DNA of 64,000 bases from Heliocybe sulcata. Lineage: Eukaryota; Basidiomycota; Agaricomycetes; Gloeophyllales; Gloeophyllaceae. The notes under the pieces were generated by a model. The model was not told the origin of the DNA and searched no databases. It was given only the letters and a program-made list of their open reading frames with translations. Location: the NCBI GenBank assembly GCA_004369045.1, contig ML213515.1:754483-818482 (forward strand). The letters run 5' to 3'. Positions 1 through 64,000 of this stretch are shown here, in pieces; position 1 is the first letter of the stretch, and each line of letters begins with the position of its first letter. Made by a program: the position numbers and the translations under genes.

Positions 1-565
1 AGCAACGCTGCGGAAGCACCGGAGTTGACCATAGACAACTATTAGAATACGTGCCATTTGAAACTAACGAGCGTGATGATATTATAGGTACAGCTCGACG
101 CCGTAGCTGAGCGCTGAAGGGCGGGACTGCATCGCGCACGTGGCTGCCTTTCCGGGCGGGAATGCCGACGGTGGCGGGACGGAAGGCTAGCCCGAGGCAG
201 CCTTCAGAGGCCTACAGCAGTCTATACAATGGCTCCCTATATACAGAGGTAGTTGGTAGCTACAGAGTCCCCCCCAGGCCCCGGTAAATCCGCCGGTAGG
301 CCAAATCAGCAGGTTTAACGCTAACTAGCCTGCACCGGCGGGCGTGTGACCCAGGCTAATAAGCCTTGAAGTGTGGGACGTCTAGGTGTACTTAGGCCTT
401 AGGGATACCACAGAAGCATGGGGCAGCGTAGCTTGCGAGAAACAAGTGCACTGTTAGGTTCTGCAACGCTCGATTTGTGGCAATAATGTTTATTTTTAAT
501 CGCAAACGGCACTTGCCGGAGGATACATACGCAGTAAAGCATCGTCTCTTTTAACCTTTTCAGGC
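1..565. other. Intergenic left edge, no gene seen
   Basis: No convincing coding region. Positions about 90-420 are GC-rich and contain a run of seven C at about 270-276, next to a region with TATA-like text. The block has no counterpart in the mirrored right end as far as the window shows, because the mirror runs off the right edge at the base equivalent to about 566. A remnant of a mobile element is possible but nothing diagnostic is visible. Confidence 0.4.
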
Positions 566-604
566 GCTAGATGCCAAGTTACAGCAGGAACGGTACGGAA
601 TACA

Positions 605-800
605 TTCAGACTGGAGAATCGTGGCTCACAGAATATCCTTCGTGTTCGATCTCGCACGAGAATCCAACTCAGCGCTGACCATCAGTACCGGCTGTACTCC
701 TGCGGAATCTGGGCAAACGCCGCGAGAGGATATTCTTTGCTTGCTGCCGGACAATACTTGTTTGCCTCCTAAGAAATATTGCGTTTTGTCCGCGAGAAAA
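605..800 (-). repeat. Dispersed repeat copy 1 (about 190 bp)
   Basis: The same text, with scattered differences, appears on the other strand at 63770-63970 and again at 59720-59900. Shared marks include cagcaagcaaagaata and a stretch around gtgagccac near the other end. The 63770 copy is explained by the outer inverted repeat, the 59720 copy is not. No ends typical of a known transposon could be recognised. Confidence 0.6.
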
Positions 801-1241
801 CCAGATCCCAGGCCCCGCCGCGCAGCTGCATTATGCTCGTCCTGGCATTAATGCTACTACTGAGAGTGAACAGCACAGTATTGATGTCATGTAAGACCTA
901 ATCACTTCACGTTTAGCCTCCGTTTCTTCCGAAGCTATCAATCCAACAAAAAGCGCCGGAACAGCCACGCGCCACCACGAAGCCACACCACACCCCGAGC
1001 ACGTGAGCCAGGCCACAGTCTGAGTGTCACGCATACTCTCGCATCCCACGTCTTCTTTGGATTGCACATTCACAGACTACCTCTTGTTGTCTTGCCTCAG
1101 CTCGAAGCTCTCTACCGTAAAGTCTTTTACCCCTGGTGCGTGGCGTTTCTTTCGTTACATGATCTCGTGCCACAGAACTGACGCTGTCCACCACGCCAGC
1201 CCAACAACCGACTCTGACGAGCTCGCAGCGTCCCATACAAT

Positions 1242-2735
1242 ATGCCACCAATCCACAACCTGCCCACCGAGCTGCTTTCAGAAATATTTTTGTATTACAT
1301 CAGTGCTTGTGCTTTCAACGGAGTGCCCTATGAGTGGCTTAAGCTGATGCTGGTATGCCGACTCTGGAAGGATACCTTCAAATCGCCCGAGTTCTGGACC
1401 GAGTGCGCTATAGGACGGAACAGCGACGCGCTCCTAGTGGCCTTGGAACGTAGTGGACGGAGGATGATATCGATCGACGGGAGCCTGACCTGGCCGCCAT
1501 ATACCCTCCAGACGGTGGCAGATCATGTGCTCCTTATCCAGATTCACCAACACAGAATCCGATCCCTCAATCTGGTCATTACCGGGGTGTTACTGCGAAC
1601 ATGGACGACGCAGATGACCCAGCTGGAGAGCTTATCTCTGCAGAACAAGCCCTGGGCTTGGGAGACGGCTAAGCTTACCCAGTTCCTCTCCCCAACACTA
1701 CAGAAGCTCAAGCTGAAATACTTCACCTGGACCACTGTCGAGCCTCTATTGGTGGGGAATCTACAGGAGCTGACACTCGTGAAGGGATCACTGGAACCGA
1801 TACGCATGGAGGAGCTCCTGGCGGCATTGGCGAAGATGCCCAGCCTACGCCGTCTCCGCATCGACTGGGATCAAACAGATCCAGTGGATGATCTGGCTCG
1901 AGTAGCCCTACCCCGGCTGGAGTCTATCTCGGGCTCTGTTTACCAGCCACAGGAACTTTACTATCTCTTATTCCTGGACGCCCCTGCTATTCGGCACGCA
2001 CGGTTCTCCTTTCGACCACCAGCCATATGTTCCCTGCAAACAGCCCTGAGCTGCATGGAGGATATACTCAGCGTTATAGCAAAGAACGGCGACTTACGCA
2101 GTGCGCGGTTCTATCCGCCTAATGACGAAGAGCTACACGTCACGTTCAGCAACGACCTACCACGACACGAGGTGCTGACCGAGGGAATCCATCTGGAGTT
2201 CGCAACGAAACCCTATCAAGCATTCAGCATCTTTACAGGAGAGATGGGCGATCTCTTCGAGAAGATGGAGACTATCCACGTATATGAAGGAGCGGCGGTC
2301 TGGGATTGCGCGGACTGGCGTCCTGTGGTGATGGGCAACAATATGTGTAACGTCCGTGAACTGCACCTTCAGGGCAGTGCGGTGAAGCTGTTTCCTTACG
2401 GCCTAGACCATCTGTCGTTCAGCGGAAGGTACCCTCGTATCTTCGAAAGTCTCGAGATGCTTTCTCTGGACGACTCAGCGTTGATACCTCGTGAGAGAGC
2501 CTTGGACAAGTCGGCCAAAGCAGAGTTCGTATACAATCTTATAGGATCATTAGAGCGTCACAATAAAGCAACGAACCAAAATCATCCCACCTCGACAATC
2601 GGAGGACAATTCTGCGTTATCCTCAAGAAAGGATGGGAGTTGGAGCCGGACGACGTGGAAGTGATGCGTGGACTGGGGGTGAACGTCACGCGGGAGCTGG
2701 AAGGGGATAGCTCTGAACATGCGCCCAGAGCATGA
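1242..2735 (+). CDS. F-box-like / LRR-like protein, subfamily A
   Basis: Single-exon gene of 497 residues. The N-terminus (residues 7-20, LPTELLSEIFLYYI, then LKLMLVCRLWKDTFKSPEFW at 33-52) fits the F-box-like pattern of a leucine/proline-rich helix followed by a helix ending in a Trp. The rest alternates short Leu-rich strands and helices as in degenerate LRR proteins. By family knowledge this would be an SCF ubiquitin-ligase adaptor whose C-terminal part picks substrates; the substrate is unknown. The ATG at 1242 is the first in frame and has the same position in the mirrored copy A' (61842-63323), which differs by scattered substitutions and small deletions. There is no intron, unlike the nearby spliced genes. 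Both copies are open, so both may be functional. Family assignment is firm as F-box-like; precise function is not known. Confidence 0.85.
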   Translation: MPPIHNLPTELLSEIFLYYISACAFNGVPYEWLKLMLVCRLWKDTFKSPEFWTECAIGRNSDALLVALERSGRRMISIDGSLTWPPYTLQTVADHVLLIQIHQHRIRSLNLVITGVLLRTWTTQMTQLESLSLQNKPWAWETAKLTQFLSPTLQKLKLKYFTWTTVEPLLVGNLQELTLVKGSLEPIRMEELLAALAKMPSLRRLRIDWDQTDPVDDLARVALPRLESISGSVYQPQELYYLLFLDAPAIRHARFSFRPPAICSLQTALSCMEDILSVIAKNGDLRSARFYPPNDEELHVTFSNDLPRHEVLTEGIHLEFATKPYQAFSIFTGEMGDLFEKMETIHVYEGAAVWDCADWRPVVMGNNMCNVRELHLQGSAVKLFPYGLDHLSFSGRYPRIFESLEMLSLDDSALIPRERALDKSAKAEFVYNLIGSLERHNKATNQNHPTSTIGGQFCVILKKGWELEPDDVEVMRGLGVNVTRELEGDSSEHAPRA

Positions 2736-3036
2736 GTCAAAGTGTTCATTCTTTACAGTCATTGGCCTTTTAGAAAAATGTTGGTTGAAACTTAGACAGG
2801 ATGTGGACATGTATGCATAGAGATATCAGAAAATCAGTAGGTAAGCCACCTTACACGACAATGATGATGTTCAGAGCACCATGGATCCGAAGTATCTCCC
2901 CTTGTCGGGAAGTAGCTCAGTGCGCCCATATTTCTAGAACAGGGGATGAATTCAGCGGTATAAGGCGACAAATATGTCCAGATCACATACCTCATGACTA
3001 GTGAATATCCCTCTCGATATACTTATTGTACTTCGC
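2736..3036. other. 3' flank of gene A, conserved in both arms
   Basis: No gene. The stretch is alignable to the reverse complement of 61555-61841, including ggacatg, cagagcaccat and the cagtgcgcccatat segment, so it belongs to the outer inverted repeat. The alignment stops at about 3036, exactly where the truncated B copy begins, which marks a deletion junction. Confidence 0.7.
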
Positions 3037-4154
3037 CGATGTCAGCTGCTATCGAGGACCTGAGTGTCTCGGATAATTCTGGAGGAGCAGCCGAGTATGT
3101 CTGGACCGTGTTGACCGCGACGCCAAACCTGAGACGCCTGAGCATCTGCGCGACCGTGGAAGATGGCGCAACAAGACGCGACGTGGACCTGCCTCAGTTG
3201 GAGAACCTCGCTCTCCGCATCACGAACGGGGCTACAGCGGAGGTATTCGCTCACCTCATTCACCCTGCAAATGCGCGAGTCAAACTAGACGTCATCAGCA
3301 ATGATCTGGAGGAGATCCGGGGCATTATCGAGATAATCGGTCCAAAGGTTAACGCGATGGCCGCGGAAGCCAATTATACAGCGTGTGCGCTGTATCACAA
3401 CAGTACCGATTCCACAACACTAGTGTTGACACGGCCCTCTGAAGCCAATGCTGCACGGGAGACGTCAACGGACCGGGAGGAAGATGAAGAAACGCAACCG
3501 ACATTGGAGCTGGTAATAGAGCTCTATCCTGATGAGGAGGAGGCACTCTTATATGATGCCTTAGCGGAGGCGCTCCTGCCAGCATTGAAGTGGATAGTCG
3601 TCCTCGAGATCCGCGATGTGCGGTTATACAACGAGCCCGACCTCGATCCAACGCGGCACCTGATAAGCCCATTTCCTACACGCCTTATCCGTAGGAAGAA
3701 GCGAAACTGGTCTGATCCACAGAAAACCTGGTACTGGGTCCTTGCCTGCCCATATGTACGACAGATGGAGTTGCTTTATGTGCGATTCCGCAAGACGTGC
3801 AAAAGGCATAACGAGGCCGAGTTTCTGGACCTCCTGCTAAGGTCCATTAAGCACTCCCAGTTAGGAGAGTACGAAAGAAACCTTACTATCGACTAACCGG
3901 TGAATTTGAAGGAAACGGAGGTCGCCGATCTGGAGAAGACGATTCGTACCGTTCACCGGATTGGTCCAACCGGAGAGGAGGATGGCGGCAACGAAGACGA
4001 TGACAAGATCGAGATCTTTGGCGAGAGGGAGGTTGGATGGCTGGAGGAAGACGGCGAGGCAGAAGGAGGAGTGGCTGACCCAACGGAGATCGATGTTGCT
4101 GGAGATATCAACGAGGACAACGGCGAGGATGATGATGTCGAGAATGCGCTATAG
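3037..4154 (+). pseudogene. F-box-like subfamily B, 5'-truncated copy
   Basis: This matches the C-terminal two thirds of B' (56452-58089), starting at the B' segment MSAAIEDL, so the F-box part is missing. It runs in frame until a TAA at 3894-3896, where B' has a Tyr codon (EYPVNL), and then continues in the same frame to a TAG at 4152-4154, still matching the acidic tail of B'. The break thus consists of loss of the 5' third plus one nonsense change. Similarity to B' is high across LPQLENLALRITN and RKKRNWSDPQKTWYWVLACP. An upstream ATG at 2994 lies outside the homology. Most likely a pseudogene of the left arm; a truncated protein of about 290 residues cannot be excluded. Confidence 0.85.
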
Positions 4155-4842
4155 GAGACGAAGAGCGAGTTAAACGAGGAAGAACGCGAGGCAGAAGAAG
4201 AAGGTAGAGTACCGGGCGTCGAGGGCGACATTATAGGATTCGACGGACGGCGCTGCTGGAGAGGAAAAGGGCGGTTTATAACAAGTAGGGTTGAGTAGAC
4301 GGTCGAAGACCCACAAGTGGTTCCTTTCAATGTATACGTTAGCAGTCAGTATACACTGCTAGATTACAATCCAGCTTTCCTGGGATATCAGCGAGAGGTT
4401 AACACGTAGTGCATCGATACGGGATTGACGGCGACGTACGTGAGGGTATAGTCACACCACCCCGTATCATTCGTTCCTCGTCAGCGCTCCTCTACATGAA
4501 CAAGTGTTCCATAGCTTACTGAGGAAGAGGAGGAGGGAATGCATACGCTGCTCTGTAGCTGTGGCATCTTTCATACCACCCGGCAATCGCCGCTGCCCAC
4601 TGTTATAATGAAGGCGCGAGCGGTGAAATGCTTCTCTTTATTTTGTCCTTATCATCGCTGGAAGTATGGGAGTTATAGCAGCAGCCCCCAAACCATGTCT
4701 GGTTCTTGGGCAACATATCTAGCAAGCAATTGATGTTACTACTTGGTAAGTTCTGTGCTTCGGACTGCCTGCGCAAGGCACGCAATCCATCGTGATTATC
4801 GAAGCCATCTACCAAAGACTTCCTTACAAATACTCATCTAGG
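4155..4842. other. Intergenic between B relic and SNF8
   Basis: No gene recognised. Up to about 4595 the sequence is weakly alignable to the reverse complement of 56065-56450, the 3' flank of B'. From about 4600 on it is unique to the left side and should contain the SNF8 promoter and 5' UTR. A GTG at 4792 is in frame with SNF8 but is not a credible start. Confidence 0.5.
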
Positions 4843-5595
4843 ATGCGTCGTTTGGGTGGAGGCATTGCTGCCCTCGAACGACACCAACAAGCTCAAAGCT
4901 CCTTCGCGCAGCTCTCGACCGAAATCTCCCAGACACAAATCACCAACCTCCAATCCCAGCTTTCTCAATTCCGCACCGCGCTCGCCCACTTTGCCTCCAC
5001 CCACCGCGACAAGATTGCCAAGGACCCCTCCTTCCGGTATGCGTTCCAGCAGATGTGCACGTCTATCGGTGTGGACCCTCTCGCTGGCCCGCGCAAGGGC
5101 GGGTGGTGGGCGGAGCTGACGGGCATTGGGGATTGGCAGTATGAGTTGGGCGTGCAGATCGTGGACGTCTGTGTCAGTACGCGAGAGAGGAATGGCGGGC
5201 TGATCGAACTGGCGGAGCTGATCAGGCTGGTGAGTAAGCTGAGAGGCGTGACTAGTGGGGAGATCACGGAGGAGGATGCCGTGCGCAGCATCAGGACGCT
5301 CGAGCCACTGGGTACGGGGTATCAAGTTGTGGACGTTGGTGCGGGGAGGAAGATGGTGAGGAGCGTGGTGAAGGAGTTGGATGATGACCAGATGGTGGTC
5401 ATTGCTATCGCCCAGGATCGCGGTGGTCTGGTTGATGTGGATGGGCTCGTGCAGAAGAGAGGATGGAGTGTTGAGCGCGCAAGAGGGGCATTGGAGAATA
5501 TGCTCTTGCGGGATGGGCTGTGTTGGCTGGATGAACAGGATGAGAGTTGTCCACGGGTTTACTGGGTATTATCGGCGATGCAGTGGGACGAATGA
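4843..5595 (+). CDS. SNF8: ESCRT-II subunit VPS22/SNF8
   Basis: Encodes 250 residues, close to the usual 230-260 for the family. SNF8/VPS22 is the central subunit of ESCRT-II, which with VPS25 and VPS36 acts at endosomes in sorting ubiquitinated cargo into multivesicular bodies. The N-terminus MRRLGGGIAAL is typical of the family, followed by a helical hairpin (LQSQLSQFRTALAHFASTHRD), then the hallmark MCTSIGVDPLAGPRKGGWWA and IGDWQYELGVQIVDVC, and two winged-helix regions ending in GLCWLDEQ. The start is placed at ATG 4843 because the family begins MxRxGxG. The gene is intronless here and single-copy in the window. It sits between the F-box arms and has no sign of decay, as expected for a housekeeping gene. 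Confidence 0.93.
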   Translation: MRRLGGGIAALERHQQAQSSFAQLSTEISQTQITNLQSQLSQFRTALAHFASTHRDKIAKDPSFRYAFQQMCTSIGVDPLAGPRKGGWWAELTGIGDWQYELGVQIVDVCVSTRERNGGLIELAELIRLVSKLRGVTSGEITEEDAVRSIRTLEPLGTGYQVVDVGAGRKMVRSVVKELDDDQMVVIAIAQDRGGLVDVDGLVQKRGWSVERARGALENMLLRDGLCWLDEQDESCPRVYWVLSAMQWDE

Positions 5596-6547
5596 GGTAC
5601 ATCGCCTGTTTTATGATACCACAGCAGTCGTATAACTCTTATCCTTCCACATTAGCTGTGTCTTTGTCAGTTCCCATTGGATCGCGTTGCGCCTGGATCA
5701 GAAGCAGCATGCACATCCACCGTGCCTCCAGGGAACTCCCGCTTTCCACACATTAACGTTTCTTTTCTTCTTTGCTCCCACTTCGGGACGTGGTCATCGC
5801 ACTGGCGGTCGCGGCAATCATCCGTTCATTCCGGTCTATCTAAACACTTACTCTGAAGAATGATAGACGTGAGGTACGCCGACAGTCTCCGCACATATTG
5901 TTTGCTCTCTGTGCTCTCGTCTCGTGTTAGAAAGCCTGCTGACATCGTTATAGGAATGTTTCTGGTACAAAGCACCTATCATGTGGATGTCGGGGCAAGG
6001 AGACGTCTCCCTATTGCTACACTTTCTGATGCGTCTACACCTCTCCAGAACGCCGCGGATGGAGCAGCAGCCGAGACAATGCCCCTGTCGTCGACTACCC
6101 CGCCGACCCCGACACCACCGTTCGACGTCCTAGTCACAGCGTGTGCCACAGTTTTGTGGCGACGCCAAAAGCCGCGCTCAATACATGTGGCGTATCGCGA
6201 AAAGAATAAAACGAAAAGACAGCGGTCTGCCGTCTGCTCAGAATCATGCCGACACCATTTTATCTCCTGGAGGACGCGAACCGTCACACCCAGCGGTATA
6301 TTCGCCCCTATGACTATCGCTGGCCGCGGTCTACAAATACCTCTAGGCATCTAGGCATCACGACTCCGAGCAACAGATCGCCGGAAGTGCCGCCAGTCCA
6401 GAATGTCACGAGCGCGGAAGTCTGGAATAAGTAGATGTCTAGAATATAGGACCTTTATACTATTCGTCTGCGTGAACGTGATATATATTCCGCCCACCTA
6501 GACGGAGGAACGCAGGCATCCGACACTAGCAGAACACAACACACATC
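5596..6547. other. Intergenic, upstream region of the alcohol dehydrogenase
   Basis: No gene supported. Open frames exist (for example 5860-6354) but show no family resemblance, no codon or splice pattern and stops in all plausible continuations. The last 70 bases hold the putative TATA element listed separately. Confidence 0.5.
6482..6489 (+). promoter_or_regulatory. TATA-like element upstream of the alcohol dehydrogenase
   Basis: TATATATT lies about 59-66 bases before the ATG at 6548, followed by a pyrimidine/adenine-rich leader. Position and text fit a fungal core promoter, but this is by eye only. Confidence 0.4.
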
Positions 6548-7835
6548 ATGCCATTGACCCTAGTGGGCATTAGAACGTCAGCAGCCAGAGCCGTAAGTCA
6601 CATTCATGGCCAGTGGCTATCGTTCTTATAGCTTAACAACTGTATAGGGCAAACATGTGTATGGCATGGCCTACAGTACAATGAGGGGCCTCGTATTCCG
6701 AGGCAAAGGCGATTTCGGCGTCGAGGAGCGACCAAAGCCGGAAGTGGTGCGGCCAGGCGACGCCGTCGTCAAGCTCGCAAAGTCGACCATCTGCGGTACG
6801 CTGGCCATCCCACTCACGTCCACGACGCCACTAACACCAACACCACGTAGGCACGGACCTGCACATCCTGAAGGGGGACGTGCCGACCGTCGCGGCGGGG
6901 CGCATCCTCGGGCACGAAGGCCTTGGCACCGTCGAGTCCGTCGGCGCGAGCGTCTCCGCGTTTGCGCCGGGCGACAGAGTCATCATCTCGTGCATCACCG
7001 CGTGCGGGACGTGCGCGTTCTGCGCGCGCGGGTTGCCCTCGCATTGCACGTCCGGCGGGTGGGTCCTGGGTAACACAATCGACGGCACCCAGGCGCAGTA
7101 CGTGCGCATCCCGCACGCGGACACGAGCCTGCACCGCGCGCCGAAGGGGGTAGACGAGGACGGGCTGGTGATGATCAGCGATATACTGCCGACGGCGATG
7201 GAATGCGGGACGCTGAATGGCAAGGTGAGGCCCGGGGCGACGGTAGGCATAGTCGGGGCGGGGCCGGTCGGGCTCGCGGCGTTGTTGACTGCGCAACTGT
7301 ACTCGCCGATGAAGACAATCATGATTGACGTCGACGAGAACCGACTGCGTGTAGCGGAGTCATTAGGCGCCACGCATACGGTAGTGTCGGGGCCGGATGC
7401 TGTGAAGAGGGTAATGGAGATAACGGAGGGGGCAGGAGTGGACACGGCCATCGAGGCGGTAGGCATACCTGCGACGTTCGAGCTGTCGCAAGAGATCATC
7501 GGCGTCGGTGGCAACATAGCAAACGTCGGCGTTCACGGCGGAAAGGTCGATCTACACCTCGAGAAGCTCTGGGACCGGAATATTTGTGAGTTTGCCGCCC
7601 CCCACCGCGTCTACTTCGCTGGACTCACCACGTACTGCCATGGCTAGCCATTACCACCCGCTTAGTGGACGCAGTGACGTCCCCCACGCTCATCAAGCTC
7701 GTCGAGGCGGGCAAGATCAATCCAACTAAACTAACGACTCACAACTTCAAGTTCTCGGAAATCGAGCAGGCCTACTCATCCTTCGCTGCTGCGGCAGAGA
7801 ACAGGGCGCTCAAAGTCATCATCGACTTTAAGTGA
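6548..7835 (+). CDS. Zinc-dependent medium-chain alcohol dehydrogenase (4 exons)
   Basis: Exons 6548-6592, 6648-6795, 6851-7585 and 7648-7835, all with GT-AG introns of 55-62 nt, give 371 residues. Catalytic-domain marks are STICGTDLH (catalytic Cys), GHEGLGTVESVG (GHE zinc motif) and the structural-zinc lobe ACGTCAFCARGLPSHC with four Cys. The Rossmann fold shows GIVGAGPVGLAAL, and IMIDVDENRL places an Asp at the end of the second strand, favouring NAD over NADP. The C-terminus ends ITTRLVDAVTSPTLIKLVEAGKI, also typical. It would oxidise an alcohol or reduce an aldehyde; the substrate is not readable. The first 25 residues are basic and hydroxylated, so a mitochondrial presequence is possible; a second ATG (MAYSTMRGLVF) could start a shorter form. 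Single copy, intact, with neighbours SNF8 and a kinase-like gene on the same strand. Confidence 0.9.
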
Positions 7836-8080
7836 GGGTTGGCGGGGCAAGGCTTGTATCGCTGAACATAAATCTGTATGATTGCGTGTACGAGTAGCAC
7901 TGTAGTAGTAGTAGCATAGAGCACGTATTCGCTTGTGGTAGTGGAGGCATGGGTGGCTGAAGGCCGCTAACAGCGTGTCGGAGTTTTAATTTGGGTGGGC
8001 CTTTTGATACCAGCGACGCACGCTTTTAACCGCTGCCTCCCACACTGTACTGTATCACATTCAAATATTTAAGCCTCAAA

Positions 8081-9979
8081 ATGTCGTCTTCTCAGTCCCT
8101 CAGGCCTCAGTACCCAGTCACCGGACAAAGAGCCACAGCGAAAGCGTCGGAAGGTGGCAGAGGCATTATTGGACAGCACTCTCGCCGCAGCCACCTACGA
8201 GTGCTAGAAAAACGCCTGGAGTCCCCGCACACAATCATACCGGACGACTTCAGAAACCTTGTAGCAGATCTGCGTGCAGTCGTTAGTTTATATCTCCAAG
8301 ATCAAGAGAATTTTGTCATCGACGAGGCATACCTTCACTTGGAATTCCCGAGCGTCGCGGACCTCAGTGAGTCATTCGATCCGACGCGCTGGCATGCACT
8401 CATTACCCTTCGACTCACTTTGAGGCCGACCCATTGAGCTGGGCATAGCATCGTACAGGCAATTCGGTGCCTGCTATAACAAGCATCGACACCCCAAGCC
8501 TTCTCCCTCTGATTACGCCCTCCACTGGGCAAGCCAAGGAGTCCCGAGTCTGCTTTGCGGTAGACCGCCTGACAGGCATGGCCCTCCCCTGTCGACTCTA
8601 CATGATGTCTTCAGGGAGTTCATCGTTCGCGTCGGTTCTCCACTTCCGCTCGGATGTCCTCGGGCGATCCAGGCCCAACGTGCGGCTGTTTCCCTTTGTC
8701 GCTGGATGGGCGAGAGCTTCGTTGACCAGACCTCGCGGTCGACGAAGTTCGATGACTGTGTCCGTGGCCTTTTCCCCGAATGGAGGAATCAGCGTCAACT
8801 CAAACCACCCGATGAGGTCTGCACTGGTTACGTAGACCGTACACTAGAGTCCGTAGACGGCCGAATATTCGTTTTTCGTGAGGATAGGAGGGATATTGGG
8901 CAAGGTGGTGAAGTGTATATGCAAGCAGCTCGGGATTATGATCTATACCACCAGATCGACGACGCGGCAGATGGTTCTCCGGCATTCTTGGTATGCGTGC
9001 TAGGTCTGTCCATCCAGACTATCACATTCTTCTTTGTCTGAAATCCTAATCGTTTGATTGAGGCCCTATCTTGATTGTGTCGGGTGCTCACTGGGACGGG
9101 GCTAATGCTATTGTGGAGCCTTTGACCAGGCCTTGTTACATGCTTCCGGATGCCACGAACCGGCGCAAGGAGGAGCTCGCGCAGGTACTATATGCTCTGC
9201 GTCGCGGTGTGGACTCACTGGACATGTACGTCTTCCAGCCTGGTACTTTGAGCAGCTGCGGATTCATCCCGCTATCATCTAGATCGTCGCCTCCCCAGAA
9301 CCAGTTGCGGCCCTCTACTCCGAGAGTTTATCGTGACTGTCTCTCAACAGTCGGTCAAGTGCCACTTGGCAGCTTGTCAGACTTTGAGACGTCTCCTTTC
9401 TCGGACCGCCTTATCTTCTCTGCATCGCTGATGCGGCCCAACGTCGCGCCCGAGCGCGTCTTCGTGAAGCTAGTGACACGGCCTTACGGCGAGAAGGTGC
9501 ATGATTATCTCGCCTCACATGGCTGTGCGCCGAAGCTGTACGGATGCAAGGCCCTCGAAGGCGCTCCGATGGCATACGTGATGGAGCATCTCGACACAGA
9601 CTGGATCTCGCTGTTCGACCTCGCGGTGGGCCAGAACCGAGCGGTTGCTCAGGCCCCGGATGTGCTCATGGCTATTCGAAACGCTGTTGAGCGTGTTCTG
9701 TCCATCCTGGAAACAGCCACTCTGGTTCACGGCGACTTCCGCTCGAACAATATCATGGTTAGGCTCGACCACGGTGGACGTCCGATGTTGTCAGACTCCG
9801 GCAGCGTGCAGCTCAAAGTTGTGGACTTTGACTGGTCGGGAGAAGCAGGCGCTGTGAGGTACCCAGCGACGCGCAATACTGATATCGCGTGGCCTGGCCG
9901 TTCTGGGGAGGCTATTGAAGCTGGGGATGATCGCAGACTCTTCGATTGGTGGTGGCCGCGCTTCTCGCCTCCTCTGTAA
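8081..9979 (+). CDS. Fungal kinase-like protein (3 exons, possibly 4)
   Basis: Exons 8081-8366, 8449-9003 and 9063-9979 join in phase to 585 residues; introns are 82 and 59 nt. The N-terminal half is not recognised. The C-terminal half is kinase-like: LVHGDFRSNNIMV matches the catalytic loop pattern HxDxxxxN, and LKVVDFDWSGEAG replaces the usual DFG with DFD, as in aminoglycoside-phosphotransferase-like and FunK1-like proteins of Agaricomycetes. A 57-nt in-frame GT-AG segment (about 9226-9282) may be a further intron, giving 566 residues. The second exon is chosen for the frame reading KHRHPKPSPSDYALHWASQG, which joins smoothly on both sides. Role unknown; probably a protein or small-molecule phosphotransferase, or a degenerate one. 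Confidence is good for the gene, moderate for the exact exons. Confidence 0.7.
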
Positions 9980-10904
9980 CGTTGAGGCAACCATCGCTCG
10001 CAATCCCTCTTTGAATCCGCAAGTTCGCTGGGTGTATGTTTCTGTGCCATTATTCCGCTGTTTCGTTTGCGTCTTCGCCCCGCCGAGGTGCTCTTTCGTT
10101 CTATGGGCCACACGCCTTGCGCTCGGGAGATTGTGAGGTCTTAGGATTCTGCTGACGCCTTGGGTTGAGATACAGTATCCACTGAAGTCTGGGAGTCACT
10201 CTATACCAGTCTCGGACGAACAGCTCCCCGCGCATGCCCATACCAGAAGGTGGGAACCCGGACTGAAAGTTCTATGGGCGACGCGTGCCATCACGTGATA
10301 GGAATTTGCGGCCGGAGTGCACAGAGTCATCCGACTTGTTGGGTGACTCAGAGATCCTGTTGAATGAGACTTCATCCAGTCAAGTCTGCAACCGGTTCAG
10401 CAACAATCTCTCCGTCTCCGTTATCAAACTAGTCACAACACTGCCGTCCTCTGATGTAGGTAAGCAACCATTCGAAGGGCGTTGCATGCTGGATTGCACT
10501 GGAAGTTGGCTACCCACCTATCGTTACGCGCCACAGGGAATTTAGCAACCGGCTCAAGACCGGAACCAAGATTTTGGGAGTATCTGGTCACCGTTACACG
10601 CTACATAGGTGCGTTTTAGCAACGCGATGGGCCTCGCGTTACAGGTTACCTTGCTTACCTACACCCGAGTACAGTGCTAGTTTGGTACAGTTTCTGGATG
10701 TACCTCGTACTTCCCTCGCTGCATGCCCCCTGAGCTTGGTACCTCCCGTAGCTCTGCGAAGTTATCCGGCATCTCTTCTACCATAGGTCGACATATCTCG
10801 GCTAGCGCTGGCGTCTGCTTCCTCCTTACCGCAGGAGGTGGTGGGCAAGCATGCGCTACCGCATACAGTGCCTTGAATTTCTGGATGGCTGCTTTATGCT
10901 TCCC
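9980..10904. other. Intergenic, no gene seen
   Basis: No recognisable coding region or repeat. It separates the single-copy island from the first F-box unit (U0). The right boundary, about 10905, is where similarity to the end of the U1 spacer begins. Confidence 0.5.
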
Positions 10905-11844
10905 ATACTTCTTCTATCTCCCTCCCCTACTGTTCATACCAGTCCCAGGAGGCATTCAAGAACACATTGCAGAGGAACGGCTCATCAAGGAGCATGATAT
11001 CTCGCTGAAAGATATGGATACATCTCAGGGTGGCAGGGCTTTTGGTGTCTTGAGGTCGCTCGAGCGACGAGAAGACCTCATCAGACCTATGGAGCCATCG
11101 TCGTTGCTGAAGCCTTTTTGAAGGGTCGATGTGCTGCCTGACACGTGTAGGCATCGCGAGGAAGAACGCTCTTCACGTCTCGACGGCCTCCTTGTCGAAT
11201 CCTCGCTGCGTGTCCGTCCGTCCTGGAGGCTCACGTATATGGTCTTGTACATATCTTCGTCGCTGTCTGGAATGGCAGTACCGTTTCTCAGCACCACCAT
11301 CTGTCCACCGGACTGTTCTCAGAGATCGTAGTGCGGTTCCTCCCACTCGCCTCCGACTTTCGGTATTCTGTTTTGCTTGAGGCCCTTTGAGTGCTGACAA
11401 TGGCTTATCGGGTGTTTCGTGTGCTGCTGGAGTTGCCGTTCAAGTGATTTGGCAGGGCGACGGAAGAAGTTGCCCTGGTCTTGGCCGCGAACGGCGGATG
11501 TCTTGTAGAACCGGACAGACTCGCACTCCACCAGGAACAACCGAGGGAAGGGCGGCGGTCAACTCACAGGTCCGCCGTGGAGGCCACAATACACGAGGCT
11601 TGTATGGAGCGTCAATGTTGTGCGGCTGGCATCCGAACTGGACTATAGAGAAGGTGCAGATCGCGCAGAATCCGCTATTGATTGCATTGCATACGACTAG
11701 GGGTACAGCCGGAGTCATTTCTATGGACACAAATGTGATGTTGAACCTCGCTATCTTATGCTATTACCGTGCCCTCTGTTCGCCCGTCATGCATCTACAG
11801 GTCAAATCCTAGGTCATCCGAACATTCTCTTCGAGCTCTTCCTC
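10905..11844 (-). repeat. C-D spacer copy, unit U0
   Basis: This is the sequence that in U1, U2 and U3 lies between genes C and D. It contains no intact gene. On the plus strand it carries a decayed reading frame with an EHIAEERLIKEHDI motif that recurs in all four spacer copies. The D gene that should follow is missing in U0. Confidence 0.7.
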
Positions 11845-13698
11845 TTATTCGTACTCCTCGTCTTCCTCCGATACGTACTCCTCTTCTTCCTCTCGAACAT
11901 CCTGGCCCGCATACTCTTGCTCTTCGGACGCGTCGCGATCGGACTTCTCGACTTGAAGTTGATCCCATACGATTTCGGCGACGAGAGTCTCCAGCAACAA
12001 GATATCATCCTCGAAGAGATTGAAAGCCCGTGTAATGGTAAGATTTTGGATACGATTGCTGGCGCAACGTTGATAAAGTCTTCCCAGCTCTCCGCCAGCT
12101 TCGGCTTTGCGGCTTCCTGTTCGACTTCGGCGGAGGATCGATGATACCAAGGTGTCCAAGAAATTGTTCTCGTCGTCGACGGTAGATGGCGGGGACTCCC
12201 GGAACCATACGCCTTCTAGTTCTAATGACTCCAGCGCCGGAAAGAGAACATGGAACACGAAAGACCCCCCGACCTTCGTTGGATATACGAGGCCCGTAGG
12301 TATCGTTGAGGTACTGTGTCCTGACAGCTGCAGCTTTCTGATGTGCGACATGGAAAGAAAGAATTCTCTCCACGCTGTCGCCATGTAATCCGCGTACCCG
12401 CGCCCATTCCGAACGCTCAAACACTGGACGGACTCGAGCAGGGAGCGCAGGTGCTGCTTGAGGAGGTATAGGATGAGGTCTCCGTATCCCAATTCGTGAT
12501 CGAACACAATAGTGATGCCTTCGGTCTGCGTGATCGCACATGTGGAGGCTGCCTGTGGTGTGAACATGACACAAATGTGCCGGCCGTCGAGGACTTGGAT
12601 GGTGCATCCACGCACATTGACGGACGTGAGGTGGCAGGCGTATTGCTCCAGGATCTCCACCACGTCCTCGAAATCGGAATATATTTTCAGGCCTACCCGC
12701 TTGATATTGGGGGCTCTGACGAACGCCAGCAAGTCGGCTTCTCTGGTGCTGCAGGGGCTGATCTCTAAAGTGCGCAGATCCTGCAATACGACGTTCTTCA
12801 CCAGGCCAGCGGTCTCGGCTGTGCGCTGGACTTCCACCCCAAGCCTGAACGTCCGCAGCTTGGGCGCGCACGACAGCAGATGGACTACTTCGCCTGTTGT
12901 CATGACGGTCTGAGTCCCGGAGATGTGGAGGTCCGTCAACGTCGCGGTGATCAGCATGCTGAACTCGTCGAAGCGAAACGCTGCACCACTCAGCCGTACG
13001 CGTTTCAAGACGGGTGACGTGAAGAGGGACAAGTCGGCCTGTCCCAGTCCGGCTTTGCCGACGCACACGATGGCGAGGTCTTCCAGCAGGCTCGCTCCAG
13101 GGCCGGCCTGCCCACTGGTTTGGGCCAGAATGCGCGACGACACCTTTAAATCCAGCTTGCGGACGCGAGGTAGTTCTTCCCGAATAAGAGACCACTTCTC
13201 TACGTCGGTTTGTCGTGCTGCGTCAATGACGCGACTTCTATGGTCTTCCCAGTCATCCAATGCTCTCTCCATTCTTGCTCGCTCGGATGGCATCAACCTC
13301 TTGCGCTCCCTCTCGAGCTTGTCCTCCAGTTGCCAGATGGTCTCCTCCACCGCCGCTAGTTCCTGACTAGTCGATCCCCTCCTCTCTCCGACGAGAGCGC
13401 CAATAACGGTCAAGGGGAGTTGGTTAGAACGAGCAAGGAAGGATGCCATTGCGTCTTGGTTCGTGGTAATCACCGTGGTCCAGAGAGTGTGGTATTGGAG
13501 GGCGGTGGCGCGCCACGCTTTGCTGACCAGCGCGACGGAGGTCCAGGCGTAAGGTGAAACACTTCCGCTTCGTATCGCATCCTCTATCGCTCTGTCCTTC
13601 ATGATTGAGAATATTATCCCGAGTAGCTCGGGTGGTAAGGCGATCCGCCGTGGCACAACGGTGTTGAACACCCTGCCGTTGATGCGATACTTCACCAT
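11845..13698 (-). CDS. F-box-like / LRR-like protein, subfamily C (U0)
   Basis: Single-exon gene, 617 residues from the ATG at 13698 (MVKYRINGRVF). F-box-like text is at residues 20-31 (ALPPELLGIIFS) and VALVSKAWRATALQYHTLW at 55-73. Residues about 110-165 are rich in Glu, Arg and Leu and may form a long helix; LRR-like repeats follow, then an acidic tail with repeated EE and Y (EEEEEYVSEEDEEYE). The frame stays open another 70 codons upstream, but in the U3 copy that upstream stretch is frameshifted, so it is judged untranslated. Only one residue differs from the U1 copy over the first 560 residues, whereas the C-terminal 60 differ strongly and resemble the U2 fragment. Likely an SCF adaptor; substrate unknown. 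Confidence 0.85.
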   Translation of the reverse strand: MVKYRINGRVFNTVVPRRIALPPELLGIIFSIMKDRAIEDAIRSGSVSPYAWTSVALVSKAWRATALQYHTLWTTVITTNQDAMASFLARSNQLPLTVIGALVGERRGSTSQELAAVEETIWQLEDKLERERKRLMPSERARMERALDDWEDHRSRVIDAARQTDVEKWSLIREELPRVRKLDLKVSSRILAQTSGQAGPGASLLEDLAIVCVGKAGLGQADLSLFTSPVLKRVRLSGAAFRFDEFSMLITATLTDLHISGTQTVMTTGEVVHLLSCAPKLRTFRLGVEVQRTAETAGLVKNVVLQDLRTLEISPCSTREADLLAFVRAPNIKRVGLKIYSDFEDVVEILEQYACHLTSVNVRGCTIQVLDGRHICVMFTPQAASTCAITQTEGITIVFDHELGYGDLILYLLKQHLRSLLESVQCLSVRNGRGYADYMATAWREFFLSMSHIRKLQLSGHSTSTIPTGLVYPTKVGGSFVFHVLFPALESLELEGVWFRESPPSTVDDENNFLDTLVSSILRRSRTGSRKAEAGGELGRLYQRCASNRIQNLTITRAFNLFEDDILLLETLVAEIVWDQLQVEKSDRDASEEQEYAGQDVREEEEEYVSEEDEEYE

Positions 13699-13958
13699 AG
13701 CAGACGCGCGATGCAAGATGTATGTATCAACTGGGTGGTCGTAACTGATGTCAGTGTGAAGTGCGCGAAGAGTGGCAGAATATGTGAAGGCAAGACGTGA
13801 GTGGTAAGACGTCGTGGCGAAAGCAACTCCGACAGTCTCGCGTGGCACGTGACCGGGTGGCTCCGAGCCACACGAAACGCGATCTTCTATGTCATTCGAT
13901 ACTGACATCCTAGACGTGCTGCAGGAATAGAATAGATTATGAGTTCAGTCATTTCCTG

Positions 13959-14270
13959 TTTGACGGCGAGCAGGGTAAGGATTGGACGCATGAGTACGTC
14001 GAGATTGATGTCAAACTCGGCGGAACTGTGGGATGCGGCGTGAGTTTTTGCATTTGCCCGGTATAGACTGGATGTACTGACGACGACGGCGGCACTTTCA
14101 AGTGCAGGGGCGACGGAGGAGACGTCAAATGGGGCTGGTGAGTACCGCTTTGGCTCACGGCCATGAGACGTACTTGGTACACATACTTGGGAACGATGTC
14201 CTTGCCAAGCCCGCCGAAGAGGATGGGTCCTTCTTGACTTTCCCAAACCGCAAGGGTCTATACTCAAAGG
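13959..14270 (+). pseudogene. 3' fragment of a secreted-protein gene
   Basis: Matches the last third of the intact secreted-protein gene at 16508-17573: FDGEQGKDWTHEYVEIDV, then a GT-AG intron, GGTFKCRGDGGDVKWGW, a second intron, and DVLAKPAEEDGSFLTF. The signal peptide and first domain are missing. The acceptor of the last intron has lost its AG, and the normal stop is absent so the frame runs on to 14359. It begins right at the edge of unit U0. Its 5' counterpart may be the truncated gene on the other strand at 14683-15184. Confidence 0.75.
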
Positions 14271-14682
14271 TTGACTCCACTGTTTTCCTTCCTCTGAATT
14301 CTACAGCAGTTCGGCCCCTGATAATTAGAATGCAACATTGCCTTGGCTACGAATTTTAGAATCCCTAGTAACCCGGAAATTGAATGTACAGCACTTTTGT
14401 TATTCTTCGTTTCCAGTGCGATTCAAGAAACGGAAGTTTGGGTTCATCGAGCTTTATCTCAGAAGACGGTGCTTCTTATACACTTCGTATAGGTAGGACG
14501 GTTCCTTTCGGTACGCATTTGCTCCTCATACCAGCTCAAACATACCCACTTCATCGTACATCACGGGTCGAGTCCATACATAAATAGATAAATAGACATT
14601 ATCAATCGAACAGAACACTTGCCCGCCGTCATCGTGAGAAGCAAATTAATCCTCAAACTATACCGGTCGGATCAGCCACCAT

Positions 14683-15184
14683 TCAAGCTCTCATACCGAA
14701 TATTCGACTTACGCAGTCTCCACATCCGTCCCCGTTCGAGATGCAGACTCTACCGCTGTCAACCACTTGAAGAACGCCGTTGACTGTGTTCTTCGCCTTG
14801 TCACCGCAGTCTAACAGGTGCGATACCGCCGTCCTGATATCAGCCCACAGCCCTCCGTTCCAGTCTGTGTACACGCAGCCTGCGTAAGAGGACCATCAGT
14901 ATATCATGCATCACCAGCAAAGAGAGGAATTGATACTGACAATTCCCGTTGCATGCCGGTCGCCACGCCGTCGAGGAGCCCACGCCGTCATAGTAGTGGC
15001 AGGTCGGGCTCCAGTCGGGGAAGTTGGGCCAGTTGTCGTACATGTACTGGCAGTCGGACAGCGTCGCGTCACCCGTGGTGCCGCATGTCGGCTGGTCGTC
15101 GATGTTGCCCTGCCGTCTCATGAGCCCTGGCAGGGTCGCAGCCGAGGATAGGGTAGAGACGGTGAGCGAGGCGAGGAACTTCAT
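14683..15184 (-). CDS. Secreted cysteine-rich protein, 3'-truncated
   Basis: Exons 15184-14941 and 14879-14683 on the minus strand, with a 61-nt intron. The protein begins with a signal peptide (MKFLASLTVSTLSSAATLPG) followed by LMRRQ, a likely Kex2-type site, then a Cys-rich region: TCGTTGDATLSDCQYMYDNW, CNGNCCVYTD, LLDCGD, VCISNGDGCGDC. This is the same first domain as in the gene at 16508-17573. There the gene continues through an intron after CGD for another 150 residues; here the donor (gtaagt) is present but nothing homologous follows, so the frame reads on for ten residues to a stop. Probably broken, or a short secreted form. The family was not identified with confidence. Confidence 0.6.
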
Positions 15185-15238
15185 GTTGCTAGTGGTTCGA
15201 GTGTGATGGGCTTGGTGATGGTGAAGGAACAATGAAGA

Positions 15239-15250
15239 GAGGCTTTTATA
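15239..15250 (-). promoter_or_regulatory. TATA-like element of the truncated secreted-protein gene
   Basis: On the minus strand the text reads catataaaagcc, about 57-65 bases before the ATG at 15184. Position and sequence fit a core promoter, so the truncated gene may still be transcribed. Confidence 0.45.
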
Positions 15251-15807
15251 TGGGCCTGGAGGCCTCCGGGCTGGTATTACTCGTGTCGAAGACCTGACTG
15301 ATGTCAGAACCCTCGAACGGCTCAGAGTTGGTACAGTTGATACACTGTCATTGCTGCGAACAAATGCGGGGAGTCGATATTATGGAGCGAGGGCGCTGCT
15401 GACAGCTTGGCGAACGGATAATGATGCAGGTTGCTTCGCAAATGCCGTACCCTACTCCTCCGTCATGAGGATAGCAGTAGGTCATGCAGGTCTAGTTGTG
15501 TCGTCAGAAGCACAGGATGTCTCCTCCTTGGGCATCAAGCAACGCACCGCGCACAATGACCAAAGTGGAATATTTCAAGTCAACACAAGACTCATTCAGA
15601 GATGCGAGGGTCCGCACCGTCCGCACCGTCCGCATTGCAGGAAGTGATGCGGAACCTTTAATTGGCACAGCCACATTTCAGGCTTTTAAGCGTGACTTTG
15701 CGCAGGTTTTCTCATTCTCTTCCATAAAGATGTGCAGCATCAGGGTACGGCTTGAAGCTTGAAACTTTGTATATTCTCATACATATAACCATAAACTAGG
15801 GGACTCA
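15251..15807. other. Intergenic between the two secreted-protein genes
   Basis: No gene supported. There is a small tandem of the text gtccgcacc, three times at about 15608-15634. The region should hold the upstream controls of the minus-strand gene. Confidence 0.4.
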
Positions 15808-16348
15808 TTCGTTCTATGGACTGTTCAATTGTTCAATACACCTACAGCCACAACCTGATGCATTTGATGCCTGACAGCTTGATGGTTCGGCTTCCATGTT
15901 ATTGGCTCTTCTATCACTCATGGGTCGATTTTGTGCTCCAACTTACTCTTGGCAGTCAGATCGCAGCCAGTACGCCTTTTCAGAGACGGAGTTACTTTCA
16001 GCGATGGTATAGTATGGATGCCGAGCCCGCCGCGGTGCCGTTTCAATCTGTGGAGTACTGGTAGGTTCGTTCTATGGACTGTTTAATACACCTACAGCCA
16101 CAACCTGATGCATTTGATGCCCGACTTTGATGATTCGGCTCCCATGTTAAAGAATTCATTCTATCACAGCGCTGTGCTCATGGGTCACTGTCGTGCTCCA
16201 ACTTACTCTTGGCAGTCAGATCGCAGCCAGTACGCCTTCTCTTCCACTCGAGCGTACTCCACGGTGACGGAGTTACTTGCAGCGCTAAGTGCAGTATAGT
16301 ATGGATGCTTAGCCCGCGGTGCCGTTTCAATATGTGGAGTACTGGTAG
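15808..16348 (+). repeat. Tandem direct duplication upstream of the secreted-protein gene
   Basis: Two copies, 15808-16065 and 16066-16348, both start with ttcgttctatggactgtt and end with gtggagtactggtag. Shared internal text includes ccacaacctgatgcatttga, ttggcagtcagatcgcagcc and agtatggatgc. They differ by substitutions and small indels (258 against 283 bp), so the duplication is not brand new. It lies directly upstream of the promoter of the gene at 16508. Confidence 0.85.
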
Positions 16349-16424
16349 TTAGACCGCTCCGCTGTATGTGATGACCTCCTTCACCGCGGCGGCTTAAATC
16401 ACAATACGGGAAGAACATGCAGGG

Positions 16425-16432
16425 TATAAAAG
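16425..16432 (+). promoter_or_regulatory. TATA box of the secreted-protein gene
   Basis: TATAAAAG, 76-83 bases before the ATG at 16508, following a GC-rich stretch (accgcggcggc). A strong, well-placed TATA box suggests regulated, possibly high expression. Confidence 0.6.
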
Positions 16433-16507
16433 GTGTACCGAGTCTGCACTCAAAGTCCCAACAACCCATCCACATCCTAAGGACTCGGCACCACCTCTGA
16501 ATCCACA

Positions 16508-17573
16508 ATGTTATCCACCGCGGTCTTCCTCCTCGCAGCTATGTCTTTCTCCGCCGCCTCGCCCGTTCTCGAAGCGCGTGCGGACGTCCATTGCGGCACG
16601 ACCCAAGACGCAAGCCTTACCGCCTGCCAGTCTCTCCTCGACAACTGGACGGGCAACCTCGTCAAGGACAACGACTGCACCTACGGCGCTACTGGAAGCG
16701 CGTGGAACGTCGACTCCGTCCCTGGATGTGCGTGTCCTTTGCTCACTATAATTTGCCGTTCCATGACTCATCTCCTCGCAGGTTCGCTCTATATGACCGA
16801 TCCCGAGAAGGAGCCGAACGCGGTCAAAGAAGCGCTGCAGAGTCTGCTGAATTGCGCAGACAAGAGCAAGGGCACTGTCAACGGTCTGACGACGCTTGCG
16901 GACGGAACCGGCGTATGCATCGGTGGTAACAGCGGCTGCGGCGAGTAAGTCGTTCTTTGTGGATCACTTGCTCCAGTTCCCTGACGCCGCTCTCTCTCCT
17001 CAGCTGCTTCGACGATGCCGACTTCGATCCCCCGAGTCGTCGCAATGTCGCGCCGACCTTCTCCAACAGCACCATCGAAAAGCGCCAGTTCGCAGATATC
17101 GCAGGGAGTATCGCTGAGCTACTTGATTCCGTGATCAGCCAGGGCGGGAGCGACGACACGAAGCGCGCGAACGGCGTGCGCAACGTCGTCGATGGTATGG
17201 CGAAGCAGTACGCGCCGGTCAACGTCGTTGCGTGCCACACCGACCATCAAGCGAGCTTCGACGGCGCGCAGGGCACGGACTGGGTGCACCAGCACTTTGA
17301 GATTGATATCTCAGTGGGCGGGACTATCGGATACGAGGTAGCTGTTCTTTGGTTTGGTTCGTGTCCCCCTGACGAATGCCGCTAGCTCTACCTTGGAAAC
17401 ACCGGCACCTTTAAGCGCAATGGTGACGGCGGGGATATCAACTGGGGCTGGTAAGTGGTCATCCCTTTGGTTCTGTGGTAGGATGTTAATATTCCATGTT
17501 TCATAGGAACGCGGCGCTGGCTAAGCCCGCAGAGCAGGACGGGTCGTTCCTCACCTTCGCCAACCGCCACTGA
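16508..17573 (+). CDS. Secreted cysteine-containing protein (5 exons)
   Basis: Exons 16508-16727, 16782-16944, 17004-17337, 17386-17450 and 17507-17573 join in phase to 282 residues; introns are 48-59 nt, GT-AG. The N-terminus MLSTAVFLLAAMSFSAASP is a clear signal peptide, followed by LEARAD and a mature start near DVHCGTTQ. The first domain has the Cys pattern CGTT..LTACQSLLDNW, NDCTYG, LLNCAD, VCIGGNSGCGDCFDD. The second contains ACHTDHQASFDGAQGTDWVH and ends INWGW and FLTFANRH. I do not recognise the family with certainty; the first part recalls small secreted effector-like proteins such as Hce2 only in general shape. Two truncated relatives lie upstream (13959-14270 and 14683-15184). The tandem repeat and TATA box upstream point to regulated expression. 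Confidence 0.75.
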
Positions 17574-18269
17574 AGCAGCTGCGCATCTAACCGTTTCAAT
17601 CCAGAACCTTTCGTTTATTTATTGCCCGTTGTTGTACGACCAGGACTGTCGATACTTGAATTATCTCGTCTAGTCACGAGTATTTAGCTACGTAGGATAT
17701 ACCCATAATTATATCAATGTAAGCGTAGCTGAAGGATTGATCATCAATCCAGTGAGACGCATAGCTCCGTCTTGTAATATTTGCGCTGAAGATTCGGATC
17801 ATCAACACACGACTGTCCTTTCCTTGGAGCTCGTGTTCGAATCCTCGGCACGATGCAGATTTTCACTCGAGCCAATTCCGTGGTACTTTTCATTGCGGAA
17901 ATTGTATCCAACGTCAACGATACCCATACAAATCGTCCAAGGTTGAATCCACCATACTGATGTGGCCCTCAACCAAATATGGCTGCTAGATTACCATATC
18001 GAGCTGCGTATCCTCGCGAGAGATCAGGAACGTATTGTCTCTCTCTTGCACCCGAAGGCGACTGCCACCGCCTTATGGCCACTCCCAGAATGAGCGACGA
18101 CTTCATCCCTGGCTTGCTTGTCCCGACGATGATCACCAGGCGAGAATTGCTCAGCGCCGCTGAGCAATGTGTATGCATGTTCGGGGTAATTATCAGTCCC
18201 CGCTGTCATCTGCACGGTGAGGATGAAACCTCCGTTGTGTAGCGAAGGCGAGCCCGGGTGATTGCGGTG
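17574..18269. other. Intergenic between secreted-protein gene and U1
   Basis: No gene supported. A ttcgaatcc text near 17836 recalls a tRNA B box but no tRNA can be folded around it. The right edge, about 18270, is where similarity to the 5' flanks of the U0 and U3 C genes begins. Confidence 0.4.
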
Positions 18270-18545
18270 CACTAATCAGCAAGAACAGGACATAACTGAA
18301 CTCATAATCGATTCTATTCATGCATCACGTCTAGGATGTCAGTATCGAATAGCATAGAAGATCACGTTTCGTGTGGCTCGGAGCCACCCGGTCACGTGCC
18401 ACACGAGACTGTCGGAGTTGCTTTCGCCACGACGTCTTACCACTCACATCTTTCCTTCACATATTCTGCCACTCTCCGAGCACCTCACACTGAGATCAGT
18501 TACGACCACTCAGTTGATACATACATCTTGCATTGCGCGTCTGCC

Positions 18546-20420
18546 ATGGTGAAGTATCGCATCAACGGCAGGGTGTTCAACACCGTTGTGCCACGGCAGA
18601 TCGCCTTACCACCCGAGCTACTCGGGATAATATTCTCAATCATGAAGGACAGAGCGATAGAGGATGCGATACGAAGCGGAAGTGTTTCACCTTACGCCTG
18701 GACCTCCGTCGCGCTGGTCAGCAAAGCGTGGCGCGCCACCGCCCTCCAATACCACACTCTCTGGACCACGGTGATTACCACGAACCAAGACGCAATGGCA
18801 TCCTTCCTTGCTCGTTCTAACCAACTCCCCTTGACCGTTATTGGCGCTCTCGTCGGAGAGAGGAGGGGATCGACTAGTCAGGAACTAGCGGCGGTGGAGG
18901 AGACCATCTGGCAACTGGAGGACAAGCTCGAGAGGGAGCGCAAGAGGTTGATGCCATCCGAGCGAGCAAGAATGGAGAGAGCATTGGATGACTGGGAAGA
19001 CCATAGAAGTCGCGTCATTGACGCAGCACGACAAACCGACGTAGAGAAGTGGTCTCTTATTCGGGAAGAACTACCTCGCGTCCGCAAGCTGGATTTAAAG
19101 GTGTCGTCGCGCATTCTGGCCCAAACCAGTGGGCAGGCCGGCCCTGGAGCGAGCCTGCTGGAAGACCTCGCCATCGTGTGCGTCGGCAAAGCCGGACTGG
19201 GACAGGCCGACTTGTCCCTCTTCACGTCACCCGTCTTGAAACGCGTACGGCTGAGTGGTGCAGCGTTTCGCTTCGACGAGTTCAGCATGCTGATCACCGC
19301 GACGTTGACGGACCTCCACATCTCCGGGACTCAGACCGTCATGACAACAGGCGAAGTAGTCCATCTGCTGTCGTGCGCGCCCAAGCTGCGGACGTTCAGG
19401 CTTGGGGTGGAAGTCCAGCGCACAGCCGAGACCGCTGGCCTGGTGAAGAACGTCGTATTGCAGGATCTGCGCACTTTAGAGATCAGCCCCTGCAGCACCA
19501 GAGAAGCCGACTTGCTGGCGTTCGTCAGAGCCCCCAATATCAAGCGGGTAGGCCTGAAAATATATTCCGATTTCGAGGACGTGGTGGAGATCCTGGAGCA
19601 ATACGCCTGCCACCTCACGTCCGTCAATGTGCGTGGATGCACCATCCAAGTCCTCGACGGCCGGCACATTTGTGTCATGTTCACACCACAGGCAGCCTCC
19701 ACATGTGCGATCACGCAGACCGAAGGCATCACTATTGTGTTCGATCACGAATTGGGATACGGAGACCTCATCCTATACCTCCTCAAGCAGCACCTGCGCT
19801 CCCTGCTCGAGTCCGTCCAGTGTTTGAGCGTTCGGAATGGGCGCGGGTACGCGGATTACATGGCGACAGCGTGGAGAGAATTCTTTCTTTCCATGTCGCA
19901 CATCAGAAAGCTGCAGCTGTCAGGACACAGTACCTCAACGATACCTACGGGCCTCGTATATCCAACGAAGGTCGGGGGGTCTTTCGTGTTCCATGTTCTC
20001 TTTCCGGCGCTGGAGTCATTAGAACTAGAAGGCGTATGGTTCCGGGAGTCCCCGCCATCTACCGTCGACGATGAGAACAATTTCTTGGACACCTTGGTAT
20101 CATCGATCCTCCGCCGAAGTCGAACAGGAAGCCGCAAAGCCGAAGCTGGCGGAGAGCTGGGAAGACTTTATCAACGTTGCGCCAGCAATCGTATCCAAAA
20201 TCTTACCATTACACGGGCTTTCAATCTCTTCGAAGATGATATCTGGTTGCTGGAGACCATCTTCGCCCAAATCGTATGGGATGAGCTTCAAATCGAGAAG
20301 TCTGATCGCGACACGTCCGAAGAGCAAGACTATGCAAGCCAGGACGTCCGAGAGGAAGACGAAGAGTACGCATGGGAGGAAGACGAGTACGCGTCGGAGG
20401 AACACGAGGAGTATGAATAG
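18546..20420 (+). CDS. F-box-like / LRR-like protein, subfamily C (U1)
   Basis: Single-exon gene of 624 residues from ATG 18546. Same build as the U0 copy: F-box-like helix (ALPPELLGIIFS), a Glu/Arg/Leu-rich probable helix, LRR-like repeats and an acidic tail. The tail is longer than in U0 and U3 by one repeat-like step (EEDEYASEEHEEYE). From 18599 to 20233 the DNA equals U0 as far as I can read, then diverges at once, which indicates recent gene conversion or a very recent exchange limited to the core. Upstream ATG codons at 18336 and later are in frame but lie in sequence that is frameshifted in U3. Start chosen at MVKYRINGRVF, common to all copies. Confidence 0.87.
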   Translation: MVKYRINGRVFNTVVPRQIALPPELLGIIFSIMKDRAIEDAIRSGSVSPYAWTSVALVSKAWRATALQYHTLWTTVITTNQDAMASFLARSNQLPLTVIGALVGERRGSTSQELAAVEETIWQLEDKLERERKRLMPSERARMERALDDWEDHRSRVIDAARQTDVEKWSLIREELPRVRKLDLKVSSRILAQTSGQAGPGASLLEDLAIVCVGKAGLGQADLSLFTSPVLKRVRLSGAAFRFDEFSMLITATLTDLHISGTQTVMTTGEVVHLLSCAPKLRTFRLGVEVQRTAETAGLVKNVVLQDLRTLEISPCSTREADLLAFVRAPNIKRVGLKIYSDFEDVVEILEQYACHLTSVNVRGCTIQVLDGRHICVMFTPQAASTCAITQTEGITIVFDHELGYGDLILYLLKQHLRSLLESVQCLSVRNGRGYADYMATAWREFFLSMSHIRKLQLSGHSTSTIPTGLVYPTKVGGSFVFHVLFPALESLELEGVWFRESPPSTVDDENNFLDTLVSSILRRSRTGSRKAEAGGELGRLYQRCASNRIQNLTITRAFNLFEDDIWLLETIFAQIVWDELQIEKSDRDTSEEQDYASQDVREEDEEYAWEEDEYASEEHEEYE

Positions 20421-21737
20421 GAGAAATAGTACGACGAGGATGATCTAGGATTTGACCGAGGAGTACCGTAGATGCATGAAGTACGAACAGAGCACGGTAA
20501 TAGTATAAGATAGCGAGGTTCAAGTTTACCTTTGTCTCCATTGAAATGAGTCCTTCTGTACCCCCAGTTGCATGCAATGCAATCAATATCGGATTCTGCG
20601 TGATGTGCACCTTCTCCATAATCCAGTTCGGATGCCAGCCGTAAAGTATTGAGCTCCAGACAGGCCTCGTATACCATGGCCTACACGGCGGGCCTGTGCG
20701 TGGACCGCCGCCCTTCTCTCCGTTGTTCCTGGTGGAGTGCGAGTCTGTCCGGTTCCAGAAGACATCCGCCGTTCGCGGCCAAGACGAGGGCAACTTCTCC
20801 AGTCGTCTTGCCAAATCATTTGAACGGCAACTCCAGCAGCACACAAAAGACCTGATAGCCATTGTCAGCACTCAAAGAACCTCAAGCGAAACAGAATACT
20901 GAAAGTCGGAGGCGAGTAGGAGGAACCGCACTACGATCTCTGAGAACAGTCCGGTGAACAGATGGTGGTGCTGAGAAACGGCATTGCCATCCCAGACAAC
21001 GACGAAGAGGGACTAGGATATCTACAAGACCAAATATCTGACCCTCCAGGACGGACGGACACGCACAGAGAACTGGGTAGAAGGCCGTCGAGACGGGGAG
21101 AGCGTTCTTCCTCGCGATGCCTACACGTGTCGGGCAGCACATCGATGCTCCAAGAAGGCTTCAACAACGAGGATAGCCCAATGGATCTAACAGGATCTTC
21201 TCAGCGCTCGAGCGATAATCAAGACACTAAAAGCCTTGTCAGCACGAAATGTTTCCATATCTTTCACCAAGATATCATGTTGCTCGATGAGCCGTTCCTC
21301 TGCAATGTGTTCTTGAATGTTTCCTGGGACTAGCATTAACAGTAGGAGAGGCAGAGGGAGATAGCAGAAGGATGTGAAGTACATGAGGGCGAAGGCGAGT
21401 GGGGGCGTAGAGACAGATGAGACATTAGGGCTTCTTACGTTATGAATTCAGCCAAAGGAAACCATCACGGCGGGTGTATCTGACTAGGCCAGGGCTATTG
21501 ACGACGTCTAATGCATTCGTACATCGCTTGTGAGGGACGCTTCAGCGACATTTCTAGCAGACTAGGATCGGGAGAGGCGGGTATTGGCAAAGCGATGTAC
21601 TGCACTTTTCATTGCAGCATGTGTCAGAGTGGCGTAGGTGACCAAATACGTGCAAACATCCTCCAAACTCGGATGCGTAGAAGCCTCCGTTTGAACTCTC
21701 TGGTAGTCGCTGAAAGCTTCACCTCACCCTCTCCGCC
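20421..21737 (+). repeat. C-D spacer copy, unit U1
   Basis: Intergenic spacer between C and D, shared with U0, U2 and U3. No intact gene. On the minus strand a decayed frame reads MYFTSFCYLPLPLLLLML, a hydrophobic segment, followed by IQEHIAEERLIEQHDI; the corresponding frame is also seen in U0, U2 and U3. A catataacc element at 21738-21746, conserved in all three D genes, marks its right end. Confidence 0.7.
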
Positions 21738-21744
21738 CATATAA
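21738..21744 (+). promoter_or_regulatory. Conserved TATA-like element of the D genes
   Basis: catataa about 166 bases before the D start at 21910. The same text stands before the U2 gene (near 31138) and, on the minus strand, before the U3 gene (near 45480). Conservation may reflect duplication alone. Confidence 0.4.
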
Positions 21745-21909
21745 CCTGAAATCTTCATCAATTGATCAGACTCTGCTGGTGTTGTTGTTTATCAACCATT
21801 CTTGTGCGAGATTCCTTGACTTTTACGATGTGGCACGATACTAACCTTGTGGCAGGCCGACCACATCTGTCCCTCAAAACCCTTTCTACAGCAAAGTATT
21901 CGTCGAGTT

Positions 21910-23658
21910 ATGGCCATAATCAGCAAACTCTCCAACGAGATCATCTCAGAAGTCTTTCATTATTATATTGCAGCCTACGCAAGCGACCCTTTCCACCGTG
22001 GCTGGTCCTACAAGTGGACCAAGCTGAGGCTCGTGTGCGGAGCTTGGAACGAGATCCTGAAAGCTGCCGTCTTCTGGAACAAGATACCGGTCACAAGCCT
22101 TCGAGCTATGAAGCTGGTGATAGAGCGTGGCATGAGAAGTGGCTTCGAGATGAGAGGGTCATTGACGAGTGTTGCCGACGAAGCAGAACAGCAGAAGTTC
22201 GCGCTGATGCTGGGGCTGGCTGGAGAAATTAGGATAATGGACCTATCCATCTCAGAGGATATGATCCGCGCGTCGGATGCCCCCACTCCTAAGCTGAACC
22301 ACTTGGTTCTCAGGAAAGGATCGACGCCTCCCGTGAGGCCCGTCCAGCACCCAAAGACGTTGCTCACCCGCTTCCGGTCACCCGCAGTGAGCAAGCTACA
22401 GCTGCAAGGATTTACCTGGACAGAGATCAAACCCCTCTTGGGCGCTTTCGTCGAGGACCTGACGCTCGAACAGATTTCGGACATCCCTATCCTGCAATTT
22501 GGGACGGTCTTGGAAGGCATGAAGAAGCTACGTCGGTTGAGCGCGTCAGACGCGCACTTGGTCGTTCTTCACGGCACCTACCTTAGCAAGCTCGAGAGGC
22601 TGAAGCTCTTTGGACTGGAGCAGCAAACAGTCAGTGGCAACAGTCTCCTCAACGCTGTCGGGAACATGCAGCAGCTCGAGCGACTGGACATCCAGATCAG
22701 AGTCGCGGGAATTTCCAACGACGCTCCCGTGATTACCTTGCCCAGCTTGACATCCTTGAGTGTCGTCCTCAGTCGTTCCCGTGACGTCGCATATCTTGGG
22801 CGCGTAATTGCGCCAAGAATCCGTCATTTCCAACTGTCCTGCTTGAACGTCATGCAGGAGGACGACGATGAACTGGAAAAGGCACTGCGGACGGTGAGGC
22901 CGCTGATCCGGCAGCTGATGAGGAACATCCATCTTCACACCGCGCGGATATTCTCATTGTCGTCGCAGGACCTCCACCTCACCCTCATCGAACACCCCAC
23001 TTCCCACGTCCGCCCAGAGGAGGGTATCCATTTTGAGCTGTGCATCGAGGACCAGGGACGGATGATCAACTACATGTCGCGTTATTTGCATTCGCTTTGG
23101 CCGCAAATAACAGCATTGTATGTCCGCGACGGGCACTACTCGGGTAAAGACGCCCTAGCGGCATGGCATAAGCTCTTTCGGACGATGAAGCGAGTGGAGT
23201 CCGTTCACCTGGAGCGGAAGGGAGTGAAGGTGATGCCGGAGGGCTTACACCACTACGCGAGGAACGGCATCGCGGACGTTGTATTTCCGGTATTACGCAT
23301 CTTGTACCTCGAGAGCGTCTGCTTCCGCCCGCAGCGCAGGAAGAACCAGGGCAATTGGGAAATCAAGGCAAAGCCAAGGAAGGGGAGCTTTCTCGAAGAC
23401 CTAAAGAGGTCATTCAGGCTTAGCGACGCCGCAAGCGAAAATAACCTACCGAATGCGCACGATGGCGCGTTGGATGTGGACGAGGCAGTAGTGGAGTTGG
23501 AGGATGGGACGAGGAGAACACAGTGGACGAAACCGAAAGACGATGGCAAATTCCGTCTTGTCATTAACAATGCCGTTCGACTGTACAAGACTGATGTCGA
23601 GAAGCTGAACAAGCCTGGTAGGATGGTCATTTGGGATTCAGTCAATCGTCGGAAGTGA
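21910..23658 (+). CDS. F-box-like / LRR-like protein, subfamily D (U1)
   Basis: Single-exon gene of 582 residues. F-box-like text at residues 5-20 (SKLSNEIISEVFHYYI) and LRLVCGAWNEILKAAVFW at 39-56, then LRR-like repeats, for example LQLQGFTWTEIKPLLGAFVE. A basic linker (RPQRRKNQGNW) and a C-terminal block KFRLVINNAVRLYKTDVEKL follow, the latter shared in pattern with C and E. The frame is open further upstream, but only with a non-ATG codon; the first ATG, at 21910 (MAIISKL), is used and is common to all D copies. Presumed SCF adaptor. This copy is the most divergent of the three D genes over its N-terminal half, while its 3' flank is close to that of U3. Confidence 0.87.
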   Translation: MAIISKLSNEIISEVFHYYIAAYASDPFHRGWSYKWTKLRLVCGAWNEILKAAVFWNKIPVTSLRAMKLVIERGMRSGFEMRGSLTSVADEAEQQKFALMLGLAGEIRIMDLSISEDMIRASDAPTPKLNHLVLRKGSTPPVRPVQHPKTLLTRFRSPAVSKLQLQGFTWTEIKPLLGAFVEDLTLEQISDIPILQFGTVLEGMKKLRRLSASDAHLVVLHGTYLSKLERLKLFGLEQQTVSGNSLLNAVGNMQQLERLDIQIRVAGISNDAPVITLPSLTSLSVVLSRSRDVAYLGRVIAPRIRHFQLSCLNVMQEDDDELEKALRTVRPLIRQLMRNIHLHTARIFSLSSQDLHLTLIEHPTSHVRPEEGIHFELCIEDQGRMINYMSRYLHSLWPQITALYVRDGHYSGKDALAAWHKLFRTMKRVESVHLERKGVKVMPEGLHHYARNGIADVVFPVLRILYLESVCFRPQRRKNQGNWEIKAKPRKGSFLEDLKRSFRLSDAASENNLPNAHDGALDVDEAVVELEDGTRRTQWTKPKDDGKFRLVINNAVRLYKTDVEKLNKPGRMVIWDSVNRRK

Positions 23659-26332
23659 AGGAGACAGATGGAAGGCGCGACGATGGCCGTAGTAGTCCTG
23701 TGATTCAATGGAGCGATTGGATTCAATGATATCTGTTGCCGCTGAGTATCCCAGTACGAGAACGCCAACAGCTAACCGCACTACCGCGCTTCTGTAGGGC
23801 ACAACACGACATGAGATTAATCGGATGGTAATGGACGGAAAGCGTGGGTTTGGACATCCCACAATTGACAGGAAGGCTGAATGTCTGGCGTACGAAGACA
23901 AACGACCAACCCCACCAGGTAACGTCGTATAGATCCTGGACGACATCTTACCAAACGCGCGCTCTTGGGGACCTCCAATACTATACACAGGGAAGGAACA
24001 CGAGCTGAATATCGCCATGCCAGCTGGAAGCGAAGCGGGAGCGCGACTCTGTTGTATTCGAGCTTCGTGCTGGCCAGGGAGGCGGGCGAGACCCAAGAGC
24101 AGATTGCATTATGGGCCACAGACGACGAGCCTGGACGACCTTCAGGCTATTCTCGCAAAAGCAGGCGAAAGGAGTGCGTACCATCGCTGAAGACAGGAGC
24201 ACCAAGGATTGTGAGTCTTGGCGTTTCCGAGATCCGCCAGGAGGAATGAAAAGGCCAAAACCACACGGACGTAGAGTATCCTATCCGCGCGCGAATAACT
24301 GCAATTTCCTACGCAAGAGTTTGACAGATAAAGAGCCTTGTGTCATTGCGAATACCTGAGGACGAGGTCAACGAGAGGGCTCCAGCGTACTTGATATTGT
24401 CGGAAGTATTCACCGTAGGCATCGAACGCTCAGCAAAGGGGAACTAGCACCAGGGCTTTCGTAGCAGGACTTGGTATCGTAATTCATGTCTGCATATTGC
24501 AATATTGCAGGCCACAGATGCCTCCCTATGAGACCGGTTGCTCGCCTAGTCGGTTTCAGACGTCGCTAGCAAGTCTCCAGATGCCAGAGTAACGTCGCTC
24601 GCTGGGAGACGTCGATGAGAAGTTGATCGTGATTGGCTATTTTCTGGCGCTATAGCGCGGCAGTTGCCGACAACGTCCACTGCCCTCCGCCACACAACGC
24701 GTCGAACTTGTATTTCAGAGACCGACACCTGCGAAGCATGTACCCAAGAGCACCCAACTGACGGGCCAGATTTTCTGGAAATGATCCCGCTATCGTATGT
24801 CTGGTTCAACTCGGAGATCGCCCAATTAAGTGTGTTAGACCATGGGAGCATCGCAATATTGTAACTTAGGCGACGAGTTGCACGGACAAAACCTACTGTC
24901 GACCGAGTCCACATACTTATGTCATACTTGGTACAAAAATGCAGTGCTAGGACGTGTCCAGCATCATTGCAAAAGGGATGGGACAGTGTCCGAGTGTCGA
25001 GTGTTTGGATATACTGGGCGGAGTGGCCTAGGTGGGTGGACTAGCGTAGAGTCTGCGCCAGTTTGGGGGATGTTCTCAAGCAGCATCTACAGCCAGTGCC
25101 GAAGCACGAGCAAACTACCCGATGCCCAGATAGTTCCTGATGCGGGACGCTCATCAGCAGGATATGAAATCGGGGAGAGCTATAGATACGCACAGTTGAC
25201 GATCATTGAATCGACGGATGCGCGCTATAAAAACACCATAGGGGATGCGCCAGAACATTGATGCAAGGCGAACATCCGACAACGCCTCGGAGACACAGTT
25301 CCACGTCTTTACCACACACAAACTGTGTGTCTTGGCGCCGAAGGGCTTGGGGACGTTACGCAGACTGAAGGAACGTCTAAGTGACGAGGAAGAGCGTCTC
25401 CATGAGGATGCCTTCAAGGATCGATTATACCGCGGAATTATCGACTCCAAAAGCTTCGTTCGCCTTGAAACGCCCGCTGCAGCAAGTGAGAAGAAGGCAA
25501 AAATGGATGCGCGAACAGAGCGCCATACGATCGCGGATAACAGGTGCGCCCAAATATCGTAAGTTAGGCGACGGTATCCAGTGCTCAAAATATTTGGCTG
25601 CGTATGCAACCCTGCCAAGATGTTAGAGCGAGTGCATGAGGCCAAGCGCCAAATGACTCGTACCTTTGTGCCATTCTATATGGCAATCAAGGCGGATGCA
25701 GCCTGTAGTCGAGGAATGGCTTTTTTGAAACCCTCCGATCTCGTTGGCTGAGACATGTTGCGAGTTAGCATGACGAGGAGGCAGGATCTGAGGGTGATTA
25801 AAACATACTATTCCCGCTCTGTTTAGTCCCCAGCCACTGCAATCAGTAACCAAGTCGTCGGGAAAGTTGCTTTGGCATACCCATCATCTCCGTGCCCGCT
25901 TGAATTGCAGGAACGGTCAGAGGGGACTGAGAGAGCAGCATGTCTTGATAGTGGAACCTGTTCAGATGGATACTTCGTGTAAGGAGCAATGAGATAGAAA
26001 ATGGGAGTCTCATCCCACAAGCCTGTATTGAGTCCTCCAGTGGTCGTATTGACGAGAACTTGGCGATCGGTAGCAGCGGATAGAACAGAGGCGAGAATCG
26101 TGGAAACTGGAGCCACACATACCACGCGAGCGGCGGCGTACTCTCCCGTACTGCATCTCGTCCCAGAACCCATTCTCCGGAAGGCCACTTTGCCACTGCA
26201 TTGTTATCAACTCACGTCACTTTCCTTCATAACATTAAACTCTGACGTACGCATTCACCTTTGTTCACCCGTGCCACGGTACTGACGTCTTACCCACGAC
26301 CACAGCTGTGGCTCTCATAGCCGTCTGCGAAG
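23659..26332 (+). repeat. D-E tail region, unit U1
   Basis: Long gene-poor stretch between D and E. The first part (to about 24340) aligns to 42880-43543 of U3 and, more weakly, to 33200-33650 of U2. The part 25245-25645 aligns to 34760-35060 of U2 and 41544-41880 of U3. The last 330 bases, the E promoter region, align to 40948-41300 and 54358-54700. A frame at 25290-25560 (ETQFHVFTTHKLCVLAPKG, LSDEEERLHEDAFKD) vaguely recalls the C-terminal block of E genes and may be a relic. No intact gene seen. Confidence 0.6.
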
Positions 26333-27801
26333 ATGCCTGGACTCAACGACTTGTTCTTTGAACTCCTTCAAGAGGTTTTCCTGTACTACGTTGCTGATTG
26401 TCGCCGAAACCAATACGAGTGGGTCAGGCTGATAGTCGTATGCAAAAGGTGGAAAGAGATCCTGGAGTCCCCAATATTCTGGAAGGACGTCGCCGTCGAA
26501 TACCGATGGACCGGGAGGGCACTGCCCGTGGCTTTGCGCAATAGCCATGGGGCACTACTGTCCATCAGTGGTTCGATGTACGGGCCCGATAATATTTATG
26601 GTCGAGAGTACCCCGACCTAGTGCTCATGCAGAGAAATCAGCATAGAATCCGAGGCCTCAATCTGGAGATCTCCAGGAAGTTTCTGAGGATGTGGACCAC
26701 CCCAATAACGAAGCTGAGGGAGTTGTCGCTGACAATGCGGTTTGCGGGACCTAACTGGTATAACGAGGCAGCCCTGCTGTCGCACTTCGACTCGCCGGAA
26801 TTGCAAAAGCTGGAGCTCAGTTATTTTCCCTGGGCCGCCGTCAGACCTGCGCTCAAAGGTGGTCTGGGAGAACTCACGCTGGTCAACAATCATCGGGAAG
26901 AGTTACACACGGAGGAGCTCTTGGCTGCTCTTGAAGAAATGCCACACCTACGCCGGCTCCGTATCGAGGGGTGGCATAAGACGAGCGTGGCGAAGGAAGT
27001 ACAGCCTGTCACTGTACCACGTCTGGAGTCCCTCGCCGGGAGCTGTGTATGCTGCACGACATTTCTCTCGTTCATCGCCGCGCCAGCCCTTCGACATATG
27101 TAGATTCACCTTACGTGGTTTGGCGTGCCTTATGCGCGGGCCGCTTTGATGAATATGAAGCACCTGTTTTCCGCCGTCGCTAGGAATTGTCCACTACCGA
27201 CTGCCCAATTCCGCCCAGGCCATTCGCCTTCAGCAACGATCTAACGGGATGTAGCGTTGCCGCCGAAGGCATTCACTTCGAATTGCCCGGGGACCCCCAT
27301 CAAGGGGTTAGCGTCGTAGCTGAAACGATGGGCCCTGTCCTTAAGAAGGTCGAGAGTCTGTACGTCTCCGATGCAAACAGCATCTCATCTCCTGGCTACT
27401 GGCATGAAATACGCATGGCTTTAGGGCATATCCGCAATTTGAACTTGGAGGGCCACGGCGCGGTGAAGGTAGTTCCCGATGGATTGGACTGTAAGGGGTC
27501 CAAGGACAAGTACTACCCGATCTTCGCGAACCTCGAGGTTCTAGCAATGACAAACGTGTCGTTCAGGCCTCCGGGGAGAATCCTAAGGAAGTCCTCCATA
27601 TCAAGCTTTTTCAGGAGTCTGATAAGATCGTTAGAGCGTCGCCACGGGGCAGACAAGCCAACCAACCTCACTTCGGCGTCTGAGACGCAGCTCCACGTCA
27701 TCATCACTAAAGGACGGCAGCTGTTCCATGAGGACGTGCAGGCGTTGCGCGAGCTGGGGTCGAAAGTTACGTGGGACGAAAAAGAGGATGGCGGCGAATG
27801 A
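26333..27801 (+). pseudogene. F-box-like subfamily E, broken copy (U1)
   Basis: Closely matches the intact E gene of U3 (39439-40947). The F-box-like N-terminus is present (LFFELLQEVFLYYV and LIVVCKRWKEILESPIFW). A TAG at 27101-27103 replaces a Glu codon after ALRHM, and about 110 bases later a net 16-base deletion shifts the frame within the segment matching TCLIDELHVT. After that the match continues in the new frame to TWDEKEDGGE and a TGA at 27799-27801. Thus one nonsense change plus one frameshift. A 256-residue protein with F-box and half of the repeats could still be made. Otherwise the copy is well preserved, so inactivation is recent. Confidence 0.85.
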
Positions 27802-28384
27802 CAGCTGGGCGGGCGAGAAAGTGGTACTTGTCGATCTCCCTTCATCAAAAAGGCTATACTCTGTAACTTAGAAAGACTATAAAAACGCCAATACAATGAT
27901 CTCACCTTACAGATCCGCCTCGAATAAAGCCCCGGTAGCTGACATTTACGACTGCCGTGAGGAGCGAATGACCGCATTTCGAGACTACCAGGGCACGCTC
28001 GCGGACGGTTGCTCTTATTGCAAATCATTTTTAAACAGAGCAAACATGCTGGAGCGTACTCACCTCCCTGGATCACCGTTTCCCGCCGCCAGAGGATAGA
28101 AGGTCAACTTGCGGATTGTTACGCCAAAACACATGTTAAAGCATAGTTTACAGCAATGGTCAACGTCCGATTCAATTCAGCTATACAGCTACAGTGAATA
28201 AGCAGCGTAATAAACCTGTGAATGGTCCGTCGATCGACGCACCAGTGAACTCCAGTCAGTTAGGAGAAGCGCCCTTTCTCCCTAATAACAGAGCGCAAGA
28301 ACGCCATATTCAAGTACCAACGCAATCATTGAAACTGGTGATGTTGGAATGCAGCGGCCGCGTGTGCGATTGAGCATGGACTTC
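27802..28384. other. E 3' flank, shared with U3 and U4
   Basis: No gene. The stretch aligns to the reverse complement of 39060-39438 and of 52440-52899, for example ctttctaagttacagag-like text near the E stop and the segment ctcctaactga near 28260. It separates E from the DUF3292 relic, which is on the opposite strand. Confidence 0.55.
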
Positions 28385-29060
28385 TTACCAATTCCAACCA
28401 TCGACAGCATGTCTGAGATTTTGTCAGAGTCCGTCCCGGGACGAACGCAACACAGGGCGAGGTGACTTGAGTACTGATGACAACTCTGCCGTTCTGGCCG
28501 TCGTACCGTGCGTTGAACGTCGTGGGGCCGTCTCTTCGCATGCTGGTCCCCAGTCGCCTTCGCTCGCACCTGGTCAGCGCCGAGCACGGTGCTCGCGCCC
28601 GTGCGCGCAATGGCCTTGCCAAAGTTGAGGAAACGCTGCTGCTTCTTCGCTTTGGCCTTCTGCTCCTTCTGCTGCGCCGCCTTAGCGTCAGACTGCTGGA
28701 CGAGATCTGGGTGTTGAATCGAATCGAGCCCTGCTTGTAAAACTTCCATGGGAATGTCTTCCGCGGCTAACGGCGTAGTTGGACGTGACGGAGGAGCCTC
28801 TTGAGCACCAGGAGAGGGCAGCGGAGGAAGCGGCGCCTTATGGGCTTCCCTGATACGTAGAAGGGTAAGTGCGAGCTACGCGTTTGTGGGAGCACCCTGA
28901 AAAACCGGCTGTAGGTACATAGACATATTTGTCAGCATTATTGCCCTGGAATGCTGATCTCGAGCACGTACTTGCGAGGTTCGAGGTACCACTGCCAGCT
29001 CGGCACCTTCCTCTCGAGCCATTCGATGCCGCGAACCCCGACAGGCTAACTGAAGAAGAC
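28385..29060 (-). pseudogene. DUF3292-like gene relic (U1)
   Basis: Minus-strand match to the end of exon 4, intron 4 and the first two thirds of exon 5 of the intact gene at 36311-38855. Exon 4 text reads EWLERKVPSWQWYL-like at about 29030-28985, and exon 5 text reads DSIQHPDLVQQSDAKAAQQ and FLNFGKAIARTGASTVLGAD. A block matching LGVLHHEKEAYK is missing, shifting the frame, and the 3' end is lost near 28385. All upstream exons are gone. The truncated 5' edge abuts the C fragment of U2. Confidence 0.85.
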
Positions 29061-29086
29061 AAAACCGACGATGAACGTCACTCCCT

Positions 29087-29824
29087 TCGGCACGCTTGCG
29101 TTACGTTCATACCACAGAAAGCCTCCACATGTGCGATCACGCAGACCGAAGGCATTACCATTGTGTTCAATCATGAACACGGGTACGGTGACCTCATCCT
29201 ATACCTCCTCAAGCAGCACCTGCGCTCCCTGCTCGAGTCTGTCCAGTGTTTGAGCGTTCGGAGCGGGCGCGGGTATGCGGATTACATGGCGACGGCGTGG
29301 AGGGAATTCTTTCTTTCCATGTCGCACATCCATAAGCTGCCGCTGTCAGGACACAGTACCTCAACGATACCTACGGGCCTCGTGTATCCAACAAAGGTCG
29401 GCGGGTCTTTCGTGTTCCATGTTCTCTTTCCGGCGCTGGAGTCATTAGAACTAGAAGGCGTATGGTTCCGGGAGTCCCCGCCATCTACCGTACAGCACGA
29501 CAAAAATTTCTTGGACACCCTGGTGTCATCGATCCTCCGCCGAAGTTGAATAGGAAGCCCCAAAGCCGAAGCTGTTGGACAGCTGGGAAGACTTTATCAA
29601 GCTTGCGTCAGCAACGCCATCAAAAGACTTACTATCACAAGAGCATTCAATCTCTTCGAGGATGATATCTTGTTGCTGGAGACTCTCGTCGCCGAAATCG
29701 TATGGGATCAACTTCAAGTCGAGAAGTCCGATCGCGACGCGTCCGAAGAGCAAGAGTATGCGGGCCAGGATGTTCGAGAGGAAGAAGAGGAGTACGTATC
29801 GGAGAAAGACGAGGAGTTTGAATA
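29087..29824 (+). pseudogene. F-box-like subfamily C, 5'-truncated copy (U2)
   Basis: Corresponds to the C-terminal 40 percent of the C proteins, starting near RHACVTFIPQKASTCAITQ. The F-box part and helix are missing. In frame there is a TGA at 29547-29549 where the others have an Arg codon; reading on in the same frame gives GSPKAEAVGQLGRLYQ, as in U3, and then DILLLETLVAEIVWDQLQ and an acidic tail, as in U0. The copy is thus a mosaic of the U3-like and U0-like types. It ends with TAA at 29822-29824. Pseudogene. Confidence 0.87.
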
Positions 29825-31310
29825 AGAGAAAGAGCACGACGAGGATGTCCGGATGATCTAGGATTTGACCGAGGAGTACCGTAGATGCATGAAGGACGAA
29901 CAGAGCACGGTAATAGCATAAGATAGTGACGTTCAGCATTCCATTTGTGTCATTGAAGTGACTCAATCCGCACCCCCAGTCGCATGCAATGCAATCAATA
30001 GCGGATTTTGAGCGATGTGCACCTTCTCCATAATCCAGTTCGAATGCCAACCGCAAAACGTTGACACTCCAGACAGGCCTCGTGTACTGTGGCCTCCACG
30101 GCGGGCCTGTGCGTTAACCGCCGCCCTTCTCTCCGTTGTTCCTGGTGGAGTGCGAGTCGTCCCGGTTCGAGAAGACATCCGCCATTCGCGGCCAAGACCA
30201 GGGCAACGTCTTCAGTCGTCTTGCCAAATCACTTGAACGGCAACTCCAGCAGCACACAAAAGGCCTGATAAGCCATTGTCAGTACTCAAAGGACGACAAA
30301 TAGTGAAAGTCGAAGGCCACTGGGAGGAACTGCACTACGATCTCTGAGAATAGTCCGGTGAACAGATGGTGGTGCCGAAAAACGGCACTGCCATCACAGA
30401 CAACGACTAAGAGGGACTAAAATATCTACAAGACCATATACGTGAGCCTCTAAGACGGACGGACACGCACCGAGGATTCGGCAACGAGGCCGTTGAGACG
30501 TGAAAAGCGTTCTACCTCGCGATGCCTACACGTGTCGGGCAGCACATCGACCCTTCAAGAAGGCTTCAGCAATGACGATGGCTCCATAGGTCTGATAAGG
30601 CCTTCTCATCGCTCGAGCGACCTCAAGGCACCAAAAGCCTTGCCACCCTGAAATGGATTCCATATCTTTCAGCAAGATAGCATGTTCCTCGATGAGCCGT
30701 TCCTCTGCAATGTGTCCTCCAGCATCTTTTAAGATTGCCATGAGCAGGAAGGGAGGGAGAGGGAGGTAGCAGAAGGAGGTGAAGTATATGAGGGTGAAGG
30801 CGAGCTGGAGCGTAGAGGGTCTAGAGACAGATGAGACATTAGGGCTTCCTTACGTTATGAATTCAGCTCAAGGAAACCATCCCGGTAGGCGTATCTGACT
30901 AGGCCAGGACAATCGACGACCCTTAGTGCATTCGTATATCGCTTGTGAGGGCGCTTCAGCGACGTTTCTAGCAGAGGAAAAGTATGCAGTACATCGCTTT
31001 GCCAATATCCGCTTGCAGCACGTGTCAGAGTGGCGTAGGCGACCAAATACATGCAAACATCCCCCAAACTCGGATGCGTTGAAGCCTCCGTTTGAACTCT
31101 CTGGTAGTCGCTGAAAGCTTCACCTCGCCCTCTCCGCCCATATAACCTGAAATTGTCATTATTTGATCATACTCTGCTGGTGTTATTGTTCATCAACCAT
31201 CCTTGTGCGAGATTCCTTGACTTTTACGATGTGGCACGATACTGACCTTGTGGCAGGCCGGCCACATCTGTCTCTCAAAACCCTTTCTACAGCAGAGTAT
31301 ACGTCCAGCT
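29825..31310 (+). repeat. C-D spacer copy, unit U2
   Basis: Aligns along its length to the spacers of U0, U1 and U3. It is the cleanest empty-site reference for the two U3 insertions: at about 30107-30114 (cctgtgcgttaacc) for the D fragment and at about 31075-31085 (cggatgcgttgaagcc) for the 1,467-bp insertion. The minus strand carries the decayed frame with HIAEERLIEEHAILLKDME. Confidence 0.75.
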
Positions 31311-33059
31311 ATGGCCGTAATCAGCAAACTCTCGAACGAGATCATCTCAAAAGTGTTTCATTATCACATCACAGCCTGCGCAAGCGACCCTTGCCGCCGT
31401 GGCTGGTCCTACAAGTGGACCAACCTGAGGCTGGTGTGCCGAACTTGGGACGAAATACTTAAAGCCTCCGTGTTCTGGAACAAAATACCGGTCACCACTC
31501 CTCGTGCTATGGAGTTTGTGATGGAACATGGGATGACGAGGCAATTGGAAATCCGGGGCGCCTTATTGAATGTTGCCCGCGAAGCAGAGCAACAGAAGCT
31601 CGCGCTGATGCTGGGGCTCGCTGGAGAAATCCGGACAATGAGCTTAACCATTTCAGAGGACATGTGCCACGCTTGGGATTCTCCCACTCCTAACCCGAGC
31701 CACCTAGTCCTCATGAAGGGATCGACGCCTCCTGTGAGGCCCGTCCAACGCCCCGAGACACTTCTCACCCGCTTCCGGTCACCCGCAGTGCGCAAGCTAG
31801 AGTTGCAAGGATTTACCTGGACGGAGATCAGGCCCCTCTTGGGCGCATTCGTCGAGGACCTGACGCTCGAACGGATGTCGGACATCCCCCTCCAGGACTT
31901 TCGGCTCGTCCTGGAAGGCATGAAGAAGCTGCATCGGTTGAGCATGTCGAACATAGATTTGGTCGTCCTTCACGGTGCCTCCCTTAGCAACCTCGAATGC
32001 CTGGAGCTCGACGGGCGTGGACAGCACGCGGTCAGTGGAAATGACCTCCTCACCGCGCTTGGCTTTATGCAGAAACTGGAGCAACTGGACGTCCAGATTA
32101 GAGTAACGGGGACTGCCAACAACACTCCTGTGATTACTTTACCCAACTTGACGTCCTTCAGCGGCGTTCTCCGTCGTTCACGTGATGTCGCATACCTTGG
32201 GCACGTAACTGCGCCGAGGATCCGTCATTTCCAGCTGTCCTGCTGGGATGTCACGCAAAAGGATGATGTCGATCTGAAGGACGCACTGTGGATGGTGAGG
32301 TTCCTGGTCCGGCAGCTGATCAGCAACATTCCTCTGCATACTGCACGGGTCTTTTCACCGTCTTCACAAGCTCTCCACCTCACCCTCTTCGAACACCCCA
32401 CTTCCCATGTCCGCCCAGAGGACGGCATCCATTTTGAGCTGTGCGTCGAGGACCAAGGACGGATGATCGACTACATGTCGCGTTATTTGCATTCCCTTTG
32501 GCGGCAAACAACAGCATTGTATGTCGGCAACGGGCACTACTCCGGTAAGGACGCCCTAGAAGCCTGGCATAAGCTCTTTTGGAAGATGAACAAAGTGGAG
32601 TGCCTTCACCTGGAGCGGAAGGGAGTGAAGGTGATGCCGGAGGGTTTACACCACTACGCGACGGATGGCATCGCAGACGTCTTCTTTCCAGCATTACGCA
32701 TCTTGTACCTCGATAGCGTGTGCTTCCGCCCGCAGCGCAGGAAGAACCAGGGCAATTGGGAAATCAAGGCAAAGCTAAAGAAGAGGAGCTTTCTCGAAGA
32801 TCTAAAGAGGTCATTCAGGCTCGGCGACGCCAAAAGCATAAACAACCTACTGAGCGCGGACGACAGCGAGTTGAATGTCGAAGAGGCAGTGGTGCAGTTG
32901 GACGATGGGACGAAGAGAACGCACTGGACGAAGCCGAAAGACGATGGCAAATTTCGTCTTGTTATCAGCAACGCCGTTCGATTGTACGAGAGTGATGTCG
33001 AGAAGCTGAAGAAGCCTGGTGTGATCGTCATCTGGGATTTCGTCAACCGACGGAAGTGA
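31311..33059 (+). CDS. F-box-like / LRR-like protein, subfamily D (U2)
   Basis: Single-exon gene, 582 residues, start MAVISKLSNEII. F-box-like text at residues 5-20 and LRLVCRTWDEILKASVFW; LRR-like repeats; C-terminal block KFRLVISNAVRLYESDVEKL. Over the promoter and first 330 residues it is nearly identical to the U3 D gene (about five residue changes), while beyond residue 360 they differ much more. It is embedded in a unit lacking F-box E and most of C. No sign of inactivation. Confidence 0.87.
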   Translation: MAVISKLSNEIISKVFHYHITACASDPCRRGWSYKWTNLRLVCRTWDEILKASVFWNKIPVTTPRAMEFVMEHGMTRQLEIRGALLNVAREAEQQKLALMLGLAGEIRTMSLTISEDMCHAWDSPTPNPSHLVLMKGSTPPVRPVQRPETLLTRFRSPAVRKLELQGFTWTEIRPLLGAFVEDLTLERMSDIPLQDFRLVLEGMKKLHRLSMSNIDLVVLHGASLSNLECLELDGRGQHAVSGNDLLTALGFMQKLEQLDVQIRVTGTANNTPVITLPNLTSFSGVLRRSRDVAYLGHVTAPRIRHFQLSCWDVTQKDDVDLKDALWMVRFLVRQLISNIPLHTARVFSPSSQALHLTLFEHPTSHVRPEDGIHFELCVEDQGRMIDYMSRYLHSLWRQTTALYVGNGHYSGKDALEAWHKLFWKMNKVECLHLERKGVKVMPEGLHHYATDGIADVFFPALRILYLDSVCFRPQRRKNQGNWEIKAKLKKRSFLEDLKRSFRLGDAKSINNLLSADDSELNVEEAVVQLDDGTKRTHWTKPKDDGKFRLVISNAVRLYESDVEKLKKPGVIVIWDFVNRRK

Positions 33060-35200
33060 AGGAGGTGGACGAGGGGCGACGATGGCCATGATCGTCCTGT
33101 GATTCAATAGGGCAATCGGGTCCAGTAATAATTGTTGCCACTGAGTATAACAGTACAAGGGCGATAGTAGCTGACTGCTCTACCGCACTTCTGTAGGGTG
33201 GGAGATTAACGGGATGGTAACAAAACATCCCATTATTGACAGGACGGCTGAATGTCTGGCATACGAAGAGAATGGATCAACCCAGCGAGGTGACGTTGTG
33301 TAGATCCTGGACGACATCTTATCAGACGCACTTTCATGGAGACTTTCGATACAGGTCAGCTTACGAGATACTGTACGCAGGGGAGGAAGTCGGGCTCTCC
33401 CCCGTTCTATATCACCATGCCAGTTTGAAGCGAAGCGGGAGCACAACTCTGCTACATCCGAGCCTTGTGCTGGTCAGGGAGGCGGGAAAAACCCACGAGC
33501 AGATTGCATTACGGGCCACAGAGGAAGATCCTGGCCGATCTTCAGGCTATTCTACAGAAGCAGGCGAAAGGAGTGCGTACCATCGCTCAAGCCAGGAGTT
33601 CCAAGGGTATCCAGGACCACAGGAAGTAGAGTATCTCATCCGCGGGTGAAGCAGTGCACTCTTCTACACAAAAGCCTGGTAGATACAGGGTACTTGCTCC
33701 ATTGCGAACTACCCGAGGATTAGGTCCATGAGAGCAGATTCGGGCGTAATTGATGTTGTTGGGAGTATTCACCTTTATAATCCATCTAATGTTCACACAA
33801 GGCGAATCTTTCTAGTGGGAAGCAGGTCTTTCGTAGCGAGAATATTCCATGTCTGTGAACTAGAGGCCATAGCTGCCAGAATAACGTCGCTCACTAGCAA
33901 GTTGTTAATGAGAAGATGAGAAGAACATCATGATTGGCCGGCTATTGGCCTTACAGTGCGGCACTTGCCGGCACTTGCCGGCAGTTTTAGTCGGACATGC
34001 ACTCCCGTTGAGCATGCTCTCACCAGCTCAAGTTGACTGGCTTGATTTTCTATGAATAATCTCACTATTGTATGTCTGGACCACGTCCAATGAAGAACGT
34101 CAGACTGCGGACGTATCGGAACATAATTTGTAGGCGGCAACTTGCACGGATAGGTATCAACAGTCACCAGATCTAGAGTCTATATGCGAATGCTATACCT
34201 GATAGAGAAATCCAGAGTGGATACCAGTGCTTGTAGAAAGCCATATACCCTTGCCGGATCTTCGTAGTCCGTGACGGAATGACGATATATGCCTGAACGC
34301 TTGCACTCACGCGAATCGAATGCTATATGGCCTCGTACTTCCTCCGCCTGATACTTATCACGAATTAGCACGACCAGGGCTTAGGATTTGCAGGTGAGCA
34401 AAACGTACCCCAGGCTTTCCTTTGTTTGAAGACCAGAGACTGCAGTCGGAACCCCCCAAGCGCTGCGCCGCCTTCCGGGTACTTCCCTTACAGGATCAAA
34501 CGGAGGCCTATTGCAACTCCTGGAATGGTGAGAGCAACGCGCTTCCATAAACCCTCAGGAAGTGGGCACTGTACAGCTAGAAAGTGTGATATTAGCGCGA
34601 CACAGCCATTAGTAGCAGCTCGTGTCATACCTCGGGCAGTGGATGCAGTCGACATCTGACCTGGATATAGAAAGACTTCCTGTCCAAATTCATAAGGCGG
34701 TTGAACCGTCGCCGCAAGGCGAACATCCACGATGACCTCGGAGAGCTGGGATGAGTTCCGCGTCTTTACCACTTAAATTGTGCAGATATAGACTGAAGAG
34801 AGTCTAAGTGGGACGAGGAAGAGCGGTGCCACGAGGATGTCTCCAGGAATTGATCATAGCGTAGAGATATCGACTCTCTACAAGCTTCCTTTGCCTGGAA
34901 ACGCCGCCGCTGCAATTCAGAAAGAAGGCAAAAGTAAATGCGCGAATAGGGCGCCGTATGATGGCGGATAACAGGCGCGCCCAGATATGCACTTCGACCA
35001 ACGGTACCCATTAACACTTGGAATAATTAGCTGCGGATGCGACCATGTCGAGATGAGAGCAGTTCCGTGAGGCAAAAACAACTGAACACTCTTACCTTTG
35101 TACCGTTCGATATCGTAATCAAGGTGGATGTAAGCTACCGTCGAGGCCACAGGCGACGGGCCGCTAGTGCGACAGCTAGCTCGACAGTCGAGCAGCATGG
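33060..35200 (+). repeat. D tail, unit U2 (rearranged)
   Basis: No intact gene. Parts align to the U1 tail: 33200-33650 to 23860-24250, 33950-34080 to 24650-24820, and 34760-35060 to 25340-25640. The block 34400-34710 is unique to U2; its minus strand has a small frame with a plausible GT-AG intron (PYEFGQEVFLYPGQMSTAST, then CPLPEGLWKRVALTIPG) that I do not recognise. Confidence 0.5.
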
Positions 35201-36310
35201 CAGTACCGGCATCGTGTTCAGATCAAGAATGGCGGACGACGCTTACCGTCACGAGCTCCATCTTCTGGTCTCTATCTTCCCCTTTGACAGCGTGCAGGCG
35301 TGCAACGATACCGCGATATTCCCTGGTAGGCGTTAGTGAAGACTAGCACTGTAGTCGATATCGACTCGTGCAGCGCACTGTCTCGCTCCCATCAGTGACG
35401 AGAAGAGAAACGTACGTCCTATCCTCTCGAAGCAAAGGATGCAAGAACGCCATGTCCAAGGGCCGCAGAGCTGTGTTGCGACAATGAGATTCTTGGATAG
35501 TGCGGCCAAGCATCATGCAGCTGATGACCAGCAGCTGCATTCTGGCGACGTTCTGACGATGAGAAGAGCCACCACTAATACTCGATATTTTGTCTTACTA
35601 GCAGGACAGTTGAGGAGAGGAGAGTTGAGGAGAGCGACACTTGCTAAGGAGAGGCCGGCATCCTCCGCAACATTCCTGATAAGGCAGTTCTTTAACCAAA
35701 TTTAACTATGAATGACAACTGTCTGTTACGACTAGTATGTCATGGAATGACGTCGATGAGTGCTTCGTTTATTGCTCTTTACATGTCACCGATAGGTATA
35801 TAAGCATGCTGTGCTCTGTGGAATATACCCGCACTTTTCCCTCAGAACCATCATCACTTCATCGTGCCTTCCACGATCTTGCAAGCGCTGCAGTTTTTCT
35901 CTTCACGATTTCTGTCACCAAGGCTATTGCATGCGTGACTTGAGATTGTATTCTTGAACAACATACTTTCTCTGAAGTCAACAGCTAAGCATCGTCCTTG
36001 ACAGTGGTCAGGGTCCGTCCTGCGTCGCGTCACTCAGTGTGACTTGCAATATCTGGCGCTCTATCACCATCGATGAAGGAGGTCTGTGCTAACGACCATG
36101 AGGACGATCCCAGTCGGTCTGCATAGTCGCGGACGTCTCGCTCGCGGCGGTGCCTGTGACCGCTGGCGCTCCCGAGACTTGCGGGTGCTGTCAATCTTGT
36201 CTGACAGCCGCCCCGCGTGATGTCATGGCCAGCACGCAGCCCGACATAAAACATCTCACAAGCAGGTCTGCATCCACTCTCGTCTTTCTTGCTCTCTGGA
36301 GCTCTAACCA
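35201..36310. other. 5' flank of the DUF3292-like gene
   Basis: No gene supported. A tatataag text lies at about 35797-35804, some 510 bases before the ATG at 36311, perhaps too far for a core promoter. Short tandem text (gttgaggagaggagagttgaggagag) occurs near 35609. Confidence 0.4.
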
Positions 36311-38855
36311 ATGCCGGACCTCTCAGAGCAGTCGTATATCGCGCCTCCGACTCATCCAGCCGTGCAGGCAATTACTCAGCCGACGACTTCGACTTTGAGC
36401 AACGGACATGTTCAGGCTAACGGCGTTGTTCCGAACGGAGCAGCTCACGACCCAGCTGCTACGCATCCAAGAGACCATGCTTACGAACAAGCGAGTGGCT
36501 CACCACCTACGAACAAGCCACTCCCACCCAAACCCGCACTCTCCGCGCATCCGACGGAAAACACTGATCATCCATCGACAGCTCCTACCGAACCGTCTTC
36601 GACCTCGACTGAGCCAACCATTATTGATACCACTCACCCGCCGCCCTCTGCTGCTGCAGCAGAAGGCATCCAGTCTTCGCGACAAGACGACGCGTACCCA
36701 GCTTCGAACCCAAAGGCGAGACAAGTGCTGAACGGGACGGTTGTAGGAGAGGAGAACACAGGCGACAAGGGACTTATTGATGTTGGCTGGGACAGACCTA
36801 CTTCCGGTCAGCTGGTCAGCAGGCTCGATAATGAGGACCTATGGGCCTTGATTCGGAGGTTCAACAAGGTAAGGACGTTTTCGCGTCAAAGCAAGGTTGT
36901 GCTAACTAGGCTATAGCAACTATATCATGTCAAAGCGACTGATGGCCCTTTGCCTGGCGGACTGGACCTTTGGCCGGCCGAGGAAGAGGAGTTTGCCCCT
37001 GATAAACTGAGGAGTAATTTTGAAAGAGTCTATGTCACGGTGGTACGTGAAGTTTCACCAGTCAAACGCATGGCGAGGTTCTTAATAGTTCTTCAGGTTA
37101 CTGGCATGGCCGCCTTCGTGAAGCACGTTGCTCGTCTTCGGTCATGGAACGAGAGAAATAGGACTATAGCTTGGTTGGCAGGATACTACATTGCTTGGGC
37201 TCTGAACGTGCTCTTCCCAACCATACTCACCCTCCTCTTCACGCTGATAATGTTCCCTCAATCACGGCCCCTGCTCTTCCCACCCGCACCGCTCGCCGCC
37301 GTGTCCGCATCCAGCGGCACCCTCCAGCAACCCCGTTCTGGCCAACTTGACAGTAAGGATTCGCTGACGGGCGCGCCTGAGACGTACAAGGGCGAAGCTG
37401 TTGAGCACGAAGCCTCGAACCTCATCACTGGGCTTGCTGGCCTCGCAGCAGGCACCGCGATCGGCAAGGCGCCGGAGGAGTCGCGCGCGGACCGCAAGGC
37501 TGCGAAAGGCATTGTGGACAACGAGGCGCCGGAAGGGCATGGGGATAAGATCAGCAAGGCGGTGCCGGATGTTGGCGATGTGATTGCGGGGGCGGGGGAT
37601 GCGAAGGAGGTCGCGAGTGGGAAGAAGCCGCGGGAGGGGCATGATAAGACGAAGGAGCCGGTTAATCAGGCGGTATGGGAGAAGGCGAGGCCGGTGATGA
37701 GGGGCGTGGCAGGAGTGGCGGATGTTTGGGAGATGTTTGGGAAGTGAGTGGAGTAGTTGTGTGCTTTGGTCAATTATCAGGGTCTAATGGTTTGTATTGC
37801 AGTGCGCTGTCGCCCACGCCGCCGTTTGGTATTGCGGTTCGACTGCGACTTGCGGGCATTATCGCTCCGCTCATTCTGGTCTCCTTGGTCCTAGACGAGA
37901 GGCTGGTGTACCAGGGGACGACGTTTATCCTCGGTTTTGTTTTCTTCGGACAGCCTGTCTTAGTTCGAGGCATCGAATGGCTCGAGAGGAAGGTGCCGAA
38001 CTGGCAGTGGTACCTGGAACCGCGCAAGTGCGTACTCGAATCTGCGTTTCTAGCTGCTATTGCTGACGAGTATATCCATGTGCCTGCAGCACGATCCTCA
38101 AGGGTGCACCGACGAACGCGCAGCTCACGCTCACTCTCCTGCGGATTGGAGAAGCCCATAAGGCGCCGCTTCCTCCGCCACCGTCTCGTGGTGTTCAAGA
38201 GGCCCCTCCGTCACGTCCAACTACGCCATTAGCGGCTGAGGACATGCCCATGGAGGTTTCACAAGCGGAGCTCGATTCGATCCAACACCCAGATCCCGTG
38301 CAGCAGGCTGAAGCTGAGGCGGCGGACCAGAAGGAGCAGGAGGCCAAACCGAAGAAGCAGCACCGTTTCCTTAATTTTGTCAAGGCAACTGCCCGCACGG
38401 GCGTGAGCACCGTGCTCGGCGCTGACCAGGTGCGGGCGAAGGCGATTGGGGACCAGCATGCGAAGAGACGGTTGGGTGTGCTGCACCATGAGAAGGAGGC
38501 GTATAAGGGCCCCACGACGTTCAACGCACGGTACGACGGTAAGAAGGGCAGGATCGTCATCAGCACCCAAGCTACCTCACCCTGCGTTGCGTTCGTCCCG
38601 GGCACAGACTCTGACATGATCTTGGACGCGCTGTGGACGGTTGGGATCAGCGAGATTCGGGAGCTGAAGAAGGTGGGAGGGTTGGGCGCGAAGGGGCGGT
38701 TGGTGGTGGGGTATGCGTTGGGGATGGAGATTGTGGATGGGTTGGAGATTGTGGGGGCTGATGGGAAGGGGCGGTTGTGTACTGCTATTGAGAAGAGGGA
38801 GGAGTTGTTTAATAGGCTTGTGGCGATGGATGGGCAGAAGTGGGAGAGTTGGTAG
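36311..38855 (+). CDS. DUF3292-like fungal membrane protein (5 exons)
   Basis: Exons 36311-36868, 36917-37042, 37097-37743, 37803-38027 and 38090-38855 join in phase to 773 residues; introns are 48-62 nt, all GT-AG. The N-terminal 140 residues are Pro/Thr-rich and likely disordered. Then come LWALIRRFNKQLYHVKATDG and PGGLDLWPAEEEEFAPDKLR, a membrane hairpin (AGYYIAWALNVLFPTILTLL), a polar loop, VWEMFGNALSPTPPFGI, a second hydrophobic pair (AGIIAPLILVSLVLDERLVY, then LGFVFFGQPVLV), and WLERKVPNWQWYLEPRN. The C-terminal third is soluble, with QHRFLNFVKATARTGVSTV and PTTFNARYDGKKGRIVIST. This layout fits the fungal DUF3292 family as I remember it; function unknown. At least four relics of this gene lie in the window, always on the strand opposite to the adjacent F-box genes. 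Confidence 0.8.
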
Positions 38856-39438
38856 GCGTGGGTGAGGTGTGTTTGTATAGTATATTAGTACGCTGTCTGT
38901 ATGTTGTGTACAGTATTGTATAGCAGTAATAGATGGTTCAGAAGGCCGCGCCTGTTGTGCAGTAAAGGCGGAGCGCGCCGGCCCGATGATCTTTTGCTGG
39001 GGAACAAGATCAAGTTCTCCTCTTGGTTACGACTTCTGCCAGCGTCAAGTTCTTAGTTAATGCTCAGTTCGATATGCTTTCAACATCCTCGTTTCAATGA
39101 TCTCGGGGTACTTGAATATGGCGTTCTGTTATCCAGGAGAAAGGCGCTTCTCCTAACTGGCGGGGGTTCAGTAGTGAAAGTAGTGATCCAGGGAGGTGAG
39201 TACGCTCCAGCATGTCTGCTCTGTCTAAAATGACTTGAAATAAGTGCGGCCGTCCGCGATCGTTCGCTCAAGGCAGTCGTAAATGTCAGCTACCTGCAGG
39301 GCTTTATTCGAGGCGCATCCCGGCATCCGTAAGGTCAGATCATTGTATTGGCGCTTTTACAGTCTTTCTAAGTTACGGAGTACAGCTCTTTTGATGACGA
39401 GAGATTGCAAACTAGCACCTTTCTCGCTCGCCCAATTG
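38856..39438. other. Between DUF3292-like gene and E, convergent 3' ends
   Basis: No gene. It holds the two facing 3' ends. The text around 38940-38990 (gtaaaggcggagcgcgccgg) recurs at 52230-52290, showing that the E copy of U4 once also neighboured a DUF3292 gene. Confidence 0.55.
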
Positions 39439-40947
39439 TCATTCACCGCCGTCCTCTTCAGCGTCCCAGGTAACTTTCACCCCCAACTCGCGCAGCGCCT
39501 GCACGTCCTTAGGGACCAGCTGCCGTCCTTTAGTTATGGTGACGTGGAGCTGCGTCCCAGATGCCGAAGTAAGATTGTTGGGTTTGTGCGCCCCGTTGCG
39601 ACGCTCTAACGATCTTATCAGAACGCCGAGAAAGCTTGATCTGGGGGGCTTCCTTAGTATTCTCCCCGGAGGCCTGAACGACACGTCTGTCAAGGAGAGA
39701 ACCTCGAGGTTCGCAAAGACCGGGTAGTACTTGTCCTTGAACCACTCATAGTTCAATCCATCGGGAACCAGCTTCACCGCACCGTCGTCCTCCAAGTGCA
39801 AATTGCGGATATGCCCCAAAGCCATGCGTATTTCATGCCAGTAGCCAGGGGATGAGATGTTGTCTGCATCGGAGACGTGCAGGTCCTCGACCTTTTCAAG
39901 GATAGGGCCCATTGTATCAGCTACGATGACAACCCCTTGATGGGCGCCCCCGACAAATCTGAGCTGAATGCCTTCGGTGGGAACGCTATATCCTGTGGGA
40001 TCGTTGCTGAACGTGACATGGAGCTCATCGATTAGGCATGTGCGGAATTGGGCTGTCGGTAGTGGGCAATTCGTAGTGACGGCGGAAAACAGGTGGTTCA
40101 TATGTATCAAATCGCTCTGCGTATAAGGCACGGCCAAGAGGTGAATCTCCACGTGTCGAAGGGATGGCGCAGCAATGAACGAGAGAAACTCCGTGCAGCA
40201 TACACGGATGCTTGCAAGGGACTCTAGATGTGGTAGAGTGACAGGCTGTACATCCTCCGCCACGCTTGTCTTTCGCCACCCCTCGATACGGAGCCGGCGT
40301 AGGTGTGGCATTTCTGCAAGCGCAGCCAAGAGCTCCTCCGTGTGTAACTCTTCCCCATGATCGTTGACCAGCGTGAGTTCTCCCAGACCACCTTTCAGCG
40401 CGGGTCTGACGGCGGTCCAGGGAAAATAACCGAGCTCCAGCTTTTGCAATTCCGGCGAGTTGAAGTGCGACAGCAGGGCTGCCTCGTTATACCAGTTAGG
40501 TCCCGCAAACCGCATTGTCAGCGACAATTCCTTCAGCTTCGTCACGGGGGTGGTCCACATCCGCAGGAAGTTCTTGGTGACCTCTAGTTTGAGGCACCTA
40601 ATTCTATGCTGATTTTGCTGCATGAGCACTAGGTCGGGGTACTCTGAAGCATAAATATCGTCGGTCCCGTACATCGAACCGCTGATGGACAGTAGTGCCC
40701 CCTGGCTATGGCGCAAAGCCACGGGCATTACCCTCCCAGCCCATCGGTAGTGGACGGCGATGTCCTTCCAGAATATTGGGGACTCCAGGATCTCCTTCCA
40801 CCTATTGCATACGATCATTAGCCTGACCCATTCGTATGGGTTCCCGGGCTGGCGAGGGTGCTGGCGACATCGCTGGCGACAATCAGCAATGTAGTACAGG
40901 AAGACTTCCTGAAGGAGTTCAAAGAACAAGTCCTTCATTCCAGGCAT
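39439..40947 (-). CDS. F-box-like / LRR-like protein, subfamily E (U3)
   Basis: Single-exon gene of 502 residues, starting at the ATG of MPGMKDLFFELLQ (40947); the in-frame codon two triplets upstream is GTG. F-box-like text: LFFELLQEVFLYYIADC and LMIVCNRWKEILESPIFW. LRR-like repeats follow (LQKLELGYFPW, MPHLRRLRIEGW), then EGIQLRFVGGAHQG and a C-terminal block QLHVTITKGRQLVPKDVQAL. It carries an insert RQRCRQHPRQPGN after the first helix, absent in the U1 and U4 copies, likely from slippage in a caccctcgccag-type repeat. It is the only intact E gene here; U1 and U4 copies are broken. Presumed SCF adaptor of unknown target. Confidence 0.87.
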   Translation of the reverse strand: MPGMKDLFFELLQEVFLYYIADCRQRCRQHPRQPGNPYEWVRLMIVCNRWKEILESPIFWKDIAVHYRWAGRVMPVALRHSQGALLSISGSMYGTDDIYASEYPDLVLMQQNQHRIRCLKLEVTKNFLRMWTTPVTKLKELSLTMRFAGPNWYNEAALLSHFNSPELQKLELGYFPWTAVRPALKGGLGELTLVNDHGEELHTEELLAALAEMPHLRRLRIEGWRKTSVAEDVQPVTLPHLESLASIRVCCTEFLSFIAAPSLRHVEIHLLAVPYTQSDLIHMNHLFSAVTTNCPLPTAQFRTCLIDELHVTFSNDPTGYSVPTEGIQLRFVGGAHQGVVIVADTMGPILEKVEDLHVSDADNISSPGYWHEIRMALGHIRNLHLEDDGAVKLVPDGLNYEWFKDKYYPVFANLEVLSLTDVSFRPPGRILRKPPRSSFLGVLIRSLERRNGAHKPNNLTSASGTQLHVTITKGRQLVPKDVQALRELGVKVTWDAEEDGGE

Positions 40948-43543
40948 CTTCACAGGCGGCTTCGAGAGCTACAACTGTGGTCGTGGGCGACGCGTCAGAA
41001 GGCGTCAACACGGTGGCACGGGTGAACAAAGGTGATTGCGTACGTTAGGGTCTGATGTTACGAAGGAGAGCGACGTGAGCTGATAGCAATGCAGTGGCAA
41101 TTGGTGGTCCTCCGGAGAATGTGTTCTGGAACGAGATGCAGTACCGGAGCGTACGCGTACAAGACGAGCGTGGCTCGGGTTCGTGCCGGTGTGGTTGTTG
41201 GGTCCCGCTGCGTGGTCTGTGTGGCACTTGTTCCCACGATTCTCTCCTCTGTTCTGTGCTGCGAAGGAACCTCTGACCGTTCTTGTAATTCAAGCCGCAC
41301 GGAGAGGATTGTGATGCTAGAGTAACTTTGCCGTGGATTCAGTCACTAATCGCAGTGGCTTATGACTAAACTGAGCGGGAGTAGTATGTTTTACTCATCC
41401 TCAGATCCTGGCTCCTCGTCGTGCTAACTTGCAACACCTCTCAGCCAAGGAAATCGGAAAGTTCAAAAACCATCCCTCGACGGCAGGTTGTATCCGTTGT
41501 GATTACCATGTCGAATGGCACAAAGGTACGAGTGATTTGATGCTTGGCCTCATGCACTCGCTCTAACGTTTTGACAGGGTTGCATACGCAGCCAGTTATT
41601 TTGAACGTCGCTGGATACCGTCGCCTAAATTCCGATACCTGGGGAAACCTGTTATTCGCCATCACACGGCACTCTGTTTCCACACTCATTTTTGCCTTCT
41701 TCTTACTTGCTGCAGCGGGCGTTTCGAGGCGAACGAAGCTTTTGGAGTCGATAACTCCGCGCTGTAATCAGTTCTTGAAGACATCCTCATGGCGACGCTC
41801 TTCCTCGTCACTTAGACGTTCCTTCAGTCTGCGTAACGTCCTCGAGCCCTTCGGCGCCAAGACACACAGTTTGTGTGGTAAAGCCGTGGAACTGTGTCTC
41901 CGAGGCCGTCGCCGGAGGTTGACCTTGCGTCAATGTTCTGACACCTCCCCTATGGTGTCCTTATAACGCACATCCGTCGATTCAATGATCGTAACTGTAC
42001 GTCTCTATGGCTCTCGCCGATTCTTCGTATTCTGCTGTCCGGCATCAGGAACCAGAATATCTGAGCGTTGGGTAGGTTTTTTATAATTCGGCACTGGCCT
42101 GTAGATGCTGCTTGCGAACGTCCGCCAATTTGGCGCCGACTCTACCCTAGTCCACCTAGGCCACTCCGCCCAGTATATCCAAAGACTCAACACTCGAACA
42201 CTGCCCCCACCCCTTTTGCAATGATGCTTGACACGTCCTGGCACTACATTGTATGTACCAAGTATGTCATCTGCATGTAAACTCGGTCGACCGTAGGTTC
42301 TTATCCGTGCAAGTTGCCGCCGTATACGTTACAATATTCCGATGCTTCCATGGTCTAACACAACTAATTGGGCGATGTCCGCGCTGAACTAGACATGCGA
42401 TAGTGGGATCATTCCCAGAAAATCACGCCAGTTAGTTGGGCGCTGCTGGTTGCATATTTCGCAGGTGTCGGTCTCCGACTCATAGTAATACAAGTTCGAC
42501 GTGTTGTGTGGCGGAGGGCAGCGGACGAGGCTTTCGGCAACTGCCGCGCTATAGCGCCAGAAAATAGCCAATCACGATCACCTTCTCATCGACGTCTCCC
42601 AGCGAGCGACGTTACTCTGGCATCTGGAGACTTGCTAGCGACGTCTGAAACCGAGTAGGCGAGCAACCGGTCTCATAGGGAGGCATCTGTGGCCTGCAAT
42701 ATTGCAATATGCAGACATGAATTACGATAGCAAGTCCTGCTACGAAAGCCCTGGTGCTAGTTCTCCTTTGCTGAGCGTTCGATGCCTACGGTGAATACTT
42801 CCGACAATATCAAGTACGCTGGAGCCCTCTCGTTGAACTCGTCCTCAGGTATTCGCAATGACACAGGGCTCTTTATCTGTCAAACTCTTCCGTAGGAAAG
42901 TGCAGTTATTCGCGCCCGGATAGGATACTCTACTTCCGTGTGGTCTTGGCCTTTTATTACTCCTGGCGGATCTCGGAAACGCCAAGACTCATTACCCTTG
43001 GAACTCCTGGCTTCAGCGATGGTACGCACTCCTTTTGCCTGCTTTTGCGAGAATAGCCTGAAGGTCGTCCAGGCCCGTCGTCTGTGGCCCATATTGCAAT
43101 CTGCTCATGGGTCTCGCCCGCCTCCCTGGCCAGCACGCAGCTCGACTACAACAGAGTCGCGCTCCCGCTTCGCTTCCAGCTGGCATGGCGATATTCAGCT
43201 CGTGTTCCTTCCCTGTGTATAGTATTGGAGGTCCCCAAGAGCGCGCGTTTGGTAAGATGTCGTCCAGGATCTATACGACGTTACCTGGTGGGGTTGGTCG
43301 TTTGCCTTCGTACGCCAGACATTCAGCCTTCCTGTCAATTGTGGGATGTCCAAACCCACGCTTTCCGTCCATTACCATCCGATTAATCTCATGTCGTGTT
43401 GTGCCCTACAGAAGCGCGGTAGTGCGGTTAGCTGTTGGCGTTCTCGGACTGCGATACTCAGCGGCAACAAATATTATTGAACCCGATCGCTCTATTGAAT
43501 CACAAAACTATTATGGCCATCGTCGCGCCTTCCATCTGCTCCT
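40948..43543 (-). repeat. D-E tail region, unit U3
   Basis: Mirror of 23659-26332 in U1. 42880-43543 is very close to 23659-24250 (the shadow frames translate almost alike over 100 residues), 41544-41966 matches 25154-25645, and 40948-41300 matches the E promoter region. No intact gene seen. Confidence 0.65.
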
Positions 43544-45307
43544 TCACTTCCGACGATTGACGGAATCCCAGATGACGAACATTCCAGGCTTCTTCATCTT
43601 CTCGACATCACTCTTGTACAGTCGAACGGCATTGTTAATGAGGAGACGGAATTTGCCATCGTCTTTGGGTTTCGTCCACTGTGTTCTCTTTGTCCCATCC
43701 TCCAACTCGACGGCACCCTCGTCCAAGCGTGCCTCGTCCTCCGACTTGTTGTCGTTCTCGTTCGGTAGGTTATTTGTGCTTCTGGCGACATCAAGGAGCT
43801 TGAATGACCTCTTCAGATCTTCAAGAAAGCTCCTCTTCTTCGCCTTGGTCTTGACATCCCAATTGCCCTGGTTCTTCCTGCGCTGCGGTCGGAACCAGAC
43901 ACCATCGAGGTACAAGATGCGTAATGCTGGAAAGAAGACGTCTGCGATGCCATCCGTCGCGTAGTGGTGTAAACCCTCCGGCATCACCTTCACCCCCTTC
44001 CGCTCCAGGTGAAGGCACTCCACTCGCTTCATCGTCCGAAAGAGCTTATGCCATGCCGCTAGGGCGTCTTTACCCGAGTAGTGCCCGTCGCGGACGTACA
44101 GGGCTATTACTCTCCGCCAAAGCGAACTCAAATAATGCGACATGTAGTCGATCATCCGTCCTTGGTCCTCGACGCACAGCTCAAGATGGATGCCGTCCTC
44201 TGGGCGGACATGGGAAGTGGGGTGTTCGAAGAGGGTGAGGTGGAGGGCTTGTGAAGACGGTGAAAAGACGCGTGCAGTATGCAGAGGAATGTTCGTGATC
44301 AGCTGCCGGACCAGGAACCTCACCATCCACAGTGCGTCCTTCAGATCGTCATCATCCTTTTGCGTGCCATTCCAGCAGGACAGCTGGAAGTGACGGATCC
44401 TCGGCGCAGTTACGTGCCCAAGGTATGCGACATCACGCGAACGACGGAGAACGCCGCTGAAGGACATCAAGTTGGGTAAAGTAATCACAGGAGTGTTGTT
44501 GGCAGTCCCCGTTACTCTAATCTGGACGTCCAGTTGCTCCAGTTTCTGCATAAAGCCAAGAGCGGTGAGGAGGTCATTTCCACTGACTGCGTGCTGTCCA
44601 CGCCCGTCGAGCTCCAGGCATTCGAGGTTGCTAAGGGAGGCACCGTGAAGGACGACCAAATCTATGTTCGACATGCTCAACCGATGCAGCTTCTTCATGC
44701 CTTCCAGGACGAGCCGAAAGTCCTGGAGGGGGATGTCCGACATCCGTTCGAGCGTCAGGTCCTCGACGAATGCGCCCAAGAGGGGCCTGATCTCCGTCCA
44801 AGTAAATCCTTGCAACTCTAGCTTGACCACTGCAGGTGACCGGAAGCGGGTGAGAAGCGTCTCAGGGCGCTGGACGGGCCTCACAGGAGGCGTCGATCCC
44901 TTCATGAGGACTAGGTGGCTCGGGTTAGGAGTGGGAGAATCCCAAGCGTGGCACATGTCCTCTGAAATGGTTAAGCTCATTGTCCGGATTTCTCCAGCGA
45001 GCCCCAGCATCAGCGCGAGCTTCTGTTGCTCTGCTTCGCGGGCAACATTCAATAACGCGCCACGGATCTCCAATTGCCTCGTCATCCCATGTTCCATCAC
45101 AAACTCCATAGCACGAGGAGTGGTGACCGGTATTTTGTTCCAGAACACGGAGGCTTTAAGTATTTCGTCCCAAGTTCGGCACACCAGCCTCAGGTTGGTC
45201 CACTTGTAGCACCAGCCACGGCGGCAAGGGTCGCTTGCGCAGGCTGTGATGTGATAATGAAACACTTCTGAGATGATCTCGTTCGAGAGTTTGCTGATTA
45301 CGGCCAT
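43544..45307 (-). CDS. F-box-like / LRR-like protein, subfamily D (U3)
   Basis: Single-exon gene of 587 residues from ATG 45307. Same domain plan as the other D genes. The first 330 residues are almost identical to the U2 gene, with changes such as Arg to Val in SPAVVKLELQGF; the last 220 residues instead share MSHYLSSLWRRV and YVRDGHYSGKDALAAWHKLF with the D fragment at 48004-48681 and partly with U1, and the downstream flank is U1-like. The protein has a small insertion (NKSEDEARLDEGAVELED) in the acidic linker. It is therefore a mosaic gene, intact and probably functional. Confidence 0.87.
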   Translation of the reverse strand: MAVISKLSNEIISEVFHYHITACASDPCRRGWCYKWTNLRLVCRTWDEILKASVFWNKIPVTTPRAMEFVMEHGMTRQLEIRGALLNVAREAEQQKLALMLGLAGEIRTMSLTISEDMCHAWDSPTPNPSHLVLMKGSTPPVRPVQRPETLLTRFRSPAVVKLELQGFTWTEIRPLLGAFVEDLTLERMSDIPLQDFRLVLEGMKKLHRLSMSNIDLVVLHGASLSNLECLELDGRGQHAVSGNDLLTALGFMQKLEQLDVQIRVTGTANNTPVITLPNLMSFSGVLRRSRDVAYLGHVTAPRIRHFQLSCWNGTQKDDDDLKDALWMVRFLVRQLITNIPLHTARVFSPSSQALHLTLFEHPTSHVRPEDGIHLELCVEDQGRMIDYMSHYLSSLWRRVIALYVRDGHYSGKDALAAWHKLFRTMKRVECLHLERKGVKVMPEGLHHYATDGIADVFFPALRILYLDGVWFRPQRRKNQGNWDVKTKAKKRSFLEDLKRSFKLLDVARSTNNLPNENDNKSEDEARLDEGAVELEDGTKRTQWTKPKDDGKFRLLINNAVRLYKSDVEKMKKPGMFVIWDSVNRRK

Positions 45308-45540
45308 AGCTGGACGTATACTCTGCTGTAGAAAGGGTTTTGAGGGACAGATGTGGCCGGCCTGCCACAAGGTCAGTATCGTGCCACATCGTAAAAGTCA
45401 AGGAATCTCGCACAAGGATGGTTGATGAACAATAACACCAGCAGAGTATGATCAAATAATGACAATTTCAGGTTATATGGGCGGAGAGGGCGAGGTGAAG
45501 CTTTCAGCGACTACCAGAGAGTTCAAACGGAGGCTTCAAC

Positions 45541-47007
45541 TTGTAGAATATCGGCGCTGCGCGGCACACCGGACCCGATTCCCACCATCGGTATAGAAAA
45601 ATGCTATGCCCCTACTGTCGGCGGATTAGAGTGCATTCACTAGGTTATTTACTGGAGAATTTGAGGAATACGGCTGCACGAGTTTTGGCATATGATGACG
45701 CACCGGCTGGCTGGAGTTCTGGAACAGCCCCACTCTAATCCATAACTAAGAAATCCTGGTAAATAATGTAGTCAATACACCATATTGGGTGCACTTCGCT
45801 TTGCTTTGACTGTGTGTCGGCACTACCCGCTGTTCTGACGGCAATGCCCGTCGAGTTTGGAACTGCGATGGCTCATGCAGACACTTCGCTGGCACCATAA
45901 GTAGTACAATACCTCACTAAAATTCTTAGATGCCACACGGATCTGGCCAAATAGTGATAGTATTTTCACAAGGGAGATCAGAAATTATAAGTTTAATATG
46001 ATGTAGAAACTTCAATGATGCTTGTCCGCCACCGAACAAGGGCTCGCTTGCTCGGGTATTGGCCACATGAGCCTGTGGTAGGACAATACCGTAGTAATAT
46101 TCCGGACTTGATCAGGCTTATTTCTCCACTACTCAATTTCTTAGAATATTCTTGCTAGTATGGTAGTAGAGTGTAAGGCCTGGGTACCTACGGAGGAGAT
46201 AATTGCCTGTGTTGGTCAACTACTTAAAACAATAGACAACATGCGGTCCAATATTTATGGAGTTATTTTTCACAGTTCATTCAAGTTGGTTATAAAGTCT
46301 TTGTTCACAGACGCTGCAGTTGATCTGGTGTAAGATGCACCGCATATTGCCACTTACACAAAAGAGAGCAGTTAGCCCCTAGCTTGTACTTGCCAGATCC
46401 AGAACATAAGAACTCCTAAAAGATATCCATAAACGGGAGGTGGAAGCGCCCAGCGAGAGAAATTTCAAATGATCACCATAAATAGTAGAAAAACATACAG
46501 TCATCAACCGGTCCTTTACATGCCGAAACTCATTTTGCCTCGGGTTCCCTCAGTTCCTGTCTGTTTGCCTTCATTAGCATTTCAAACTGTTCATACCACA
46601 CAGTATTGCTTCTGTGCCAAGTATGCAAGAAAAATACTGCAGTGTCATGATACTGCAAGCCAAATAGTGGTGTGTAAAGGAGTGGTTTGGGGTCCGGGGT
46701 CCCATACCCCTTTATAGTCAGTTTGGTATCAGTGGACAGAAAACACAAATTCGATGTGTACTAGTCCAGAACATATTGAATAGATGCTATAGGACACATA
46801 TCATCCATACAAAAGTCCCCGGATGCCAGAGAAGTCAACAGAACTAGAGAAATTTAGTGTGTAAAGGAATAGTTGTGTGTAAAGGACCGGTTGATGACTG
46901 TATATCGAAATGGTAATCTGAGCCCACTAGGGCAATTGCCCCTGTTGCCCAGGAACGAAGAGAGTCCATACCACTGAACTGATAACCGATTCTTGGGGAA
47001 TCGGAAC
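45541..47007. mobile_element. 1,467-bp insertion in unit U3, type unknown
   Basis: U1 and U2 have an uninterrupted sequence here; in U3 the matching text stops after ggaggcttcaac (45540) and resumes at gcatccgagtttggg (47008). The insert is AT-richer than its surroundings and codes for nothing recognisable. AAC stands at both junctions (45538-45540 and 47005-47007), a possible 3-bp target duplication. The right end is a perfect hairpin, ccgattc and gaatcgg around a short loop (about 46986-47004); near the left end ccgat and atcgg surround 7 bases (about 45575-45591). No long terminal inverted repeat. A non-autonomous DNA element is the best guess. Confidence 0.65.
46498..46900. mobile_element. 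MITE-like element with perfect terminal inverted repeats
   Basis: Ends begin with CAGTCATCAACCGGTCCTTT (46498) and the exact reverse complement ends at 46900; the match is 23 bp, or 25 bp counting the flanking TA on each side (46496-46497 and 46901-46902). TA on both flanks suggests a TA target, as in Tc1/mariner-type elements. Inside, the subterminal text tgtgtaaagga recurs at least three times near the right side. Length 403 bp, no coding capacity. It sits inside the larger insertion 45541-47007, so either it is nested or it is part of it. Confidence 0.7.
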
Positions 47008-48003
47008 GCATCCGAGTTTGGGAGGATATTTGCACGTATTTGGTCACCTACGCCACTCTGACACATGCTGCAATGAAAAGTGTGCAGTACATCGCTTTGC
47101 CAATATCTGCCTCTCCCAATCCTAGTCTGCTAGAAATGTCGCTGAAGCGTCTCTTACAAGCGATATACGAATGCACTAGACATCGTCAATAGTGCTGGCC
47201 TGCCGTGGTCAGATACGCCTACCGGGACGGCTTCCTTTCGCTGAATTCATAACGTAAGAAGCCCTAATGTCTCATCTGTCTCCAGATTCTCTACGCTCCC
47301 ACTTGCCTTCACCCTCATGTACTTCACATCCTTCTGCTATCTCGCTCTGCCTCCCCTACTGCTCATGCCAGTCCCAGTAAACATCCAAGAACACATTGCA
47401 GGGGAACGGCTCATCGAGCAACATGATATCTTGCTAAAAGATATGGAAACATTTCGTGACAATAACGCTTTCGGTGCCTTGAGGTCGCTCGAGTGCGGAG
47501 AAGATCTCATTAGATCTATGGAATCATCCTCATTGTTGAAGCCTTCTTAGAGCATCAATGGGCTGCCTAACACATAGAGGCATCGCGAGGAAGAACGATC
47601 TCCACGTCTCGACGGCCTCCTTGCCGAATCCTCGGTGCGTATCCGTCTGTCCTGGACACTCAGATATTTGGTCTTGTAGATATTCTAGCCCTTCTTCGTG
47701 GTTGTCTGGGATGGCAATACCGTTTCCCGGCACCACCATCTGTTCACCGGACTATTCTCAGAGATCGTAGTGCGGTTCCTCCCACTGGCCTCCGACTTCC
47801 ACTATTCTGTTTCGCTTGAGGTCCTTTGAGTGCTGACAATGGCTTATCAGGCCTTTTGTGTGCTGCTGGAGTTGCCGTTCAAGTGATTTGGCAAGACGAC
47901 TGAAGACGTTGCCCTGGTCTTGGCCGCGAACGGCGGATGTCTTCTGGAACCGGACAGACTCGCACTCCACCAGGAACAACGGAGAGAAGGGCGGCGGTCA
48001 ACG
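47008..48003 (-). repeat. C-D spacer copy, unit U3 (D-proximal part)
   Basis: Aligns to the U1 and U2 spacers on the opposite strand and is closer to U1 (for example ctgcaatgaaaag near 47068). The plus strand carries the decayed frame MYFTSFCYLALPPLLLMPVP followed by IQEHIAGERLIEQHDILLKD. It ends exactly where the D fragment begins. Confidence 0.75.
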
Positions 48004-48681
48004 TTGTTGATGACGAGACGGAATTTTCCATCATCTTTTGGCTTCCTCCAGTGCGTTCTCCTTGTCCCATCCTCCAACTCCACCACTGCCTCTTCCGCAT
48101 CCAATTCGCCGTCGTGCGCATTTGGTAGGTTGTTTTTCTTGCTTGCGAGATCGCTGAGCCTAAATGACCGCTTTAGATCTTCGAGGAAGCTCCTCTTCTT
48201 CGCCTTGGCCTTGCCTTCCCAACTGCCCCGGTTCTTCCTGCGCTGCGCGTGGAACCAGACGCCATCGAGGTACAAGTTGCGTAATACCGGAAAGACAATG
48301 TCCGCGATGCCGTTCCTCGCGTAGTGGTGTAAGCCCTTCGGCATCACCTTCACTCCCTTCCGCTCTAGGTGAAGGCACTTGACTCTCTTCATCGTTCGAA
48401 AGAGCTTATGCCAGGCCGCTACGGAGTCTTTACCCGAGTAGTGCCCGTCGCGGACATACAGGGCTGTTACTCTCCGCCAAAGCGAACTCAAATAATGCGA
48501 CATGTAGTCGATCATCCGTCCTTGGTCCTCGACACACAGCTCAAAATGGATACCCTCCTGTGGACGGACGTGGGAAGTGGGGTGTTCGGTGAAAGTGAGG
48601 TGGAGGTCTTGTGAAGACAAGAAGAAGATCCGTGCAGTGTGCAGACGGATATTCCTGACCAATTTCCGGATCAGGGGCTTC
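48004..48681 (-). pseudogene. D-gene fragment inserted in the U3 spacer
   Basis: 678 bp that match about residues 355-580 of the D proteins (LIRKLVRNIRLHTARIF to KFRLVINN) and nothing upstream or downstream. Both junctions are clean against the U2 spacer, which reads aacg directly into cacaggccc. The length is a multiple of three and the frame is open through both junctions, giving a chimeric open frame of 285 codons (47847-48704) with spacer-encoded ends. Lacking an F-box, it is probably not functional. It most resembles the 3' part of the U3 D gene. No target duplication is seen, so capture during break repair is more likely than transposition. Confidence 0.8.
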
Positions 48682-48967
48682 CACAGGCCCGCCGTGGAGG
48701 CCATGCTATACGAGGCCTGTCTGGAGCTCAGTGTTTTACGGCTGGCATCCGAGCTGGATTATAGAGAAGGTGCACATCGCGCAGCATCCGCTATTGATTG
48801 CATTGCATGCGACTGGGGGTACAGAAGGAGTCATTTCAATGGAGACAAAGGTAACCTTACACCTCGCTATCTTATACTATTACCGTGCTCTGTTCGTCCT
48901 TCATGCATCTACGATACTCCTCGGTCAAATCCTAGATCATCCGAACATTCTCTTCGTACTCTTCCTC
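48682..48967 (-). repeat. C-D spacer copy, unit U3 (C-proximal part)
   Basis: Continuation of the spacer beyond the inserted D fragment, aligning to 20425-20690 of U1 and 29830-30110 of U2. No gene. Confidence 0.7.
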
Positions 48968-50821
48968 TTAATCGTACTCCTCGTCTTCCTCCGATACATA
49001 CTCCTCTTCTTCCCATTGGACGTCCTGGCTCGCATACTCTTGCTCTTCGGACGTGTCGTGATCGGATTTCTCGACTGGAAGCTCATCCCATACGATTTGG
49101 GAGATGAGAGTTTCCAGCAACAGGATATCATCCTCGAAGAGATTGAATGCCCGTGTGATCGTGAGTCTTTTGATAGTGTTGCTGACGCAACGTTGATAAA
49201 GTCTTCCCAGCTGTCCAACAGCTTCGGCTTTGGGGCTTCTGATTCGACTTCGGCGGAGGATCGATGACACCAGGGTGTCCAAGAAGTTTTTCTCGTGCTC
49301 GTCGGTAGATGGCGGGGACTCCCAGAACCATACACCTTCTAGTTCCAATGACTCCAGCGCAGGAAAGAGGACATGGAACACAAGGGACCCCCCGACCTTT
49401 GTTGGATACACGAGGCCCGTAGGTATCGTTGAGGTACTGTGTCCTGACAGCTGCAGCTTTCTGATGTGCAACGTGGACAGAAAGAATTCTCTCCACGCCG
49501 TCGCCATGTAATCCGCATACCCGCGCCCATTCCGAACGCTCAAACACTGGGCGGACTCGAGCAGGGAGCGCAGGTGCTGCTTGAGGAGGTATAGGATGAG
49601 GTCTCCGTATCCCAATTCGTGATCGAACACAATTGTAATGCCTTCGGTCTGCGTGATCACACATGTGGAGGCTGCCTGCGGCGTGAACATGACACAAGTG
49701 CGCCGACCGTCGAGAACTTGGATGGTGCATCTGCGGAGATCGACGGATGTGAGGTGGCAAGCGTGTTGTTCCAGGACCTCCACCACGTCCTCGAAATCGG
49801 AACATATTTTGAGGCCTACGCGCTTGATATTCGGGGCTCTGACGAACGCCAGCAAGTCGGCTTCTCCGGCGCTGCAGGGGCTGATCTCTAAAGTGCGCAG
49901 GTCCTGCAATACGACGTTCTTCACCAGGCCAGCGGTCTCGGCTGTGCGCTGGACTTTCACCCCAAGTCTGAACGTCCGCAGCTTGGGCGCGCACGATAGC
50001 ACACGAACTACCTCGCCTGTCGTCATGACGGTCTCAGTCCCGGAAATGTGGAGGTCCGTCAACGTCGCGGTGATCAGCATGCTGAACTCGTCGAAGCGAA
50101 ACGCTGCACCACTCAGCCGTACGCGGTTCAAGACAGGTGACGCGAAGAGGGACAAGTCGGCCTGTCCCAGTCCGGTTTTGCCGACGCGCACGATGGCGAG
50201 GTCTTCCAGCAGGTTCGCTCCAGGGCCGGCCTGCCCACTGGTTTGGGCCAGAATGCGCGAGGACACCTTTAAATCCAGCTTGCGGATGCGGGGTAGTTCT
50301 TCCCGAATAAGAGACCACTTCTCTACGTCGGTCTGTCGTGCTGCTTCAATGATGTCACTTCTATGGTGTTCCCAGTCGCCCAACGCTCTCTCCATTCTTG
50401 CTCGCTCGGATGGCATCAACCTCTTGCACTCCCTCTCGAGCTTGTCCTCCAGTTGCCAGATAGTCTCCTCCACCGCCGCTAGTTCCTGACTAGTCGATGC
50501 CCTTCTCTCTCCGACAAGAGCGCCAATAACGGTCAAGGGGAGTTGGTTAGAACGAGCAAGGAACCATGGCATTGCGTTTTGGTTCGTGGTAAATACCGTG
50601 GTCCAGAGAGTGTGGTATTGGAGGGCGGCAGCGCGCCACGCTTTGCTGACCAGCGCGACGGAGGTCCAGGCGTAAGGTGACACACTGCCACTTCGTAGCA
50701 CATCCTCTATTGTCCTTTCCTTCAGGATTGAAAAGATTATTCCGAGTAGCTCGGGTGGCAAGGCGATTCGCCGTGCCACGGCGGTGTTGAACACCCTGCC
50801 GTTAATGCGATATTTGACCAT
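48968..50821 (-). CDS. F-box-like / LRR-like protein, subfamily C (U3)
   Basis: Single-exon gene of 617 residues from ATG 50821 (MVKYRINGRVFNTAVARRIA). F-box-like ALPPELLGIIFS and VALVSKAWRAAALQYHTLW, probable long helix, LRR-like repeats, acidic tail QWEEEEYVSEEDEEYD. It differs from the U0/U1 core by a few percent, so it did not take part in the recent U0-U1 exchange. Upstream of 50821 the open frame continues, but there the DNA is shifted relative to U0 and U1 (same bases read in another frame), which is the main reason to reject a longer N-terminus. Presumed SCF adaptor. Confidence 0.87.
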   Translation of the reverse strand: MVKYRINGRVFNTAVARRIALPPELLGIIFSILKERTIEDVLRSGSVSPYAWTSVALVSKAWRAAALQYHTLWTTVFTTNQNAMPWFLARSNQLPLTVIGALVGERRASTSQELAAVEETIWQLEDKLERECKRLMPSERARMERALGDWEHHRSDIIEAARQTDVEKWSLIREELPRIRKLDLKVSSRILAQTSGQAGPGANLLEDLAIVRVGKTGLGQADLSLFASPVLNRVRLSGAAFRFDEFSMLITATLTDLHISGTETVMTTGEVVRVLSCAPKLRTFRLGVKVQRTAETAGLVKNVVLQDLRTLEISPCSAGEADLLAFVRAPNIKRVGLKICSDFEDVVEVLEQHACHLTSVDLRRCTIQVLDGRRTCVMFTPQAASTCVITQTEGITIVFDHELGYGDLILYLLKQHLRSLLESAQCLSVRNGRGYADYMATAWREFFLSTLHIRKLQLSGHSTSTIPTGLVYPTKVGGSLVFHVLFPALESLELEGVWFWESPPSTDEHEKNFLDTLVSSILRRSRIRSPKAEAVGQLGRLYQRCVSNTIKRLTITRAFNLFEDDILLLETLISQIVWDELPVEKSDHDTSEEQEYASQDVQWEEEEYVSEEDEEYD

Positions 50822-52179
50822 AGCCGAAGTGCGATGTAAGAGTGTATGTATCGACTGAGCGCGTATAACAGATCCTGATACGAGGTGCGCGAAGAGTGGC
50901 AGAATATGTGAAGGCGAGACGTGAGTGGTAAGACGTCGTGGCGAAAGCAACTCCGACTTGACAGTCTCGTGCGGCACGTGACCGGGTGGCTCCGAGCCAC
51001 ACGAAATGCAATCTTCTGTGTTATTCGATGCTGACGTCCTCGACATAATGGAGGCATTGGAACGTCAACATCATTTATTCTGAGTCCCATCATGTCCTGT
51101 CTTTGTTGATTAGTTAACCGCAAACACCAAGACTCGACTTCGCTGCACAACGGAGCTTTTTACAACACAGTGGACACGTTCTTGGAGAATTCCGTACTAG
51201 ATACATTCTATCCCTGCTCATAACCTTCTGATATGGTGGTAGCTGGACTCTTTTCTTGCTTGGTTAGAGGACCTTGGCGGAGTGCAATGGATACATTCGG
51301 TGAGGACACATTTGTAGAGGTCCACTATCTTGATGGTCTCGCGCTTGCAGATTCTTCAGGCGGTCGCCGATCAGTCACTGACTGACGCCGTTTCTCTGAT
51401 TGACAGCTGACCCAGTCGGGCTACCGTACCCACGCCAGTGGTACCGTTTAGCAACAGACTGGGAGTAAGTCCCTTACGTTCGCCTACTCGGATGCCAGTT
51501 GTGGCCTATCTCTAGAGTTCATCTTGTCCGCTCAGAGAAATTCTCGATATCTACAAGACGCCAAAGGTGTCTTTATCACCGCTCCGACTACGCAGGTACT
51601 AAGGAGAGTAATCCGTTAACATCGGGCGGGGACAACCGATTCATACCGAGTTGCTCACGGATACTTCATTGGATATTCATACTCTCCTGTTATGCTCCAA
51701 GCTATGAGAATGGTCGTCCCACTTGTACGTCTGACTCGAGTTGTCTGTTCGACCAGACCACCTAGTGAAAGGGCCACTTGTAAGCATCAACCCTGGCCAA
51801 CCGGTCAGCTTCACGATCACAACTTCTACTTGTTGAACCACGCAGAGCAACAGTTCACCCAAACTGAAGGCCTCCCATTCGTTGCATTGCTGCTTGCGTC
51901 TGGACTGCTTCAATTAGCGGCATGGCTTCGAGGTATCCAACGGCAAGGTGACTGCGTTATGCTAGGAAACATCGATGCTAACTTCTCGCCACAGGGGAAG
52001 AATAATCGGATATGTGAGACCCTTCTGATATGTACCAGAGTGGCCCCGTATACAAGAAGAGCTGCTCCAGGTGCGTAGGATCGGCTGCGACCAGCTTCTG
52101 CGTCAGAGAACGGCCTGACATTCCAGCAGGGTACTCACCACTACTGTTACTACGTTAGCAGTTTTCAACTTCAGAGGAC
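50822..52179. other. 5' flank of C (U3) and unassigned sequence
   Basis: To about 51075 this is the C 5' flank shared with U0 and U1. The rest, 51076-52179, shows no gene and no counterpart elsewhere in the window that I could find. Confidence 0.45.
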
Positions 52180-54980
52180 CCGGATTTGTAGTGTACGGTA
52201 CTTTATAGTATTTATGGGTGATTCAGTGATGGCCGTGCTGGTTGCGCAGAAAAGGCGCCGTCTACTCGTCGGAGCGTGCCGGCCCGTTGATCTAGTATCG
52301 CGCCGTCCGCGTTGAACAACTTGGCCCGTTGTCATGATGCGACCAGCACGAAGTCCATGCGAAGCTGAACATCCTGCCGCAGTATCCAAACACCCCATTG
52401 TTCAATGATCATCGGGTACTTGAATACGGTATTTCTGTGTTCTGTTATTCGGAACAACAGGGCGTTTCTCTTCTTCTAACTGATAAAGGTTCACTGGTGC
52501 GTCGACGGACAATTCATAGCTCAATTACGGTGCTGATTCTCTCTAGATATATAGATGAATCCATTATAATAACCATCTCCACGCAATCGATCCTCCTAAC
52601 TTTCGCTTTGGTGCGACAAGCGGCAAATTTGCAGCCCGCTGCATGATCGAGTATGGCAGCGAAAATGGTGATCCGGGAAGGTGAGCGTGCTCCAGCCTCT
52701 CAATACTGAATAAGAAGGACTTGAAATCAGTGTTGTCGATCGTTCCCTCATAATCTTGGAAGACAATTATTCGCCGCTCGCCTCCGAAGCAGTCGTGGAT
52801 GCTAGCTCCTCGGGCTTTACTCGAGACACATCCGTACGGTGAGGTCATTTTATTGGAATATTTCTACAGTCTTCTAACCTGACTATTATAGATTCGTAAT
52901 CATTCGACTCCACACTCTTCGTCGTCCCACATTACTTTCGCCCCCAACTCGCGCAACGCCTGCACATCCTTCAGTAGCAATTGTTGTCCTTTGGTTATGA
53001 TAACATGGAGCTGTACTCCAGATTCTAAAGTAGGATTGTTTGTTCTGTTCGCCTCACGGTGACGCTCTAACGATCTTTCCAGCTCGTGAAGGAAGTTTGT
53101 TTTGCCGAACAACACGTTCCTCAAGGATAGTACCTCGAGGTTCTTAAAGACGGGGCAGTAAGTTTCCTTCTTAGAGTCCAAGCCGTAGGGAAGCAGCTTG
53201 ATCGTGCTACCCTCCAGATGTAAATTGCGAATATGGGAGAACTTTGTGCAAATCTTTTGCCAGTAGCCAGAAAACGAGATGTCTGCTCCATCCACAACCT
53301 CTAGGCTTTTGAAGCTCTGAAAGGCGGCCCCCATCATTTCCGCTATGATGCTGAGACTCTGATAGGCTTCCCCCAGCGGCAATCTGACGTGAATCCCTTC
53401 GCTAGAGAGCCTGCGTCTTGTCGGGTCGTTTCTGAATGTGATGTGGAGCTCTTTGGCATTGCACAGGCAGAATCGGGCTGTGCACGGTCGACAATTCATA
53501 GCGGCGGCACGGAGCAGGTGCTCGATTTTTGATAAAGCCGCATTCATTTCACTTGCGTCCAACCACGCAAATTCCAGGTGTAGATGTCGAAGAACCGGGG
53601 TGGAAATGAATGTCAGAGAAGTCAAGTCCTCCATGCCGAGTGCGCGGCTGCTGGTGAGAGACTCTAGACGTGGTAGAATGACAGGATGCACATCCTTCAC
53701 CACGACCGTCTGATACCACCCATCGATATGCAGCTTGCGTAGGTGTGGCATTCCTGCCAGCGCCGCCAAGAGCTCCTCCGTGTGTATGACTTCCCATGGA
53801 TCGCTGGCCAGCGTGAGTTCTTCCAGGCCATCTCTCAGTGCGGGTCTGACGGCAGCCCAAGGAAAATCTCTCAGCTCCAACGTTCTCAGTTCGGGTGAGT
53901 CGAAATGCGACAGCATGGCTGCTTCGTCGACCTCTTGAGGACACAAACCCCGCACAGTCAGCGACAAATCCCTCAGCTTCGTCATGGTGGTGGTCCACGT
54001 CTTCAGTGAGCTCATCCCGATATCTAGTTTCAGAGCTCGGATCCTGTGCTGATGGCTTTGCAAGAGCAATAGATCCGGGACGTGCCGAAGATTGATGTCT
54101 CAGAAACCCTTTATCGCTCCGCTGATGGATAACGGTGCCTCCTTGCTCTTGTGTAGAGCCACAGGAAGTGCCCATTGACTCCTTCGGCCTTCCAGAATGA
54201 TCTCCCTCCAAAATATCGGCGATTCCAGGATCTCCTTCCACCGGGCGCATACGACCATCAACTTGACCCACTCATATGGGTTCCGATGACAATTAGCAAC
54301 GTAGTACAGAAACACTTCTTGAAGGAGTTCGAAGAACAAGTCCTTGATTCCAGGCATCTTCACAGACGGCTTTGAGAGCTGCAACTGTGGTCGTGGGCGA
54401 CGCGTTAAAAGGCGTCAATACGGTGGCACGGGTGAACGAAGGCGATTGCGTACGTCAGGGTCTGATGTTACAAAGGAAAGAGACGTGAGCTGATAACGAT
54501 GCAGTAGCACAGTGGTGCTCTGGAGAATGAGTTCTGGGACGAGATGCAGTACCGCAGAGTACGCGTACAAGACGAGCGTGGCTCGCATTCATGCTGGTTG
54601 GTCCTGCTGCCCGCGTGGTCTGTGTGGCACTTCCCACGATTCTTGCCTCGATTCTATTCGCTGCTACCGATCGCCGAGTTCTCGTCGATACGAGCTCTTG
54701 AGCGGTCAATACAGGTTTGTGGAATGCGACTCTCGTTTCTATATCATTGGTTCTTACATGAAGTAGTCATCTGAACAGGTTCCATGATGAAGACATCTCT
54801 CTGTCCTTGGTGCTGCGAAGACACCTCCGACCGTTCTTGTAATCCAAGCCGCACAGAGAGAAATTTTGCCATGGCCTGGTCATCAATTGCGTTGGCTGGT
54901 ATCCAACGGTGCGGATAGAGTACGTTCTACTCATCCTCAGATCCTGGCTCCTTGTGATGCTAACTTGGAGCACGTCTCAG
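52180..54980 (-). repeat. Unit U4: E copy with its flanks
   Basis: On the minus strand: E promoter region (54358-54980, like 40948-41340), E copy, E 3' flank (52440-52899) and, at 52180-52300, text matching the 3' flank of the DUF3292-like gene (38880-38990). It is a more diverged version of the E end of the unit. Confidence 0.7.
52900..54357 (-). pseudogene. F-box-like subfamily E with one in-frame stop (U4)
   Basis: 485 codons from MPGIKDLFFELLQ (ATG 54357). F-box-like text is intact (LFFELLQEVFLYYVANC, LMVVCARWKEILESPIFW). A single TGA at 54102-54100, at about residue 86, interrupts the frame; before and after it the match to the other E proteins stays in register (GAIKGF, stop, then DINLRHVPDLLLLQ). 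The remaining 400 codons are open to TGGDDEECGVE-like text and a stop at 52900. No splice sites remove the TGA. It is the most diverged E copy, so finding just one break is notable: either recent loss, or restart at the ATG near 54069. Called a pseudogene with that reservation. Confidence 0.75.
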
Positions 54981-55070
54981 CCAACGAGATACGGGAGCTC
55001 CTGCAAGTCCCGTATGTGATATAGTTCTCCTTGGATGAGGCATCACTTCTGCATGTCGGCTTGCTGTGCT
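54981..55070. other. Short gap between U4 and P450-like relic
   Basis: No feature recognised. Confidence 0.3.
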
Positions 55071-55074
55071 TTAT

Positions 55075-55320
55075 TGATGATATACTTCCGTTCCCCCTCA
55101 CTCACCGTCTCCACATGCGCTTCTAGCTCTTGCATCGTTGACCGATTCCACTCGCCGATGAGAGATAAATGGACCGTTAGCAGGCGTCTCTTCGGGAGAC
55201 CACCTGGCACCATGACCCGCCGCTCCACTCCGTCTCGCTTACGCTGCCACCCAAGATGACGTCGACAAGGACATGTTCATTCCGAAGGCATTCATCGCTG
55301 TTAATAGTCGATGGTACGTG
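55075..55320 (+). pseudogene. Possible cytochrome P450 fragment
   Basis: Frames read in pieces: ETTWHHDPPLHS at about 55198-55230, resembling the K-helix ExxRWHP segment with the Arg lost, and, after a one-base shift, AYAATQDDVDKDMFIPKAFI and AVNSRW (about 55235-55313), resembling the usual DDVYKGMFIPKG..ANSRW text of fungal P450s. A GT donor follows AVNSRW. No heme-binding segment was found. Most likely a small decayed piece of a P450 gene; the frame shifts make other readings possible. Confidence 0.45.
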
Positions 55321-56451
55321 CTATGTCATGAGCATAATTGCCATTAATTCTCATCCTATCGTTGAGCGCTGTCGTTAACCGCGAGAACATGAAACTCAAA
55401 CGATGGATCTCAGTCTGGACAATGGGATGCTTCACCGAGGATAATGATTCCGATTTCTATGCCTTCGAATTCGGCGTCAAGCATTATATGTGCTTCTGGT
55501 CGTCATTTCGGTTATCACTCAGTCATCATATATCCTTGTTTCATCCCCGCTCACATTCAACGAGAAGGTCTCAGCTGCGGAAAGGTGAGCCTCGATAGTG
55601 GTCGAACGTTCAGATGCATCTTCGTTATGACAGATTGCAGCACCGGACGCTAGAGAACGTCTTCTAGGCTGTCAGTAATTCCTCGCGTATTCACCTGATA
55701 TTCACGTTTAGCTGGAGGATCAAGAGCAAAAGAAACGGTCACGTATCGTCGTATCGAACTTTTGGGTCAGAGACGCACGGAAAGCGAGAGATCCGTGGTA
55801 CATGCCTCATAAAGGCTTCGATTCTACTGAAGTTCACGCAGGTAGTTATGCCAGCTTGTCGTGAAAAAATATGGCGACGTCCACCAAGTGGCTAAGTAAC
55901 TCAGAGATGTCCATCTGGTAAAATTCAGGCTGTTGTGGTGTGCACGTGTAACAACTGCCATAACGTCCAGTTATACCCAAGCCTGGTTGTTCAGAAATAT
56001 TTGCGAAGATATGTCTGCCTATACCTCAGGGTAGCAAGTGAAAGTTGAGGCCTCGGCGATTGCCGGGTAGAAATGAAAGATGCCACAGAGCAAATTTGCG
56101 GAAGGCTGTAGTTGCGCGCTGCAGTCTACATTCCCTCCTCTCATACGCAAGCTCTGGCACTTATGTCTGTTCATGTGGAGGAGAATGGACGAAGCGTAGA
56201 TGATACTGGCTGAGGTGACCATCGTGCGTTCCATTTTCTAGCTCTGACATCCTAGGCAAGCTGGATTGCGATCTATCACTGTATACTGACGATTACGATA
56301 TACATTCAAAAGGAATACTCAGCGATCCTTTGATTGTTTACTCAATAGTACTCCATATCCGCCACCGTTTCTGCTCCAGCAACGTAGTCGATATCGATGC
56401 CCTGTTCCCCGGCTGCCCCTACCCTGTCTTATCCGGCTCACACTTCATCTC
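55321..56451. other. Intergenic, 3' side of B'
   Basis: An open frame at 55390-55510 (RENMKLKRWISVWTMGCFTE) has no recognised family. From about 56065 the sequence belongs to the outer inverted repeat, being alignable to 4155-4595. Nothing else supported. Confidence 0.4.
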
Positions 56452-58089
56452 TTATAGAGGATCCTCAACGGTGTTCTCGTCCTCTCCATCATTCTCGTTG
56501 AGTACTCCTTCTCCTGCCTCGTCGTCTTCCTCCAGCCTGGCAGTCTGCCGCTCTCCAAAGATCTCAACCGTGTCGTCCTCGGTGTTGCCGCCGTCCTCCT
56601 CCCGGGTCGGACCAGCTTGGTAAAAGTCGCAAGCAATCGCCTTCTCCAGATCGGCGACATCTCTTTCATCCAAATTCACTGGGTACTCCATAGTGAGGTT
56701 TATTTTTTCCATTCCCGACTGGGAATACTGAATAGACCTTAGCAGAAGGTCCACAAAGTCGTCCTCGTTATGCCTCTTGAGCGTCTTGCGGAAACGCACA
56801 TAGAACAACTCCATCTGCCGTAGGTATGGGCATGCAAGCACCCAGTACCAGGTTTCCTGCGGCTCGGCCCAGTTCCGCTTCTTCCTACGGATGAGGCGTG
56901 TGGGGAACGGGCCCATCAGGTGCCGCATTGGATAGTAGCCTGGCTGGTTGTATAACCACATGTCGCGGATCTCGAGGATAACTATCCTCTTCAAGGCTGG
57001 CAGGAGCGCCTCCGCTAAGGCACCGTAAAGGAGGGCCTCTTGCTCCTCAGGATAGAGATCTACTCGTAGCTCCAGTCTCGGTCGCGTTTCTTCGTCTTCC
57101 TCGCGGTCCGTTGACGTATCCCCTGCAGAAGGCTGTGACAACGCTACTGTTGTGGAAGGGATATTGTGATGGCACAGCGCACACGCAGTGTAGTTGGCTT
57201 CCGCGGCAATCGCGTTGATCTTTGGACCAATGATATCGATTATGCCTCGGATCTCCTCCAGATCTTTACTGATGATGTTTAGGTGGACTCGCGTGTTTGC
57301 GGAGTGAACGAGGTGGGCGAATACCTCCGCGGTGGCCTGGTTCGTGATACGGACATTGAGACTCTTCAGCTGAGGAAGGTCGAGGTCTCGTCTTGTGGTG
57401 CCATCTACTACGGTCGTTTGGATACTCAGGTGTTTCAGGTTTGGCGTCGCGGTCAATGCCATCCATACATCTTCGGCTGCTGCTTCAGGATTGTCTGCAA
57501 GTATGAGATCCTCGATAGCAGCTGACATCAGCGGCTGCGCGCCTCTAATGGGAATCCTGAAGAGCACGAGGTCCTTCAAAGCAGGGGCGACGAATGGCAT
57601 GATGACGGTAGGCGGTATGGTATATTCGCTGTTGCCGTCTTCGTGCCAGAGTTCCGCGCGCTCTAGTTCCGCGCGCTCCAGGTCCGTCATATGCCACATC
57701 TCGGGCACCCTCTTCTTGCAGAATCTCTCCCAAAGAGCGCCCGGGATAACCATGTGCAATGAGGCAATCACCTGCGAGTAGCGCTCAAGGACGTCGAAGA
57801 AGTCGGACATTCTCTGCTCATCAACAGGCTTTCTTATGACGATGCGCACCCCCGGCTGCGCTGCGCGCTCCAGGAACAAAGCAGCCAGAGCGGGGTGGTC
57901 CGTGGCGATGCAGTTCCAGAGATTTCTCTTCCATATCATGATCTCTTGGATCGTTTTGGAAATGTGTGTCATCCGCAAGAGCACCTTCATCCGGGCTTGC
58001 TCCCCCCTTATATCAATGGTCGCAGAAACAACGATCTTCTCCACGATCTCCGGGGGAATTGTGTTCATGGAAGCGGGAGTGAGGGCCAT
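56452..58089 (-). CDS. F-box-like / LRR-like protein, subfamily B
   Basis: Single-exon gene of 545 residues from ATG 58089 (MALTPASMNTIPPEIVEKIV). The N-terminus is a more diverged F-box-like segment: TIPPEIVEKIVVSATIDI, LLRMTHISKTIQEI and KRNLWN. LRR-like repeats follow (LTATPNLKHLSIQTTV, DLPQLKSLNVRIT), a Lys/Arg patch LIRRKKRNWAEPQETWYWVL, and an acidic tail (EEDGGNTEDDTVEIFGER to DENTVEDPL). A short duplication ERAELERAEL is visible near residue 140. The truncated counterpart is at 3037-4154. Upstream in-frame ATG codons are absent, and the start context (aaaATGG) is good. Presumed SCF adaptor; it is the least canonical of the five subfamilies. Confidence 0.83.
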   Translation of the reverse strand: MALTPASMNTIPPEIVEKIVVSATIDIRGEQARMKVLLRMTHISKTIQEIMIWKRNLWNCIATDHPALAALFLERAAQPGVRIVIRKPVDEQRMSDFFDVLERYSQVIASLHMVIPGALWERFCKKRVPEMWHMTDLERAELERAELWHEDGNSEYTIPPTVIMPFVAPALKDLVLFRIPIRGAQPLMSAAIEDLILADNPEAAAEDVWMALTATPNLKHLSIQTTVVDGTTRRDLDLPQLKSLNVRITNQATAEVFAHLVHSANTRVHLNIISKDLEEIRGIIDIIGPKINAIAAEANYTACALCHHNIPSTTVALSQPSAGDTSTDREEDEETRPRLELRVDLYPEEQEALLYGALAEALLPALKRIVILEIRDMWLYNQPGYYPMRHLMGPFPTRLIRRKKRNWAEPQETWYWVLACPYLRQMELFYVRFRKTLKRHNEDDFVDLLLRSIQYSQSGMEKINLTMEYPVNLDERDVADLEKAIACDFYQAGPTREEDGGNTEDDTVEIFGERQTARLEEDDEAGEGVLNENDGEDENTVEDPL

Positions 58090-58644
58090 TTTTTGTAGCG
58101 GAGTAGAGGTATGTCAGTCTGGCGTAGGAATGGTGATTAGGGGGGTGCATTGGCTGTGCCACGGTCAGACGTGCCACAAGCAGAAATCGACTGCAGAAGC
58201 TTACCTCTTTCTGTGAAGCGGTGATTTGATCTTGAATGACTGTTTGCTTGGATTCGAAGACAGTTTCGACGAACTTTCGCAGTGACGAAGTGGTTGGAGT
58301 TGTCTAGTGGGGAGAACCGGTCGAACTTGAATGACTGCCACGAAGGCAAAGATGATAGACGTACAATATCCGCTTCGGGTAAAGAGTATTGACGATGAAT
58401 ATATGAGCTTTGCAGGGGCTGATATATACGGAGAAGAGCAAGGTAGAGCGTCTGGTGTGAAGTCCGTCTGTGGCAGAGGAAAACGGGCGCGCGACACCAA
58501 CAAATCTAGCAGACTTATTTGGTCACAACCGCGTGGCTCTAAGTTCCCACGCACATCTTTTCAGTTGGCCGGGACGCGCATCAGTCTCTGCACTCTCGAA
58601 GAGCATGAAGTCTCTGTCTATCTGTTTGTTTTGCACCGCCGTTT
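58090..58644. other. 5' flank of B'
   Basis: No gene supported. Should contain the B' promoter. A tatatacgg text at 58424-58432 is on the plus strand and of unclear meaning. Confidence 0.4.
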
Positions 58645-59700
58645 ACCACTATCCAACGACTGAACCGCTGTTACCGCTCTTCATCGTCGCAGGAGGTATC
58701 CAATTCTTGTGATAAGACTAGGCTTATCTCGCCGGTAGCGCTGAATGGACAAGGCGTAGGAAGGGAGAATCCAGGCAAGAAGGGACTAGTAGATGTATGC
58801 TGGGAGAGAGGCTTACTTCCGCTGAGCCGACTTGTGGACGTTGATCCAAAATTTTGACAAGGTAGATATGCGTCCCAGTCAACGGGCGATGGTTATGCTC
58901 ACTTGCCTGTAGAGCCGTACCATGTCAAAGTCGCTGGACGTCCCCTGTCATGTGAATCGAACGGCCGTGCCTCATGTGAAGGGTACTTTGCTTCGAGAGA
59001 ATTCAAGGACCAATATGAGCGCGTATTCGTTGCTTGGTACGTAAAGTTCTCCCTGCTGCACATATCGCGTTTGCCACTGAGGGCGTTCTAGATCACAGAT
59101 GTAGTCACACTTACGATGCATACCGATGGTCTTCGTCCCAGGCATGAGTAGTGTCGGACTATAGCTCGGTTTGCACGTTATTGCGTTTCTTGGGGATTGA
59201 ATATTCTTTTCCTGAGGTTCCCCACTTTCCTCTCCACGTTCTCCTCCACTATGACCTATCCTCTTTCCCTCCACACCATTCGCCGTCGGTTCCCTGAGCC
59301 AGTAGCATACCCTAAGAACCCGCGTTGACCAACTCAATGGGAGGGACTTGCTGTCGGGTATGCCAGAGATGGGCAAAGGCAAGATCATCGAGCACCAAGC
59401 CTCGCACGTTGTGACCGGGCTTGTAGGCCATCGTTCATACAGCGGGGACGAATGAGTACGGTGATAGAACAGCAAGACTGTGCCGGATGCCGAAGACGTT
59501 ATTGTGGGGAAGGGGTTGCGAAGGAGGTGGCGAGCACCAAGAAGCCGAGGAAGGGGCACGAAGGGACGAAGGGCCGCTTAATCAAACAGAATGGGAGTCG
59601 GCGAGGCCGGCGATAAAGCTGGCGGTGGATGTTTGGGAGGTGAGTGGAGTAGCTGCGTTCTTTATTCGCTTGTTGGGGTCTGACGGTTGAATATGTAGCT
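58645..59700 (+). pseudogene. DUF3292-like gene relic 1 (right arm)
   Basis: Strongly decayed copy of exons 1-3 of the gene at 36311-38855. Recognisable pieces are GKKGLVDVCWERG (exon 1, about 58770), YHVKVAGRPL (exon 2, about 58920), ISGIPD-like hydrophobic text, KIIEHQASHVVTGL (about 59380) and the exon 3 end with its donor gaggtgagtggagta (about 59636). Frames change many times and exons 4-5 are missing. It stands head-to-tail with relic 2. Confidence 0.75.
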
Positions 59701-59719
59701 TACGCCGTCGTTCTGATGG

Positions 59720-59900
59720 ACGAAACGAACTTCCTACAAGGAAGTAAACAAGTACACATGGTCTGACAGCAAGCAAAGAATAATCTTTTCGAGCATTTGG
59801 TCAAGTTTCGTATGAGTATAGCAAGTACTGAGTTGGATTCTCGTGCGAGATTGAACACTGAGAACATTCTGTGAGCCATGTTTCTCCACTATGAATGTAA
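59720..59900 (+). repeat. Dispersed repeat copy 2
   Basis: Aligns to 63770-63970 and, inverted, to 605-800, for example acaaggaagtaaacaagta and cagcaagcaaagaata. It lies between the two DUF3292 relics, where the outer inverted repeat does not predict it. Confidence 0.6.
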
Positions 59901-60194
59901 CCTAAACACCTAACCGACTGTCGACAAGAATAATGTTGCGATGGAGAACAACAACAAGCCTTCTGAGCATGTTTCGCAAGTAGAGGAGGCATACCTGATC
60001 CAGAGGCCAGCCGTGGACATAGAACTCGTCGGTCCACGCGTCTGTTTGGCAAGTACTACTGTTCACGACTGCAAATGCACCGCTGCAAGTTTCCAAACAC
60101 ACGTTACGGAGACATGGCTAGTAATGATGTTGGCACTTGCGAACGCTCATCATGCTCTACTCCTCATTGTCGCTCTAGTCTAACTCCTTACCCA

Positions 60195-61495
60195 ACTACG
60201 TCTGCGTTCGCTTATCCTCCATCTCCAGTGACCGAACCGCTGTCGACGCCGCTCGTCGTAAGTGCTGCGGCTGTTGCAAGAGTCTTTGTGACAAGACGAA
60301 GCGAGGACAGTGCCGAATGGACAAGGTATAGGGAAGCAGGATCGAGGCGAGAAGGAACTGGTGGTCGTAGGCTCGGACAGGCTCGGTTTCGGTGAGCTGG
60401 TTAGTCTGTTAGAGAGTGAAGACTTGTGGGCGCTCATTTAGCAGTTTGAAAAGTTAAGTATGCGTTTTAAGTCGGCCGGGGATGGCCATGCTGACTGACG
60501 TATATAGCATCTGTACCACGTCAAAAGTGAGTCAACATTCGCTCCCAGGTCGATTGGACGTTTGTACCATGGAGGATGGGAATTGGCTTCGGAGAAGAAG
60601 AAGAGTATTTCGGGTATGCGCCACTGTGGTACGCAAGGTTCTTCCAGCTGAACAGATCTCGGCGTTCGCTGAAAGTGTTCCATGTCTCAGGTTCAACAGG
60701 CTGCGCCGAATATATTGATGCTTTCATTCCTGGAACGAGCAGAATTGCACTGTAGCGTGGATGGCAAGTCATAACATTGCTTGGGGATTGAAAATCCTCT
60801 TCTTGAGCTTTCCTTCTTTGGTCTCCACGTTCATGCTATCCTCGCAACCACATGCTCTGCTGTTCCCAACTGCACGGCTCGCTGTCTGTGCCCTTGTCCA
60901 GTGGCACCCCCTAAATAACCCGCTCGGGCCGACTCAATGGAAGAAACTCGCTTTCGGGTGTGCCGGAGACGTACAAGGGCAATATCTTCGAGCACCAAGC
61001 ATCGAAGCTTGCAGCCGGGCTTGCAGGCCTTGCAACGGATACTGCGATCAGAGAGCTTTGTAGACCGTCGGTGATACAGCGGCGATGGATGAGCAGGGAG
61101 ATAGAGCAGCAAGACGGTGCCGGATGTGGAAGACTTTACTGGGCGCATCGGGATGCGAAGAAGCCGAGGGAGGGGCACAATGGGAAGAAAGGCCACGTAA
61201 GTAAACCGTATGGGAGTAGGCGAGGGCGGCGACGAAGCGGGCGATGGATGTTTGGGAAGTGAGTGGAGTAACTGCGTTCTTTGCTTGATTATTGGGGCAT
61301 GACGGTTTAAGTTGTGGTGCGCTGCCGTCCACACCGTCATTCGGTGCTTGACTGGGACTTGCCGGAATTATCGCCTCGCTGATTATCTCTCGCCGCTCGT
61401 GGATCGTATACTTGCGTACAATGGCACCGCATTTTTCCTCGGTTTCGTCTCCTTCGGACAGCTTTGGTTCGCATTACAACGCTTCCCCACTTATA
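60195..61495 (+). pseudogene. DUF3292-like gene relic 2 (right arm)
   Basis: Second decayed copy, same strand as relic 1. Recognisable: DLWALI followed by a stop (about 60422), an intron end and LYHVKS (about 60508), NIAWGLKILFLSFPSL (about 60770), ETYKGNIFEHQASKLAAGLA (about 60966), MFGK with the donor gtgagtgg (about 61257), and exon 4 text FFLGFVSFGQLWF (about 61430). Exon 5 is absent. Several frameshifts and stops. It ends next to the 3' flank of A'. Confidence 0.78.
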
Positions 61496-61841
61496 CGACC
61501 TCCTCAAAATGTACCGAGAATTCAAAATGTGCAGAGCAAGTCTTTTATGGCCAAGTGTAATAAGTATATCGCGAGAGATATTCACTACCCATGAGGTATG
61601 TCATCCGGACATGTTCATCTCCTTATACCGCTAAATCCATCCCCTGTTACAGAGATATGGGCGCACTGAACTACTCCCAGACAAAGGGACATACTTCGCA
61701 TCGATGGTGCTCTGAATATCAGCGCTGTCGTGCTCATCTACTGATGGTTTGATATCATGATGCATTCATGTCCACATTCTGTCTGAGTTGCGACTAGCAT
61801 CTTTCTAAGAGCACCAGGACCATAAAAATGAACACTTTGAC
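61496..61841. other. 3' flank of A', conserved in both arms
   Basis: No gene. From about 61555 on it aligns to the reverse complement of 2736-3036. The point 61555 marks where left and right arms part company. Confidence 0.6.
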
Positions 61842-63323
61842 TCAAGGTCTGAGCGCATGTTCAGAGCTATCCTCTTCCACCTCCCGCGTTACGTTCGCCC
61901 CAAGTCCGCGCATCACTTCCATGTCCTCCGCCTCCATCTCCCACCCTTTCTTGAAGATGACGCAGAATTGTGATCCAATCGTCGAGGTAGGATCATTTTG
62001 ATGTGCCCTACTGTGATGCTCTAATGATTCTATAAGATGGTGTATGAATTCTGTTTTGGTCGACTTGTCCAATGCTCTCTCGTGAGGTATCAACGCTGGG
62101 TCATCCAGAGAAAGCAGCTCGAGGCTTTCGAAGATACGAGGGTACCTGCCGCTGAACGACAGATGGTCTAGGCCGTACGGAAGCAGCTTCACCGCACTGC
62201 CCTGAAGGTGCAATTCGCGGACGTTGCACATATTGTGGCCCATCGCTACGGAACGCCAGTCCGCGCAATCCCAGACCGCCCCTCCTTCATATACGTGGAT
62301 AGTCTCGAAGAGATCGCCCATCTCTCCTGTGAGGATGCTGAATGCTTGATGGGGTTTCGTTGCGAACTCCAGATGAATTCCCTTGGACAGCACCTCGGGT
62401 CGTGGCAGAACGTTGCTGAAAGTGACGTGCAGCTCTTCGTCATTAGGCGGATAGAACCGCGCAGTGTGTAAGTCGCAGTTCTTTGCTATAACGCTGAGTA
62501 TGTCCTCCATGCAGCTCAGAGCTGTTTGCAGGGAACATATGACTGGTGGTCGAAAGGAGAACCGTGCGTGCCGAATAGCAGGGGCGTCCACGAATAAGAG
62601 ATAGTAAAGTTCCTGTGGCTGGTAAACACAGCCCGAGATAGACTCCAGCCGGGGTAAGGCTACTCGAGCCAGATCATTTACTGGATCTGTTTGATCCCAG
62701 TCGATGCGGAGACGGCGCAGGCTGGGCATCTTTGCCAATGCCGCCAGGAGCTCCTCCATGCGTATCGGTTCCAGTGATCCCTTCACGAGTGTCAGCTCCT
62801 GTAGATTCCCCACTAATAGAGGCTCGACAGCGGTCCAGGTGAAGCACTTCAGCTCGAGCTTCTGCAGTGTCGGGGAGAGGAACTGAGTAAGCTTAGCCGT
62901 CTCCCAGGCCCAGGGCTTGTTCTGCAGAGATAGGCTCTCCAGCTGGGTCATCTGCGTCCTCCATGTTCGCATCAACACCCCGGTAATGACCAGATTGAGG
63001 GATCGGATTCTGTGTTGGTGACTCTGGATAAGGAGCACATGATCTGCCACCGTCTGCAGGGTATATGGCGGCCAGGTCAGGCTCCCGTCGATCGATATCA
63101 TCCTCCGTCCACTACGCTCCAAGGCCACTAGGAGCGCGTCGCTGTTCCGTCCTATAGCGCACTCGGTCCAGAACTCGGGTGATTTGAAGGTATCCTTCCA
63201 GAGTCGACATACCAGCATCAACTGAAGCCACTCATAGGGCACTCCGTTGAAAGCGCAAGCTCTGATGTAATACAGAAATATTTCTGAAAGCAGCTCGGTG
63301 GGCAGGTTGTGGATTGGTGGCAT
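61842..63323 (-). CDS. F-box-like / LRR-like protein, subfamily A (right arm)
   Basis: Single-exon gene of 493 residues, about 93-95 percent identical by eye to the left copy at 1242-2735. F-box-like LPTELLSEIFLYYIRACAF and LMLVCRLWKDTFKSPEFW are intact, as are the LRR-like repeats (LQKLELKCFTW, MPSLRRLRIDW). It differs by small deletions, for example three residues in GDLFETIHVYEG and one near SLEHHSRAHQNDP, all keeping frame, which suggests selection on the protein. Start ATG 63323 matches the left copy. Confidence 0.85.
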   Translation of the reverse strand: MPPIHNLPTELLSEIFLYYIRACAFNGVPYEWLQLMLVCRLWKDTFKSPEFWTECAIGRNSDALLVALERSGRRMISIDGSLTWPPYTLQTVADHVLLIQSHQHRIRSLNLVITGVLMRTWRTQMTQLESLSLQNKPWAWETAKLTQFLSPTLQKLELKCFTWTAVEPLLVGNLQELTLVKGSLEPIRMEELLAALAKMPSLRRLRIDWDQTDPVNDLARVALPRLESISGCVYQPQELYYLLFVDAPAIRHARFSFRPPVICSLQTALSCMEDILSVIAKNCDLHTARFYPPNDEELHVTFSNVLPRPEVLSKGIHLEFATKPHQAFSILTGEMGDLFETIHVYEGGAVWDCADWRSVAMGHNMCNVRELHLQGSAVKLLPYGLDHLSFSGRYPRIFESLELLSLDDPALIPHERALDKSTKTEFIHHLIESLEHHSRAHQNDPTSTIGSQFCVIFKKGWEMEAEDMEVMRGLGANVTREVEEDSSEHALRP

Positions 63324-64000
63324 ATTGTATGGGACACTGCGAGCTGGTCAAAGTCGGTTGTTGGGCTGGCGTGGTGGAAAGCGTCAGTTCTGTGGCACGA
63401 GATCATGTAACAAAAGAAACGCCACACACCAGGGGTAAAAGTCTTCACGGTAGAGAGCTTCAAGCTGAGGCAAGACAACAAGAGGTAGTCTGTGAATGTG
63501 CAATCCAAATAAGAGATGCGAGAGTACGCATGACACTCAGACTGTGGCCTGGCTCACGTGCTCGGGGTGTGGTGTGGCTTCGTGGTGGCGCGTGGCTGTT
63601 CTGGCGCTTTTTGTTGGATTGATAGCTTCGGAAGAAACGGAGGCTAAACGTGAAGTGATTAGGTCTTACATGACATCAATACGGCGCTGTTCACTCTCAG
63701 TAGTAGCATTAATACCAGGACGGGCATAATGCAGCTGCGCGGCGGGGGCTGGGACCTGGTTTTCTCGCGGACAAAATGGAATATTTCTTACAAGGAGGCA
63801 AACAAGTATTGTCCGGCAGCAAGCAAAGAATACCTTCTCGGGGCGTTTGCCCAAATTCCGCACGAGTAAGTACTCAGCCAGTACTGATGGTCAGTACTGA
63901 GTTGGATCACGTGCGAGATGGGACACGAAGAATATTCTGTGAGCCACGATTCTCCAATCTGAATGTATTCCGTACATTTCCTGCTGTAACTTGGCATCTG
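63324..64000. other. 5' flank of A', right window edge
   Basis: Mirror of 566-1241 with high similarity. No gene; includes dispersed repeat copy 3 at 63770-63970. The inverted repeat continues beyond the window. Confidence 0.6.

Follow-up and report, generated by a model that had tools for sequence, protein, structure and literature searches.

A stretch of 64,000 nucleotides from a contig of the brown-rot mushroom Heliocybe sulcata (hereafter the window, C13:754483-818482) was found to form the core of a degenerate palindrome of about 105 kb, which is rich in F-box-family genes and exceeds the window on both sides. The locus has probably grown by the birth and death of FBXL-type SCF-adaptor genes, through inverted and tandem segmental duplication together with ectopic gene conversion.

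Extent and Architecture of the Palindrome

The window was compared with itself, with 50 kb of flank on the left and the remainder of the contig on the right (248 kb in total, negative coordinates lying left of window base 1), and with a genome of 31.6 Mb in 51 contigs. The self-comparison with flanks revealed 11 inverted blocks whose order is perfectly reversed between the arms, so that chance is excluded. The left arm runs from -29300 to 29079 and the right arm from 37920 to 76247, with a spacer of 8.8 kb, and outside the window the segment -29300..-11919 is inverted relative to 64389..76247 at 79-90% identity. The mean arm identity is 88.2% (25,611 aligned sites), though it is uneven among the 11 blocks (chi-square 174, df 10), which individually diverge by 8-20%. 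An inverted block of at least 38 kb is present twice, collinear and with its axis at the DUF3292 gene, while the symmetry is broken by indels, truncations and an inserted piece of ~675 bp. The left arm is the longer one, its extra content being an 11.8-kb run of N, a 5.3-kb stretch, the EAP30- and ADH-family genes and U0. The mirrored diagonals claimed in the preliminary description were recovered in the window, which confirms the mirrored layout, and its extent exceeds what was described there. TTAGGG arrays, searched for as a sign of a subtelomeric position, were absent from the 248 kb, which extends to the end of the contig, no tRNAs were found, and a phage collection gave no near match for 3 kb.

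Self-BLAST of the window returned the A diagonal (569-3037 / 61549-63999, inverted, 91%) and the B diagonal (3034-4072 / 56504-57533, inverted, 80%), in agreement with the described mirroring of A-B by B'-A'; the left B copy adjoins the A block, and ~4 kb lie between B and A in the right arm. U0, an inverted copy of the C gene (the first gene of U1) situated 4.3 kb from C1, mirrors U1 as described, at 93% (10899-13960 / 18284-21379, inverted). U1 and U2, previously called tandem, are indeed a direct repeat (19662-24414 / 29088-33773, 82%), but U2 copies only part of U1, starting in the middle of the C gene, and its C gene therefore lacks the 5' part. Likewise, U3 and U4 had been read as mirroring U1/U2, and both are inverted copies (U1/U3, 21677-25923 / 41270-45540, 86%; U1/U4, 18226-20698 / 48682-51159 and, as a second piece, 20699-21678 / 47006-48003, each 89%), but jointly they constitute a single mirror copy (37920-51159) of U1 alone (18226-29079), interrupted by an insertion of 1,465 bp and by the ~675-bp D-gene piece. 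The window holds ten F-box-family genes with long open frames (AL, C0, C1, D1, D2, E3, D3, C4, the right B copy and AR) and four truncated or broken ones (the left B copy, E1, the C gene of U2 and E4), as shown in Table 1.

Table 1. Features of the window, with coordinates counted from its first base.
Feature	Coordinates	Strand	Remarks
A block, left arm, with F-box/LRR gene AL (ORF 1242-2735)	389..3037	+	Mirrors 61549-64177; PF12937 28.5 bits, over cut-off
B gene, left copy, 5' part lost	2994..3896	+	Aligns with residues 187-533 of right copy
EAP30/Vps36-family gene	4750..5592	+	PF04157 193 bits; mirror copy not seen
Zinc-type alcohol dehydrogenase-like gene	6835..7644	+	PF08240, PF00107; mirror copy not seen
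U0 with C gene C0 (ORF 11845-13908)	10895..13960	-	Inverted copy of C gene
U1, first part: C1 (ORF 18336-20420) and downstream DNA	18226..21678	+	
Probable gene-conversion tract with C0	18599..20233	+	1,635 bp, one mismatch
U1, second part: D gene D1 (ORF 21847-23658) and flank	21677..25923	+	
E gene E1, broken frame	26136..28076	+	Two-piece match, one in-frame TAG
DUF3292 gene, truncated copy, inner end of left arm	28285..29079	-	PF11696 profile 392-520; 28391-29079 mirrors 37920-38647
U2: C gene without 5' part and intact D2 (ORF 31248-33059)	29088..35146	+	Tandem partial copy of U1
DUF3292 gene, full-length match at axis	36308..38852	+	PF11696 profile 22-648, four open pieces; crossed by duplication breakpoint
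E gene E3, mirror of E1 (ORF 39439-40953)	39183..41156	-	
U3: D gene D3 (ORF 43544-45370) and flank	41270..45540	-	U2/U1 mosaic
Insertion	45541..47005	.	1,465 bp; absent from corresponding place in U1 and U2
U4: C gene C4 (ORF 48968-51046)	47006..51159	-	Continues U3 as mirror of U1
D-gene piece inserted behind C4 (open frame 47850-48758)	48004..48681	-	Joined to C4 in deposited model
E gene E4, broken frame	52903..54099	-	One in-frame TGA within C13 807412-808839
B gene, right copy, frame intact	56452..58089	-	
A block, right arm, with F-box/LRR gene AR (ORF 61842-63323)	61549..64000	-	Block extends to 64177

F-Box/LRR Genes and Their Relationships

Among the ten ORFs scanned, the Pfam F-box was over the cut-off in AL, C4 and E3 and just below it in C0, C1 and E1, which pass in the genome-wide F-box search, while D1, both B ORFs and the E4 ORF gave no F-box hit in the ten-ORF scan. 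AR and D6R were over the cut-off in the genome-wide search, which yielded at least 139 F-box-like matches at E ≤ 0.01 (150 of 229 candidates scored), some of them below the Pfam cut-off. The predicted structures consist of N-terminal helices followed by an LRR-like solenoid, and they match the folds of the adaptors TIR1 and D3, more weakly COI1, and also FBXL2, FBXL17 and Skp2, at sequence identities of only ~9-15%; a search of solved structures by sequence returned three weak LRR-type matches. The F-box hits and the LRR/FBXL-type fold matches agree with the earlier characterization of the products as SCF-adaptor-like, at the level of prediction. The F-box would dock on Skp1 and the LRR solenoid would bind substrates.

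A total of 38 out of 492 stop-to-stop ORFs (≥110 aa, 248 kb) form one single-linkage homology group, which spans -35.5 to 138.6 kb and includes, besides some short pieces, the long ORFs of the F-box region. The five F-box subfamilies proposed from the first inspection can be kept as clades of one tree, but all of them fall within this single group. For A, B, C, D and E, the best-matching relatives are located on C13 at ~681-893 kb, with weaker ones on C33, C11, C6, C7, C26 and C5.

A phylogenetic tree was constructed from 33 rows (29 C13 ORFs and four C33 ORFs, partial pieces included), and its deeper joins, for which the program warns of long branches, were left unused. In By, B2, B1, A, D6 and E1/E3, each copy has its mirror partner as sister (support 99-100/98-100), which could reflect either the duplication or conversion at a later stage. 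C4 groups with C0/C1 (90/95), and D3 is sister to D2 and not to D1 (100/99), as a mosaic predicts. A deposited Heliocybe sulcata protein, to which the C1 protein aligns at 84%, fits the C4 gene. The protein searches for relatives yielded one Heliocybe sulcata protein, two further proteins and one weak Daedaleopsis nitida match; such searches are insensitive, a 42%-identical E protein not being returned, and a lineage restriction of these F-box proteins is only suggested.

Other F-Box Clusters in the Genome

Two other F-box clusters, on C33 and C22, were compared with the locus. On C33, a second F-box palindrome with four F-box-family regions was observed in an N-free stretch, with five reverse-collinear inverted matches between 45338-54019 and 58678-66494 (73-85%). 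Its partners are mutual sisters and not sisters of the C13 genes, which suggests a separate origin. The small C22 cluster has a tandem pair of copies and a third that is inverted. Neighbours within 15 kb were on opposite strands in 12 of 17 cases outside C13 and in three of nine on C13 among the F-box matches listed, and in seven of 11 among the p450 genes listed, which served as a control, both family lists being lower bounds. An inverted orientation specific to F-box genes was not borne out (12/17 outside C13 versus 7/11), and given the similar p450 control, orientation alone is not peculiar to these genes.

Probable Sequence Exchange between Copies, and Selection

The sliding identity of C0 and C1 revealed 1,635 bp with a single mismatch, between flanks of 94% and 79-93%; randomly placed mismatches give runs of at most 284 bp, and none of 2000 permutations reached the tract. 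Along C0/C1, dN and dS are 0 in five successive 80-codon windows inside the tract, against a dS of 0.35 in the final window of the comparison. The D3 gene resembles D2 at 95-100% over 44140-45540 (~1.4 kb) and D1 at 92-99% over 42470-43670 (~1.2 kb), while the opposite comparisons in both patches give ~73-93%. The mosaic has a maximum chi-square of 255 (0 of 1000 permutations) and a break near U1 position 23473, and the D2/D3 patch extends into upstream non-coding DNA, with an identical run of 195 bp at 45346-45540. Outside the window, a direct tandem pair (110222-113651 / 116324-119721) has an identical run of 1,160 bp. The pattern occurs across the axis (D1/D3 and D2/D3), within the left arm (C0/C1) and between direct repeats, while no comparable tract was found elsewhere among the mirror pairs, for example in B, C1/C4 or the outermost blocks. 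These high-identity patches are best interpreted as ectopic gene conversion, and the earlier suggestion that the copies exchange sequence is supported by the permutation tests on the C0/C1 tract and the D3 mosaic.

In addition, 37 aligned pairs (28 inverted and nine direct, from C13, C33 and C22), each ≥600 bp and ≥75% identical, were analyzed. Strong tracts, defined as runs longer than twice the permutation maximum (a twofold bar chosen after seeing the table), occurred in four of 28 inverted and one of nine direct pairs. Departures at p < 0.01 were detected in 17 of 28 inverted and five of nine direct pairs, by a test that ignores coding/non-coding rate differences. The further claim that the palindromic form keeps the copies exchanging is not sustained, inverted pairs having no demonstrated excess of strong tracts and the adjacent direct tandem pair having an equally strong one; inversion as the driver of conversion is unproven.

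The pairwise dN/dS (Nei-Gojobori) ranged from 0.21 to 0.56 in all 21 ORF pairs, and single 80-codon windows exceeded 1 only where dS was ≤0.05. The preliminary description had proposed a fast-evolving recognition module, which, in the sense of positive selection, is not supported by these values, none of the 21 pairs exceeding 1.

The D-gene piece (~675 bp) lies ~290 bp past the stop codon of C4 and has an open frame of 303 codons. When scoring is limited to places with D1, D2 and D3 in agreement and a single differing base, and 17 multi-change codons are omitted, its private changes amount to 13 non-synonymous versus 14 synonymous, where uniform change expects 3.5 to 1. The private changes of D1 have a similar ratio (eight to 10), so the constraint may predate the insertion. 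The deposited model OE88DRAFT_1755897, itself a prediction, merges C4 and the piece into one 991-aa protein, and the two are possibly a chimera. A transposon origin of the insert was rejected, as no target-site duplication was visible by eye, the sole match being a short GTG at one of the junctions.

Origin of the Locus

The F-box/leucine-rich-repeat genes would have multiplied in place, by one large inverted duplication around the DUF3292 axis and by smaller inverted (U0) and tandem (U2) copies. Since the left arm ends in the truncated DUF3292 copy, which mirrors the 3' part of the full-length match, and the right arm leads into the complete gene, the left arm is presumably the derived one. 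Birth and death would have proceeded under overall purifying selection, with conversion homogenising some copies and creating mosaics. The diagonals, the tree and the reverse-collinear blocks all argue for growth by inverted and tandem segmental duplication, as had been proposed from the first inspection.

The dS of the five mirror pairs is heterogeneous (0.16-0.43, p 4e-8), and distinct events evidently gave rise to U0, U2 and the tandem pair H2/H3, as expected if serial independent duplications had assembled the mirrored order piecewise, without a single large inverted duplication. However, 11 blocks in perfect reverse collinearity are hard to build in this manner, and patchy conversion accounts for the uneven divergence, so this history appears rather improbable.

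It is unlikely that the palindrome is an assembly artefact, in which two nuclear haplotypes or collapsed repeats were joined head to head in one scaffold. The contig does contain N runs, one of which (11,799 N) adjoins the left end of the window, and the identical runs of 1,473 bp and 1,160 bp could be one contig placed twice. Nevertheless, the window itself is free of N, with U0, U1, U2 and U3 all within one gap-free stretch, the arm blocks differ by 8-20% with some genes in one arm only, dN/dS is well under 1, and the separate N-free stretch of C33 has the same layout.

The two F-box palindromes, the small mirrored C22 cluster, the cross-axis mosaic and the chimeric gene model would fit an active maintenance of the palindrome by arm-to-arm conversion, which would renew a repertoire for non-self recognition on the model of the plant S-locus F-box genes. 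We regard this as quite unlikely, because inverted pairs have no demonstrated conversion preference, no pair has a dN/dS above 1, and opposite-strand neighbours are about equally common among p450 genes. Equally doubtful is the idea that the palindrome was selected as a device for trading F-box/LRR segments, which would yield mosaic or chimeric receptors (the D3 gene; C4 with part of D) that might recognise non-self or parasites, with independent layouts on C13 and C33. Finally, local purifying selection in place of conversion could explain most of the moderate departures, as coding/non-coding rate variation that the 37-pair permutation ignores, but it is very improbable for the high-identity patches, where synonymous sites are identical too (C0/C1), upstream DNA is covered (the 195-bp run of D2/D3) and the corresponding gene regions are divergent in other pairs.

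Segmental duplication with ectopic conversion being the preferred history, the locus would display how one cluster grew, through a large inverted duplication, tandem and inverted copies, conversion patches and a possible chimera, with the cut DUF3292 gene as a clue to the direction of duplication. It also offers a concrete place to test the inverted layout against the rate of ectopic conversion, and segment exchange against substrate recognition.

Comparison with Known Systems

The Heliocybe proteins carry an F-box domain and a predicted C-terminal LRR solenoid, and in the models they share the arrangement of N-terminal helices and LRR-like solenoid with the FBXL-type adaptors Skp2, FBXL2, FBXL17, TIR1 and D3, at ~9-15% identity. 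F-box families are expanded in Agaricomycetes, and the F-box genes of mushrooms form large, little-understood families. The Heliocybe complement, with its at least 139 F-box-like matches, is likewise large (for the Agaricomycete families, see PMC8893723). A description of a fungal palindromic F-box locus was not found among the titles and abstract openings listed in a literature largely without subscription journals, which makes this weak evidence.

The C-terminal domain of the plant S-locus F-box proteins (SLF/SFBB) differs from that of the Heliocybe proteins. Their clusters likewise consist of local F-box genes in segmental duplications with putative gene conversion (PMC12033343). Any role of the Heliocybe locus in incompatibility would be hypothetical, and no RNase domain was detected in 20 further ORFs scanned, although one may be concealed by introns, and the partner in a fungus could be something other than an RNase.

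In mammalian sex-chromosome palindromes, gene conversion proceeds from arm to arm, and the arms of the human Y palindromes are near-identical. Long inverted arms and a spacer are present in Heliocybe as well, with cross-axis conversion as a sequence pattern, whereas the arms are ~88% identical (their 88.2% mean falling short of near-identity throughout), the conversion is patchy, the setting is fungal and the arms are nested with tandem copies. In the mammalian palindromes, too, two inverted arms flank a spacer and large inverted repeats contain gene families (PMC3308322). The processes underlying the Heliocybe locus are already known, and their display in it is unusually clear.

Repeated Sequences and Further F-Box Gene Copies

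An insertion of 1,465 bp, which is possibly a mobile element, was observed within a low-GC stretch of the inverted block U3, bordering the high-identity tract shared by the D-type F-box genes D2 and D3. Two repeated stretches of the window were ~64–71% similar to part of the DUF3292 gene region and are probably decayed DUF3292 copies close to F-box genes, and a further similar copy was located on the same contig, C13. The kinase/phosphotransferase matches of one ORF were weak, every one under the cut-off. Right of the window, two tandem F-box genes share an identical run of 1,160 bp with diverged flanks, and the third copy is inverted. A second F-box palindrome on contig C33 has a 4.7-kb spacer and arms of 7.8–8.7 kb. 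A ~0.8-kb stretch common to C33 and C13, with 95.6% identity, is probably a repeat that moved recently.

Locations of the features (window coordinates unless a contig is named; those above 64000 lie right of the window on C13)
Feature	Position
U3 insertion	45541-47005
DUF3292-like stretches	59132-59691; 60723-61462
Similar DUF3292 gene region	37142-37954
Further DUF3292-like copy	120308-121080
ORF	9062-9976
Tandem pair (L015 + L016)	110222-119721
Third copy	84715-87598
Second palindrome (L025-L028)	C33:45338-66494
Its pair holding a strong identity tract	C33:50206-52302/60657-62802
Common stretch	C33:59862-60656; C13:940530-941324
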